Notes under the pieces: generated by a model
Databases searched by the model: none
The model's input: the letters and a program-made list of their open reading frames with translations, nothing else
Told to the model about the DNA's origin: nothing
Position numbers and translations under genes: made by a program
In this document: positions 1-64,000 of the stretch, piece by piece
How positions within the stretch are numbered: the first letter of the stretch is position 1
Layout: each line of letters opens with the position of its first letter
Source: Bolinopsis microptera
Lineage: Eukaryota; Ctenophora; Tentaculata; Lobata; Bolinopsidae
NCBI RefSeq assembly: GCF_026151205.1
Contig: NC_087072.1
Location: forward strand, 21,046,103-21,110,102
DNA length: 64,000 bases
Direction of reading: 5' to 3'

Positions 1-50
1 CTGTTTCCACACAACATCCAGATTATCACATCTGGGATACTGTTCTGGGG
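1..50 (-). CDS. Ferlin core exon 16 (start of FerB), truncated by window edge
   Basis: The exon begins after the acceptor ctttcag and reads PQNSIPDVIIWMLCGN, the start of the ferlin FerB segment (dysferlin has PQNSLPD followed by IWM). It enters in phase 0 from the exon at 524-634. The remaining 3' end of the gene (C2D onward, DysF repeats and membrane anchor in this family) lies outside the window. Confidence 0.93.
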
Positions 51-523
51 CTGAAAGGGAGGGGGGTTAGGTATCATATCATCATACTACTCTAACATTC
101 TAGCAGAGATCTTAAACACAGTACGTGATAAAAAGGTGCTCTTTCCTCATAACGAACACTCATAATCGACCCATAACAAAGATGATTAATGATTATAAGG
201 TCACATGATTGCAGTTAGCACGCTGTTATAAATTTACAGTTGGACCTTTTTCCTGGGTTATTCTGGAAATTTTCCGTTCACCGTCTAATTTTAAGCATCA
301 AAATTGTTTGTAAACCAGTTAAACAGGATTAGTTGATGCGCAGTTTTATCTTCCATATCGTTTAAAAATTCTTAAATCTAGTGGTGAACACATCTATATC
401 GTGAACAGACATCCACACGTACACGCGTGACTGAACACGTGCACGCATGTTAACTACACGTGCGTCGTGCACATGCCAACATGTTACATAACCCACGTGC
501 AGTTGGAAAACAGGTCAACTAAC
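51..523 (-). other. Intron
   Basis: Intron between the two FerA/FerB exons, with donor gttagt and acceptor ctttcag. Positions 415-500 are crowded with ACGTG and CACGTG motifs mixed with ACACG runs. No coding signal was seen; the small plus-strand ORF at 467-658 is only the shadow of the exon at 524-634. Confidence 0.8.
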
Positions 524-634
524 CTCAGTTGCGATCTGTTGGAGTCTGTAAATATAACTGTCGATCTCAATAATGGCTTGCTCAATGTCTCTGGCATTCT
601 CTCGCAAGTTCACTGCCTCGATCAGGATTCGTTT
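524..634 (-). CDS. Ferlin core exon 15 (end of FerA)
   Basis: 37 codons, phase 0 at both ends, after acceptor tttcag and before donor gttagt. It reads KRILIEAVNLRENARDIEQA and continues through an amphipathic helical stretch ending QQIATE. In ferlins this helical segment follows the FerA core and leads into PQNS. The heptad-like spacing of I/L residues fits the FerA four-helix bundle, which is reported to bind membrane. Confidence 0.92.
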
Positions 635-1007
635 CTGAAACACAAGTTAATATTATAAAAGGTCTGTTAGTGGTGTGTACGTGTAGGAAAGACGGTAGAT
701 GTATGGTATGTTAGGCCGAGTGTAAACCAGGAAGGAATGCTTCTACTTTTGGAGAGCTTGTTATCTAGAGGTAATTATCCGACCATCCCACGAGCCGACC
801 AGCTTTGTGCTAACCACTTGCACGAAACATATTACGTGAGCTGTACTACCAGCTGGAAACGTAGCGAAACATTCCCTACCATAGCCAGGATGAATATATG
901 ATCGACAAATTTAAAAGAAAACCGGTGCGTTTTAATGACGAGCCCATAGAAAAGTAGAGTACGAAACTATGAATTAGTAATAAGAGAAGAAAGTTGAGAA
1001 CACTGAC
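635..1007 (-). other. Intron
   Basis: Short intron with donor gtcagtg following an ATG codon (methionine) and acceptor tttcag. No repeat or RNA gene was seen. Confidence 0.8.
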
Positions 1008-1193
1008 CATCTCGTCGTCTCTGAGAGCGTACAACTTCTTGTCCAGTTCCGTGATATTTTTCTGAGGGAGCTCGAGGAGAGGCTGGTTGAGATCAATGAT
1101 CAGCTCATCCAGCAATTTTATCAGCTTACCTGCACTCTCTGCTAGAGGTGCTTTAGCTCTCATCAGGTACTTCACGTCCTTCAGATGTCCTTC
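1008..1193 (-). CDS. Ferlin core exon 14 (FerA)
   Basis: 62 codons, phase 0 in and out. It starts EGHLKDVKYLMRAKAPLAES, contains the LLDELIIDLNQPL helix, matching dysferlin's LTDELI...QPL, and ends with LDKKLYALRDDEM. This is the FerA helical domain located between C2C and FerB. The acceptor is ctttctcag and the donor is gtcagtg. Confidence 0.93.
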
Positions 1194-1338
1194 CTGAGAA
1201 AGAGGAGGGGGAGGATTAGAGGTAGGGTAGGTAAAATCAGGGGTGTTGGGAATAAGCTGAAAAAACTCAAAAATATGCGGGATCCGAACCAAGCATTTCA
1301 AGAAATACCAGTATAAAAATATCAAAGATTGCTTGTAC

Positions 1339-1541
1339 CAGTCTGTCAATAGTCCTACAGATGAGGTTAAGACTCTCAATCCTAAACATGACATCCTCCC
1401 ACTGAGAGTTGAGCATGACACAAGGTTTGGTCTGGCCCCATGGCAGGTAGTAGTAGTGGGAACCATCGTACACAGGGTTAGTTGGCTGGGTGGTAGAGGG
1501 AGCTGGCAGGGTCGTGCTGGCAAACTTGTTACCGTACTCTC
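1339..1541 (-). CDS. Ferlin core exon 13 (inner FerB-like block, HYYYLPWG)
   Basis: 203 bp, entering in phase 1 (completing the Gly of ISIG) and leaving in phase 0. Readable landmarks are EYGNKFASTTLP, STTQPTNPVYDG, SHYYYLPWGQTKP and NSQWEDVMFRIE, ending TIDRL. Dysferlin and myoferlin have nearly the same string (YGNKF, STTQ, HYYYLPWG, WED, ADRL), whereas otoferlin differs strongly here. This exon is the best evidence for the dysferlin/myoferlin subfamily. Overlapping frames on both strands are shadows. Confidence 0.95.
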
Positions 1542-1997
1542 CTGATTGGAGAAAGTCGTGTCACGTCTCATATCCTCCTTTTTATTATAAAATCTTTATT
1601 TGGAATTCAAGTTGTTTTTAGAGCAGAGTATTTTGGGATGAATAATTCTAATTTTATTTGTAGAGGAAGAAGCATGACGTGGGTTCGACGCATGTAATTC
1701 TTGGGCAATTTGTGGCTCTATTTACGATTTTCCCATCAGAGGAAATAAAATTAGTAGACGGGATTAATTGGGTGCGTCACTAGACGATGACTATGAAGCA
1801 ATCACATCAAATCACCATACTCAGAGGGCTGAGATGAAATGAGTATCATGACCGGATATCATTACCGTGGATGGGTGTTCAGTTGACGTGGCAAATGGTA
1901 TTGGGGTCGAATATATGATAGAGTTGTGATGAAGTGAGTCTGAAGTGGATGGTATTGATGGAAGTCGTCCTGCTAATAGTGTTAAGTATCAACTCAC
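1542..1997 (-). other. Intron
   Basis: 456-bp intron between the RRRRYRLF exon and the HYYYLPWG exon, with donor gtgagt and acceptor ccaatcag. I see nothing else in it. Confidence 0.8.
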
Positions 1998-2217
1998 CAA
2001 TACTAATCTCAAACTCGACGGGAGCATCTACTGGGTGGATCATGGTTCCCTCTAGGAACCCAACAAATAGTCTGTATCTCCTTCGTCGCTGGAAAGGCTG
2101 TACTCTTAGCCAGTCTTCTCCGTCTATATCTCTTAACATCTCATCCTTGCTTGGTTCTTGTCCAATGTTCACTGTCAGCTCTACAAGAGCTCTTCCTCTA
2201 AACGAACAACCCTCACC
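1998..2217 (-). CDS. Ferlin core exon 12 (post-C2C block)
   Basis: 220 bp, phase 0 in and phase 1 out. It begins GEGCSFRGRALVELTVNIG, continues through WLRVQPFQRRRRYRLFVGFL and ends DAPVEFEISI plus the first base of Gly. It matches the dysferlin segment GEG-YRGR...LRRRKYSLFAAF...FEVSIG following C2C. The acceptor is ttttatag and the donor gtgagt. Confidence 0.94.
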
Positions 2218-2382
2218 CTATAAAAACACACTAATTTAGAAAAAACATTGCGTAAGATCACTTTTAACAGAGACCATCGTCTAGAAACATATAATGACTA
2301 TGGCGCATTTCATCCTAAAAAGGGTTTCGCACCCGTGACCCGCCTCCCTAGCCCCACTCCCAAATAATCCTCTCTCACTTAC

Positions 2383-2563
2383 ACAGCCGCGGTTAAGAGG
2401 TTCCAGCTCGTCGTCCACAATACTCTCTCTGGGACTTCCGTAGAAGTTAACATAAGCGGGCCCGAAGGTGGGGAGGAAGCCCTCATCATCAGGATCAGCA
2501 GATGATAGCCTTGTCAGCTGCAGAAAGTGCGTCGCTATGATGTCGTCCCGGTTAAAGTGGTCC
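2383..2563 (-). CDS. Ferlin core exon 11 (C2C end)
   Basis: 181 bp, entering in phase 2 (AA+G gives Lys) and ending in phase 0. It reads DHFNRDDIIATHFLQLTRLS, then DDEGFLPTFGPAYVNFYGSP and ends EPLNRGC. The GFLPTFGP-Y-N-YGSPRE string is diagnostic of the end of ferlin C2C. The donor gtaagtgag is close to consensus and the acceptor is gttgcag. Confidence 0.95.
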
Positions 2564-4087
2564 CTGCAACAATGGAGTCATTAGTCAACTTATCGATAAT
2601 TAGTTAATTACTTAATTGGATAACAACATCTATCATGATTATCATCAAATGGTCTCAATATCTGGGAATGTATTAACAGGAAGACTAATGTTATTAATTT
2701 GGCAATCCAGTAATTGGTCAGGTCAGAAGGAGTTTGTGGCCGTGTTTACTCAGCGCGAGTAGCGGTGAAGGATGTGATTATGTTTAGCTTGCTCGAGTCT
2801 GAGAGGAATCCCAGGTGACACCTGCCAGCAGCCTCATTATCCCTCTAATTAGTGTGATTAGAAGAGTTTGCTAATCGTTGTGGGCGTGCTGCGGCTGATC
2901 ACGTGGGCTAATTAGCTAATGAGTGTGACGTGTGTTACCGGGTGTGGTCTGTGTTGTGGGCGAGCAACTATCATGGAGGAGGGCGTGGTCTGACCGACCA
3001 GCAGCGAGGGAGAAAGAGAGCACGTGTTGCATCTAGAGAAGACATCTACCCTACCAATACCCGCCTCATCACAGATGTAGAGGCGGCTAACACGTGCACA
3101 CACCGCGCACACAGACAACCTTGATCCCAGGTCACGTGACATGCACGTATACAGCTAATGATGATTCAGTGGTGTAGGTACTGGCATTGTAAGGGTCTGC
3201 CAATGTGTGAATGTGTCGCTGCTTGTGACAACTCCTAGTATTCTCAGGGCGGGTTCGTTAAACTATATTATAAGATTATAGTAGTCACTATTATTATAGT
3301 AGCTCGAGAAGGGTAGCCACTATAATGGTATAGTGTACAGGACGCCACTAATTTACTGTACACAGTCACCAGACATGGCATTAGGATATTAAATATCGAT
3401 TACTGAGCCCAACCCTCTTACAACATCATGTGTTACTCCATCCTGACCAGGTTGCATCATCTTGGTTAAGTAGCGCATCATCAGGGTTAAGTAGAGCTGT
3501 ATTTTATAATACCTTCCGGGAATTATATCCACTAAAAGTCTCCGACACTGAGAGCTGATAATTTGCCGATATATCCCGCAAGGGAAGCCAAGGTATTATC
3601 AGCATAGACCTCAGACTGGCTGGCGGCAAGTTGTAAAACAAATAACACTGGCGTTCTATATATTAGACACTATATTGTATCATGCGCACGTATCGGATTA
3701 CACCCCTTCCAATTCGGAACCGGAAAATATTATAATACATAATACCTCCGGTTCTTCGGGCCGCAAATTCCCTCCAGCAAGCTGTCGGGAATTATCAAGC
3801 GGAGCCCGAAGAGCCGAAGGCATTATTATATTATAATAAGCAGGCAAGTGCTGCACCAAGTGCTGCACCTGGTCACCATTTCAATACCCATTATAAGCAA
3901 ATACCGCTTGTTATTTACTGGTAGTTGTCATTATAACCCACAACCACTACCAGAATTGCAAACCGCAGTGTAAATCTTGACCAAGCAGAACAATTATAAA
4001 TCGGAGAATATCTTAAATTTGTAACCGCTATCTAAGCACACACGTACGAACAGACGAAAAGAAAGAACTTGAAATGTTAAAACTAAC
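2564..4087 (-). other. Intron carrying a dispersed repeat
   Basis: 1.5-kb intron inside C2C. It contains a copy of a dispersed element (about 3509-3838; another copy at 54728-55056). Positions 2890-3150 hold several CACGTG/ACGTG motifs and a pair of opposing short ORFs that I judge non-coding. Confidence 0.75.
3509..3838. repeat. Dispersed repeat copy 1 (about 330 bp, MITE-like)
   Basis: Starts ataataccttccgggaatta and runs past tatattagacactatattgt to a region ending in alternating att/ata. A second copy lies at 54728-55056 with long stretches of identity, including the segment around ggcgttctatatattagaca. The ends are AT-rich and contain inverted ATAATACCT/AGGTATTAT motifs. Family unknown. 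Confidence 0.75.
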
Positions 4088-4304
4088 TTGTCCATGAGTC
4101 TGAGCATGAGCTGTTCACACATGGAAGGCATCTGAACCCCTATGTTGAGCTCCTGAGCCCACTCTGGCGTGTAGGTCTTGTAGAGGACCTTTGTCTTGAG
4201 CTTCTTGCCCGCGAAACTGACGATCATGTAGGGGTCCACTAAATCGTGATCTCCGTGTTGCATCCGGAGTACTCTCTTCATTCCCTCAAAATAGTCAGTG
4301 TCCA
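4088..4304 (-). CDS. Ferlin core exon 10 (C2C middle)
   Basis: 217 bp, entering in phase 1 (A+TG gives Met) and leaving in phase 2. It reads DTDYFEGMKRVLRMQHGDHD, then LVDPYMIVSFAGKKLKTKVL and PSMCEQLMLRLMD. Dysferlin C2C has LVDPFVEVSFAG and PSMCEKMRIRI at the same places. The Asp of LVDP is a predicted C2 loop-1 calcium ligand. The acceptor is aatttcag and the donor gttagt. Confidence 0.95.
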
Positions 4305-4566
4305 CTGAAATTAGAGGGAGGTTATTTTTCACCGTCAGTATCATAGTTTTAGTCACTTACAATCGGTAACAAACTATCAGTAAGGTCCATAGTAGGTTGT
4401 CATTGATATCGAAAAGGTTAATATCAAGTCCATTACTATGAGTTGTAAAGGTTTAAATGTCGTGCAATCTAAAAGTTCACAGCCTGACCAATGTAGTTGG
4501 TTCTCTGTCAAATAGCATTTTTATCAGTTAAAAGTTTGTCAGTTTCTTAGATAGGAGGTAACTTAC

Positions 4567-4812
4567 TCTTGGGTACATCCTCAGCCTTATATATCTTAAC
4601 AGTGTAAGTAGCAGGCTGCAGCTGCACTCCAGCAGGTCTCAGCAGGTTGCTCTCAATATCAACCAGATCATCACTGGATGAGGACTTGGGAGGGATCTTC
4701 AGCTTGTCTCCGGGTCCCAGGATTGAGATGGAGATCTTGACATAACCCTTTGCCCCGGACTCCTTGTCCTCTGGGTCTGTTAACAGTACCCACTTGTGTA
4801 CGAACTGGTGAT
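4567..4812 (-). CDS. Ferlin core exon 9 (end of C2B, FerI, start of C2C)
   Basis: 246 bp, phase 1 in and phase 1 out. The text runs HQFVHKWVLLTDPEDKESGA, KGYVKISISILGPGD, DIESNLLRPAGVQLQPATY and ends KIYKAEDVPK. The KW-LL-DP--...GYLK-S---LGPGD block is FerI, and IESNLLRP marks the start of C2C, as in dysferlin. The donor is gtaagt and the acceptor gctccctcag. Confidence 0.95.
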
Positions 4813-5025
4813 CTGAGGGAGCAGAGTTAGTCACTTAACTGGAGGGGTGACAGAGGAAAAGTTCCTAACTAGAGGGCAGGTGAGGACTGAGGGGTGACAG
4901 AGTTCATACAAGTTCCCCCTAATAATAACAGGTACTCAGCCCTCCTAACTAACGCATCACAAGGCGTGGAATCACGTCAGGAGCGCTATAATCTAACAAT
5001 AGTGTAATGTCCAGTTAGTACCCAC

Positions 5026-5170
5026 CTGCAGATTCGTAGACAAGTCCAAGGTCGAACTTAAATGCTCCTATAAGCGAGTCAGATCTGATCTTTCTGGAGT
5101 TGAGTACCTCTATCGTAACCGGCTCATCACACAGGTCAAGAGCGGAGCAGTTGAAATCAAAGAACAATAC
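5026..5170 (-). CDS. Ferlin core exon 8 (C2B second half)
   Basis: 145 bp, phase 0 in and phase 1 out. It reads VLFFDFNCSALDLCDEPVTI, then EVLNSRKIRSDSLIGAFKFD and LGLVYESA. It corresponds to the dysferlin C2B segment FFNLFDSP-ELFDEPI...SRSLRTDALLGEF--DVG-VY. The acceptor is cactcccag and the donor gtgggt. Confidence 0.95.
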
Positions 5171-5561
5171 CTGGGAGTGATGTGATGTATGACTAACAAT
5201 GAAGAATTGGTGGCTACACCGAGTAAAATGCGTTTCACTGCCTTATTTACAGAATTTGTCTGGACATCAAGGAAGTGAAATGAATCTTGGTTTTAGTGAA
5301 ACATTTTAACATCTAACATGGAGATAAGAACTTCTTATCGAGGAACATATAATAAAGAGATAAGAACTTCTTATCATGGGAAATTTTTAAGAAATAGGTA
5401 ACAACTTCTTAGCAGGGAATTTATAAGAAAGGGATAACAATTTCTTAGCAGGGAATTTATAAGAAAGAGATAAAAACTTCTTATCAGGGAATTTATAAGA
5501 AAGAGATAACAAATTCTTATCCGGATATATATAAGAAAGAGATAAGAACTGATAAACTGAC
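5171..5561 (-). other. Intron with minisatellite
   Basis: 391-bp intron splitting C2B. Positions about 5320-5555 are filled by an imperfect 36-40 bp tandem repeat (about six units) built on ataagaaagagataa and cttcttatcagggaattt. The two short minus-strand ORFs here are produced by the repeat. Confidence 0.8.
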
Positions 5562-5693
5562 CTCGTCCCACAGAGGCTTGTTGGTAGATTTCTGGACTCT
5601 AGTGTGTTTAGATTGCTTCCCCACGTGGATATTACAAACTGGGTGGATGTTTCCTCCCAGCAGTTTCCTGCCCTCGTGTATATTAACTCTGAC
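5562..5693 (-). CDS. Ferlin core exon 7 (C2B first half)
   Basis: 44 codons, phase 0 at both ends. It begins VRVNIHEGRKLLGGNIHPVC and ends QKSTNKPLWDE. Dysferlin's C2B starts IRVQVIEGRQLPGVNIKPV and reaches -LFNE at the same exon boundary. The acceptor is ctacgcag and the donor gtcagt. No acidic calcium ligands are visible in loop 1, as in other ferlin C2B domains. Confidence 0.95.
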
Positions 5694-5731
5694 CTGCGTA
5701 GATAGATGATCATAATTATGTTCCGATCATA

Positions 5732-5791
5732 ATTAATTTGCTAAATGGTCTTCCAAGCCTAATTTATAGGGAGACCATTTAGCAAATTAAT
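5732..5791. repeat. Perfect 20-bp inverted repeat (hairpin) in intron
   Basis: Arm attaatttgctaaatggtct at 5732-5751 and its exact reverse complement at 5772-5791, with a 20-base loop. It lies 39 bases upstream (in gene orientation) of the C2B exon. It could be a small MITE relic or an RNA structure near the splice acceptor. Confidence 0.85.
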
Positions 5792-6151
5792 ATTATAATT
5801 GTTTAACTTTATGTAACTAGATTTAAAGGATAAAGGCTACTAAGGAGAGAACAAGAGCTTACGACTCAGTTAGTTCATCAAAAAACGTTACGGCCCGCTC
5901 AGAAATAAATTCAATTTTTAAGGGTTGAATTTTGAATATAACTCATTATAAATTTGATCGCCAGTGTATAGCTATTTCTCTAATGACGATTTCCATTTAA
6001 CGGCCAGGAGATAATGATTATATATGACTGTGATAATTGAAGGTAATCTCAGCAGTGGGCTTATAAAATTACACGAAATATTACATTATTTGCTGAGAAA
6101 ATAGTTATTTGAGAGAAGGGTCGTCTGAGACAATTTGAAACTAGCTTTTAC

Positions 6152-6218
6152 CTGGAAGTCTTGCTTTTTGGTCGAGAGTTTAGAACGATCAATGCTAGAT
6201 CGTGGAGCTGCTATTACA
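6152..6218 (-). CDS. Ferlin core exon 6 (pre-C2B linker; common acceptor for four upstream donors)
   Basis: 67 bp, phase 2 in and phase 0 out. It reads VIAAPRSSIDRSKLSTKKQD followed by FQ, and continues in frame into VRVNIHEG, just as dysferlin's QDFQ precedes its C2B. The acceptor is ccatttcag with T as first base; the donor is gtaaaag. Its phase matches the donors at 15313, 11364, 7537 and 6699. All four of those exons end in phase 2, so this exon is the convergence point of one core and three alternative 5' exons. Confidence 0.9.
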
Positions 6219-6698
6219 CTGAAATGGAATGAATGTGAATTTTCATCGAGATTTCAAGTCTAAAAATATTTTATATGATGTTTTATTAAACTAATTTAGT
6301 GCCTGAATATTAGATAAATAGTTAATTGATTAAGTGCTTTTAGCGGGTAAAACAATGCTAAACAAAGCGGTTTCCACTTTCCTGAACAGCGTTAGTGAGT
6401 CCTATTATAATCAAACAACATCACTCCCTAAACACTAAACCCACTTAATCCCACTCCCCGAGTATTATTTAAGCAAAGAATAACGGTTCTGATGAGAATA
6501 TATGGTAGGTTCGCAAGGATCCTGAACCGACTGCATTGCCGTTTTTATTACTGGATCCGACCTGTCAGACCGGACAGGATTCCTGGCAAAACAGGCCGAA
6601 CACTGAACTGATCCAGACCCGATCGGTGCAAAATTATATCGGAGCGGACCGGATTTCCGGTCGATTATTGGACTCCAAAAGAATAAAAGATCGCGTAC

Positions 6699-6799
6699 TC
6701 GTCATATTGAGCAGTTTTGACTTTCTCGCGGATTTCTTCTTTAGGCTGTCCTGAAACCTCGACTATCTCCTCATCTTCCTCAAGTTCATCAGGGTCCAT
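6699..6799 (-). CDS. Alternative first exon J (acidic N-terminus joining before C2B)
   Basis: The ATG at 6799 has A at -3 and G at +4, and an in-frame TAA sits 24 bases upstream. The only AGs between are a weak cggag and a tttag directly followed by that stop. It reads MDPDELEEDEEIVEVSGQPK, then EEIREKVKTAQYD and two bases of the next codon, with donor gtacgc (phase 2). Joined to 6218 it gives QYD-D-VIAAPRS. The peptide is strongly acidic and then helical. The product would be a ferlin lacking C2A. It could instead be an internal exon using the weak cggag acceptor, so transcription evidence is decisive. Confidence 0.6.
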
Positions 6800-7536
6800 G
6801 ATACAATAAAATTCTCCGTCTTACTAAATAACGGTCAGTTGCACAACAAATCTCAACACCACAAGTGGGAAATGATCGTCCTGTAGTCAATCCGGCTACG
6901 TCCTATTTAATTCTGTATATGGAGATAACCAGCCCTAAGATTGGCAATTAAAATCTAGGCAGGGTAAGAAAGGTGCGATCGGATTGGCGGATTGACCGGA
7001 CACGTGCCCAGGTTAGATTGTCATGTGTGAACTGGTCAAGGTTTGACTGGTCGACATCCTGTGACTAATCCACCCTCATAATTGATAGGCTGGAAAAGTG
7101 CGCTGACGATTTTAGTATAACTGTGATAATTACAAAATTTCAGCACCTACCACCGGATAATTTCTAATTTTAAGGATAAGATCTTGCGATCGGGATCAGG
7201 ATAATTCGGGAAAGAAAGACGCAGCACTGAATGATTTGTCAGCCGGGGTGCAATATCATTAATCAGCGCTGATAGGTGCTGCCAATGGTATCGCATCACA
7301 GTGACTTCTCTCACAACAGTTAACTGATTAGTCAGCTATTACCGGACGGGAGACCGATCTGACCTGGTACAGAGTTGACAAATCTGAACAATTTCACAAC
7401 ATTCTACGTAACGAGACTTGCCCATCCCTCGTTCGAGACACTGATACTTTCGCCGCTAACCGACCACAATTAACAATAAACTCAGCTGAGTAATCTAAAT
7501 GGGAGGGAAAGTGAGAGGTGGGGTGTGAACACGTAC

Positions 7537-7877
7537 TTGCCGTAGTAGCGGTGGTCATTCTTGAAGATCTTCTTGATCTTGTGCTTCAGGGGCAGGTTTT
7601 CAGGGTTCATGGGTAGATTTCTCTTCTGGTTCTTCATTGACTCCATGTACTCCTTATAAGCCCTCTTTCCTCCCAGCCTTTTCTCCTTAGCTGGCACCAC
7701 AACAGTTTTCCCATCTTTATCCTTCCCTTTCTTATCTTTGGGGTCTAAGAGCTCGTCCTCGTAGAGGTACTCATCATCATCATCATAGTCGTCATCATCC
7801 ATGATGTCCCCCGGGTCATCCACCTCCAGGGTGTAGTCATCAAACGTCACCTCACTCCGACTTATCTTATCACTCAT
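7537..7877 (-). CDS. Alternative first exon I (Asp-rich N-terminus joining before C2B)
   Basis: 114 residues from the ATG at 7877, which is preceded directly by an in-frame TAG. Start MSDKISRSEVTFDDYTLEVD, then an Asp/Tyr/Glu tract (about residues 25-43), a Lys-rich stretch with KKGKDKDGK, and the end KIKKIFKNDHRYYG. Donor gtacgt, phase 2; joined to 6218 it gives YYG-N-VIAAPRS. Codon choice is GC-richer than the surroundings, as in the core exons. Alternatively atatag is a splice acceptor and the exon is internal, but its phase then does not fit the exon at 15313. I favour a first exon encoding a ferlin that starts at C2B. Confidence 0.7.
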
Positions 7878-8659
7878 CTATATCTGTTAAACAAACATTC
7901 GCCTAATGTAAACAAACGTTAAAGAAATTGACGGCAATGATTGTGTTTGTTTGTGTAGCAGCAGCTCTACTAAACCTGCCCACAGTTGCTTGTGGTAAAC
8001 TCGAATACAGGCCTCGGTCGACCCGCCCGCAACCCACTTAATTTCCATGGAAGTTGCCGGCCTTAATAGAACTACTTGAATTGTGATTGGCGGACTGAAA
8101 TTAGAGCGCAACCAACTAATTGGCTAAACGGTCAGACTTAAAGTACGCCTGAGGATTACGGAGAACGTTTGTAGGATACACAGTAGGAGGATAAAGCAGA
8201 TACTGCAGATATACTGTACTCAACAAGGCGGAAACTGGCAGGAAGTCAGGTTACTACAGACAGAGGTGATTCTAACTCTAACTAAACTCTAACTATACTA
8301 AAGGTCGGGCTAGGGCGTGTGAAGCGGTTAGCATGGCAACGCCCGCTTAAGTAAGATAAGTAACATTAACTCTGCGCTCTAGCAACATACATGGTTTATA
8401 ACTACATAACTGCTTTCAGCAATGGACCGCAGACGAAACCATCCTATGCAGACAGCTATTTATAAACATCCTACAGTCTATTGAAAATGCAAGCTACCAC
8501 TGTAGCTGTGGCAACCGTTAAGATTGCTCGGAAATGACCTATGTAAATAACAAGTCATCCTACAAAGTTCATCCCACAAAGTTCATCCCACCTACGTCAT
8601 GATTCATGAGCACAACCGGGTTCTTGAGGTTTACTAACTCACTAATCACTATATACTTA

Positions 8660-9235
8660 ATTAGATAAGAGGATAATACTAGTAATGAGAGGCCTCACAG
8701 AAAAAAGTAAGGAGACCACATACAAGATAACGTCAGAGAAGATAAGGGCCCCATAGATAAGATAATCATTCCCAAGCAAGATAATGGGCCCACAGGTTTT
8801 TACATTTATAGACAGGATAAGGTCCACATTATATGATATAGACAAGATAAGGTCCTCACTGACAAGATAAGTGTTGCACACTAAAGTAAAAGGCCTTCAC
8901 AGTCAAAATAAGGGGCCAGCAGATCTTCACAGATACCCATAGACAAGAAAGGATCTCCACAGTCAAAATAAGGTACAATATGATATGGTCCTCACAGACA
9001 GGAAAAGGTGTCCGTAGATCAGATAAGGTCCCCATAGACAAGACAAGTTTCACACCAAAAGAGAAAGCTCCTGATGACAAGAAGAACGCTACCTTCAAGA
9101 TAAGGTCCACGCAGACAAGAAAACCATTTCCGAAGAAAAAAAAGGTCCTCGAAGAGAGAATGTCACAAATACAAGTAGAGATATAGACGGATAAGATAAG
9201 GCTTGTGCAGAACAAAAGAAGCCGGCCCATTAGAA
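8660..9235. repeat. Decayed minisatellite (agacaagataaggtcc type)
   Basis: Repeated, diverged units of about 20-40 bp built around the core gacaagataaggtcc, with variants such as cagtcaaaataagg. The ORFs on both strands here are by-products of the repeat. Confidence 0.7.
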
Positions 9236-9881
9236 TAGAAACAATAGGAGCACAGTGGGGAGTACTTAACATTTTGAATGCAATCTTCTAAAACCATGGT
9301 CGTTTAAAATATTCGAAAGAATACATATTGCGGGTGGGATTTTTCAAGAACTAGATTATGTTGAAGTGAAGGTATCTAAAAGCTTGGAGAAGCGCTCCTT
9401 ATATAATCACTAGACTTATGTCTAAATCATGTATTTTCCAGACAGATTGCCGAACAAGGACTTCGCTAAACTTTACTTGGTTCAAGTCTGTGACAGTTCG
9501 ACCGTTACAGAACCATTTTCTGTCCTGTCATGTGATTACTATAACTACACCATTTTCTATCCTGTCATGTGACGCTACGATCACCGTAACTCCCATAACT
9601 GAACCGTTTTCTGGCCAATCACGGGCTGCCACGCCCTTTGGCCTCTGTTACAAGCATATATAATGCAGCCAGATTTATAACCTGTCACAGCATTAGTGTA
9701 CTCGCCCAACTAATTAATTCAAGGTCAGAGAGATTAATGGACAGTACCCAAAAAAGGAAGACAATCTCAAAAAGAAGCACTAGGCTCTGAGTACAATAGA
9801 TAAGAAGCAGACAAAGGTATCGATAAAAAATTTCCGAAACCCTGCACAATGTCAAACTGTCTAGATACACAAGGCCACAAT

Positions 9882-9970
9882 GTGTACCACAATGTGTACC
9901 ACAATGTGTACCATAATGTTCACCACAAAATGTACCACAATATGTACCACAATGTGCACCACAATATGTA
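9882..9970. repeat. 12-bp tandem repeat
   Basis: About seven units of caatgtgtacca with substitutions (ataatgttcacc, aatatgtaccac). Confidence 0.85.
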
Positions 9971-11363
9971 CCGTATGAACCTTTACATTAACCAGTCCCA
10001 GCAAAACATACTCAAATCATTACATTCACACGGGGTACTATGTGTGTACGAGGTGAGAGACTTGTTGTTGCCAGGCAGTTAAGTTAGGCTGCCGATAACT
10101 TGCAGAGGTCATCAGCCAAAACAAAACTAACCCCAGTATTGCAAGCCAGTAACTCTTGTTATATTATAGAATAGAGGCCCGCGGAGGGGGAGGGAGCGTT
10201 GTCATACCATGGTAGCAGAGTGGTGACTTGGATTGACAAAGGGGCTGTATAGGGGCGTGGTTCTTCCATTGTGCGGTCTTGATAAGAGAAGTATTTGCTC
10301 CATTAGTCTACTTGAGATGAACTCCTCCAAAAGATACGTGCTGTATAGATACTGTATGTATTGTACCGTGTTGGTCACACTGACACATCAGATCTAAACT
10401 CAGAGCACTGAGTAGATATCTCTAATATTCCATCTGAATCTCAGAGAGAGCAACCAAATTACTGGACACTAGGGCAGACTGGAGCGGACAGAGCGGTTAC
10501 CAGCTTTATTTGTCTGTCAGGTTAGCTGACCAGTTAAAAGTTCAAAGAGTAGACATCTAAGAAGAGAGAAAGGTTGGTGTCTCTCTAACTCAGGTTAATA
10601 TAAGTAGTTTATATGCTGTCTTCATGATGCCTGGTGACTGGCCCTCACTCAATCTCAACAGTTTTGTTGTACGACATGTCTTGATTATGCAAATAAATGA
10701 CAGTAATCTTGGCTGCAAGATTTTAAATTGTATTTGAGTGGATTGAATGCTTTTAGCTGAATGGTTCTTTTAAATAATCCATCGCTGAGAGAAAACATCG
10801 TGAGATTGAGCAAGTTAAGAAATGCTGGCTATGTAACAAAATTTGTCAGACGGAAGAAACCCCCCAATTCCTGGTATTGCACCATAGGGGGAATTATCAA
10901 CAGCTGGGAACTGTAAATTATGTATCTGATTTCTGAAATGCAGATCATGAATCATGATTCATGATAATGACTCATTTAAGCCTCGTTATCTTGTCACACC
11001 AAATCTCCATTGCGAAGTGAGACACTCTCACTATGCAAATCTCGTCTGCACATTCAACGGTCAAGCAGAGTCTGCTAGTGCTTCATTCCTGAACCCGCCA
11101 TTCTTATCATGGTTGATAACATCTTGTTGAGGACATCAAGCGCGGAAAATTAATCAATTATTAACAATTTAGTTAGTAGTTACTTCTTTCATATCATATT
11201 TGAGATTAATAAACACCCCCTCCCATCCAGCATCCCCTATCCAAAATAACGAATATCTTAACAGAATAACAACACATGTAGCAACATTTAGCACGCTCAC
11301 TAAACACACAGCACAAAACACACTGCACGATTAAGAAATGTATCAAACCGTTCGTCAGCTGAC

Positions 11364-11644
11364 CTATCCACAGGCTTGGAGGGACGGTTAGGAGCCCCCG
11401 GCACAGCTATTTTCTCATCTGATATCCCTTCTTTAGACTTGGCGGGAGATTTCCCTGATTTACCTTCCTTTGCACGTGCAGGTGTGTCACGTGTCCCGGC
11501 ACGTTCAGTAGTATCACGAATATCTGGGTTTGTAGGTTGGTCGAACAAGTCCTCATCATCCATGATGTCTTGTCCGTATCTTGCCTTTCCCGTATGGATA
11601 TTGCCCATGGAGATGGAGCGTACCTTCTTCCCCTTCTTATTCAT
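11364..11644 (-). CDS. Alternative exon H (Lys/Ser-rich N-terminus joining before C2B)
   Basis: From ATG 11644 (A at -3) it reads MNKKGKKVRSISMGNIHTGK, then DIMDDEDLFDQPTNPDIRDT, a KSGKSPAKSKEG basic/Ser stretch and ends RPSKPVD plus two bases. Donor gtcagc, phase 2; joined to 6218 it gives PVD-S-VIAAPRS. The frame stays open upstream to a TAA near 11757 with no earlier ATG. A pyrimidine-rich acceptor-like site (ttctcgcggtag) at about 11670 is also in phase 2. The exon could therefore be a symmetric cassette after exon 15313-15415 rather than a first exon. It resembles no domain known to me and is probably disordered. Confidence 0.65.
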
Positions 11645-14600
11645 CTTACTGGGAGCCCCGGGGGACCGCTTACTACCGCGAGAAGACAGGTCCCCCAGCT
11701 CCAACAGTGATGACTCGTACCCCGCCACTGCTCCAGTTAATTAGCTAATTATTTAATTAGCTAATTATTCAGCCAAATATTCCAGATTCACCACAAATGC
11801 TTTGTTAGGAGTAGTGTCCACGGTCGAGTTCTTCTGGACAAACTAAACTAAGTGGGGGTGAACAGCTAGTTTAGAGCACTACAAATGGTTATATTCTATT
11901 ATCAATCTTCAATCCCGGATTTGTCACAGCAGGGGAATTAAACTGTTTCATGTCATCCAAAAGATCACCATGTTAACTAAAGAAAATCGCACAGTTATAG
12001 ATAAAAGAGACTGTTCCTGATTATATAAACACAATAGTCAGTCTATAACTCTAACATTATCACACGATTCGTCAGAAAGCTGTATAACACATTATCCATG
12101 TGACCCGAGCAAGGACGATAAGCCGCCTATCCAAGCAATAACTATTAATAATCACCATAATTTCGGTATATGATCCCAGCAATTTACCGATGAAGCAACT
12201 CAATAGAGTCTGTCTAACTGCTAATACCTGATCATCATCCCAGGTAATGAGTGATCACATTGGTTGTAAATTAGAACTTGAAACTATAATAACGTGTCGA
12301 GGCGGATATTAACTGCGGCCGATCAAAATATTACGACTACCAATAGAGCTAAATCTCTAAATGTATAAAGTTGATTCCTAGCGAACAAAGACGTTGTTCT
12401 TCAACAAGTTATTTATATCATTTAAACGACATTTATGAAGTTCAAGACTGTTTCTGGCACCAAACGCTCCAAAGTCAGGACAATTTAACTTATCGACAAC
12501 TTCTTGAGTGATAATCCAATACTAACTTTTCTAGCCTATACCTAGTACCTACCTTATCGGATATTATTTGAACGGACATTAATCGGACGCTGGAGACCCT
12601 ACAGATAATTTTAATGCCCGTTCAAATAAAGTCCGACAAGGCAGTTAAATCATATGAATGTCTTCGAGCGTTCATTTTAATACCCGTTCACGCTACGTCC
12701 GTTCAAATAACGTCCGAGAAGATATGTAATATGTCGTATAAATATATTAATACTTTTGAAGAATACGGACACTGCGATGAATATTAAATTGCCAATACCA
12801 AACAATCGGGTAATTTGAATAAATAGAAACTTGGGGATGCGTCAACTTTGAACGTGGATTATCATGTCAATTTAATAGTCAATTTGATCTCCTATTTATT
12901 TAATTCCTTGCCAGGCCAGTACTAATAGGACCATCTTCCTGGACACCATTAACAAGAAATACTGAGTCAGTCTATGACATGCTGCTCCTTGCCCAATCAG
13001 TGGTCAATGACTAGACATGGTCTCCATTTGATATCCTTAACTTCAAATCTTAAACAGACAAATAACGATTATAACCATACAGTGCATATCAAGTTATACC
13101 CACATCTAACAGATTTTCCTTTCATAACATTACATTTTAAAGCACAATACTTAAGAGAAATAAAAGTTTGAGATGGGACACCGGGACGGCCAAATTTACG
13201 AGGCGACCATTTTGATTTCAAAGGCTTTTAGTTGCCCTAATTTTATGTTTAGAGTATTAATATTCAAAATTTGGGTTAATTACCTAAGAATTTAAGTTAT
13301 TTAAAATTAAAGTCTTTTGGTGTGGAGATTTTGCATTTAAATTTCATGGTCCAAACTCCAATCTGGTTTGACCATCTTTTCAAAAACTGGTTTGAAAAGT
13401 ACAGTGGTGACGAATCCCCGGTTCCTCAAAACTAAACGGCTCTTTGGTATTGAGAATTCCATATTCACCGAATGACCATCTTTTTAAAAAGCGTCAAACA
13501 AAACCGTTTAGTGTTTACGTTAAAAAAAACCCTAAAGCAGTTTACGTAAAATTGTTGTCGCAACAAACCATGTCGAAGCAGAAAACAAGGCACGAGTAGG
13601 TTGAAGGTTCTGGAAACATAGAGTGCTACTCAAAACGATAAATAATGGGAATCTATAGCTCCAGGTACTCAGGTACTTAAATATCAGCAGACATTTGTAG
13701 CGTATCATTGGTTCAAAGGTAACCACAAGGGTACTATGAAGAAGCTTAATGCTAGCACCGCAACTCAAACTTGTCCTACTTAGTTGTAATGTACGGGTTG
13801 TAATGCACGGACCTTCAGCTCCTCTGCTATAGGATATAGGCTCAAAACACCAGGAAATTTAGGGCAGTAACCCAAATAGTATCCACTCTTCAGGACTAAG
13901 GTCGAATCTGAGCAGAGTACTTGACTAAAAGTAAAAGGACCCACCTGTGCGGCGTTCAACAAGCATTTCTTTCCAATTTACCATTTAGCCGCTGTGAGGA
14001 GAACTGTACGGAAATGAGGTCCGGTAACCACCATGTTCCAGGTCATAAAATACTCGGATAAATCGGGACCGTCTTGCATTAGAATAATCATCTGTGGGGG
14101 TTTAATTGGACTAAACCCTTCAACTTCGGACTAATTTGAAATACTTGGTTAAAATAGACGGACTTAGCCCCGCTTCATATGTACCAATATTTTAGGCAAG
14201 ATCTGTTCTATATTAATACTGTCACGTGATAATGATATCTTCCTCTGCACCATTTACCTCCTCTTTTCCCATCTTAGCCGATTAGTGCCATGGCGCCGGA
14301 TGCGCATGGTCTAAAAGTGTAAATAGAGAAATAGAGGCTAATGCACCATTTCACGGCGTATAGTAAGTGAAACAATATTGAACCACTGGTAATGACCTTG
14401 AACCACTGTGCACACTTATAAAATAAGTGAGTCAGCAGATTCGTCTATCAATAAGTTGTCGAAAGCATGAACTAGAGGTTAAAACTAAATGGAGTAAAAC
14501 ATGAAGCTGAACTGATACCATGAAGATGATACCAAGAAGACCAATCAAAAAATGAGATCCGCAAAAATCATTGAACCCGCAATTAATTTGCCATAGGCAT

Positions 14601-15312
14601 GACTAGAGAAGCTATAGAGTAACCAAACTCTACAATTACCAAACAAAATTTTGTTTATCTAACTTGAGCATATTTATCAGTCGTGATGATCTCATCCGAT
14701 TGATTGGCTCTGTCAGATGTTAAAAAGAGGGACGTACAAATATTACAGTATTTACATATTATATGGTCGAAGTGTAGAAGTCTTTTTGCAAGTAAGCATC
14801 TTCAATCCAGGAGGTTTAATCTGTTTCCCCTGTGATCTGTATTTTCCCCATTTTGCAGTCCAAGTTCCCGCAGCTTAAACAGACGGAGGAATGTGGAGGA
14901 TAAAATTGGGCTTTTAGCAACAAACAGCACATAAAATAGCTTCACAATGAGCATCATGCTACAAGTAAGCGTGAGGTTGGTCATCTATAATCGTCGAGCT
15001 GCTTATTTGAACCACCAATCTACAGGAGAAGGATCATGATCCCCTCTTCCTCTCATGGTAATTAATCATACGACTCATGCAACATTCTGGGGTTGTCTTA
15101 AACTTACGAACTATAGTTTTGAGGGTTGCGCTGTCTTTTGCTTTAAAGAGTATTCCGTTACCACACTAAAGTATACAAGCTTTCTCCTAATGCTTCACGA
15201 AGGAAAAAGAACACACAAAATAATGCTCATTACTGCACCACACTAATTAACCAATTTACACGAAGCATAAAAAGTCAATGAATTACAACGACAATTTTAA
15301 GAAAGTACTCAC
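11645..15312 (-). other. Intron sequence
   Basis: 3.7 kb without a supported gene. About 12555-12715 has several copies of the motif cgttcaaata-cgtccg in both orientations. A related sequence built on ggacgttaaaatgaacg lies at 49850-49900, so this is probably a relic of a dispersed element. The small ORFs at 12974 and 13532-13962 show no recognisable features. Confidence 0.55.
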
Positions 15313-15415
15313 GATTTCTTCTTCTTGGCAGCACCAGGAGTCTCCCCCGGAGCCACTTCAATCTCCTGCTCAGTCTCGTCAGGGATCGGGTTTCCCGCTT
15401 CATCTGCTACCGTGC
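15313..15415 (-). CDS. Ferlin core exon 5 (linker between C2A and C2B)
   Basis: 103 bp, phase 1 in and phase 2 out. It reads GTVADEAGNPIPDETEQEIE and ends VAPGETPGAAKKKKS. The acceptor is ggtgttgcag and the donor gtgagt. In frame it connects the acidic end of exon 18268-18334 (DPDEEMEE) to VIAAPRSS of exon 6152-6218. That gives a C2A-C2B linker of about 70 residues, in the range of dysferlin/myoferlin linkers. The composition is acidic, then Pro/Gly, then a Lys tail, probably disordered. Confidence 0.85.
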
Positions 15416-15617
15416 CTGCAACACCTTTTAAACTACAGATGTATTAGGAGAAGGGGTGTCTCAGAAACTGTACTCTAAACTCTGTTTATCGGCGCGGGGT
15501 AGGGGAGGGCGATTGTCTTATTTTGTGGATGAAATGAATGTTCAATAAAATAGTAATCGTCACGTATGATCGTAAGTGTGAGTAAAATATGCAACTAGTA
15601 TTAAGGTTGTGACGTAC

Positions 15618-15846
15618 CGCCTGGACAGTAAGGCTGATACTCAGTGGTTGTACTGAGTCTAGGAGTCTTGGAGTGGAAGAGAGGGAGTATATCTGCGTTC
15701 TTTATGGGACTTATCTCAGGATGAGAGCAAGCAGTGGACCTCCTGGTGGGACCTCCTTTCTCAGAGGGCACCCACCCCCCTCCACTATCTGACGGTAGAG
15801 GAGAGGTGGGCCGGCCTGAAGAGGAGCCACCAAACTTGTTCTTCAT
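15618..15846 (-). CDS. Alternative first exon G (Pro/Ser/Gly-rich N-terminus joining the linker)
   Basis: From ATG 15846 (A at -3): MKNKFGGSSSGRPTSPLPSD, then SGGGWVPSEKGGPTRRSTAC and a stretch ending TTTEYQPYCPG. Donor gtacgt, phase 1; joined to 15415 it gives CPG-G-TVADEAGN. The core exon 18268-18334 ends in the same phase and can also join 15415 directly. Splicing 18268 into this exon through the nearby ttgtatag acceptor is out of phase. That favours a first exon rather than a cassette. The peptide is low in hydrophobics and likely disordered; no known domain. Confidence 0.65.
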
Positions 15847-16618
15847 TATTTTCACCCGGGGACAGTTGCAAGGGCTATACAATACAAAACTGTAAGTGCC
15901 AAAACCAAAATGAGGATTATTTATTATATTTTATCAAAACTATACGGCATACGCATTACGCATTTACGTAAGTACTGTAATTGAAACCAAACTGACTACT
16001 AAAATACTACAGTTTAGTATGAATAAATCATTAGAGTTCTTATTTATTACTTTTTGCCGAGATGGCTGGTTAAGATGAAAATGGTAGTTGAGCCATCTAA
16101 TTGATGTCCTAATTGAGCAGTAACTGAGGCCTTGAAAGTTGAAGCAGTTAAAATGTTATCATATATAGAATATGTTATATTATTATATGTACCCTTATAA
16201 TACACCAAAGAGAGAGATTACGAATAAAGTAACAGAATACAACTACTGGAGACAAAGTCAAGCAATGAATATACCGAACAGGGATTGAGACTATTTTTAA
16301 CAACGACATCCGCCTCTTTCATAGCTCAGTTGAAACACAAGAAACTGTCTGACAATGACACCAGTCTTTGGCAATAATCGGATTTAGATACTAATTATTA
16401 TATTCCATGATCAGCGATAATTGAAACTATCAGTGATAATTGGAAACTTTGTTTATCGTCACTGCGGTCGAATGATCGATGACTACGCTGCCAGTTTCAA
16501 CTATCACTAATTAATACAGCCTCCATTAATGTCATTGAATTTCCTGAAGCAATATAATTGTCGCAAGGTTTTCATGGAATTTCTGAGTTTCTACAGGAGT
16601 TCGTACTATGATGATTAA
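15847..16618 (-). other. Upstream region of exon G
   Basis: AT-rich sequence with no recognisable gene or repeat apart from short TATATAATA runs at 16160-16200. It should hold the exon G promoter if that exon is a true first exon. Confidence 0.4.
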
Positions 16619-17239
16619 CCCATTAGGGACGATAGGGTCGTTTACGACCCACCTTTTCTAGAGGCTATAGAGGACAAACCAAAATACTAAACGCTCAATA
16701 ACTTTCGATTGGGTCGTTATTGGCCCAGTTCATCGATTTTAAAAGTTAAATCAACGTACAGGAGTAATGACCAAGATATAAAATGTTTTTATACTAATAT
16801 TTGTAAAAGTCTTTGACAAAAATGTATTTTATTAATCAATTTTGTTGTCCTAGTGGATCGCTAATGACCCATTTAACCGATTTTTCGCAGTTTATGATGA
16901 TAATCACTTGCTGAGTGAGCTGAGTGGGTCGTTAATGACCCAAATTCTTTATTTAAACTTTTAAAAAGTTAGAGTCACACAGTATTGGCCATATGCTTTT
17001 AACTTACGATACAATTTTTATTCTATCCTAGCGTCTTTGTTTCAGAGGTAATAGCCGAAATACCGTGATGGGTCGTTTGCGACCCGGACGAGTGGGTCGT
17101 TTTTGTCCGTCGCTGTATCTTTTATAGTAAACGAGATACAGATTAGCTTTTTTGGATATCTAATTGTTGCTGTAAAGTGACCTAGTGTGTTAAACGGCAT
17201 CAAAATCGGCAAACTTTAAAACTCGTCGTCCCTAATGGG
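16619..17239. mobile_element. piggyBac-like MITE with TTAA target duplication
   Basis: Terminal inverted repeats cccattagggacga (left) and tcgtccctaatggg (right) are flanked on both sides by TTAA (16615-16618 and 17240-17243), the target site of piggyBac transposons. The 621-bp interior has no transposase frame. It carries about six copies of a palindromic motif of the form gggtcgttaatgaccc (near 16638, 16722, 16857, 16925, 17068 and 17095). Non-autonomous element; the superfamily is inferred from TTAA plus CCC ends. Confidence 0.85.
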
Positions 17240-17243
17240 TTAA

Positions 17244-18267
17244 AGGAGCCCACAAATCAAGCATATGTTCAGTGGATAGTCCTGAAAGGAAATTATCGAG
17301 TAAAACAACTGATAAGCAATGAACAGATAATCCCGAAATGAATGGATCCAATAAGACAACTGATATGCAAGTATCATATTAAACTGAATGGGTCTACACC
17401 ATGAATGGCTGGCAAATTTGCAATAGATAAAACTCGGTCGTTGAGTAGAAGCGAGATGTAACTAAGTAGCTGATAACAATCCAACTTATTATATAGTTGA
17501 TAACAACTAGTTAACAAGTATCACCCACGTGGGCAGGGCAAATAGTTTCCTTCTTTATCTCTTAGTATTGAGTCTGATAAGACCACTGCTACAGCTATAA
17601 AGGGCACAAAGTGTAACTGCCCCAGTTGCTAAGACGATCCTAAGTATCATACTCAAGTAGGGACAATTATGATCAAAATGACGTGTGCTCATAAGTAAAG
17701 ATGAGAACTATAAAGTTAGTTCAGGAAATGTAGAGATTAGCGGGATAGACCAGCCTTCAGGATCAGGGACAGAATTACTTACGCGGGAAGATAATCACCA
17801 CGTGCAGGAGACGCGGTTTTGAGTGATTACGACTAATTATGACTAATTACGACTAATCACGGATAATATTGTTGTCATTAAGGGGATAAAATTTGTATCC
17901 CCGGCGTAAAATGCAGAGTAATATTTGTAATTTAGGCGTGGTAACTTTTAAGTTTGGAAAGTCTTTGGGTTTGTCTGTTCGGCTTGTCTGTTAGTTGTTA
18001 CCAAAGTCTGGTCTCGATATGAAGTCATCAAATGTATCCAGATAAATGTTGCGAAATAACTATGGCTGACTGAATGAGAAAAATGTAATGAAACGAATAT
18101 AAGATGAGTTGAAATGACTGGAAAATATTAAGAGGGAAGTAGATAGGAATTTCAAGTATTTGACACCATTAGACCTAAGGTTTGAGCTATATTGGGACCG
18201 TGCGGCTAAAAAAATCCGTGTTAAAATTACAGAAGGGTTAAAAGAATGATTCCCTAAACAAGCTTAC
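17244..18267 (-). other. Intron sequence
   Basis: No supported gene or repeat. Nothing notable beyond three short gactaatta-type repeats near 17826-17860. Confidence 0.5.
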
Positions 18268-18334
18268 CTTCTTCCATCTCCTCATCAGGGTCAAGAGTTG
18301 GTTTAGTGTATTCCAAATAGAGGTTCAATCGACT
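18268..18334 (-). CDS. Ferlin core exon 4 (last strand of C2A)
   Basis: 67 bp, phase 0 in and phase 1 out. It reads SRLNLYLEYTKPTLDPDEEM then EE. Following the exon at 21182-21281, which ends DGKVGE, it completes the C2A fold. The strand LNLYLEYTKP equals the final beta strand seen in ferlin C2A (a hydrophobic alternation ending in Y-P). The acceptor is catcttttcag and the donor gtaagc. The following acidic tail starts the linker. Confidence 0.88.
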
Positions 18335-18441
18335 CTGAAAAGATGGAATGATAAGAAACTCATAACAGCATCAACATCACAAAATAACAATTCAAACTCT
18401 CCAAAAACACAAGGAAACGTTTTGAAGATCTCTCATCACAC

Positions 18442-18741
18442 CTGTTCGTCTAATGAAAGGTCAGGCTCCTTATGATGCAACCTCTTTGCCAGACTGAGCT
18501 TCCTTACAGAGGAGCCCCTCCTAGCTCCCTTATCTACTGCCTCATCCTCAGAACCCCGCTCCAGCTTATGTTTGGTCAGTCTCCTAGTAGCTCTCTTTAC
18601 CAAGCCCCCCTTACTGTCCCCCTCCTGCTCCTCCTGCTCCCTGATAAGATACAGCTCGTCCAGATAGGCCTGCTCGTTGGAGGGAGACGGGACGGGTGCC
18701 CCTGAGAAACGTTCCGCCAGAGATGCTTTACGCTTTGACAT
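18442..18741 (-). CDS. Alternative first exon F (basic N-terminus replacing C2A)
   Basis: Exactly 100 codons from the ATG at 18741 (G at -3), with an in-frame TGA 15 bases upstream and no AG between. Start MSKRKASLAERFSGAPVPSP, then a Glu-rich helix (ELYLIREQEEQEG), basic stretches VKRATRRLTKHKLERG, and the end VRKLSLAKRLHHKEPDLSLD plus EQ. Donor gtgtga, phase 0, fits the acceptor at 18334. RKASLAERF near the start and RKLSLAKRL near the end look like an internal repeat, and each has an RKxS site of the kind basophilic kinases use. The product would retain only the last C2A strand. The donor is weak, so confidence is moderate. Confidence 0.68.
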
Positions 18742-21181
18742 TTCAGCGTCAAATCAGGTCCTCAACACTTCATGGACTTGAGTTCAGTCATGTTACCAAT
18801 GCAATAAAGAGTTCAAAACAATAAGAGGGAGATACTGATCGCTGTATACTCCAAAGTAAGCTAGATAATGATTTGGGCGCAGATTACAGAGCGAGACAAA
18901 AGGAGGGGGTATCTATGAGAAGTGGACAGATAAAAAATTATCACGAGTTAGGGAGTCGCCCTCCAAATGGTGGTAGCCATGACGACGTAGGACCTCGTGG
19001 ACAGTTGGTCCGACAAAGGAGCCAGTTAATTAGCTGAGAGAGGTCACCACAGTGCGTAAGAATCGGTTAGATTCCGCCAGTGTCTTATCTCTACCACTAC
19101 CATGTAGATTGTTAGTTCAGTAATGTAGCCTAAACCAGCCTGTATCCTGGCCAGGGTACTACTATAACCGCAGATGTCATACGGCTCTTTTAATTCCCAC
19201 AGTGCAGTGTGCAGCTAGTGGTACGTGACGTAACCCATGGTAACAAGCAGAGCTTCATTTCCGGGGAAAGCTTCCCAGGCTCGAGAGAGATAATTGTATA
19301 TACAGTATAGTATATCTAACGGCCCCGTGGGGTAATTAGGGGACCGATTATGAGTTATATTCAGCTGCTCAGTTCCAAGGGTGTGATCATCCAGTTGTTT
19401 CCATGGTGATAGAAGCACGGAGCTGTTACAGCTGCCTGTCATAATGCCTTCAGTTGGGCTTGCTAACATGATCAATTATTACAAGTCCTTTCGGCTCGAG
19501 TATCTACTATTGATTTCCACTTTTGGCTATCCGAGTTGCAATAATTTGTTAGAATTCTTACCAGAAATCTCTCCGGAAGCTTCATAACCCGGACTCACAG
19601 AGATCACACTAAATTCCTCGCTCTAAAAACAGCTCCTCCGCTAGCTACTGAACACTGGCAAGGACAAAATAAGGACAAGTCCGAAATGTAATCCCGTATA
19701 CACATCTGCCCAGTGGAGTCTGCCCTCTATCCCAATTTATTGTATTTCAGGGCGGCTGTGATTGAACAAGACTGATACCAGCGGCAGGAATTACTATTAC
19801 TCTTTAAGGAACAGCTTCCAAAGGATTGGACAGCTGGTCTTCTGCGGAATGCAGTTGTGATCTTCAGTCGATGGATCCAATTAACCCTACAACCGACCAA
19901 CCAATAAACTCATTTTTTCAGAACTTTTGAGATAGTACTGAAATGAGTTTAAAGGGTGGTTGAAAAGCACAAATAGAGCCTAAAGCACACAGGATCCTGT
20001 TGATGACCTGATAATGACTAGCTTTAACTCATCACGGAGTTATCAAGCAGATATCAATTAGTGACCCTTGTCAGTTGCTTGTGCTGCTTAGTGCAGCTTA
20101 AGTGCCTAATTCTATCGGTTAACTGCTTCACCATTGTATTTGGCGCCATCAAGACCAGCACAATGCATGTTATTTGATTCTCAAAATTTAAGCAGATATT
20201 TGGATTAACATCCATTTTATACTACTTCAAAGGATGAAACAAATGGAGCGATTTCGATCATTACACTTGGAAGTTGGAGACAATCTACCCCAATTCATAT
20301 TAAAAGCGCTGATACACCTAAGCTTATGATGACGTAAAAAAACAACTACAATATGCAGTTTTGACTGCGTAAACACACACAAGGACATATAATGACTTAA
20401 TATTAGTAAACACAAATAATAATACAAAAATAGACAAATTATGGATATTGATAATAATTAAACTGAGAACTGAGAAGACGCTAAGTTTCACATAATTGCT
20501 AGAGTTTAATTCAAGAAAGTTGTCAATTTGGTATAAGTGGACTTTCTGTCGTTCTCATTGTATCGATGACTGTTTAATCAGCAGTTTATCAATAAGATAA
20601 TGACCTTGCCGCTTTGAACTGTACGAAGTTTTAGTTGACGATCAAATGGAGGTCTTTGCGTTCCCAGTACAGAAAATGATACCAATAAATTGTTTTCTGC
20701 GAAATGTCGGCAAGAATGCAAGATTCCTAAAATCTTGGACAGGATTCGAATCAAACTTACCCAATTGTGCAAATCACGTGGATTCCAAAATAGCTTCGGT
20801 CAACTAATTCGGCACACAACACTTTCTAACTGTTTACTAATATGAAATGTCATATCAGACAGAGGCAGCATCATGTCAAGGCCAGAAAGATGAAAACAGT
20901 CGAGTGTTGTCCTTTATAATATATACTGTAGTGTTGTCTGATGAAATTGGTCCTAGGATCACTTGAAGAAAACCTGTCTTTTAAACTACAAAGTTAAACA
21001 CTATACACCCTCCCAACAGAGACATTAAGCTCCAGCGAGCAGAACGGGGACTTTAGGAAAGATAGAAGATGCGATACAAGAGATAGTGCATATATCTAGA
21101 ATATAGCGATAAAAAATAAAAGTAGAATATGGGATATTTGGAGAAAAAGTAAATATAAAATATTCTAAATATTAGGCTCAC
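18742..21181 (-). other. Intron/upstream of exon F
   Basis: 2.4 kb with no recognisable coding sequence. Several sub-100-codon ORFs (19215-19475, 20227-20427, 20578-20772) have no domain features and I do not call them. Confidence 0.5.
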
Positions 21182-21281
21182 CTCTCCAACTTTACCGTCT
21201 CTGTCTCTGAGTGGTACAGTAGCCTCTTGTGCTCCTAACCTAACCAAATCTTTCAGAGGGTAAACTGCTTCGCCCAGTAAC
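21182..21281 (-). CDS. Ferlin core exon 3 (C2A strands 6-7)
   Basis: 100 bp, entering in phase 2 (AA+G gives Lys) and ending in phase 0. It reads LLGEAVYPLKDLVRLGAQEA, then TVPLRDRDGKVGE. The LGEA-V-L-DL...PL-D--G---G pattern is the C-terminal part of ferlin C2A (dysferlin: FLGEAKVPLREVL). The acceptor is cttcttatag and the donor gtgagc. Confidence 0.93.
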
Positions 21282-22759
21282 CTATAAGAAGTTAGAGAAT
21301 CAGTCACAAACAGAATCTCAGTTGTTAAGCAACGAATTACAATAAAGACTAGAAGAAGTTTGGCAGCGCGATGAGCCCTATAAAAGCCGCTAGTATTACA
21401 GAGCAGGATTCACAAAAGCCGCGAGTAAAGTGCGAGCATGTCCCGTGAACTCCCCCCGGAAACCTCCGGTTATTGGTGGGATCATTTTAATAACAGGGTG
21501 GGCTGTTCACGTGGACATACAGGGGAAGTACATCAAATCAGGTTGGAGAAGAGAAGGAGAGCAGGAGGCCCTACTCTACAAGCCTGCCGGATTTAATACA
21601 TTAATTTAAGGTAGGATTAAAGCGATAGGTTCATTCAATCTCTGACTCTAACGAGGCACATCCTAACGTCGGCAGTTTAGCAGGATCATAAGTCCACCAA
21701 GGGTAGCAGGACACATCCTCGCATTCAGACCAGAGCAATGTTTTGGGATTAAGTTAATTGAGCACATGATAGATCAGGGATAGTTTGAGGGTCTGACCGA
21801 GCCATTAATCGTGATGTTGTCTTGGTTTTAAAAACTTTTCAAACAGCTGCCGAGCCAGTGTTCTTCAGTAAAATGAGTAGAATTTGTATTTACATAAGAT
21901 GTTGAAGATATAATAAAGAAATTTGACTCTTATCTCTAATGAGAGAAGTAACTCAAACTTTCAATTTCTATTTTCTACTCTTAATCATCAAATTAATTTG
22001 TCAACAGTGAACCCGGATTCGGAAGTCTCAAGCATAAGTTATTCAAAGATTTCGATAAATTGTCAATCATGAATGGTTAATACTAATCAGCTTGCACATT
22101 TGCTGTATTAGTTAAATTAGTCGGTTCGGTCATCGGTGGTCTGTCCAGGACAATGAAAAGACGATATATCGCAATCAATGCTTAAGATAAAACTGTCGAT
22201 AAAATATTATAATCACGTAAATGACTCTTCTCTTTTCTTGGAATTGGGGTTACCACCTTGCTGCGACAAAACACCCATTTTTTAGCCTTTTCCGTAGGAA
22301 AAAAACAATTTCAAGATGATTTTCTACCTGATTGGTCCGAGTTTTCTCGCTCTGAAACATTTCGTTTATCCACATTCTAAAGAAAATGTCCATGCCAGGC
22401 CTCTAATTACTGAATGTCTAAACGGCTATGTAACGATCTTAATTAAGGATTTTCGGGCAAATTAGGCCCGAATAATGCCAGAAATTAAGATGTGATTGGC
22501 GGCAGTGGAAAGCTGGTCAGTTTAAACCTAGTTGCTTCAACCACTCCCTCCAATCTAACTTCATCACAGTATGACGTTGTCAAACATTGGTAACCAATGG
22601 AATGCATTTGTAACAAGGGCCACATGACCCACGAGCATATAGCAAAACACTTTTCGAGAACACATTCACATAAACGAAGCTGAAAAATGGACGTTAAGCA
22701 GAAGGGCAAAAAGGAAGGGAGTTTTAAGAAGATGAAGAAGAAATTCCGTTGAGGAAGGT

Positions 22760-22846
22760 CTGCTGTATTCTGCAGCTTGAGAACAGAATGAAGGCTGTTA
22801 TATTCTGCAGCTTGAGAACAGAATGAAGGCTGTATTCTGCAGTATG
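22760..22846. repeat. 36-bp tandem duplication
   Basis: The unit tattctgcagcttgagaaca plus gaatgaaggctg occurs twice in tandem, with a third partial copy. Confidence 0.85.
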
Positions 22847-23859
22847 GGCCGCTCATTACATACTAATATTAAGACGTGTCGATTATAAGCTAGCTATGAT
22901 CTGTGATGAGCTAATCCTTTAACTGCTCAGGCTCGCTAATAGACCCTCACGTGTGGGCCCAGGATTACAGGGGTGGGTCCGGAAGGAGGCCTCCTAAACG
23001 CTCTAAAGATGGTTCATTGGCGGCATTAAGCGCTCCTCAATCTTATCAATAGGTGGTGACGTTCATTAAACAAGGGAAACGCAAGCAAATTTAGGAGAGT
23101 ATAATGGTGAACTTTCTGAATCTTATTACTCTATACTACTGTAGTCTCACGAAGACAGCCGATCAGAACATTTCCTGATCTTGAGAACACACAAAAATAC
23201 TGATAGGATAAAAAATAAGGAGAATAAGAAATGAATGATAATATTTATACTGAAATATGACGACTCCAGCTGACGGTATAATCGACGTTGTTGGTTACCC
23301 ACGTCCACAGGGTGATAGCCTAAAGTTAGCGAGCTGATCCAATTAGTACAGTTACAATTGAGTCAAAGTTTAACGAGCTCTAAATTAGCACACTAAATAG
23401 TCTGACCAGACCTAACTGATCCAGTCAGGGAGTTTGATAATCTGGGAGTGAGAGAAGAGCTGGTGGTTGCGTGACGAGGATTGTAATTTTTGCTGAGGAT
23501 TTGCTAGCCGTCGCGGCTAGGTCACGTGCCACGTGCCTGACCAATTCAGTAATTATAGATTAATGAAATTGAGATTAGAGGAGCACTGTAGGCCAATTTC
23601 TGGAGATCTCCGATGATGGAGATAGTACATGCCAATCGATTAAGATGGTAAAACGGGCATTAAGATCGGGTAAAATGTACAACTACCATGTCAGATGGAA
23701 GTCAGAGGAAACGAACTTCGGAGTATTCCAACAGCCACATTGTTACACAAGTGCAACCAGCCAATTACAGGAAGCCGAAGGATTTGTTTTAGCCAGTGAC
23801 GGTTAAGGTAGTGTGTACCATACTTTCTTCGCCCGAGACTTTGCTGCAATGTGCAGCTC

Positions 23860-24087
23860 CTCATTTATACCTCACACCCGATTTCTCGAGTATTCGGCTG
23901 AGTAGACCGGGGGGCTGCATAGACCACTCAGGATCCTTAGCTGAACGTCAACGACGCTCACTCCACGACCACTCGACCAGACAGACAGAGGGATTCGAAC
24001 CCGCAACCTTACGATTGCAAAGCTGGCGTTCTAACCAACTGCGCGTTCTAACCAACTGCGCGTTCTAACCAACTGCGCTACCTGGTC
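23860..24087 (-). mobile_element. tRNA-derived SINE with triplicated head segment
   Basis: On the minus strand it begins gaccaggtagcgcagttggt, a tRNA 5' half with an A box (tagcgcagttgg), and continues to ggttgcgggttcgaatccct, a B box. The loop tttgcaa would give a TGC (Ala-type) anticodon, though the anticodon stem is broken, so it is a SINE head and not a tRNA gene. A 17-bp A-box segment (gcagttggttagaacgc) is present three times in tandem. The 3' boundary is uncertain. Confidence 0.75.
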
Positions 24088-25069
24088 ATGACATTTCAGA
24101 CTACAATCCGGGGAAATCGGCAAGTCTAACTCAGGAAGAACAAAGGATGTCAACTTAAACTCAGGCACTGGTAGAACGGGTTATGGAATACTACCGACAC
24201 AACGACTGAATTAATGCGACCTATTTACAAAGTATTATCGTTAAAGAGAGTATATTAAGAAAGTAGCAGGACCAATAATGATATGTGGGCTGGTGCGGTG
24301 GTTGGTTGGTTCCTGTCCGTAGATAGGCTGGAAGTGTTGGTTTATTGATAATATGATAACAGCAGTTTACTGTTAACTGGATAACTGGGCATTTAGATAA
24401 AGCAATAAATTGTTATTTACAGTTGCAGACTAATTTGCAGACTAATTTGCTTTATCTAGATGACAGAGTTTTAAAATTTTGTAATTAAGGCTCTCATGCT
24501 CACTTTTAATATACAAAATTTCCAAAACGATCCTTTTGGGGAGTCTTCTTAACTCCAGAATTTTCCAAAAAAATAACCTTTATTTAATAAATGTTGACAT
24601 TGGATTACAGGAGGATTCAGCAAAACAGTAGTAAGACTTATAAAGGTTACAGTTCAACATGATCAATACCAAAGTGAAGTACAGAGAAGGGAGTGCAGAG
24701 ATTGGAGTGCAGAGAGCCCACCACACACCTCTCACACTGTAGGCCCATTTAGGCAGCGAGCAAAGGGGCCCCCATTCCAATTACACTGATGAGCTCATAA
24801 ATATTAAAGAATACGTGTATGGTAAAGGTCTGATAAAGACGAGTACAATTTCTTAACGTATCCTGTAGTAGACCGGTAACCCATTTGCAGGTAATGATAT
24901 AAACGTACTGTATAGAACCTTGCAACTCCTAGAAGAGATAACACTGAGTTATGGTGATCAGATACTTGGGGGGTTGGGCTAAGATGCAGATCACAGACAA
25001 AGACTGCTTTATACTTATTAGTAAAATATGAATTTAGTTATAATTATATTATAGCAGACTAGATCGGGA

Positions 25070-26075
25070 CTAAGTCAGATGTACGCCAGATATCAAAGGC
25101 TTGACCCGCATCCCGGTCAAAATGGGCCTATTTTTTGAATCCCCTTCCCGGTCCAAATTTGACCATTTGGCTACTGGAACCAAACCGGGATTTTTGCTAA
25201 ATTTTTGAAACAAAAATTTCGTAATAATCATTGAAAAACACATTTTTCTCCCAAAATCGTACTTCAATGTCAAATTCTTTATTTAATCGTCAAGAACATT
25301 TGTATATTCTTATCGAACAAATTTGACATTATCCTTGCCATCCGACTCCTCGATAAGTTCGATGCTACTAAAACTTGCTTGATCGATTCCGTGAACATTT
25401 TCCAATCCCCAGAGTCATGCTCCCATCATCAGAGTCATCATCTAAATTCCTGGAATCTCTGTTTAGAGTTTAGACTGGAAATCATCTGTCAGGGACTGGA
25501 GCTTATAGTGATCGGTTTCATAGTTAACTGCCCTCAGATTGTATTTCGCAGAAAAGGATTTATCTCAACGTTTTCTAGTACTCCAGTTTTTTTCCTCATA
25601 TTTAGTCACATCATCGCTCACTGCATTATTTGGTGATCTGGATCCGTCTTTGTTGTCAGGCTGTAGCTGATTCCATAATGCCTTATCATCGTCAGTTTCT
25701 TTTACTGAATCAGCAGTGTCACTTTTCCCGATCTGCACAACATCATTGCCGCCACTTATTCTTGTCAGAAACTCCCCTCGAGTTTGGAATCTGGAACTCC
25801 TTGGTGGACTGAGCTTTTGTTCCCACATTTTTTTTGTGATGGACTGCGACTTTCGGGTTCAAGCTTTCTCCAAAGTTTTCAAAAATGGATCGAACAACGT
25901 GATGTTTATAAAGCTAGAGGTCCCGGTCTTAATCCCGGTCCCTGGATTTTTTTAATACTCCAAAATTCAGGCCCCGGTCTTAATGCTGGTCCCGATTTTA
26001 GTCCCGGTCCCAGCTTAATCCTTTTCCCGGCATTTTTTCCCAGTCCCAGTCCCGGCCAAAAAAGGTGGTCCCGTT
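25070..26075 (-). pseudogene. Degenerate coding relic bounded by gtcccggtc-rich DNA
   Basis: Between two blocks rich in cccggtc/gaccggg motifs, the minus strand holds broken reading frames with protein-like composition. One spans 25565-25828 (DDKALWNQLQPDNKD, DDVTKYEEKNWSTRKR) and one 25070-25273 (NPGLVPVAKWSNLDREGD), separated by stops. It looks like a decayed element-encoded protein, possibly a DNA-transposon N-terminal region. I do not recognise the family. Confidence 0.35.
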
Positions 26076-26090
26076 AGAGCCGTGCCATAT

Positions 26091-26391
26091 GGTACCGCGA
26101 CAATTGACCCCCTATGTAATTATACTTGGGTAAATTGTCGCGAAATCTAGGGCTTAGTACGACAATTGACCCCCGACAATTGTCCCCCCGACAATTGACC
26201 CCTATGTAATTACACTGGAGTCAATTGTCCCGAAATCTAGGGCTTAGTATGACAATTGACCACCCCCCGACAATTGTCTGGGGGTCAATTGTCGGGAGTC
26301 ATTTGTCGGGGGGTCAATTGTCGGGGGGGGGGGGGGGGGGGGGGGTCAATTGTCGGGGGTCATTTGTCGGGGGTCAATTGTCGCCCACCCG
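26091..26391. mobile_element. TIR element copy 1, with poly-G core
   Basis: Begins ggtaccgcgacaattgaccc and ends gggtcaattgtcgcccaccc, so the inverted core is cgacaattgacccc. Multiple internal gggtcaattgtcggg units and a run of more than 20 G at about 26323-26345. A second copy at 57967-58300 shares both ends but has a different core. Confidence 0.8.
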
Positions 26392-26485
26392 TGCATATAT
26401 CTCTGTCCCGCATCAGGGGTCGCGGAAGAAAACAACAACAAAAAGCTACTTGAGTGGGAACCTGGAGCAAGTAAACCAGAGATTT

Positions 26486-27418
26486 ATCGGTCATAGATCA
26501 GACAAGGCTGGTCGGTCGGAGGTCGATCGGAGGTCGGTCAGGCGCCGGTCGGCGGTAGGTGAACGCCGGTCGGAGGTCGATCGGGCGCCGGTCGAGCGCC
26601 GGTCGGAGGTCGGTCGGAGGTCGGTCGAGCGCCGGTCGGAGGTCGGTCGGAGGTCGGTCGGGCGCCGGTCGGAGGTCGGTCGGAGGTCGGTCGGAGGTCG
26701 GTCGGGCGCCGGTCGGAGGTCGGTCGGAGGTAGGTCGGGCGACCATTCTATGACACAATTTTGGACTCGAGGCTCCCCCTGGTAATGTGATCTCGGAAGG
26801 CAGGCCTCCCCTTTGCAACACGAGCTCGGAAGCGGGAGCTCTCGATACAGAAGGTACGTATCGAGAATGAGTCGGACCGAAAATTTCTAAGTCCAAATTT
26901 TTTTTCCGGAGGTCGGTCGGGCGCCGGTCAGAGGTTGGTCGGGTGCCGGTAGGGTGGTAAGCCGGGCGCTGGTCTGGCGACAAGGCTGGTGTTCCGGTCA
27001 TTCCATAGCCATGCTGCAACTGCGCTGGGTCGGTCGGACTGATACAGTCACGTTTTCATAAAGATACCTCGTGTTGCAAAGGGGAGGCCTGCCTTCCGAG
27101 ATCACATTTCCAGGGGGAGCCTCGAGTCCAAAATTGTGTCATAGAATGGTCGCCCGACCTACCTCCGACCGACCTCCGACCAACCTCCGACCGGCGCCCG
27201 ACCGACCTCCGACCGTCGCCCGACCGACCTCCGATCGACCTCCGACTGACCTCCGACCGACCTCCGACCGACCTCCGATCGACCTCCGACCGACCTCCGA
27301 CCGGCGCTCGACCGGCGCCCGACCGGCGCCCGATCGACCTCCGACCAACCTCCGACCAACCTCCGACCAACTTCCGACCAACTTCCGACCGACCAGCCTT
27401 GTCTGATCTATGACCGAT
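26486..27418. mobile_element. Foldback element with VNTR arms
   Basis: Left arm 26486-26824 and right arm 27068-27418 are near-perfect reverse complements. The arms start atcggtcatagatcagacaa and then carry a long array of 10-12 bp ggtcggtcggag units with gcgccggtc variants. They end in unique sequence gcaaaggggaggcctgcctt (right arm) and its complement (left arm). The 243-bp centre holds a further short ggtcgggcgccggtc patch. The long opposing ORFs over the arms are translations of the array, not genes. Confidence 0.88.
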
Positions 27419-29386
27419 TTATCAAATCTTAACTAACAGGCCATCGGAATCACAAAAGGCCCACATGCCACGGCAATCACAGAAACGAGGTCAAACTTAG
27501 TACAAGTTAATTGACGGAGAACGAATGGCACAGATTGCCCATTTAAACTGATTCGAACAAAAGCACAAATATCCCAGCAGAGCAGAAGTTATAATCGAAT
27601 GAGAATGAAGTTCGATACAAAACGGAGTTCTACTTAAAAGTTTAAGCTACATCAGGCCAGAAACCTTGTATTGTAAATAATCACACAAAGGATTCTAGAG
27701 GACCATTATATGAACTGTGTGGTCCCCTGGATTAAGAGCGCCTGAAGATGATCTCAGATTGGAGGAGAGGTTGTAGACGGAGGATATGTGGTTTTCAGCT
27801 GGTTATGGAGTTATAGAGGTGACGTATGTAGAGTAGGAGAGGGTTAGAAACACTGCTCTCTCTATATCCTACCCTGGATACAAGGCTGGTGGGCACCAAT
27901 GACAGTACACCACCCTGTATATAAAACTCCCCCTGGCCTATACCACCTTCGAACAGTACCGACACATACCCCCGGAAATCAGGGGTATATACAAGAGAGA
28001 AACCAATAAGCTAATATCAAGAGAGATACTAAGAGTAGGCAGTGCTGCGATCTTTACCAGAGTAACAACTGCCCTGTCAAAGTCGCTGATTTGTATCCTT
28101 GATGTGTAGCAATGTGACAGACTATCTGTCATATTGCAGTGCAGTCACGTGATCACGTGGTCGCATGATATCACGTGGTCGGGGATCAAGTGGCGTGAAG
28201 TTTGGTGAGAAGACAGGGCATTATAGAAAGTAGGATGTAACAGCCAGGTTGGTGTGAATAATCAATAAGGGGAGTGTGAGTACTACCCTGGGAGTCAATT
28301 GTGGGGTACAAAGTATGCCACAATACTGGTCATACTATTATAGTGTTCGAGTTCAGTGGTGTGATGGGCGGGGCACGGCATTGTCTATATTAACCCATTA
28401 TAAATCTTATGATAAATGCTCAGTCCTTACACCAAAATGCCGGGTTCATGACCATGAACAATAGTTGAACGCTGATAATTATTGACTCTTAAATCGGGTT
28501 AACGAACATTTACGACTTGCAACATAAGTCCAGGTTTTTTCCAGGGAATGTGTGTGGATGATAAAGAATATACTCGGTAATATATGTATGATTTAGTTTT
28601 TGGTTCATAACAAGGAATATTACTGACGAATTTGTAGAGACCTGGAATACTAAACTTGTGAGAGTGATTAACTGATTACCGATCATTAAGGTAATTCATA
28701 GTAGTTCTTTCAAACTTCCCTGACATGTTTGTAATTATTCCCTAATTATTACTTTTCCTCATATCTACAATGATGTTCTTAATCCTTCTTTTCATCTCTT
28801 CGATTTTCAATTCGAGGAGGAGGAGAAAACCAAACATAAAAAGGCGGTACATTTTTCAGTAATTGATGTTGCTCAATGTTGCTCCTCGGTATTCTGTTCA
28901 AAAACCACTCTTATCCGAATAGTTTATCCTTATTTTACACATGAAATTGCTCAGTAACTATGCAGCGTAATTCTGATATATAATCATCAGGAACAGGTTC
29001 AGTAACAAAAAGCAATTATGCTTTATTGACAGTGACGATAATTACCCTCATATTGAAGTAGTAATCGCTTCATCCAAATTTCAATGACTCGACGATTTAA
29101 GCTTTTGTCCGCATAAAATTGGAAATTATTCTCGTCCGTATTTTCATGATATCGTAGATTCCACGTTTTTCAATCAATCTCTAAATTTCAAGCACCCAAT
29201 CAGCGGAATATATCGAATTGGAATATGATAATGATTAGGGTTACAGTTATGATTAGGGTTCATGCGGAATTTAGCTGATCAGGTTTTTTACTGCCTTAAT
29301 CTCAGGTTCACATTGCCCTTTTCGAGATATCACCGATAATTTTACAATAAATAGCAAAGTAAAAAAAGAGATAGGAGAGAACTAAC
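27419..29386 (-). other. Intron sequence with CACGTG cluster
   Basis: No gene recognised. Three CACGTG palindromes lie at 28146, 28154 and 28172. Otherwise AT-rich single-copy-looking DNA. Confidence 0.5.
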
Positions 29387-29475
29387 TTGTTTTTGAGGAT
29401 CTTCTCATAATCATAGACCTTTATCAAGAGCATACTCTCTTCTGTCAGAGGCCTGTACCTCTTCCATGTAAACGT
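29387..29475 (-). CDS. Ferlin core exon 2 (C2A strands 4-6, calcium loop 3)
   Basis: 89 bp, phase 0 in and phase 2 out. It reads TFTWKRYRPLTEESMLLIKV, then YDYEKILKN. Dysferlin C2A has FEWDLKGIPLD...LHVVVKDHETMGRN here. The DYE of VYDYE corresponds to the loop-3 D-x-E/D calcium ligands, so the shared half of C2A supplies intact loop-3 acids. The acceptor is ctccacag and the donor gttagt. Confidence 0.93.
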
Positions 29476-29585
29476 CTGTGGAGTAAAGAAGTGTAAATTA
29501 TAGCGAGACAATTTCAAATACGAAACTTTCTGGAAGTTATGTTTGTTTAATGTTTATCGTAACTTGCTAAAAAGAGTACCAACTG

Positions 29586-29651
29586 TTTCCCAATATTACC
29601 CATTATTACCCACTATTACCCATTATTACCCATTATTACCAATTATTACCG
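29586..29651. repeat. 8-9 bp tandem repeat (attaccc)
   Basis: About seven units of cattattac/cactattac, sited in the intron directly after the shared C2A exon 29683-29738. Confidence 0.8.
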
Positions 29652-29682
29652 ACATCAATTTGCTGAATATCGAAATTCTCAC

Positions 29683-29738
29683 CTCGTTCCATTCCGGGTT
29701 AAGCTCACTGTGTATAACACGTGTTGTTCTCTTGATTC
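29683..29738 (-). CDS. Ferlin core exon 1 (shared C2A exon, common acceptor of five first exons)
   Basis: 56 bp, phase 1 in and phase 0 out. It reads (G)IKRTTRVIHSELNPEWNE. Human dysferlin exon 2 begins VKKRTKVIKNSVNPVWNE at the same structural position, right after its first exon. The acceptor atctttcag is strong. Five upstream exons end in phase 1 after a C2 strand-3 sequence, and any of them can join here. Confidence 0.93.
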
Positions 29739-30030
29739 CTGAAAGATATGGTAGTTCAGCAAACTAGGTCTTAATTTGAGAGTTATTTATTATATATAAT
29801 TATACATAATAAATATTTGGTCGTCATGAGTTATGTAAAAATTGTACAAATTCTTAAATATGAAGGTTGAGAAGGTTTAAGAATTTAATAGAGACGTCAC
29901 ATGATCAACACAGTATCACATCCAACAAATCCGCACTGTAAATAATGGCCCACAATATTTCGAACATTCCGCGAGCTAACACGACCTACAGTCCAATCAG
30001 TGTAGTGATGATCCCTCCACCTAAACTTAC

Positions 30031-30217
30031 CTTCTAAATCTAGTAAGACATGAGGGTCGCTGTAACCAAAACGCTCTACGTTTTGGAGATTTTGAGCATT
30101 CCTGACCAGAACTTGGACTATCCCCTCTTTACTCATAACCTCATTATATTCCCGGTAACTGGAGATATGATCGTCATCTTCCGAGGATCCGTACCGTCCC
30201 AAAAACGGGCCGAACAT
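30031..30217 (-). CDS. Alternative first exon E (C2A first half, variant E)
   Basis: From ATG 30217, preceded directly by an in-frame TAA with no intervening AG: MFGPFLGRYGSSEDDDHISS, then YREYNEVMSKEGIVQVLVRN and AQNLQNVERFGYSDPHVLLD, ending LE plus one base. Donor gtaagt, phase 1; joined to 29738 it gives LE-G-IKRTTRV. GIVQVLVRNAQNL and SDPHVLLDLEG are C2 strands 1-3. In loop 1 the first calcium ligand is Glu and the second Asp. It is the closest to the shared exons and may be the default form. A ctccag acceptor inside the exon is an alternative reading. Confidence 0.8.
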
Positions 30218-30474
30218 TTACAATATCACATACAAAACGGTGCACAACGGAGAAAATATTAAACTAATAAATAGGCGGGCTGAGAGTAAAGTATAAGTAA
30301 GCTGGAAGTTTCAAAACCACATTGTCTATTCATAAGTTAATAAAGCTACTCTGTAGCCACGGCTGCAGGAAATGCCAGGCCCGAAACTACTGAGGTGGAA
30401 GCTAAAAAAATGCACTATTATGTAATTAAGAGTAGTTTATTGGTTACAGTAAGCATGGAGGGTGCGTTCTTGGT

Positions 30475-30985
30475 GGGGCTACTGTGAAGGGGCTACTGTA
30501 AGGGGCTACTGTAAGGGGGCTACTGTAAGGGGGTTACTGTAAGGGGGCTACTGTAAGGGGGCTACTGTAAGGGGGCTTCTGTAAGGTGGCTACTGTAAGG
30601 GGGCTACTGTAAGGGGGCTACTGTAAGGGGGCTACTGTAAGGGGGATACTGTAAGGGGGCTACTGTAAGGGGGCTATTGTGGGGCTACTGTAAGGGCGCT
30701 ACTGTAAGGGGGCAATTGTAAGGGGGCTATTGTAAGGGGGCTATTGTGGGGCTACTGTAAGGGCGCTACTGTAAGGGGGCTACTGTAAGGGGGCTACTGT
30801 AAGGGGCTACTGTAAGGGGGCTACTGTAAGGTGGCTACTGTAAGGTGGCTACTGTAAGGGGGCTACTGTAAGGGGGATACTGTAAGGGGGCTACTGTAAG
30901 GGGGCTACTGCAAGGGGGCTATTGTAAGGGGGCTATTGTAAGGGGGCTATTGTGGGGCTACTGTAAGGGCGCTACTGTAAGGAAA
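30475..30985. repeat. 14-bp minisatellite
   Basis: About 36 units of gggggctactgtaa with variants (gtggctactgtaa, gggcgctactgtaa, gggggctattgtaa). Higher-order blocks sharing the variant order repeat at least twice (around 30640-30780 and 30880-30980). Confidence 0.93.
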
Positions 30986-30989
30986 TGGG

Positions 30990-33738
30990 GAGGGTAGATG
31001 GGGCTACTTGTTGGGAAGGCAGTGCACATTGCACACTAAGGTCATGGTCATCGGGAGACCTTGAACAATATAGAAACCTTCCTTAAATTATTGAATAAAA
31101 GTGAAAAACTGGAGATAGTAAAACCAAGTTTAATCCTCCCGGATCACTTCTACGAAAAATGAGGATGATAAAAAAGAAGCAGTAATGAAGATTGAAAGAG
31201 ACGGGAGGAAGGATTTTCACAATAGAAGATGGGAAGAGTCAGATGTCTACTGTAATCCCAGCAGCAGATCTCAGACTTAAATACGCAGATTACTAACTAA
31301 TTCCGCTGAATTAGAAACTTAGAATAATTTAGGACAATAGAATATTATAATTGCATTCGATGCCAAAATACGCTGAACCAACGTCGAAAATGAAACGGCT
31401 CTGAAGAAGAATAAACATTGACAGTCTACCACTTATTTCTATCTGACTGAGACGAAGTTTAATTCATTTTTGATTTGTAGACCATAGGTCTCAACAATCT
31501 GGTTCATATGAAGCAAGCTATTATAACTATAAATGAACGGCAGGAGAATAGGACGTGGAGAAGTAGCGCAATACTCCACTGATAAGGTTGGCACACAACA
31601 AAAGCGAGGCCACCAACAAGCTTCATTACACGGTGCTGACACACGTCTCTTACACTCACTGTCTACTGTCTAGGGTTCTGATTGTTAAATATATATATAA
31701 ACCTGCTGATGATCACCAATAATGGTGTGGTCGTGAGCTGAAAGCTAATTCCTAATCTAGTGATCAGTGTACAGCACACACACACCCACACACCCACACA
31801 CCCACACGCTCAGATAATTATATGGGACGAAGTGCAGTGGGTCAATTTGGCACGTGCACTGTATTTCACTGCAGGTATTTGCACGTGGACAATGTCTCAA
31901 TGTAAGCATTTGCAGATGCATTTTCATACAATAAAATGAGGTACCACCTGCGTGAAGATTGCTGAAGAAGTACCTGTTTTTACTTATAAGTATAAATACG
32001 CTAATACTTCTGTACAATTGGCCAACGCGTTTATTTTAAGAAGACGTGAGTTACTGAGTGGAGCGTATTTATATTTTATTCTTCGTTCAAGTTCGTTCAA
32101 AGGGGCTTATGATAAGAGATATTGGCTGAGATTACAGCGAAGTTTTGACCTTAAGTTTTTTAGGGAAAGATTAGACATGGCAGTTGTTTTTACTATGCCT
32201 TGTTTAGAACTTTTAAAAGGTATTTAACTAAAGGGAGGTTACCTCGTTTATCAGGTCCTCGTTAAAAGGTATTCACTAACTTTACTCGTTATAACCGAAA
32301 AAGAATACTGTCTGTCAGCTTTACAATTTACATCAATACTTTTAAGACTTTAAAAAGCTGAAGTAACTAAAAAATGCAAATTTACTAATCGATGATCCCA
32401 AAGTGTGCCATTTCAGTTAATTACACAAGAACCAATACAACAACAATTTGAAAACGAGTTCCGTATGCAATGCTGGATTGCGAAATGTGGGTGAGGTCTT
32501 ACTGTCTAAAGCAAATGACAACCATTTAAATCATAATAACAATTAGGGGGCTAAGCATCACGTCAGATACTTTACATGAATATTGAATACTCATCTTACT
32601 TACTTATCTCGTTACAAAATACTCTTCTAAAGGCTCCTCACTGAACTCTCCTTAACACCAACAATCTAATTGTAATGCTGATCCTCATAAAACGCACAGG
32701 TTACACTCTTCTTACACTCTGAACTGAGCCAGTCCAGGTCCCCTTTAGTGTGGACAAAGCAACAATAAGCCAACTCAAAGAAAAGAGCCGAGCCTCTGGT
32801 GTCAGGGTCCAGGGACAAATAGGGGATAGGAGCGAAAAGGAGCGGGTGATAATAAAGAGGCACTGCTTGGGCATTCACCATTTTAGAAATACTCGGCCCT
32901 GGAAACAACTCCACGTGTCCGTCATGTGACCAACAAGAAGAAACTTCCAGACAGCAGATGCAGATGCAATTTCCAGACCCAATCAGAAGATGACATGGAG
33001 TTGTTGAAAGGAAAAATACCGGCCCAGAAACATGCCAACCAGAGAGGACCCTATCGTTTGTAGAGGTCTCTTCTTCGACGCTGGTACATCCGACTCAGAG
33101 TCTCCGAGCCGTCTTTCTTAACAACAGCAGCTTGGTTGACTAAACACCTAGTCTTTAATGTGCACTGTGCAGAATAGAATAAACCCTATTGCACGTCACA
33201 AGATTGTAAGATTGGCTCGCCGGGGAGGGTTCACACTAAATCCAGGGTCAATCAGGTAGGGTATCATTCAATACTTCAATAGTGTAGTCATTGGTCCGTA
33301 GGTGCTTACTCTGCTATGCATGAGCATTTTGTGAGTTATGCAGTTTATCTTGCAAAACTGTCTCTCAAAAAGTCGTTACCATGCAGGCTTCTAACGTGGC
33401 CGCCTCCCGCGTAGCGCGGGACGATTGTTCCAATGATGGCAAAACAAGACAAGAGTAGAATTAGGGTACGTGAAGTTAGCAACAGGAAAAACGAATGGCA
33501 CCTCCCCCGCGATTGTTAACCACCATTTAGTAGTTGTAGCCTAGCGGGCACTGTTTGTAACTAGTTGTCATTGTGATTAGAGCAGGGGGGAGAATAGCAA
33601 CACTGCGCTTACAGAGTCGCCCAATGACAGACATTGTTACCGAAGAATGGAGCAAAATCACAAATTACACAAACACGCACATAATCTCTAAGCTGCTTCT
33701 GTTGTGTGATTATATAACAGGTCACTAAAGTTATTTAG
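30990..33738 (-). other. Region between first exons D and E
   Basis: No ferlin exon found. It holds a short CA/CCACA microsatellite at 31776-31808 and the orphan ORF at 32664-32881. Otherwise nothing recognised. Confidence 0.5.
32664..32881 (-). CDS. Orphan small ORF, function unknown
   Basis: ATG at about 32881 in a good context (AAAATGG) starts MVNAQAVPLYYHPLLFAPIP. The frame continues YLSLDPDTRGSALFFELAYC and ends FYEDQHYN before TAG, about 71 residues. Base composition resembles the real exons. I tested it as a sixth C2A first exon: its best donor (gtaagaag) is phase 1 but creates a stop at the 29738 junction, and the residues do not look like C2. It could be an unrelated small gene, a lineage-specific exon or chance. 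Confidence 0.25.
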
Positions 33739-34090
33739 GAGGAGGAGGAGGAAGAGGAGGAGGAGGAGGAGGAGGAGGAGGAGGAGGAGGAGGAGGAGGA
33801 GGAGGAGGAGGAAGAGGGAGGAGGAGGAGAAGAGGGGAGGAGGGGGAGAAGAAGGGGGAGGAAGAGGGAGGAGGAGGAGGAGGAGGAAGAGAAAGAGGGA
33901 GGAGGAGGAAGAGAAAGAGGGAGGAGGAGGAGGAGGAGGAGGAGGAGGAGGAGGAGGAGGAGGAGGAGGAGGAGGAGGAGGAGGAGGAGGAGGAGGAGGA
34001 GGAGGAGGAGGAGGAGGAGGAGGAGGAGGAGGAGGAGGAGGAGGAGGAGGAGGAGGAGGAGGAGGAGGAGGAGGAGGAGGAGGAGGAGGA
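33739..34090. repeat. (GGA)n microsatellite, about 350 bp
   Basis: Almost pure gag/gga tract, with a more degenerate first third containing gaa and ggg interruptions and a pure second half. The long Ser-, Leu- and Pro-repeat ORFs across it are translations of the tract. Confidence 0.97.
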
Positions 34091-35315
34091 CTGAGGAGGG
34101 GTGTGCACTGTACCTCACTTTAGTAGCAAACACGCTACTAATCACGAGCGATAAGATTGGGGTGCAGCTGAGACACACTATCATCTGATAAGGTGTAGCA
34201 ATAGTAGGTGCTAATACTGATCATAACTTCACTACTCTCACTACACATGCTTGGAATGCCATCACAATTATTATTATAGATGCAATGTTTCGAATCAGCT
34301 CCACATTGGAATGGTATTCCTATCATCTTATCGGAATCTAATCCACGTGGGTATTATAATTCCTGGCGGAAGGGACACCTTCTCGATGTCAGCTTCATTT
34401 CAGTACTGTCTTAGGAGAGCTTCTCAGCGAGCAGGATGGTTGGTCGGTGGAAATTAAACATATCATAGGAAACTCAGACCATCATAGATCTCATTAATAT
34501 AATATACAACCTGTTTACTTGTACAGGTTGAGATGGGACTAACAAATCAATCGGATGTAAGAAAAACTGTGACGTGTATTTTAAATAGGGCAGGGTATTT
34601 TAAAAGGGTGTGGCGCATGAGTAAGAGCAAATAATCAAACACGTACTTTGGGACTGATTCCGCTCTGTTGCGTTCTCTGAACTGATTTAAAACCATTAAA
34701 TAATTAACGAATTAACTAATTAGATGATTAGACCCTACTCGGGGGCTGATCTCAATATAATTAACAACAGTAGTAGGTGCTACCATCTACATACTGCACC
34801 TAGGCCTAGGGTAATATTTATTGTACTCCTCTTAATCTTCGTAGACTTACTGACTTTAAAACATTCTCGGCAAACAAGAGATAAAAGGAATTTTAGAGGT
34901 GGTCAGTATCATACAAATATTCTAAAACCTATAGTCAATAGTATAATTAACAATTTCAACCTTAGAACGTTGTGAATATGACCGATCTGGTAAAGTTTGC
35001 TTACACGTTCTGTCTAACCCAAAAACTAACGACTGAACGTCTAGTTCTGCCTGAACTAACGTATGATGATGGGGCCAGAGTAAGAGTCGAGAGCACATGA
35101 GTTCTAGCATGGATGTTACTGGTTTCCCCAATCATATAGTACTGTAAAATTCTGGTTACGTGTGCCTGCCCTAACTAGTCCGAATATTTACCCGGCCTGA
35201 ACAATTTTCTGTATAATTTTTGGAATTACAACTCCTTTGAACCACTATACTACCACTATACCACTACCTGCAACTTCATTTTGAATTTAAATGACTGGAG
35301 AATTGTAAAACTAAC
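34091..35315 (-). other. Region downstream of first exon D
   Basis: 1.2 kb with no recognised gene or repeat; short ORFs only. Confidence 0.5.
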
Positions 35316-35535
35316 CGTCAAGTTGAATAACGACGAAAGGGTCGGGCAGTCCGAATGTTTTAAGGATAGCCTCGCCAGGACCCATACAAGTAGCATTCCT
35401 CACATGAACTATCACATAATTCAGATCTTCTGGCATATTCTTCACAACCACCTCCTTCTCCTGGAACCCTTTATCCTCCACTTGGGCGCTGGACGGGTGA
35501 TCATGTGGCCCTGCACTTGACCTTCTGTCGCTCAT
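35316..35535 (-). CDS. Alternative first exon D (C2A first half, variant D)
   Basis: From ATG 35535 (A at -3), with an in-frame TAA 27 bases upstream and no AG between: MSDRRSSAGPHDHPSSAQVE, then DKGFQEKEVVVKNMPEDLNY and VIVHVRNATCMGPGEAILKT, ending FGLPDPFVVIQLD plus one base. Donor gttag, phase 1; joined to 29738 it gives QLD-G-IKRTTRV. LNYVIVHVRNAT and DPFVVIQLDG are C2 strands. In loop 1 the first ligand position is Lys and the second Asp (PDPF), so calcium binding should be weakened. Confidence 0.8.
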
Positions 35536-35990
35536 AATCCGAACAAAACAACAACGATATTAAGAAAGTTAGGGGCTGGGGCACGCTATTTTGGGGCTAG
35601 GTTACAGTTACAGTTGCTTCATTTCCGAGTTGATAGCGGATTGTCCCACTTTATACAAGCTACCTAGCTCAGGAGTGGTTAGCCCAGTATGGAAACCACA
35701 TATATTACTTCTCCAGGAAGAGGTTAATCACCTATTAGTGACCACTAAAACTTTCTGGTGATCGGCTTAAAAATTACACGACATGGTAATTTTTAACAGA
35801 TAGCATTTATTAATTCAGTACAACAATAATTGCTCGCTGATTCATGATCACGTGACAGCAATTTATCAGTAGATCTTGGAGTTTTACTGATGATAACCTT
35901 TATAAGAGCATCTTAGGTCCAATTACTCACTTACCAGATTACAATGAACAGTTACAATCAGTTGGATCAGAAGGTTAACACCACACTTAC
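35536..35990 (-). other. Interval between first exons D and C
   Basis: 455 bp containing no recognised element. If both flanking exons are first exons, this must contain the exon D promoter, and it starts at exon C's donor. Confidence 0.45.
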
Positions 35991-36198
35991 GTTCGTGTGA
36001 GATCCCAGAGAGCTGGATGAAGATAGTGCCTCCACACCGGTAAGCTCCACTTCTCCACAGCTCCGAGTTAGGATCTAAGTGCCAGTTTATAACTGTGACA
36101 TTAAGTCTGCCGTGATTAAGTCTGCCGTGTATCCCGGAGGCGTGTCGTCTCCGTCCAGCAGGACGGCTTACTCCTAACTTCTGCACGAACCTATCCAT
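35991..36198 (-). CDS. Alternative first exon C (C2A first half, variant C)
   Basis: From ATG 36198 (A at -3, G at +4; in-frame TAG 30 bases upstream and no AG between): MDRFVQKLGVSRPAGRRRHA, SGIHGRLNHGRLNVTVINWH, then LDPNSELWRSGAYRCGGTIF and IQLSGISHE plus one base. Donor gtaagt, phase 1; joined to 29738 it gives SHE-R-IKRTTRV. RLNVTVINWHL and GTIFIQLSG fit C2 strands 1 and 3, but both loop-1 aspartates are replaced (Trp and Arg) and strand 3 is four residues longer than in the other variants. A 15-bp tandem duplication encodes HGRLN twice. A gtgcag acceptor inside the exon is a less likely alternative. Confidence 0.68.
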
Positions 36199-36469
36199 TA
36201 TATCAGGACATGGGACAATTGTAAACTAAATTTCGAGTAGAAAGTAAGGACACTGCATACATTGTGCATTCTGCACGGGTATGCTGGAAACTTCTGAGAT
36301 ATCTTGTTACGGCTCGGTACCGGAGCAATGCTGATGGTGAGTAGCTTGGAATGGGTACAGAACGAGGGGCAAAGTCTTAGTTCCTGTATCCTGCCCATTG
36401 TACATCCGAAGTAATATAAGTCGATATCCTATCTAGAACTATCCTAGAACAAAGCTCACTTATAGGAGA

Positions 36470-36847
36470 AGCTCTGCCGTTTTCTGACAAAAATTTTAAG
36501 TAATATTTTTGAAATTTTTGATTTTTTGTCTAAAATTTGACCAATGGTTTCAACGGGTCATTTTCATCAGAAGATGGAATTTCTGCCGATGTGGCTGTAC
36601 TACTACTTAAGCACTTTTCTATCAAATTCAAATTCAAATTTGTAATTTTTAGGCACTTTCCCAGAAATTAGGATGAAACCTTTTCATAAGTCTCAAAAGT
36701 CAACAAAACACCTTTACTTAGAAACATAGTGGGTGCAGTTTAAATTTGACACCAGCTAGTCCAGAGCAGAATTGAAATCTTTAAAGTCAATTTGCACAAA
36801 GTGACCCTTAGTGTACTTAAGCACTTTTGTCAGAAAACGGCAGAGCT
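36470..36847. mobile_element. MITE with 23-bp terminal inverted repeats
   Basis: Left end agctctgccgttttctgaca and right end tgtcagaaaacggcagagct are perfect complements. The interior is AT-rich and non-coding. A candidate 3-bp target duplication (aga) flanks it. Superfamily not determined. Confidence 0.85.
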
Positions 36848-36848
36848 A

Positions 36849-39800
36849 GAGTTTTGAGTATCGGGTAGGATATATCAAAGAAAGCTAGACTCCACCAATT
36901 CCAAGCAATATCTAGGTGGATTGACGCATGGATCCAACACTGAAGATTTGACTTTGAAGATCCAACTTCAATGAACCCTCTATTTTTGACCTTGATATGT
37001 CTGGGAATCTGACTCTAGAAGTTGATCCTGGTCACTTAACTTGAAACAGTTTATAACCAACTCCGTGTAAAAGTGTTAAAGTGTAAAAGTTTGTCCAAAA
37101 CTTCTCTTCAAAACCAGAACAGATGACTGAGTATTGTTTAGAGATCTGAATTTTAATTTCAATACATCTTAAATAGTGGTAAAATTTAACTTGAGTTGTA
37201 ATATAATGATTGGTGCCTCTTAAAAATACGTTATGAGTACATGATTTAGAATCTAATGGCTGAATAGTTAGTTAGTGGAATGTAATACGTGAAATTGGAA
37301 GCAGAGAAATTTTGCAACAACAATCACTCTCTCTCTCTCAACAATCACATCTGAGTACTTGCTTCTTTGTTAGGACTGTGCTAACAAGCTTACTTCCTTC
37401 AGGCATAAAATGTATTCAACAACACAAAAAACTGTCGCTAATGTGGCTTCTCAAGCTTTCTTGCGAACGTTTATTTATTAGATTGTATAAGTTTAGCAAC
37501 TGGTGCAATGATTGCTGCCACCAACGTAGACTTCTAATGCGGAATCAACAGACCGAGTCACCATGGTAACGTGGTAGACGTATTACTATTAGTCTTTCCC
37601 CAGATTCCTCAGACACTTAAACAGACAAAGTAAACGCTTTCAAAGAAGTATTTTCAAATTAGATCGCAAGTGTATAATAAAGCCTTGCGGACGAGGAATA
37701 TACCATTCCCCCCATATTCAACAACAAATAAAGCATTGAAAAGCAATCACGAGCAGTCACATGTACCCTCTCATCAATAAGAGCAGTAAAAGTTCAATCT
37801 CACTGCCCGGAAGTTGCTCGCAATTAAGAGCTCACAAGAGGGGAAGCTCCCATTTATGGGGGCCAACAACAAGTATAATACTGCTCTCTCTCTCTCCCCA
37901 CTCTTTCTCCCCTCTCAGTCTCTCCCCTCTAACAATTCCTTCACCTATTGGTATCTTAATTATTAACCACCGGCAACTCTTCATTATCTTAGTAGATCTT
38001 TATGTATTCGCTATTCATAAGCATTGAAAGGAGAGCCATTTACACTACATTTATATCGATTTTAGAAAGATTAGCAAACATGGTTTAAACTCTGCGAACC
38101 CTACCAAGGTAGGTAGCAGGGTGCTAATGTGTTGCCAAGTGCCATCTTGCCAGGAAATTAACCTTAAAATTATTTAAGACTGGTGAAGGAAGCGACCTTG
38201 CCAATTTGGAGCTAGGTGATTTTCTGAACACTATCGACCTTCCAGGAGAACGTATAAATTGTGACGATATATAATGATGAAAAGGCTATCTCCAAGACGA
38301 AGATGCTTCAAAGAATTGATTTTGGGAAAACAGCAAGTAAAACTAGGAAATTGCTCCTGTTACATAGGTCACTGAGTGAAGATGTGAGGTGGCCTCTCAA
38401 TGAAAGATGTTTGAATTCTGAAACAAAGTCGCCTCCTCACAACTCACAATGCACTAGACAACCACATAGCGACCTCACTTCCTCATTATCTTTACTTTGT
38501 TCTAGTAAGTAAAAAGATCCAGTTAGACCAACTTAATTCCTCTTAGTTAATGACGGCCGGCTAAAGGATCTGAAGATTAATGTCACTGGATGCAAGGTGT
38601 GGTCGCAAATAAACCACATTTCTTTTAAAAGAGAGCTTTCTGACATGTCAGAACATGGAATGATGGAATTGCCAGATTATTCATTTCTCTGGAAATGGAA
38701 GAGATTTGTAAGTTTACTGCTGACCCTCTTGGTAAAATAAACATGGTAGTCTGTATAAATCTGGAATAGCAGTGGAAACAACGGGTTAACAACTAAGAGT
38801 TTCATGCCAAAGCAATTGTCAGTGTTTAAGAACTGCTAAAACTACTAAAACTAAAAATTGAAGATATTCTTAGAATATTCCTAAAAGTTCTAGAATGGGC
38901 ATTTCTTCATAAATATGGAATTATATAGTACTGAATATTGCCTTGCAACATATAATGCTTTGTTCCTGTATGTTTACGGGGAAAAATGCCAAGGCAATCT
39001 TATTTGAAGATGATCCAGCCTGCTTAGGAAAGCAACTTGACAGTTGACATACATGTCAGCGATGTGGGCCCATTGCTGTCTTGAGCTTCACTAGAGGAGT
39101 TATAAGCAGACAACTCTCTGTTTGAATTGACGAATCTTAGAGAAAACCGTCCGAATTGGGGCCTTTAGGTGCATATTCAGGGGCTGGTAAAACAATGGTA
39201 TATAAAGGTGTCGGGCGTCTGCGAGAAAACAGATAGATCATGATACCAAATTACGGGAGACAAGGTTAGCCATGTTTGAAATTCTAGTTAAGATTGAAGA
39301 GCAGCCAACAACTACTCCTCAACCTGTAATAATATTAGTTATGACATGGGCAGCAGTATGTTTATTGGTTCATAACAATTCCATCCTAGGTTCTAATTAG
39401 TGATTTGATAAAAAAAGGTCAACATGACAAGAACAGTAGCTGAAGCCTGAATTACGAAAAGTAAATGTCAGCAACGTCAGCACAAGATAGATCACTATCA
39501 GGAAGTAGTGATAAAAACTTAATAAACCAAAATTTAGTCTTATATTTCCACTATACCACCGGTCTAACGTTGTATTGTCTAATAGCGAATACAACCGCTG
39601 GGGTGATATCCTTGATTGGTCCAAAATAACTCTGGCTTAATGTGAGCCACAATCACATACCAAGTTCAGCACAAAATATAGAAGAAAAAACAAAAAACAC
39701 ACGCAAAAGTGAGATCTGTGATACTTCTAGCACCCTTTCGCAGATCCCAGCAGGTGGTTGAGAAATAACGAAGACTAATGAATAAGATTTGCGGTAGTGT

Positions 39801-40675
39801 CCTTGCTTTAATCGCAATTAGCAGCTCCAAAATGCAGCTAAACACTGGACATGGGGGAGAGATCTGTCTATAGTGGGGATAATCAGGGGTAGGCTGAGAT
39901 AATGTAACCTAACAGGATCCGGAGTAGACATTTTTAATTAAACGATAAAGATCGAGGAAATGGAGCTGCTTTAACCAAGGATTAATAACAAACCTAATCT
40001 AGATTCATGCGATATATTTCAACATCCTGACCTTTAATTGGTACCTAAGGGTCAATATCATGGCCTAGGTTAAGTAAACCAAAGATTTTCAACTCACATA
40101 CGGGCTAACCATTTAGAAACCTCTGCAATGCCTAGATTTATGGATGCATGAGGATTTGAAAGTTTATGACAGAAAAAGAAGAATGATCGTAAAACGCGAT
40201 AAAAACATCAACGAAGTGTAATTAATACCTTCACTTCAAAAGTGATTTTAGGAGCTGTAATTGAGGAGCTGCATTTTCGGAGCTTCAAATATTATATTTT
40301 CCTTTTTCCCGTGAGAGGGAAAAATTGACTGGTAGTGCTTTCTTTGGTATCAGGTGTGCCAGAAAACTTTGAGAAGTGGCTCAAGGTAAGTACCTATTAC
40401 ACGAAATAGGGAGAGAAGACTGGAAGTGAAAGTATAAACACCAAAAAGACACCTTATTACCAGACATAGCACATTCCAAGGCAGCGTCTACAAATCAGAA
40501 ATATTTTCCATTGGCGAGACTCCCGTCTAGTAGCTGGGTTACGACCAGGATTATTAGAGTAAAATAAAAGCCGAGATTATTCCGCAATTAACTTGGCTAA
40601 GGTTCCACAAGACAAATCAAACGGTACAACAGGAAGCACTGATTTTAAGCTAGAGTGAAGTTACCTGGCTCTCAC
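36849..40675 (-). other. Region between first exons B and C
   Basis: 3.8 kb without recognised genes. Small CT runs at 37316-37332 and 37886-37925. Several short plus-strand ORFs (37312-37569, 37761-38027, 38261-38512) show no domain signals. Confidence 0.5.
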
Positions 40676-40928
40676 CTGAATACTCCACCTCCACGAAGCG
40701 ATGTGCGGGACCGGAAACAAGCGGAAGTGACACTGCCTTCCTCACCCTCACTGAAATTTGCCCAGGACGGCCACTAGGATTGAACTGCTGAAGATCAGGT
40801 TCCTGTGTTGGTGCTAGTGGGTTCCTCCTCTCCTTCTCCCTTTCTTCCGTCTTCCTGTCCTTCTTGGAGCTCATCTCCATTGCTGCATCCTCCGAGTTGG
40901 CGGACAGGAACCTAGACGCTATCGTCAT
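40676..40928 (-). CDS. Alternative first exon B (C2A first half, variant B)
   Basis: From ATG 40928: MTIASRFLSANSEDAAMEMS, then the charged stretch SKKDRKTEEREKERRNPLAP, then PSGRPGQISVRVRKAVSLPL and VSGPAHRFVEVEYS plus one base. Donor gtgaga, phase 1; joined to 29738 it gives EYS-G-IKRTTRV. GQISVRVRKAVSL and HRFVEVEYSG match C2 strands 1-3. Both loop-1 aspartates are lost (Leu and His), so this variant probably lacks classical calcium binding at loop 1. The N-terminal Lys/Arg/Glu-rich segment is likely helical. A start at the Met at residue 18 or 20 is also possible. Confidence 0.78.
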
Positions 40929-41460
40929 GTGACGAGAACTCAGCAACACAAACCGGCAGAACTATGGTACGATTTGAAACAATCACCCTGCACCAGGTCC
41001 TTATATCAATATTTTTCCAATCAAAGCTAGCAGGGTAGTAACAGATGTCAAGACCTGACGTGCATTGGGCGGCCGATTGTTGGTTGCCAGCTCATTGGTC
41101 AGCTCCTGAGCACCTGACCCGACCACGTGCGTACTGTTATTATATTATACCTTCGTAATCGCTATTCACCAAAGCCACTACTTTATATATTTTGCTCTCA
41201 TAATCAACTGATAAACAGGTCCCTTATTGGTGCGGGCTATTTCGCCTAATCTTGGCAATAGTTCCACCCTTTTCTCCGTACACAGCGCGGAGATGACTCA
41301 CCATTAACAGGACCTAATGTGTGGTAGCTAGCAGTAATCACGTGACTCTGGTGGACAGGTGTGCGAGTATGTCAACTGTGAGGATGTTAAGCTACCCCGT
41401 TGCTTGTTTATCAGAGAGCTATCTGTCGATTAGAGCTAGCTGAGTAGCTGACACGCCCTT
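40929..41460 (-). promoter_or_regulatory. Candidate promoter region of first exon B
   Basis: GC-richer than its surroundings, with CACGTG-type sites (ccacgtgcg near 41122, atcacgtgactc near 41338) and no repeats. The role is inferred only from its position upstream of exon B; no TATA box or initiator is convincing. Confidence 0.25.
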
Positions 41461-43974
41461 CAACAAGTACACTAATCCAATAATTATTCTGCTCCTTCAT
41501 CAACACATCTGCTCCTTCATCAACACAACCATTCGTCCCCAAGATCAGTGGCCCGGTATCATTTATAATCAGTTGCCAGGCCAGACGGGGAGTGATTAAT
41601 AATCAGGCCTATTTCCAATCCTGGCTGTACAATCGGTAATCTCATTCAGAGAACAATAGGGTCAGAGTAGCAGTATTGTCAGAGTCGTCCCGAGCTCATC
41701 AAACTGAGGAGGCAGTACACGGTGCGGTGTGGGAGAAAATTACTAAATCTTCTCCGTGACATGGTGAAAAGTGTGCCGTTGGACGAAGGAGTTACTGTAA
41801 CAGCTGTAACATTAAAGGGCTGGGTTTTGGTTACAGCGCTGTTAGGTGAAATTAACGGAGGGATCGCTTTGACAGTGGTTCAGCAAGAATTTGGAAACGA
41901 TATTTTATTCTAATAGTAATCCATTAATTAAATAAACTGTGGATTAATCCTCAGCTTCATTCAAAATGAGGTTATGGAACATGAATTGGAAGATTAAAAA
42001 AGTTACTAGGTAAAAATGCAAAGGACTGATGACTATTGACATCTCTAATGACCAAGTGACCGGTCTCATAGATAACAAGGGTATCTATAGATATAAATAT
42101 ATAATGAGGATGGGTTTTAAACCGTTTTTTGCCTTTACTTTAGGTAGAACGTGAAGGAAATGTCAAAATATCGCCGGATGATGAATATCCATGTAAGCAA
42201 GACATGATAATAAGCGAATAAAGTTACTAATGATCATGACAAAGCCCTTATATATTGCTTTCTATCATCAGCTAGGGAAGTGGAAAATACGTTATTCGAC
42301 ATGACGTGCTCATGTTCACAAATCAATCAGGATTGGCAAACAAACATCAGGATATCACGAGAAAAAACAAGAATAGTTCATGATCTCGCTATGTCTACCA
42401 CTTAAAAGCGATTAACGTTGTAGCTCTACAAGGTCTGTCCAAGAAAGTGTTACACCAGAAAATTGGTAAGAGCAAACACTTACAACTACAAGTGTTATAG
42501 GCAGTATGACATCAAGAAAGCAATACAATCATAGCAACGTGTTTACAGACGTTAAGTATTTGAAGTAAACTTTTCCATCAAAACAAGGCAGGGGTATTTT
42601 ACATCAGAACAACTTGATCCATAAAGTACTTCTACTGTTAACACTTAAACGTACTTTTAATGTTTTAGTCACACACTAAAGCTCTGAGATTAAACTAGGG
42701 AAAAGAAAGCAATACAATCATAGCAACGTGTTTACAGACGTTAAGTATTTGAAGTAAACTTTTCCATCAAAACAAGGCAGGGGTATTTTACATCAGAACA
42801 ACTTGATCCATAAAGTACCTCTACTGTTAACACTTAAACGTACTTTTAATGTTTTAGTCACACACTAAAGCTCTGAGATTAAACTAGGGAAAAGATGAAA
42901 GAAACATGTTTAAAATGAGCATGAAAGTAACATGTAAAAAGGCTGGATTTTGAGAGGAACCTTTCGAAATTGTTGGAACTCAGTTTCTAATTTCCTACCT
43001 TCCTAATAATAACGAAAGGTTGTCGCTATTTGACCTTTTATAACAGTCAAGAAATAGCGACAGACCACTGATGGGTTTGGTAGTTTCAGTTTACAATTAT
43101 ATTGAAAACAAGCCTGGCTCTCAGTGGTAAAAGTGATAAACATACTCGCATAATGTTGCGCAAAACTTAATAGTAAACTGTTCTGAAGAACAACCAACTG
43201 ACCTGATGGTTCATTGGAAAGCTATAAAGGGAGCAGTTTTTCATATTAATCTCCCATCCGAGATTAATAACAACACGAGGAGGCCGAGGGTAAGGCGAGT
43301 TATATAATATGAATTGGAATAATCATAGAATAACTGACGGATAAGGGCCAATGAAGGTCGGAGCCGTCAGTACCACGGGACCTAATTGGGCAAAGTGTCC
43401 GCTAATGTAACTAATACATCCTGGAGGAGCGAGCTGTTACACCAGCAAACAAGGAGCGTGCTGTTACACCAGCAAAAAAAACTGCAAAAAGTAACAGAAA
43501 CAATAGCCCTGATACTTGTCCGAGATTCTGGAAACTGCAAGGTAACAGAAATAAAAGATACTTCTCCGAGATTCCGGAGCCTTGGTATCACCCTTGCAGT
43601 TAACATATTGAATTAGTCACATTTCTGCTCATATAATAGTATAATGCAACGGATGAGACACACAAGAATCGAAGATAGGTTATTTTAATATAAAATAATG
43701 ACGTGATATCTAAAGAACAATATCTCAAAAGTTGTAAAATTGAAAGTTGTCAAATTGAAAGTTTTGTCAAATTAAAAGTTGTCAAATGAAGCTCTAATAT
43801 TATAAAATCCTACTCAATGCCTGTTGCAATTTTAAATACCTGAAATCCAGCTGAAGGGAGTGATAATCAGTGATCACCAACTTCATCTGACAACACTTTG
43901 AGTATAATCGAGAGAATTTGTTACTCTCTCACGAGTAAATGAGATACGGCTAATTAAACTAATTTGTCACTGAC
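41461..43974 (-). other. Region between first exons A and B
   Basis: No host exon recognised. Contains the 189-bp tandem duplication at 42516-42893 and short repeated tcaaattgaaagttg units at 43730-43790. The ORF at 41722-41913 lacks domain features. Confidence 0.5.
42516..42893. repeat. 189-bp tandem duplication
   Basis: Two adjacent copies beginning gaaagcaatacaatcatagc (42516 and 42705). They are nearly identical; I saw one clear difference (acttctactg versus acctctactg). That suggests a recent event. Confidence 0.95.
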
Positions 43975-44122
43975 CGTCGAGCTCGAGATCCACAAATGGG
44001 TCGCTCTCTCCGAGAAGATCTCTGTTAGGAAGTTTTGCAGCAGTCTTAACTTGTATGATCAGACATCCCTCCTGACCCTTAAAGTCGACAGGAGCTCCAG
44101 CAGCTCCGCTTTTCTTACCCAT
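43975..44122 (-). CDS. Alternative first exon A (C2A first half, variant A, calcium-ligand type)
   Basis: From ATG 44122: MGKKSGAAGAPVDFKGQEGC, then LIIQVKTAAKLPNRDLLGES and DPFVDLELD plus one base. Donor gtcagt, phase 1; joined to 29738 it gives ELD-G-IKRTTRV. GCLIIQVKTAAKL and SDPFVDLELDG are textbook C2 strands 1-3. The D-LLGES-D spacing keeps both loop-1 calcium ligands, the only one of the five variants to do so. The frame stays open upstream through a tgtgtag acceptor-like site, so more N-terminal sequence from an unseen exon is possible. As the outermost exon it may mark the main promoter. Confidence 0.8.
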
Positions 44123-46054
44123 CAATCCTGAACAGCTCTCATCTGCACCACTTCCTACACACAATAAAGTTAAGTTAGAAGATGTTAAGGTGAGTTATTA
44201 CTTAAAGTTGATAGTTGAATAAAAAGGTGAGTTGAATAAAAAGGTGAGTCAATAGTTGCGAGTTGGCAAAAGTTTGTCGGGACACACGACAGTGAAATTT
44301 GATCGGCCGAAGCTAGAAGCTGTTTCCTGATCAGTAAATCGCTATCACGAGTCCAAACAAATCTTCTCGACCTCTTCACCATTACCCGTGTTAAAACTTT
44401 AAAAAGCTATCAGATGGTTAAAAAGGAGGAAACTAGCGATCGCAAACAAGATTGTTTTTAACTTTAGGACGAGCCTCCAACACTGGAATAGTTAGTTATC
44501 GATTCAACGAACAAGCGACCTAAATATGGACTAGCTTAGTATAGGCTTCCAAACTTTCTCTCTAGAATAAACAACGTTCTGGATTAAAGTACAGAATATT
44601 TTATACTCGAAAGTGATTCAAATACCAAGAAGTTGCCATGAAACAAGACGCACGTGAAGCACGTGTGGTTACAGATGAAGTTGCACAGAACCTCACAAAC
44701 TGGCAGCCAGACAGTAACCCTTAGTGGTAGCAGTCACATTAAGTTATTTAGTGCCATTACACTGGACAATCCTCTGCCAGATAAACGTCCCGCTATTCTT
44801 ATTACACAATTAGTGATATCTCATGTCAGTATTAGATATTATGATATCTTAATCTTGGTAGAGATAACAGGTAAACTTTAGTTATACAGCTCTGTCGATT
44901 CAATGGAACTTAACTTAAGGAAAATTAGCTGACAAGAATGTTCCATTGTGCAGTGTGCACAGAATAAGATCTCACTAAATCCCATATTGGATTTAAAATT
45001 TTTTTTCTTCTTTAGTTTTTAATGTAGCTTGTTGTTCAGCACATCACAATGTAACAATTCAGCTGGTTTCATATTAAAAAGTGCTGTGAAAAATATGCAC
45101 AACATATCGTGCATAAGTTTAAGGACCAGGATTTCTTGTTGTGGAGAAAAGCGAGCTAGTTTCAACTAGGTCACAATCCTTATGCGCTGAATTTTGCAGA
45201 CTCTCTGCTATTCTTCTTATCCTTACTTTTAATTGGGAAAAGCACCTGCTCCTAGCTGCAGGCCACGCCTTTGTTAGAGTTGCAAGAGAGTCATGAAAAT
45301 ACATAATGATAATGATTACATATATGATATAATAACCAGTTTAGCGAGTGAAAATCTATAAGCGCTTACGTATTTGATATTTAACTTGGCGCACATTCTT
45401 TTTTGCCGGGGTACTAACAGTTTTACGGTTTTACGAAAAGGATTGTTATATTACAAGTAACGCCAACGAGGACCATCTAACATAAAATATGTACGCGCCG
45501 TACAATGGACCAAGACTATAAATACAATATAAAATCCATGAAATTAAGTGGACGTTGATCTTATAGTTTAAGGAAAGCAGAAACTTCCCTCATGTTATTA
45601 TTATTATCATATAGGAGCTACACTACATTATAAGAGAAGAGTAATAACCAAGGGAAATATGAAATATCAGATAATTCTACCTAAGCCTCTCGGCACTGTA
45701 TTGTCAAGTGGCACTTATAATTTATAACTGCTATCTTTTAAAGAAGTGCTTCCATATGTGGTAACTGGTAGCATAACATTAAATACACTAATATTATGTA
45801 TTAAATCGCTCGCTCAAAGGTGAACGCGTTACATTTAACAATAACCTTATGACCAATTATATTTAGAACAGTCGCTCGTAGCGTTGAACTCAGGGGCCCT
45901 CTAAACTGAACGGGGCACTAAGTCTATTCATTACGTTTACTGAGGTTTGTTCAAACTAGGCTTGCATATTCAAGTTTTTATCACAATGGGCACAAAGTGG
46001 AGTCCCTTGTTTATATGATACACTTTAGGGATGCAGACTCAAAGCAAGTGATGG
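44123..46054. other. Sequence upstream of the outermost first exon
   Basis: No recognised gene or repeat, only short ORFs. It may include the promoter of exon A. Confidence 0.45.
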
Positions 46055-48561
46055 TCATTGGGGGGGGTGTCACGTCCGTCTATGTCCGCCTATGTCCTGT
46101 CCTTTTTGGATTCTATGAGACAACGGACGTGTTTTTTGGGACATTGGCGGACACGGACGGACATTGGCGGACTCAGACGGACATTGGCGGACACGGACGG
46201 ACATTGGCGGACTCGGACGGACATTGGCGGACTCGGACGGACATTAGCGGACCCGGACGGACATTGGCGGACTCGGACGGACATTGGTGGACATTAGCGG
46301 ACATTGGTGGACATTAGCGGACAAACGTTTTGAGAATTTTTCGCAACTTCTATGTATTATAATTTTGTACAAAACAAACGACTTATTAATCACACTAAAG
46401 CTATTAATAGTTTTAACTTATTATATCAAATTATATAGGGACCCAGGAAAAGGCCCCAGGAGGAGGAGGAGGAGGAGGACTGGGGAGGAGGAGGACTGTT
46501 GAGGACTGATGAGGAGGACTGAGGACGAGGAGGAGGAGTAGGAGGAGGACTGAGGAGGGGAGGAGGAAGAGGACTGGGGGGATCAGGAAGACCCAGGAGG
46601 AGGACCCAGGAGGAGGAGGAGGACTGAGGAGGATGACTCAGGAGGAGGAGAACTCAGGAGGACTGAGAAGGAGGAAGACTGAAGAGTACTGAAGAGTACT
46701 GAGGTCTGAGGAGGATGGCTGAGGAGGATGGCTGAGGAGGATGGCTGAGGAGGATGGCTGAGGAGGATGACTGAGGAGGATGACTGAGGAGGATGACTGA
46801 GAGGGATGACTGAGAGGGAGGAGGAGGATTAGGAAGACCCAGGAGGAGGATCAGGAGGAGGAGGAGGACCTAGAAGGAGGACCTAGGAGGAGGAGGAGGA
46901 GAACTGAGGAGGATGACTCCGGAGGAGGAGGAATCAGGAGGAGGACTGAGGAGGACTGAGAAGGAGGAGGACTGAGGAGGATGGCTGAGGAGGATGGCTG
47001 AGGAGGATGACTGAGAGGGAGGAGGAGGAGGAAGAAGAGGAGAAGGACTGAGGAGGAGAAGGAGGACCCAGGAGGAAGAGGACCCAGGAGGACCCAGGAG
47101 AAGGAGGACCCAGGAGGAGGACCCAGGAAAAGGCCCCAGGAGGAGGAGGAGGACTGGGGAGGAGGAGGACTGTTGAGGACTGATGAGGAGAACTGAGGAC
47201 GAGGAGGAGGAGTAGGAGGAGGACTGAGGAGGGGAGGAGGAAGAGGACTGGGGAGGATCAGGAAGACCCAGGAGGAGGAGGAGGAGGACCCCGGAGGAGG
47301 AGGAGGAGGAGGACCCAGGAGGAGGAGGAGGACTGAGGAGGACTGAGGAGGAGGACTGACGATGACTGAGAAGGAGGAGGACTGAGGAGTACTGAGGAGG
47401 ATGGCTGAGGAGGATGGCTGAGGAGGATGGCCGAGGAGGATGACTGAGGAGGATGACTGAGAGGGAGGAGGAGGAGGACTCAGGAGGAGGACTCAGGAGG
47501 AAGAGGAGGAGGAAGACTCAGGAGGAGGACTTAGGAGAAATGAGAAGGAGGACTGAGGAGAACTGAGGAGGAGGAGGAGGAGGAGGAGGACTGAATAGGA
47601 GGAGGAGAAGGAGGGGGACTGGGAGAGGACTGAGGAGGAGGAGGACTGATGAGAAGGATGAGGAGGAGGACTGAGGAGGAGGACTGAGGACCGAGGAGGA
47701 AGAGGAGGAGGATGAAGAGGAGGAGGAGGACCCAGGAGGAGGAGGACTGAGGAGGAGGACTGAGGAGGATGACTGAGGAGGACTGAGGAGGATGACTAAG
47801 AGGGAAGAGGAGGAGGAGGAGGACTCAGGAGGAGGAGGAGGAGGACTGAGGAAGACTGAGAAGGAGGAGGACTGAGGAGGAGGAGGAGGACTGAATATGA
47901 GGAGGAGGAGGGGGACTGGGGGAGGACTGAGGAGGACGGAGGACTGAGGAGGAGGACTGAGGAGGACTGAGGACTGAGGAGGAAGAGGAGGAGGATGAAG
48001 AGGAGGAGGAGGACCCAGGAGGAGGACCCAGGAGGAGGACTCAGGAGGAGGAGGAGGACTGGGGAGGAGGAGGACTGTTGAGGACTGATGAGGAGGACTG
48101 AGGACGAGGAGGAGGAGTAGGAGGAGGACTGAGGAGGGGAGGAGGAAGAGGACTGAGGAAGATCAGGAAGACCCAGGAGGAGGAGGAGGAAGAGTAGGAG
48201 GAGGAAGCATCTAAATGTTATTTCCATTTTTGTCCGTTTTGTCCGCTCTATTTTTTGTCCGTTTTGAAAATATAGGGTACCGGACAAAAAACATGATCCC
48301 CCATATAACAGCAAAAATTGAACAGTTTATTTAGCAATTTAGGTGTCCATTAATGTCCGCTAATGTCCGTATATGTCCGTCTATGTCCGCCTATGTCCGT
48401 CTATGTCCGCCTATGTCCGCCTATGTCCGCCTATGTCCGCCTATGTCCGCCTATGTCCGCCTATTTCCGCCTATGTCCGCCTATGTCCGCCTATGTCCTG
48501 TCCTTTTTGGATTCTATGAGACAAGCGGACATAGACGGACGTGACACCCCCCCCCGTCATT
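46055..48561. mobile_element. 2.5-kb TIR element filled with tandem repeats
   Basis: The left end tcattgggggggg followed by gtgtcacgtccgtctatgtc is repeated inverted at the right end (gacatagacggacgtgacac followed by a C run). Inside the left end is a ggacattggcggactc 10-20 bp array (46139-46322) and at the right a ctatgtccgc 10-bp array (48344-48495). The segment ctgtcctttttggattctat occurs near both ends in direct orientation. Between them lies a 1.75-kb GGA-rich satellite. No transposase frame. Confidence 0.8.
46456..48207. repeat. GGA-rich degenerate satellite, 1.75 kb
   Basis: Units of 9-24 bp such as gaggaggactgag, gaggatggctgag and gaggacccaggag. Long higher-order copies also occur: blocks starting caggaaaaggccccaggagg recur at 46444 and 47125, and a related block at about 48050. 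The minus-strand ORF at 47796-48314 is a translation of the satellite. Confidence 0.93.
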
Positions 48562-51500
48562 GTTTAAAGTACCTGTTTAGTTTTACCACTGCAAGTGTAC
48601 ATTCATTGTCTTCTTTTAGTGTCAAATAATAAAACAACTTTAATTTACCTTCAAAAATGAATACCGCGAACTTTGATTTCGGGGGAACAAAAAACTAAAA
48701 GTTACATTAACGCGAAGTTTTGTCCCTGAAGTGTGCTAACTCCTTACCAGTACCACCAACATTTCAATATAGAACGAGCAAAAACTAACTAACTAATCTA
48801 AAATAAATGATCCCTTAATAACAGACATGACGCCATCCTGACCTGCCCTCTAAATGCCCACATTTCTCGCCAAAAGTGTACACGTGCACATAATTGCTCA
48901 GCGCGTGCATTATGTTACGACACCTAATATGCACGTGCACTGTCTGACATCACCCTTTAAAGTTTAAGACACATGCTTCATCGACATCGAACAGCACCAA
49001 CAACCTTATACTACTTAAATAGCACTGTCGAAACTCTAACTTTTACAATCCTCTAGGTTTCAATAAATGTCATAAAAGTGGTAAAGATGATAATATAAAA
49101 ATGGCAACTAACCAAGCAAATCATAAATCATTAACAAACGTCAGTCTATATTAATTACTGATTAAAGCGTCCAGATACAAAGTACTCGGAATTCTGACCA
49201 AAAGTTCAAGAGAATTATTTATCACTACAAATTTAACTTTTCTACCCTCAAGTGTCAAGATTTAGCCAATGTCCAAGGATCAGCGCGGGTACGGAACAAG
49301 AGGTTACCAATTGGGTACTGAGTAAGCTTCTAGGTTTGATTAAGTGCAACGATCAGGCAAAATGTTCCCAATACAATAGTGGGGCGGTGCTGTGAAGAGG
49401 GACGAATATAAGGCTTAAGGTAGCAGCGCTGATCTTCAGTAACTGTAGTGTAATTATTAGAATCTCCCTATGTTGAACTATACTCGATACTGCTCAGCAC
49501 GTTACATACTACTTTTCTAAGGGCGGGCCAGGGCAGCTAGATCGTTAGCTTAAAACCTGCTACTTACAGCTGCAAGCTGTATCTCAGAGTAAGTGCGAGT
49601 GTGTTTATATATATCACTTAGGCCAGGGACAAGGTGGAGATAAGGTTAAAGAGCTGGTTGGGAGCATCATGACGCTTCACATCCTTCAAATTAGTTGTTA
49701 TATAGTAGCATTAAAAGTTTTGATAATAATACCGTCAATATTATTAAATATAACTAATAATTAGGGGGAGCCGTGATGGCTATTACACACTTACGTGCTG
49801 CAATATCACATTATTAGATAAACCCACTTCTGACTACCTTAGTTGACCGGACATTAAATGAACGGACATATTTATGGACGGACGTTAAAATGAACGCTTA
49901 AAGGCATTCAAAACCATCAAAAATCCAAATTTGTTCATCTTTTTTTTGCATTTTTAAGATTTTAGCAGATAATTTTTCATACAATGAGCAAGAAAGGCAG
50001 TCGTTCAGCAGTAAAAATATCTGTAGATCAGTGTCTATGATTATGAAAGTTGTGTAAAAACAACTGATACGAAATATGACCAGATTTGATGATCATATCA
50101 CAGGTCATCTACCTCAAATGAGTTATCGTGCATTAAATATTCAATGCTTAAAGCATCATACCAGTAATACCTGCTTTTTGAAGAAAAAAAATTTTATTTC
50201 ACCACCTCGGTCCTGCATTTCAGTGTAAACTTTTACAAGATGTGGAGATAAATAATAACTCCGAAGAAGTGAACGAGGAAGCCAGTCATCAAGAAATTAA
50301 TCATTGATCTTCATCTATGAGAATACATTATGTTTTGTAAATAATGTGAGAATAGAACTAGACGATCCAAAGATTACTGTCTAGTGTCCTGCCACGGGCT
50401 CTGGGAGTCTAGATATCAGGCCTTCATATTAAGCTGTCTAATAGACCGATATATCCTCAGATACCACCTAACTGGAGGGAAGGTGGCTGCTAGATAAGGG
50501 CTAGATAACTTCTGACAGACGACCCATGATCTGAGGTCTTATTGTCTAGATGGTGAGTAGTGTCAATGGTTAAAAACACACATTCTTAATTCTTATCTAA
50601 CTTTAACCAAGTATTTTACTGTTAACCTCTATGCTACCGAGTGAAGAATGGAAAAACATCAAACTCAAATTAATCTTTTTATTGGCAAAAACTTAAAATT
50701 GCAGTAAAATTAGACCGAAGGAACATGATGGGCGTATAAACAACAACATTTCATATCTAAAATAATGTCATTCGTTTCTCTTCCAGTCATTATTAGAACT
50801 AATTGCTGAAACATCTTTACAAACAGTCTACAAGGGTGCCGAGTGCTCTTTTGATGTTGCTCACTTAACAGTTAAAAAACTGTCAGTTACGTCAAGGGAA
50901 CCCATACCAAAGGATGAAACTTGTTGTCATAAAACTTAACCTTATTTCTATTATCGATTCGACAGAACTCAACCGTGTCAGAAACGTCGACTACAACAAA
51001 ACATCTATTAGAAGACCAGATAATCCCACATAACAAATAACATACTGGCCAGCTTTATCCTGATTGCTATCCCTGACGAGCGGAGACAATGTAACAACAC
51101 TTTTCATTAAATTCCGGACAGAGTTTTTAAGCTTTAAAGTAAAAAAAACAGAGTTTCCATACTGAAAAGATAACCGTGAAAGAAAAAGTTATGTCAAGAA
51201 ATGGGTCTAGAACACTAAGAAAGAACATGTCGAGTAATACGGGACTTGGTATACACTGAGCGCCAGGGTCCGGTTGGATTGCTAAGAGACCCCTGGGCCG
51301 GGACTGGACATACATCACGCGATAGGGGAACCAGGAATTCAATGGGACTTTACCCGGGCCCATTAGTTTCAATGGCACTGTCTTCATTTCCTCAACCCAA
51401 ATACCCTGAATCTTCCCACTTTACATTAAAGGTTACGGAACACTGAAAATGGAGGTGTAGCTTCCCTGACATTTGAGAAGTACTTACTAATGGCTTCAGA

Positions 51501-53394
51501 CTATCTCAAAAACGTGTTTGTACGAATAATAACGAGAGGTATTCTGAAAGGCGATTACTTTTCACGGCCCATTGAAAGTAAAAGGAGTCAATAGCAAGCT
51601 AGGGTAGTTAGACAAACCACTTAAAAGTGTAACAATCAGAGCCTCCTCAGACAGAAGACGAGGCAGGCTATAAATTAGGTAATGTGTAAGTGTTCTAAAG
51701 AGATGTAGATTAGAGGAACTGCACATATATAATATAGAGCTGAGCAAGCAGCCCCAGATTAGAGGTGTAGATAAGTGTGAGGAGGTGAGGGAGGCGAGGG
51801 ACAATGCTAAATGACCAGTAAGTGTACACCACCAACATCTTTTGCATAATTTGTAGAGCTCCCCCTTACTCCCTATTTTACAATGCAGATACACTGTTAG
51901 TTGCAGGACTAGAAACCAGTGCACAGTTTCTCTCCTTTCCAGGCTGCACACCTACGCACACACCACAGTGACACTGTGTGACACACTACGCAGTTCATAG
52001 TTCACACGATATAAGAGTGTAAATAAGGGAAAATACTGCATCTACAAGGTGCCACTGACTTTACACCACATACACAAAAACAGTTGATCCAGTGGTTAGA
52101 GTTTGCAGGTTGAGACCACATCTTTTTTCACTTAATGACTCAAACAACGATATAAAACTACTCTTCTAAGCTTCTAGTTGTTGTAATCGCCGTTTTTTAC
52201 AATAGAGCATGACTTGGTCTTTAGTCATCAGAAAATTAGTGAATGAGATTCAATAATGGGGGGCAGGTGTTTGCTGATTCTTTGCTGGCAGAAGAGCAAG
52301 ATATTGTGCAGACTCACTTCCAACAAAGATGATTTGCAATAACATCAAGGTGTATATTTAGTAAAATATGTATATTTAGTAAAAGGTGTATATTTAGTAA
52401 AAGTTTTAAAAATCAGGTTTCATTCAGCAAGCTGCTTGAGTAAAGTTACTGGATATTAAGTGAGTTGCGAACTGCAGAGTAAGTCACCAAACAATACCGA
52501 GAGGGATGCCCCGCGGAGTTCAAGATCCTTCGTTTGAACACGTGGACCAGAATCGTACAGCAAATAACCTGGAAACGCAAACTTAAAGTTAAACAATCAA
52601 TTAGACCCCGATAGTAATACACGGAGTACTCTTCCACCAAGGATGAAACAATTTCCAGCGGACCCAAATGATTTTAATCATAGCTTTTAAAAGATTCGAA
52701 TTGGTATTACACCAGACCGAGATAATATTAAGTGCTTCATCCTACTATTTACAATATCAAACAAGGAAATCACATGTCAGAGATAGGACATTTGGGAGCC
52801 TAGGCTCACGGGAGTTGTTTTCTAAGAATCCGGTAAATGTTATAATACGATAGTAGGGGTTAAGGGGTAGCCAGGAAACATCCAGAATGTTACAGGTATA
52901 TTAACACCTAGCTACTGGTAACAATCACTACAACTATTAGTGGATCCATAACAAGATGACGTCAGACCATCCTGTGAGACACAACTAGAAGTAACACTAA
53001 CTAAGAAACAGACCCATTACACTACAACTAATAATAAACCTAGAAAACCCAAACTACTGGTTCAGTGAACCGTAAACTAAAAACACCCTCATTGAGCCAG
53101 CAGTGCAACTAAAATAAACTTTGTTTATGTAATTGTAAATAGTCCAGCTCTACTTAAAACTCAACGTGGAAGCTTGGCTATTGTCTGTAACCTCTTTGTG
53201 ACCTCATCACAGTAACGTGCTAACTCCATTGTGTGGCCCGCCCTAGCTACCACTGTTAAAAAGGAGCCTAATTGAATATTAGGGGTGCATTTAACTGTTT
53301 TAACAGGAGCTCACGATCTGAACTGTAAACAGATGTACAGCTCTAGCTAACAACTTGTACGTGTTACCGTAGTTAACAAGACGTGGTGTTACCT
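48562..53394. other. Region without recognised genes
   Basis: 4.8 kb of mixed sequence. CACGTG-rich patch at 48885-48960; a relic at 49850-49900 sharing the ggacgttaaaatgaacg motif with 12.6 kb; tandem gtatatttagtaaaa (three units) at 52350-52400. ORFs at 51127-51387, 51562-51951 and 52446-52667 have no convincing domains or splice context. Confidence 0.5.
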
Positions 53395-53395
53395 G

Positions 53396-53452
53396 TACAG
53401 TTAACAACACAGTTAACAACACAGTTAACAACACAGTTAACAACACAGAACT
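53396..53452. repeat. 12-bp minisatellite, left part
   Basis: About five units of aacaacacagtt, identical to the array at 54189-54493, from which it is separated by the LINE fragment. Confidence 0.9.
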
Positions 53453-54172
53453 TAATTTACTTTACTTTAGGTTACTTTAGGTAGGTTCGGCAGGGATCGC
53501 TTCTGGACAACAGTATCAAGTACGTCCTCCGATCACTCCTGGTTTAGATCTTTTTGTAAAGTCCATTCCAGAAGAGAATTATTTGTGATGGCGGTATACC
53601 CTTTTGTGGGCGGGGTATCCGGGAAGCCTTTCAGGAATTTAGCAAGGGAGGATTTGAAAGTTTCCAAGACTTGGATTGTGTTAACTTCCTTGGGGAGCAG
53701 GTTCCATTACATAGTTTGGCTGCTTTTACTCCAAAAGAGTTTTCATAATGGGTCGAGATTGAGCATTGTGCCTTTTTGTTAAATGCAGGCACAGTGGCCT
53801 TTACACCGTGCCGGGAGTTTTCCTTGAACTGCATTTTGATGTCGTTCGGAGCTAGTCCATTCATCATCTTCCATGTATGGATTATGATGTATCGTTCTCT
53901 GCGTCTCTGTAATGAGAGAAGATTCAGGTTCTGCAGGCGTTCCCAGTAATCAAGGTTCTGGCAGCCACTGATTCGACGAGTGTAGTGTCGTTGGATGCTT
54001 TCAATAGCTTCTATATCGCTGATCTTGTCAGGGTTCCACACCGGGCAGCAGTATTCGAGTTTGCTTCTCACCATGGCCTGGTTTTGTAGAGTGTGAGCAT
54101 GAGGAAGCGTGACCTATCTCTGAATACGCTAAGGACCCTGAATACGCTAAGGACGTCATCGTCCTTGCTGTT
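53453..54172 (-). mobile_element. Non-LTR retrotransposon (LINE) 3' fragment, C-terminal RT region
   Basis: The minus strand encodes MVRSKLEYCCPVWNPDKISD, then IEAIESIQRHYTRRISGCQN and RRRERYIIIHTWKMMNGLAP. This is the C-terminal part of a jockey/CR1-like reverse transcriptase ORF2 (SxLEYCxPVWNP and RRxRxxxIxxxWKxxNGL motifs). Upstream residues (VFRDRSRFLMLTLYKT) are in another frame, so there is a frameshift near 54085. A 17-bp tandem duplication (cttagcgtattcaggg type) lies at about 54120-54155. A 3' tail of actttagg repeats ends near 53455. Severely 5'-truncated and dead. Confidence 0.88.
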
Positions 54173-54188
54173 TTAGCCATCTGCTGTA

Positions 54189-54493
54189 TTAACAACACAG
54201 TTAACAACACAGTTAACAACACAGTTAACAACACAGCTAACAACACAGTTAACAACACAGTTAACAACACAGTTAACAACACAGTTAACAACACAGTTAA
54301 CAACACAGTTAACAACACAGCTAACAACACAGTTAACAACACAGTTAACAACACAGTTAACAACACAGTTAACAACACAGTTAACAACACAGTTAACAAC
54401 ACAGTTAACAACACAGTTAAAAACACAGTTAACAACACAGTTAACAACACAGTTAACAACACAGTTAACAACACAGTTAACAACACAGGTAAC
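54189..54493. repeat. 12-bp minisatellite, right part
   Basis: About 25 units of aacaacacagtt with rare variants (aacaacacagct, aaaaacacagtt). The Leu/Thr/Val-repeat ORF over it is a by-product. Confidence 0.95.
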
Positions 54494-54727
54494 AACAATA
54501 AACAGTCATATAATTATAACCAGTATAATATGTGGTGTTTAATGGGCTCACATTTGTAATTAACGTTGTTTAGACTGAGAAGGGGGTCGGGAATGGTTTT
54601 GAAACACGAGGCAAGCAAAGTTAACTGGGTTAAAATGATCAAATGTTGGAGTAGTTCGTTGTCTATGTGTCTTATGATGAAATACTGATAATTGGAAAAT
54701 ACCCGGATGAAAGAGACAAAACGTTAT

Positions 54728-55056
54728 AATACCTTCCGGGAATTATATCCACTAAAACTCGGGGACACCGAGGGCTGATAATTTGCTCATTTTTCCCGCA
54801 AGAGAAGCGAGGGTATTATCAGCCCAGACTCAGACTGGCTGGCGGCAAGTTTCAAAACAAATAACACTGGCGTTCTATATATTAGACACTATATTGTATG
54901 ATGCGCACGTATCGGATTACACCCCTTCTGCAATCGGAACCGGAACGTATTATAAAATATAATACCTCCGCAACTTCGTGCCCGCAAATTCCCTCCAGCA
55001 AGCTGTCGGGAATTATAGCGCGCAGCACTCAGTGGCGGAGGTATTATAGTATTATA
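54728..55056. repeat. Dispersed repeat copy 2
   Basis: Same family as 3509-3838, same orientation. Starts ataccttccgggaattatat and shares the ggcgttctatatattagaca block. The right end reads ggaggtattatagtattata, an inverted match to the left end, supporting a MITE-like structure. Confidence 0.8.
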
Positions 55057-55105
55057 ATACTTTCAACACCATTATATAACAAATAATTTGAGCCTGAAGA
55101 TGGCG

Positions 55106-55144
55106 TTGACGCCACTTGACGCCACTTGACGCCACTTGACGCCG
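55106..55144. repeat. 11-bp tandem repeat
   Basis: Four units of ttgacgccact. Confidence 0.9.
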
Positions 55145-55319
55145 AACATTTGCCTACATTCCTGAAATCTATATTTGTTATCTCATGATAATCGGTACTA
55201 GTCCCAGGCCACTGATTAGTGACTAATGTGGACTTGTAACCCTTGACTTATCTCATCAGACAAATAACTTTTGTAATTAAGATTCAGTAACTAAGCACTA
55301 AGCAGTGACCCTGATAGTG

Positions 55320-55750
55320 GCTAACTTAACCACGGTAACGGTGCGCAGCTCCCTTCACCATGGTAACGGTGCGTAGCTCACTTTACCAGTTACCACGGTA
55401 ACGGTGCGCAGCTCACTTCACCACGGTAACAGTGTGCAGCTCACTTCACCACGGTAACAGTGTGCAGCTCACTTCACCACGGTAACAGTGCGCAGCTCAC
55501 TTCACCACGGTAACAGTGCGCAACTCACTTAACCACGGTAACGGTGCGCAACTCACTTCACCACGGTAACAGTGCGTAGCTCACTTCACCACGGCAACAG
55601 TGCGCAGCTCACTTCATCACGGTAACAGTGCGCAGCTCACTTAACCACGGTAACAGTGTGCAGCTCACTTCACCACGGTAACGGTGCGCAGCTCACTTCA
55701 CCACGGTAACAGTGCGCAGCTCACTTCACCACGGTAACGGTGCGCAGTTT
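55320..55750. repeat. 28-bp minisatellite
   Basis: About 15 units of accacggtaacagtgcgcag plus ctcacttc, varying mainly at agt/ggt and gcgc/gtgc. Confidence 0.93.
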
Positions 55751-57141
55751 ACGTCACGGATAATTTGTCTGATTTCAATGCCCTTACGTTAGAAAATACG
55801 TCACGGACCACTGCAGGAGCGATCAGATACAATCAGGAGAGATCACGACTCCGATAGTGAATTAAAAAGGAAAACAAAGTTCAATCTTTAAATAGTAATT
55901 TCTAGCTATTTGTGGTCTTAAAGAAGGGTGTCTTTAAAACCAACCACTTCATGGTCCATGATAACCCTTTATAGCATGTAACTCAATAAATTGAACGTTG
56001 GTAAATCACAACATCAATTTTGTACCGCTGTTATCAACGTAATGGCATTATCTCCTAAATAAATATACACTATACAGGAACTCACACTCTCACAGCGATA
56101 ACTGGTAGTATAGCAGTTGGTGCAATAATACACTTTACTATAACTACCCTCAAGAACTACTGAATGCTGATGTGTTAAAACAGAAAACTTAAAATTTTTA
56201 AAATAGGAGAACACAATAACTACATAATATTTACTAGAATTTACTAGAATTTCTCTCTTTTTTCTCACAGTAATTTTTTTGCTATTTGATTATGGACAGT
56301 AAATTTTTAGAAGAAAATAAAAAGCCGATCAAATTACGATCTCATGATTAACTTAAATTAAACCAGGTGTTTTAGCGATATCGTCTCGCAGATTAGGAGG
56401 AAATTATGTTTTAATCAGGCAAGAATTACAACTCACGGCGACTGAAACATACTAATTCCAGGGACAATCTCACCTTCTAGAATCATTAAAAATATTGAGA
56501 AAGCAAGTTGTCTAGCTTGTTCTTAAAGAAATCTTGGAATATCTAAATTGAATCTGAAAAGGTAGTTTGAAGCCCCTCATCATGAAATGTTACCAAGCAC
56601 GGGCAGGAATGTGGAGCAACTGACTGTATACTGCCCAGGATGGGATAAGAAGCGGATATTACCAGCAATCTCCAACAAGAATGAGAGGAGAAAGAGTGGA
56701 GAGATTGCTGATCCCTTTGTTCACCAGTGAAGTGTGCTTGAAGTGTCACCCAACTTCCTGGCTTGCTATGATCAGTACTACACTGTTGTGTATGTGTTGT
56801 TAATACTTGCAGATCTTGCAGCTCTACTGGCCACTGCTAGTTGGCGGAGTCCTTAGCACGTAAAAATCAAGTACTTATAAGTAATTAATAAATAATAGAT
56901 AAATAGATAATAGTAGGTAGCTAGTATATTATATTATACATATAGCCAGGCAGTCGTTGATGGGCATTCCGGTTATTTTTGCCACTTTATAATTTTGGAA
57001 TCATTTGGTGGCTCGAATTTGACGGCCTAAGACACAAATTCATAAATGATACATAGCTAAACGAAAAAGCCCTAGAATGACCAACCTCGAAAAACAGATA
57101 ATATAGAAATGAGGGAAACCGGCAAGATAACAAGATAAGTA
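55751..57141. other. Region without recognised genes
   Basis: AT-rich; no coding signal, RNA gene or repeat family recognised. Confidence 0.45.
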
Positions 57142-57793
<652 letters not shown>

Positions 57794-57966
57794 GGGTACT
57801 ACTGTGACGAGAATTGGGTCACTTGGCGTACCATGGTCATCTGATCACGACCAGGGTCATCTGATCACGACCAGGATCCTCACGGATATCCCATCTGAGG
57901 AAGCCAATGACCCTTCAACCTGGTTACAAAACGAAGACAAGATGTCCTGGAAGGGTGATCCAGTTG

Positions 57967-58300
57967 GTACCGCGACAATTGACCCCCTATGTAATTACAC
58001 TGGGGTCAATTGTTGCGAAATCTAAGACTTAGTACGACAATTGACCCCCCGACAATTGACCCCCGACAATTGACCCCCATGTAATTTCACTGGGGTCAAT
58101 TGATCGGGTCAGGGTCAGGGTCAGGGTCAGGGTCAGGGTCAGGGTCAGGGTCAGGGTCAGGGTCAGGGTCAGGGTCAGGGTCAGGGTCAGGGTCAGGGTC
58201 AGGGTCAGGGTCAGGGTCAGGGTCAGGGTCAGGGTCAGGGTCAGGGTCAGGGTCAGGGTCAGGGTCAGGGTCAGGGTCAGGGTCAGTTGTCGCCCACCCG
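57967..58300. mobile_element. TIR element copy 2, with TCAGGG hexamer core
   Basis: Ends match copy 1 at 26091-26391 (ggtaccgcgacaattgaccc and tgtcgcccacccg). The core is a perfect array of about 30 gggtca (tcaggg) hexamers at 58105-58286. The Asp-Pro and Gly-Ser ORFs are translations of the array. Confidence 0.85.
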
Positions 58301-59062
58301 ACCCAGTTACCAGATGGGTGACCTATGTCCACAGAAGGATTGCTACCTTAAAGTAGTACATCTTATGGATCAGAAGTTAGAACGGTTCTGATAACAAGAC
58401 AGAGATAAAGGCAGTATGTATTTTGATATTTCCACTAGGCAATCAGCAAATCGGTCAACTATAAGTTTGACAAGGCTTTCAGACAGCCAGATAGGCAGGC
58501 AATCAACGAGATGAAGATTGGTGATGGCCGCCCACTTCCAAATTACTAAAATTAGAATTTAGAGTAACAGCCACTAATCATGAAATGATCATCACCGTCA
58601 TCATTACCGGCTCATTAGTCGATCTACAATATTATTTAGTACCAAAACTTAGTTAGTTTGTAAGTAAAGTTACTAAAACTACCATATTTTTATGGACAGA
58701 ATCAAAGAAAAATAATATAAGAAATGGATCAGTTAGCTGATCGTAATAATATTTGGCCCGGTGATCATGTGAATTCTTGTTGTGCTGGTTGGATCCTCTT
58801 AGTGGATTTCTCTTTATCTGGTTCAAATGTGTGGAAAACTTATTAATGGGGTTTTAAACACCAAAAGATGTATCAAATTTAAATATCTTAGGCTTCCCTC
58901 CAATTAAAATATATTGTTGGGGCGGCGAGGAGCACCTAAAGGAACGATACCCAGACGGCATCGTGTCCCGAAAACTATACTAACTGTGTAACTGTGTCTA
59001 TTTTAGAAGTTCTCCTTACCCTACCATGGCAGCAGGGCCCCAAAATGGCCCATCAGTCTTGA
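58301..59062. other. Region without recognised genes
   Basis: No gene, RNA or repeat recognised. Confidence 0.45.
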
Positions 59063-60320
59063 CTAGGGTTTGCAACCGATATTATCGGCGATAATTTGTG
59101 AAAAATTCATTATCGGTTATCGGCGATTATTTCTAACCGATAAACCAATAATATCAAACATTTTTCTTCACAAATTATTTCCAAAAGGTTCGAAATTCCG
59201 TAAAATCATCGATCAAATTTAGCGTTATTGGACCTCTACAGCTAACTAGCTAATTTTCACCGCCCACTTTCACTCTTGATATAGTGAGGGGCCATCTACT
59301 TAGGACGTCCGCCGCCAAAATCGCAGATTTTCAGACCACCTGCACCCCCTCCCCCTGTCCGGGTGTGTCCCAATTTTCAAAACCACCCCCGGCCCCCCCC
59401 CCCCACTCCCCCTGACGTCCGGATTTCCAGCTACTTTTAAGAGTACAAATAAAACCAACTCAAATTCATTGTTAATAAAAATGTGTAGTTACTTAAAATA
59501 GACAATAATATATTTAGTGTCGAACAAGTTTAGCACAGTTACATTTAAGTACATTTAAGTGCTCGTTCAAAATACAGGGTCCAGGGATCTAAACTTACAA
59601 AGTAATTAGTGTCAAAGAGTTGAAATAAATGGGACTTTTTCGTTAATTCTGCCTAAATTTCCGCATGTCCGGATTTTCAGAAACCACCCCTCCCCTTTCC
59701 GAATTTGTCCGAAATTCCAAAAACACCCCCCCCCCCCCCTCCTTATTTGCCAGACGTCCTAAGTAGATGGCCCCTAAACTGTTAGCATGGATATTTATTA
59801 TTTAACCGAATTTGCTACTTTAATCAGTGTCATCCTCTCATTGTTAAATCAAAATATGTAAAGTTATTTTAATTTCATTGTCATGTCTTAATCTTATTGC
59901 TTATTTGTCCAGCAATTGATGATTAATTATTTTAACAGCATAAGTTTCCCAATGGACAATTCCCATAGAGTAAAATTATATTTCGCCAATAAGACTTCTA
60001 TGTAAAGTTACTTGTTTTTCTTTGAACATCTGTAAATCGTAATTTTCACGCACTTGAATTGATATTATTAAATTGCTTTCTAAATAAATTTACGATGCCG
60101 TTGTGGAATTTCAAATTACGAGTTTAGAATTCGTGTAACAGTAACTCAGGACTTCCGTAATCCTCATTCACAAAGGTGACGAAGGTGTAATTGATTATGT
60201 CAGTCATGAAAATCAACAAAAACTTAGCTCATTGTTATGACAAAATTTTATCGCCGATAATTTAAAAATTGTTACCGGTTATCGGCGATCAAATTATTGG
60301 ACCGATAATGCAAACCCTAG
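59063..60320. mobile_element. DNA transposon-like element with TIRs ctagggtttgca
   Basis: Left end ctagggtttgcaaccgatat and right end accgataatgcaaaccctag are inverted. The subterminal regions are rich in ttatcggcgataattt in both orientations. 1258 bp, no transposase frame. It contains a second, nested TIR element at 59287-59775. hAT-like ends are possible, but no 8-bp target duplication is visible. Confidence 0.75.
59287..59775. mobile_element. Nested MITE
   Basis: Perfect terminal inverted repeats aggggccatctacttaggac (left) and its complement (right, ending ggcccct). 489 bp, with internal C-runs and gtccggattttcag-like repeats in both halves. Inserted inside the 59063-60320 element. Confidence 0.85.
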
Positions 60321-60349
60321 TATCATGTCAAGAGTCTTGACATGATACT
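60319..60349. repeat. 31-bp perfect palindrome
   Basis: agtatcatgtcaaga, centre g, then its exact complement. It abuts the right end of the 59063-60320 element. Confidence 0.9.
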
Positions 60350-60914
60350 GATCCAGGCTTCTTCAGGATATTAGACTCAGTGGCGAAAGTAACTGACCGT
60401 TGTAAAAGGCAATGCTGTTGTAAGAGAATACAGGAAATACCTCGTACTAGTAGAAACAAATAAAGCGTATTTGCTAGTGTGTACAGGAGGTTGGATCTAT
60501 TGGCGTGTACCAGGTACCAGGTACACAATTCAGCTAAATCCCTGCCATCTCTTAACACGTGTTAACCTCCTACAAGCATATTGTCAACTCATAATCATAC
60601 AATAATTGTAGAGCATATAATTTCATTTCTTAATTTTAATTCTAATATTTCATGTTTTATTCCCGGACGGCTTCAAATAAACTCATACTAATTTCACAAA
60701 GCATTGCTTACAATTTTCAACACTTCAAGTTCACACCTATTAGTAATACCTCCCTCGCGAATTCATTCTCAGAAACCTTAAGACTAAGTAACTACCTTCA
60801 CCTTTCACCGTCTGGCGTCCTAACACTATCTTAACATCAGCCAATCACAATTAAGAAACACGTCTCACATGACACATTGACACTACTTTCACCTCCATAG
60901 CCGTCCGTGGCTAA
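60350..60914. other. Region without recognised genes
   Basis: AT-rich; two short ORFs with no domain features. Confidence 0.4.
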
Positions 60915-61651
60915 GATTGTAAGAAAAGTCTGGTAGTGATGTGACGACTGGAATGGCGGAATGCAGTATTTGCAGCAAATAAGTTATTGAACACAAAAAA
61001 GTTCAACAACCTCTCACCGTTTTCATTCCTCCCACCAACGCCGTACCTTCCTAAGTTCTTATGAAGGCCACTGTTGTAGTCTTGATCTGACCGTTTACCA
61101 AGTTTTGCATTAAAATCGCCTAGTATTCAGAGTTCATAACGTGCGGGTACATCCACTGCTACTTGAAGTTCACGGTAAAACTTGTCTGTAGCTGCTGGGT
61201 TTGAAAATGTTTTTGGATTGGTTGGGCTGTAACGGTTAACGATGCGCAATTTACAAGGGGGTTTGCAAGCAGATTTTGAAGGAACAAAAAAGTCCATGTA
61301 AACAACACGATCGCTAATCTGATGAAATGAACGGAAGTAATGATTAACACGAGTATTGATAAGAAACCCCAGTCCACCATGGTAACCATCCTTCTGGTCA
61401 AACAAAAGAAGGCGATGATTTCCCGGAAGTCTCAAATCTGAAAACTGACGTACTTTAGTCTCTTGTAATCCAATAACGTCTAAATCATATCTGTCACAGT
61501 CCTGTGCAAGCAGATGTTGCTTGTCTGTTTTTGTCAAACCTCGAACATTCCATGTAGCAAAGCCGAGTAGAGCAATGGTGACAAGGAGCGTAGTGACCTC
61601 TCCAACAGTGATCTTCCACGTAGCAGTATATTTTCTGGTTATAGTAACCAT
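60915..61651 (-). pseudogene. Non-LTR retrotransposon endonuclease fragment with one stop
   Basis: The minus strand encodes an apurinic-type endonuclease of a LINE ORF2 (also seen annotated as craniofacial-development-protein-2-like). Landmarks are FATWNVRGL (first catalytic Asn), DLDVIGLQETKV (catalytic Glu) and, after an in-frame TGA at 61127-61129, ILGDFNAKLGKRSDQDYN (Asp/Asn motif). It then continues NENGERLLNFF and FRHSSRHITT before degenerating near 60920. Only one stop interrupts about 240 codons. No RT follows. The frame from the ATG at 61651 includes about 30 residues of uncertain origin before the domain. Confidence 0.85.
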
Positions 61652-62120
61652 GTGTGTCCATCACGACATCACGCCATGCTAATCACATGATCTACTTAAA
61701 TTAAAATCGTTATCGTCGATAATTTCAAAATTGTTATCGGTTTTTTTAAGTATACCGTTTTTATTTATCTTATTTCGGCTATAATTTAATCAGTTAAATT
61801 AGTTAGTGGCTTAATAACAAAGTAAGGTTTGTTATAGGTATGGGCACAAACTGGTTCCTGGTAGTGGTAGGATCGAAATCAGATCGTAAGATATGACTTT
61901 ATGTAAAAATAAAATAGTTGTTCGGTAAAACTGTGTGCGCAACGGCCGTTTGTACCAACTTATAAGGAAAACTTCATGAATTCTTCTATATCCCACTTAA
62001 GTTTTGTTTTCGCAAATATCACTTTATTACCATGACACTGCTAATACTTTCAACACTACTATATGGACACGTTCATTTGAGTTTGAGGATATTGGTAAAT
62101 ATAAGTGACCCTATTAAAAG
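61652..62120. other. Region with a partial copy of the 59-kb element end
   Basis: 61703-61740 (cgataatttcaaaattgtta) resembles the subterminal sequence near 60248-60285 of the 59063-60320 element. Nothing else recognised. Confidence 0.55.
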
Positions 62121-64000
62121 GCACAGTGTAGTTGACTTTGTCACACTATGAAATTACACAAACCCTTGATGGTTAGGATAATCGTCTCATCCTCTAGGCT
62201 AACTTTGTCACTTAACGATATCTTAATCAGCTGATAAGATATCGCTTAAATACGGCCGGCACGGAAATGGTTACATTGTCACACTATAAACATGTGACGG
62301 AGTAAATATGGACCCCTTACTGCCGTTTTTGACCAAATTTTTGAGTGTCCAGTTGATTGGATGGGTACAAATGACCATTACCTACATATTTGACGAGTTT
62401 TTTCGTTAGATGGTGCACTCAGGTTTACTCTGTCACACATTTAAGAAAACATGTGAAGAATGTTTAGGGCACCCTGATAAGCAATGCTGAGTAGTGTAGG
62501 TTTATTTGATGGCCTGGAAGTGCTACGAATTGTTATTATATCATATAGTCGTAAGGAATTAAAACACAGAAGGCACAAACAAGTTTACTTTGTCACATAA
62601 TCTTGATGATATCTGAACATGTGTGAAATTGAACAAATAATGATATACCAGCTTAAGGGGGCATACACCAAAACAGTGGTTTGTGCCGTCCAGACCAAAT
62701 GACCTCATAGGCAGTTCAGTGACCTTCTAGCGCACCGTTTCCACACCAAAAAAAATCATTTTGAGAATACCCATTTTTGTAATCGACCATTTCCTGGTTA
62801 AGAGTGCAATTTTCGGAAAAAATAATTTTTTGGTTGAGACGCTATAATTTAGCTAATTATTGAGATAGCGAGCTAAAATTTTTCAAAAAATATGTTTTTG
62901 TACTGTTCTACATGAGTGTAAAATTTCATCACCGTATCTAAAAAGGCTGATGTGTTATAACCATTTAAAGTCAAAAAAGCTGAAATCGTCCTTTCAGGCT
63001 CATTTTGATCATAAGTCAGTCAGGGAACAAGGTCGTTTTTTATGCTTGACATGAAATTGTTCTCTGAACTCTGGCGCAGTTTTTGATGACCTCAAAAATG
63101 TGTTTACTCATTTGTAATCAGATCTATTGGACCTCAAAGTTACAAGAAAAAAGTTATGATATTTTTATTTTTGTCAAAAAAATGATTCTGAAACCACAGA
63201 AACGAAGCTTGGACTCCAATTTTAGGTGAAAATGGTCCGCTTCAATGTGCTCTAAGACCTTGTATTGGTTAGGAAATCATTCTGGCGAACAAAAATCGTG
63301 CATTTTTTCCCCTGGGTGATTGTAAGATATTTGGTGTGTTTGCCTCAAACGTCCAAAGTTACTCGATTTGGGGCTAATATATTATGCCGGAGTTGGTAAC
63401 AGTAAACAGAAGGCTTTGAAACATGATTTGGCAACAAATACTTGTTGAAAAGAGATGTTATAACTTAAAGTATAAAAACCAATGCTAAATTGTTTTACAA
63501 ACAATAATAGTTAAACATGATACGATCACTTCTACATATTTACAACCCAAGCATAGCGTTCAACAGTTTTGTTTGTTTTGTTTGGACATATTTATAGATA
63601 CATGAACATATTAACTAACAATTACATAAGTTAACTCATTAACGTGTAATTGAAGTGTACCTCCACACTTTCAATACTAGTATTAGCAAGGCTGGTAGTG
63701 TAACTGAGTAAACAAACAGTTTCCGGTTTAGATAGAGGGTTCAGGAATGTGTGAGTTTATACCGTTATTTCCATCCAGACCTCAACTAAGACATGGTGGT
63801 TTTTGCATGTCTAGGTCATAAAAAAGGATGACCCGTAAACTGGACTGGGGACCCAGCATGGAAGTAGGGGGTGATCTCCCCTTGCGGGAGCGCTGCCCAA
63901 ATTATCAATTTGTGCAGTCTTGTAGGAATTTTTCTTAAAGAAATTTGAAGAAAAATGTAACAAAACTGATACTGGAATAATAATGGAAACCTATTAGTTT
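62121..64000. other. Region with repeated TTTGTCACA/TGTGACA motifs
   Basis: At least six occurrences of ctttgtcac, tttactctgtcac or their complement between 62137 and 62600, spaced irregularly. The rest is AT-rich with no gene, RNA or repeat family recognised. Confidence 0.45.

Follow-up and report, generated by a model that had tools for sequence, protein, structure and literature searches.

A ctenophore ferlin gene with a predicted array of four or more alternative first coding exons, each specifying a first half of C2A

The window, that is, the whole 64,000-nt stretch of Bolinopsis microptera DNA analysed here (contig NC_087072.1), harbors on its minus strand a ferlin core consisting of a chain of 16 exons (E2-E17) and 723 codons. 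Comparison of the core protein with PDB returned myoferlin as the best match (E 3e-174), next to dysferlin (1e-173) and otoferlin (2e-115), with the myoferlin alignment spanning residues 13-487 and 482-772. Pfam further uncovered, all above cut-off, three C2 stretches, FerI (71.1 bits), and FerA (40.2 bits), arranged as in ferlins, namely N-terminal C2 domains, FerI between C2B and C2C, and then FerA. Judged by its sequence, the core gene is an animal ferlin of the dysferlin/myoferlin type, a membrane-repair-type gene, with its 5' half in the window; it runs past the window edge at position 1, beyond which the C-terminal C2 domains, DysF region, and single transmembrane segment expected of such a ferlin would lie. 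The second half of C2A begins in a single shared exon, E2 (29683..29738), and continues through E3 (29387..29475), which carries loop 3, E4 (21182..21281), with later strands, and E5 (18268..18334), which contributes the last strand and a linker. E6 (15313..15415) encodes the C2A-C2B linker behind a weak acceptor (score −0.5) and E7 (6152..6218) leads into C2B. The remaining exons (1..5693) encode C2B, FerI, C2C, FerA, and the start of FerB, and map to 5693-5562, 5170-5026, 4812-4567, 4304-4088, and 2563-2383 (E8-E12) and to 2217-1998, 1541-1339, 1193-1008, 634-524, and 50-1 (E13-E17). As anticipated by the original prediction, this minus-strand chain is phase-consistent without additional exons, and the acceptors at 29738, 18334, 15415, and 6218 are the starts of E2, E5, E6, and E7, with phases 1, 0, 1, and 2, respectively.

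Ten open stretches had also been proposed as alternative first exons (A1-A5 and B1-B5). All of them are present on the minus strand where they had been placed, and 10/10 have an in-frame stop close upstream, 0-96 nt before the ATG. The proposed lack of an acceptor between stop and ATG stood for eight of the ten, the exceptions being A1, with a site at 44154 (score 3.8, phase 1), and B2 (1.6 and 0.2), as scored against a threshold of zero that would lose one of the 16 core acceptors (E6). Further positive-scoring acceptors occur inside A2, A4, B1, and B2, with the scan of each B exon confined to its first 80%. As claimed, each of the five exons located upstream of 29738 has a phase-1 end (last bases 43975, 40676, 35991, 35316, and 30031); the rest of the tally stood for single exons ending in phases 0 (18442) and 1 (15618) and for a pair ending in phase 2 (7537 and 6699), and failed for a third phase-2 exon, B3. 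Similarly, the exons end in a GT donor that matches the next core acceptor, except for B3, with an in-phase donor of only −0.2; the matching donor of B5 is weak (3.5). Upon blind selection of the best donor per ORF, six of the nine listed exons with a donor of at least 5 matched the next core acceptor (A3, A4, and B3 mismatched), compared with 5 of 17 other ORFs, the latter being close to the chance rate of one in three.

The donors of A1-A5 score between 5.6 and 12.1. A1 (43975..44122; 49 codons plus 1 base, donor 6.8) encodes a first half of C2A that retains both loop-1 Asp positions, and its product aligned to the dysferlin chain 4iqh over almost its full length, whereas the alignment to 4ihb begins no earlier than the SDP motif. 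A2 (40676..40928; 84 codons plus 1 base, donor 11.3) encodes a hydrophilic tail and then a first half of C2A with neither loop-1 Asp. First halves of C2A are likewise encoded by A4 (35316..35535; 73 codons plus 1 base, donor 5.6) and A5 (30031..30217; 62 codons plus 1 base, donor 12.1, ATG immediately 3' of an in-frame TAA), both with the second loop-1 Asp and a Glu near or at the first position. A3 (35991..36198; 69 codons plus 1 base, donor 7.3) is a candidate first coding exon that resembles C2 by strand pattern only.

Because single A exons are too short for Pfam (A1 and A5 reached 17.5 and 12.9 bits, both below cut-off, and A2-A4 gave no match), we joined each exon to E2 and compared the C2 score with that of E2-E5 alone (54.2 bits). 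The controls were 18 joins to E2 in which the place of the A exon was taken by one of 14 ORFs from the window or by one of B1-B4. Control joins yielded 52.4-55.8 bits, and the score rose to 80.8 bits with A1 (+26.6), 75.9 with A5 (+21.7), 71.7 with A4 (+17.5), and 67.8 with A2 (+13.6), the latter join matching the C2 profile from profile position 1. The A3 join (55.5 bits) fell inside the range of the 18 controls, and trimming of A3 to its C2 part brought it to 56.1 bits, barely over the top control. Counting against the array, A3 and A4 each have a stronger out-of-phase donor, which in A3 follows 35935 and is in phase 0, but neither alternative gains C2 score: joining A3 through 35935 and A4 through 35404 to E3 gave 22.8 and 24.0 bits, respectively, versus 23.5 for E3-E5 alone. 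Indeed, the blind donor pick is wrong for A4, since only the donor originally proposed restores the C2 domain. In leave-one-out searches with profiles of first halves, A1 ranked first of 2156 reported ORFs (E 1.2e-4), A5 first of 1932 (E 0.0071), and A4 first of 1867 (E 0.019), while A2 (56 of 2186) and A3 (141 of 1846) failed. When the profile was built from known C2 halves and those of the core, with no A exon included, it found only A1 (E 4e-4); A4 came seventh (E 2.4), A5 outside the first 16, A2 573rd, and A3 was unreported. No more A exons were found elsewhere in the window, the next best profile match having an E of 0.32. A1, A2, A4, and A5 are start-codon exons converging in phase on one acceptor, 29738, as alternative first exons do, and A3 is also in phase with it. 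Collectively, at least four predicted alternative first coding exons for C2A are well supported.

We also assessed the copy number of the shared half. A search of the six frames of the window with the core protein found every core exon once, at a sensitivity that misses strongly diverged copies (A1 was barely seen, E 0.22, and A2-A4 not at all); for that reason, we added a profile for the second half of C2A, built solely from known proteins. This profile detected E3 (E 4e-4) and E2 (E 5e-4), and beyond them only C2C (E 0.6) and then noise (45011-44928, E 3.4). Among 3447 six-frame ORFs with a length of at least 12 residues, there is a single NPxWNE motif. Separate genes or tandem ferlin copies are rejected within the window, given this single detection of the second half of C2A. 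DNA comparison of the exon neighborhoods (400 nt on each side) revealed no similarity beyond the overlap of neighbors and one 22-base match between B3 and B4, and none of 8 viral-contig and 23 genome-contig pattern stretches was a ferlin by tblastn. The notion of a single ferlin body served by a set of alternative first coding exons is thereby supported, A1, A2, A4, and A5 each completing the same C2A, whose second half is found once in the window.

The best explanation of these data is probably one ferlin gene with an array of C2A-half exons and downstream B starts. The first half of C2A, that is, its first strands and calcium-binding loop 1, would be encoded by an array of at least four divergent exons (A1, A2, A4, and A5), with A3 as a possible fifth member. 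Each A exon would bring its own start codon and splice in phase 1 to E2, with E2 and E3 providing the remaining C2A, loop 3 included, and the A exons would be used one at a time. B1, B4, and perhaps B2 and B5 would start translation downstream, yielding a charged tail followed by C2B and no complete C2A.

This last component is where the strongest alternative applies: quite possibly, if somewhat short of an even chance, only the C2A-half array is real, and the B stretches represent chance ORFs or ORFs of some other kind rather than ferlin first exons. B1 (18442..18741; 100 codons, phase 0 to E5, donor 8.6) has a charged, low-complexity product and would give an isoform without most of C2A, and B4 (7537..7877; 113 codons plus 2 bases, phase 2 to E7, donor 6.4), acidic and then basic, would give a C2A-less one. 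B2 (15618..15846; 76 codons plus 1 base, phase 1 to E6, donor 7.6) has acceptor-like sites both upstream and within, and B5 (6699..6799) is short (33 codons plus 2 bases, phase 2 to E7). The long B3 ORF (11322..11644) finds no support as a first exon ending in phase 2: its in-phase donor is equaled or bettered by 41.8% of the GT dinucleotides of the minus strand, and its best donor, 11464 (score 8.1), is in phase 1 and mismatches 6218. The absence from the B stretches of any Pfam family above cut-off or PDB relative at E < 0.5 favors chance, as do the failing B3 and weak B5 donors and ORF lengths only moderately above expectation (the B region has six ORFs of at least 75 codons, the longest of which is none of the ten proposed exons; its opposite strand has three, and resampling gave 1.71 on average). 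Codon use was scored against 106 null ORFs and left-out core exons, and at most 10 of the 106 matched or beat each of nine of the ten listed exons, all but A5; these nine also fell within or above the left-out core-exon range. The A5 score was ordinary (33/106 null ORFs as high), slightly under the lowest left-out core exon. B2 and B3 were borderline (9/106 each), again in line with chance, but B1 and B4 (0.498) each beat all but one null ORF, which together with their in-phase donors argues against it. B5 did so too, with an ordinary synonymous part (47/106); this part was unremarkable in A2, A4, A5, B3, and B5 altogether (19-78 of 106 as high). B1 and B4 appear to be coding and have donors in phase, and the case for B2 and B5 as first coding exons is weaker. 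The stretch 25828-25622 is a possible eleventh alternative first coding exon.

Regarding how the front ends would be selected, the promoter array originally proposed did not find support, the ten starts being enriched neither for TATAWA (before 1/10 versus 23% of random positions) nor in CpG ratio (0.52-0.97 versus a random mean of 0.70 and a 90th percentile of 0.97), although many animal promoters have neither signal. The acceptor-like sites upstream of the starts are compatible with 5' leaders that are shared or trans-spliced, and it is conceivable, if rather less than evenly probable, that a common non-coding leader located upstream, or a trans-spliced leader RNA, is spliced to one or another of these exons, so that the same alternative N-termini are selected without separate promoters. 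Consistently, a fair acceptor lies 32 nt upstream of the A1 ATG (44154, top 3.6% of minus-strand AG), and sites resembling acceptors and ranking among the top 2.2-6.2% occur no more than 400 nt upstream of A3, A5, and B1-B5. However, chance alone predicts such sites per 400 nt of this DNA, the best A2 and A4 acceptors rank lower (top 9.6% and 13.2%), and a leader exon was not found.

The preferred reading, one gene with a C2A-half array and some downstream starts, does not extend to the at least ten N-termini first envisaged, as A3 is an uncertain C2 half, the donor speaks against B3, and B2 and B5 are weak. It is doubtful that some ten first coding exons (eleven with 25828-25622) exist, of which five would exchange C2A loop 1 and five or six would drop C2A, with one locus supplying ferlins that depend on calcium, ferlins that do not, and ferlins without C2A, a range that vertebrates reach only in part and from separate genes. 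A single true first exon, with some A exons being duplicates of it that have decayed or are not used, would fit the low pairwise identity of their C2 halves (7/28 to 15/34) and the presence of both loop-1 Asp positions in A1 only; this is unlikely, given that each of the five remains open between its ATG and a phase-1 donor, that a C2 score persists in four, and that ferlins commonly contain C2 domains devoid of calcium ligands. Equal phases and the phase-1 acceptor at A1 would permit the A exons to be internal exons of one long transcript with C2 halves in series, which is most improbable, since A2-A5 have an in-frame stop 0-33 nt before the ATG with no positive-scoring acceptor in between, the only positive-scoring acceptors ahead of the C2 part inside A2 and A4 are in phases 0 and 2, A3 and A5 having none, and half C2 domains in series would hardly fold.

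Human dysferlin (DYSF) has two alternative first exons, canonical and v1, for the first half of C2A, and their exchange alters calcium dependence; dysferlin work holds C2A to set the calcium response and membrane choice of ferlins. By analogy, the array is an enlarged variant of this arrangement: in both genes, alternative first exons for the first C2A half are followed by a common second exon, with the junction at a similar place in the domain, but at least four, possibly five, are found here instead of two, along with candidate C2A-less starts. UGT1A and plectin similarly splice many first exons, each with a start codon, to a common body, although they belong to other protein families and their separate promoters are established, being only putative here. 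Clustered protocadherins also combine arrayed variable first exons with a constant part, but vary whole extracellular domains, with a choice that differs between cells, whereas the ferlin array would vary a C2A half. FER1L6-type ferlins and short otoferlin isoforms likewise have a ferlin body without C2A, which in vertebrates comes from a separate gene or promoter, whereas the B exons would act inside a gene that also yields the full-length protein. The choice of loop 1 may alter calcium or lipid dependence, and interchangeable front ends would steer one ferlin body. With one and the same second half of C2A behind four or five different front halves, the gene would amount to a natural loop-1 swap experiment. 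If the preferred reading is true, ferlin diversity can arise from first-exon choice in one gene, as well as from gene duplication.

The ferlin core chain comprises 16 exons (E2-E17) running from 29738 to 1 on the minus strand, with GT-AG at all junctions and fully consistent phases; the gene is truncated by the window end. Joined to the candidate first exon A1, these exons encode 773 residues. Among solved structures, a sequence search matched the core protein with myoferlin at E 3e-174, with dysferlin at 1e-173 and with otoferlin at 2e-115; this similarity and the exon organisation mark the DNA as animal-type. Pfam recognized three C2 stretches, FerI and FerA, all above cut-off, together with the first residues only of FerB, which scored below it. 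Contig scans of viral and prokaryote genomes found no ferlin.

Upstream of E2 lie five minus-strand candidates for the first half of C2A, namely A1 (44122-43975), A2 (40928-40676), A3 (36198-35991), A4 (35535-35316) and A5 (30217-30031). All run uninterrupted from an ATG to a phase-1 donor, as E2 requires (5/5). Against Pfam C2, E2-E5 without any A exon scored 54.2 bits, whereas joining A1, A5, A4, A2 or A3 yielded 80.8, 75.9, 71.7, 67.8 and 55.5 bits, respectively. Other ATG-to-donor ORFs forced onto E2 gave 53.0-55.8 bits for eight minus-strand controls (hand-picked among 27 listed rows other than A exons), and 52.4-54.8 bits for B1-B4, candidate first exons downstream of the A set, and six plus-strand ORFs (of ten listed; three with a junction stop and one duplicate were left out). 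Because their gains stand out from the controls, 18 of 18 at or below 55.8 bits, A1, A2, A4 and A5 are C2A first halves. A3 cut down to its C2 part scored 56.1 bits on E2. In a leave-one-out profile of the A halves, A1, A4 and A5 each came top of the ORFs outside the training set (E 1.2e-4, 0.019 and 0.0071), and A2 and A3 were not recovered (ranked 56th and 141st); since both rank low there, A2 is identified by the joined test alone and A3, a candidate rather than a demonstrated first half, by the strand pattern alone. A strong donor past that of A3 (35935-35990, minus; 10.7, phase 0) defines a longer A3 ORF, which brought no C2 score gain on E3.

Only one second half of C2A is evident in the window. 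Searching its six reading frames with the core protein preceded by A5 returned one match per core exon, the only other hits being A5 itself, A1 (E 0.22) and one chance match. As this search might overlook a diverged copy, we added a profile built solely from the C2A second halves of known proteins, which matched E3 (E 4e-4) and E2 (E 5e-4) and no further second half in the window, the next matches being C2C (E 0.6) and then noise. The NPxWNE motif occurs once among 3447 ORFs. The A exons are thus without recognisable second halves of their own within the window.

The original prediction held that some ten alternative first exons match the next core acceptor in phase. For all minus-strand ATG ORFs of at least 28 codons from 6218 to 50000, we kept the top-scoring donor where it reached 5 (28 rows); blind donors matched in six of nine qualifying listed exons (A1, A2, A5, B1, B2, B4; not A3, A4 or B3), as against five of the remaining 17 rows, one of these 17 being out of frame on E6. 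B5 fell below the qualifying score, and two more rows, out-of-frame ORFs over A4 and B3, did not match. The phase argument is thus real but weaker than claimed.

An in-frame stop lies 0-96 nt 5' of the ATG in all ten listed exons (72, 33, 27, 24 and 0 nt for A1-A5; 12, 84, 96, 0 and 21 nt for B1-B5). Positive-scoring acceptors fall in the interval from stop to ATG for A1 (44154, score 3.8, phase 1) and B2 (1.6, 0.2) only; the consensus score is a weak discriminator because core acceptors themselves range from -0.5 to 10.5. For A2-A5, translation would have to start inside the exon, or the exon be entered at a weak internal site; splicing entry could also serve A1. Acceptor-like sites within 400 nt upstream make a spliced 5' leader possible. 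TATAWA was no commoner ahead of exon starts (1/10 vs 23% of random positions), and the CpG ratio at the ten starts was an unremarkable 0.52-0.97 (random mean 0.70). Together with the stops and acceptors, these results support alternative first coding exons, but not the promoter array proposed to give the N-termini.

In codon use, scored with the core as training set, B4 (0.498), B5 (0.299) and B1 (0.205) lay below only one of 106 null ORFs, a simple repeat, and A1 likewise lay above all but one; nine null ORFs were as high as B2 and B3, 7-10 equalled A2-A4, and 33 equalled A5. The synonymous part by itself was ordinary for A2, A4, A5, B3 and B5 (19-78 of 106). Left-out core exons scored -0.173 to 0.429, with A5 (-0.199) slightly beneath. 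In-phase donors scored 8.6 for B1 (to E5), 7.6 for B2 (to E6), and 6.4 and 3.5 for B4 and B5 (both to E7); that of B3 scored -0.2, its best donor (11464, 8.1) being out of phase. B peptides matched no Pfam family above cut-off and no PDB relative at E < 0.5, and ORF length by itself is modest evidence. B1 and B4 are the credible B exons. An eleventh ATG-started ORF (25622-25828, minus; 69 codons, hydrophilic product; phase-0 donor 5.3; codon score -0.001) is as coding-like as A4; it misfits E4 (phase 2) and would fit E5 if E4 were skipped.

Repeats also occur in the window: a 189-base tandem duplication of 99% identity (42514-42891) lies between A1 and A2, a 14-base-period array (30446-31038) immediately precedes A5, and strongly strand-asymmetric repeat tracts (46001-48000 and 56001-58000; GC skew 0.59 and 0.39) lie upstream of the gene. 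An endonuclease domain (61130-61660, minus; Pfam Exo_endo_phos, E 5.8e-9) looks like part of a non-LTR retrotransposon, and 53634-54113, devoid of Pfam matches, is presumably reverse-transcriptase-like.

Collectively, a single ferlin body served by four or more alternative first exons for C2A (A1, A2, A4, A5) is likely; that all ten predicted exons are first exons of this gene is rather unlikely, and the B3 donor speaks against it. Aligned to synaptotagmin-7 and synaptotagmin-1, A1 keeps both loop-1 Asp positions; in the alignments, A2 has neither, and the shared E3 retains the loop-3 D and E and carries K at the final ligand position. We take these loop-1 and loop-3 positions to be calcium ligands. 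As read from sequence, the Asp of the PDP/SDP motif is retained in both A4 and A5, with Glu near or at the other loop-1 position (the A4 alignment spans only the PDP motif onward), and A3 has no PDP/SDP-type motif. Because the A exons differ in loop-1 residues and E3 is shared, the variable exon would set loop 1 and leave loop 3 constant. The A1 product aligned with dysferlin 4iqh over 4-121 and with 4ihb from residue 24 on only, consistent with two C2A variants, which we presume these chains to be. Human dysferlin uses two first exons to produce calcium-dependent and calcium-independent C2A. The array would be an enlarged variant of this arrangement, and its isoforms may likewise differ in calcium dependence, which would match the two dysferlin first exons.
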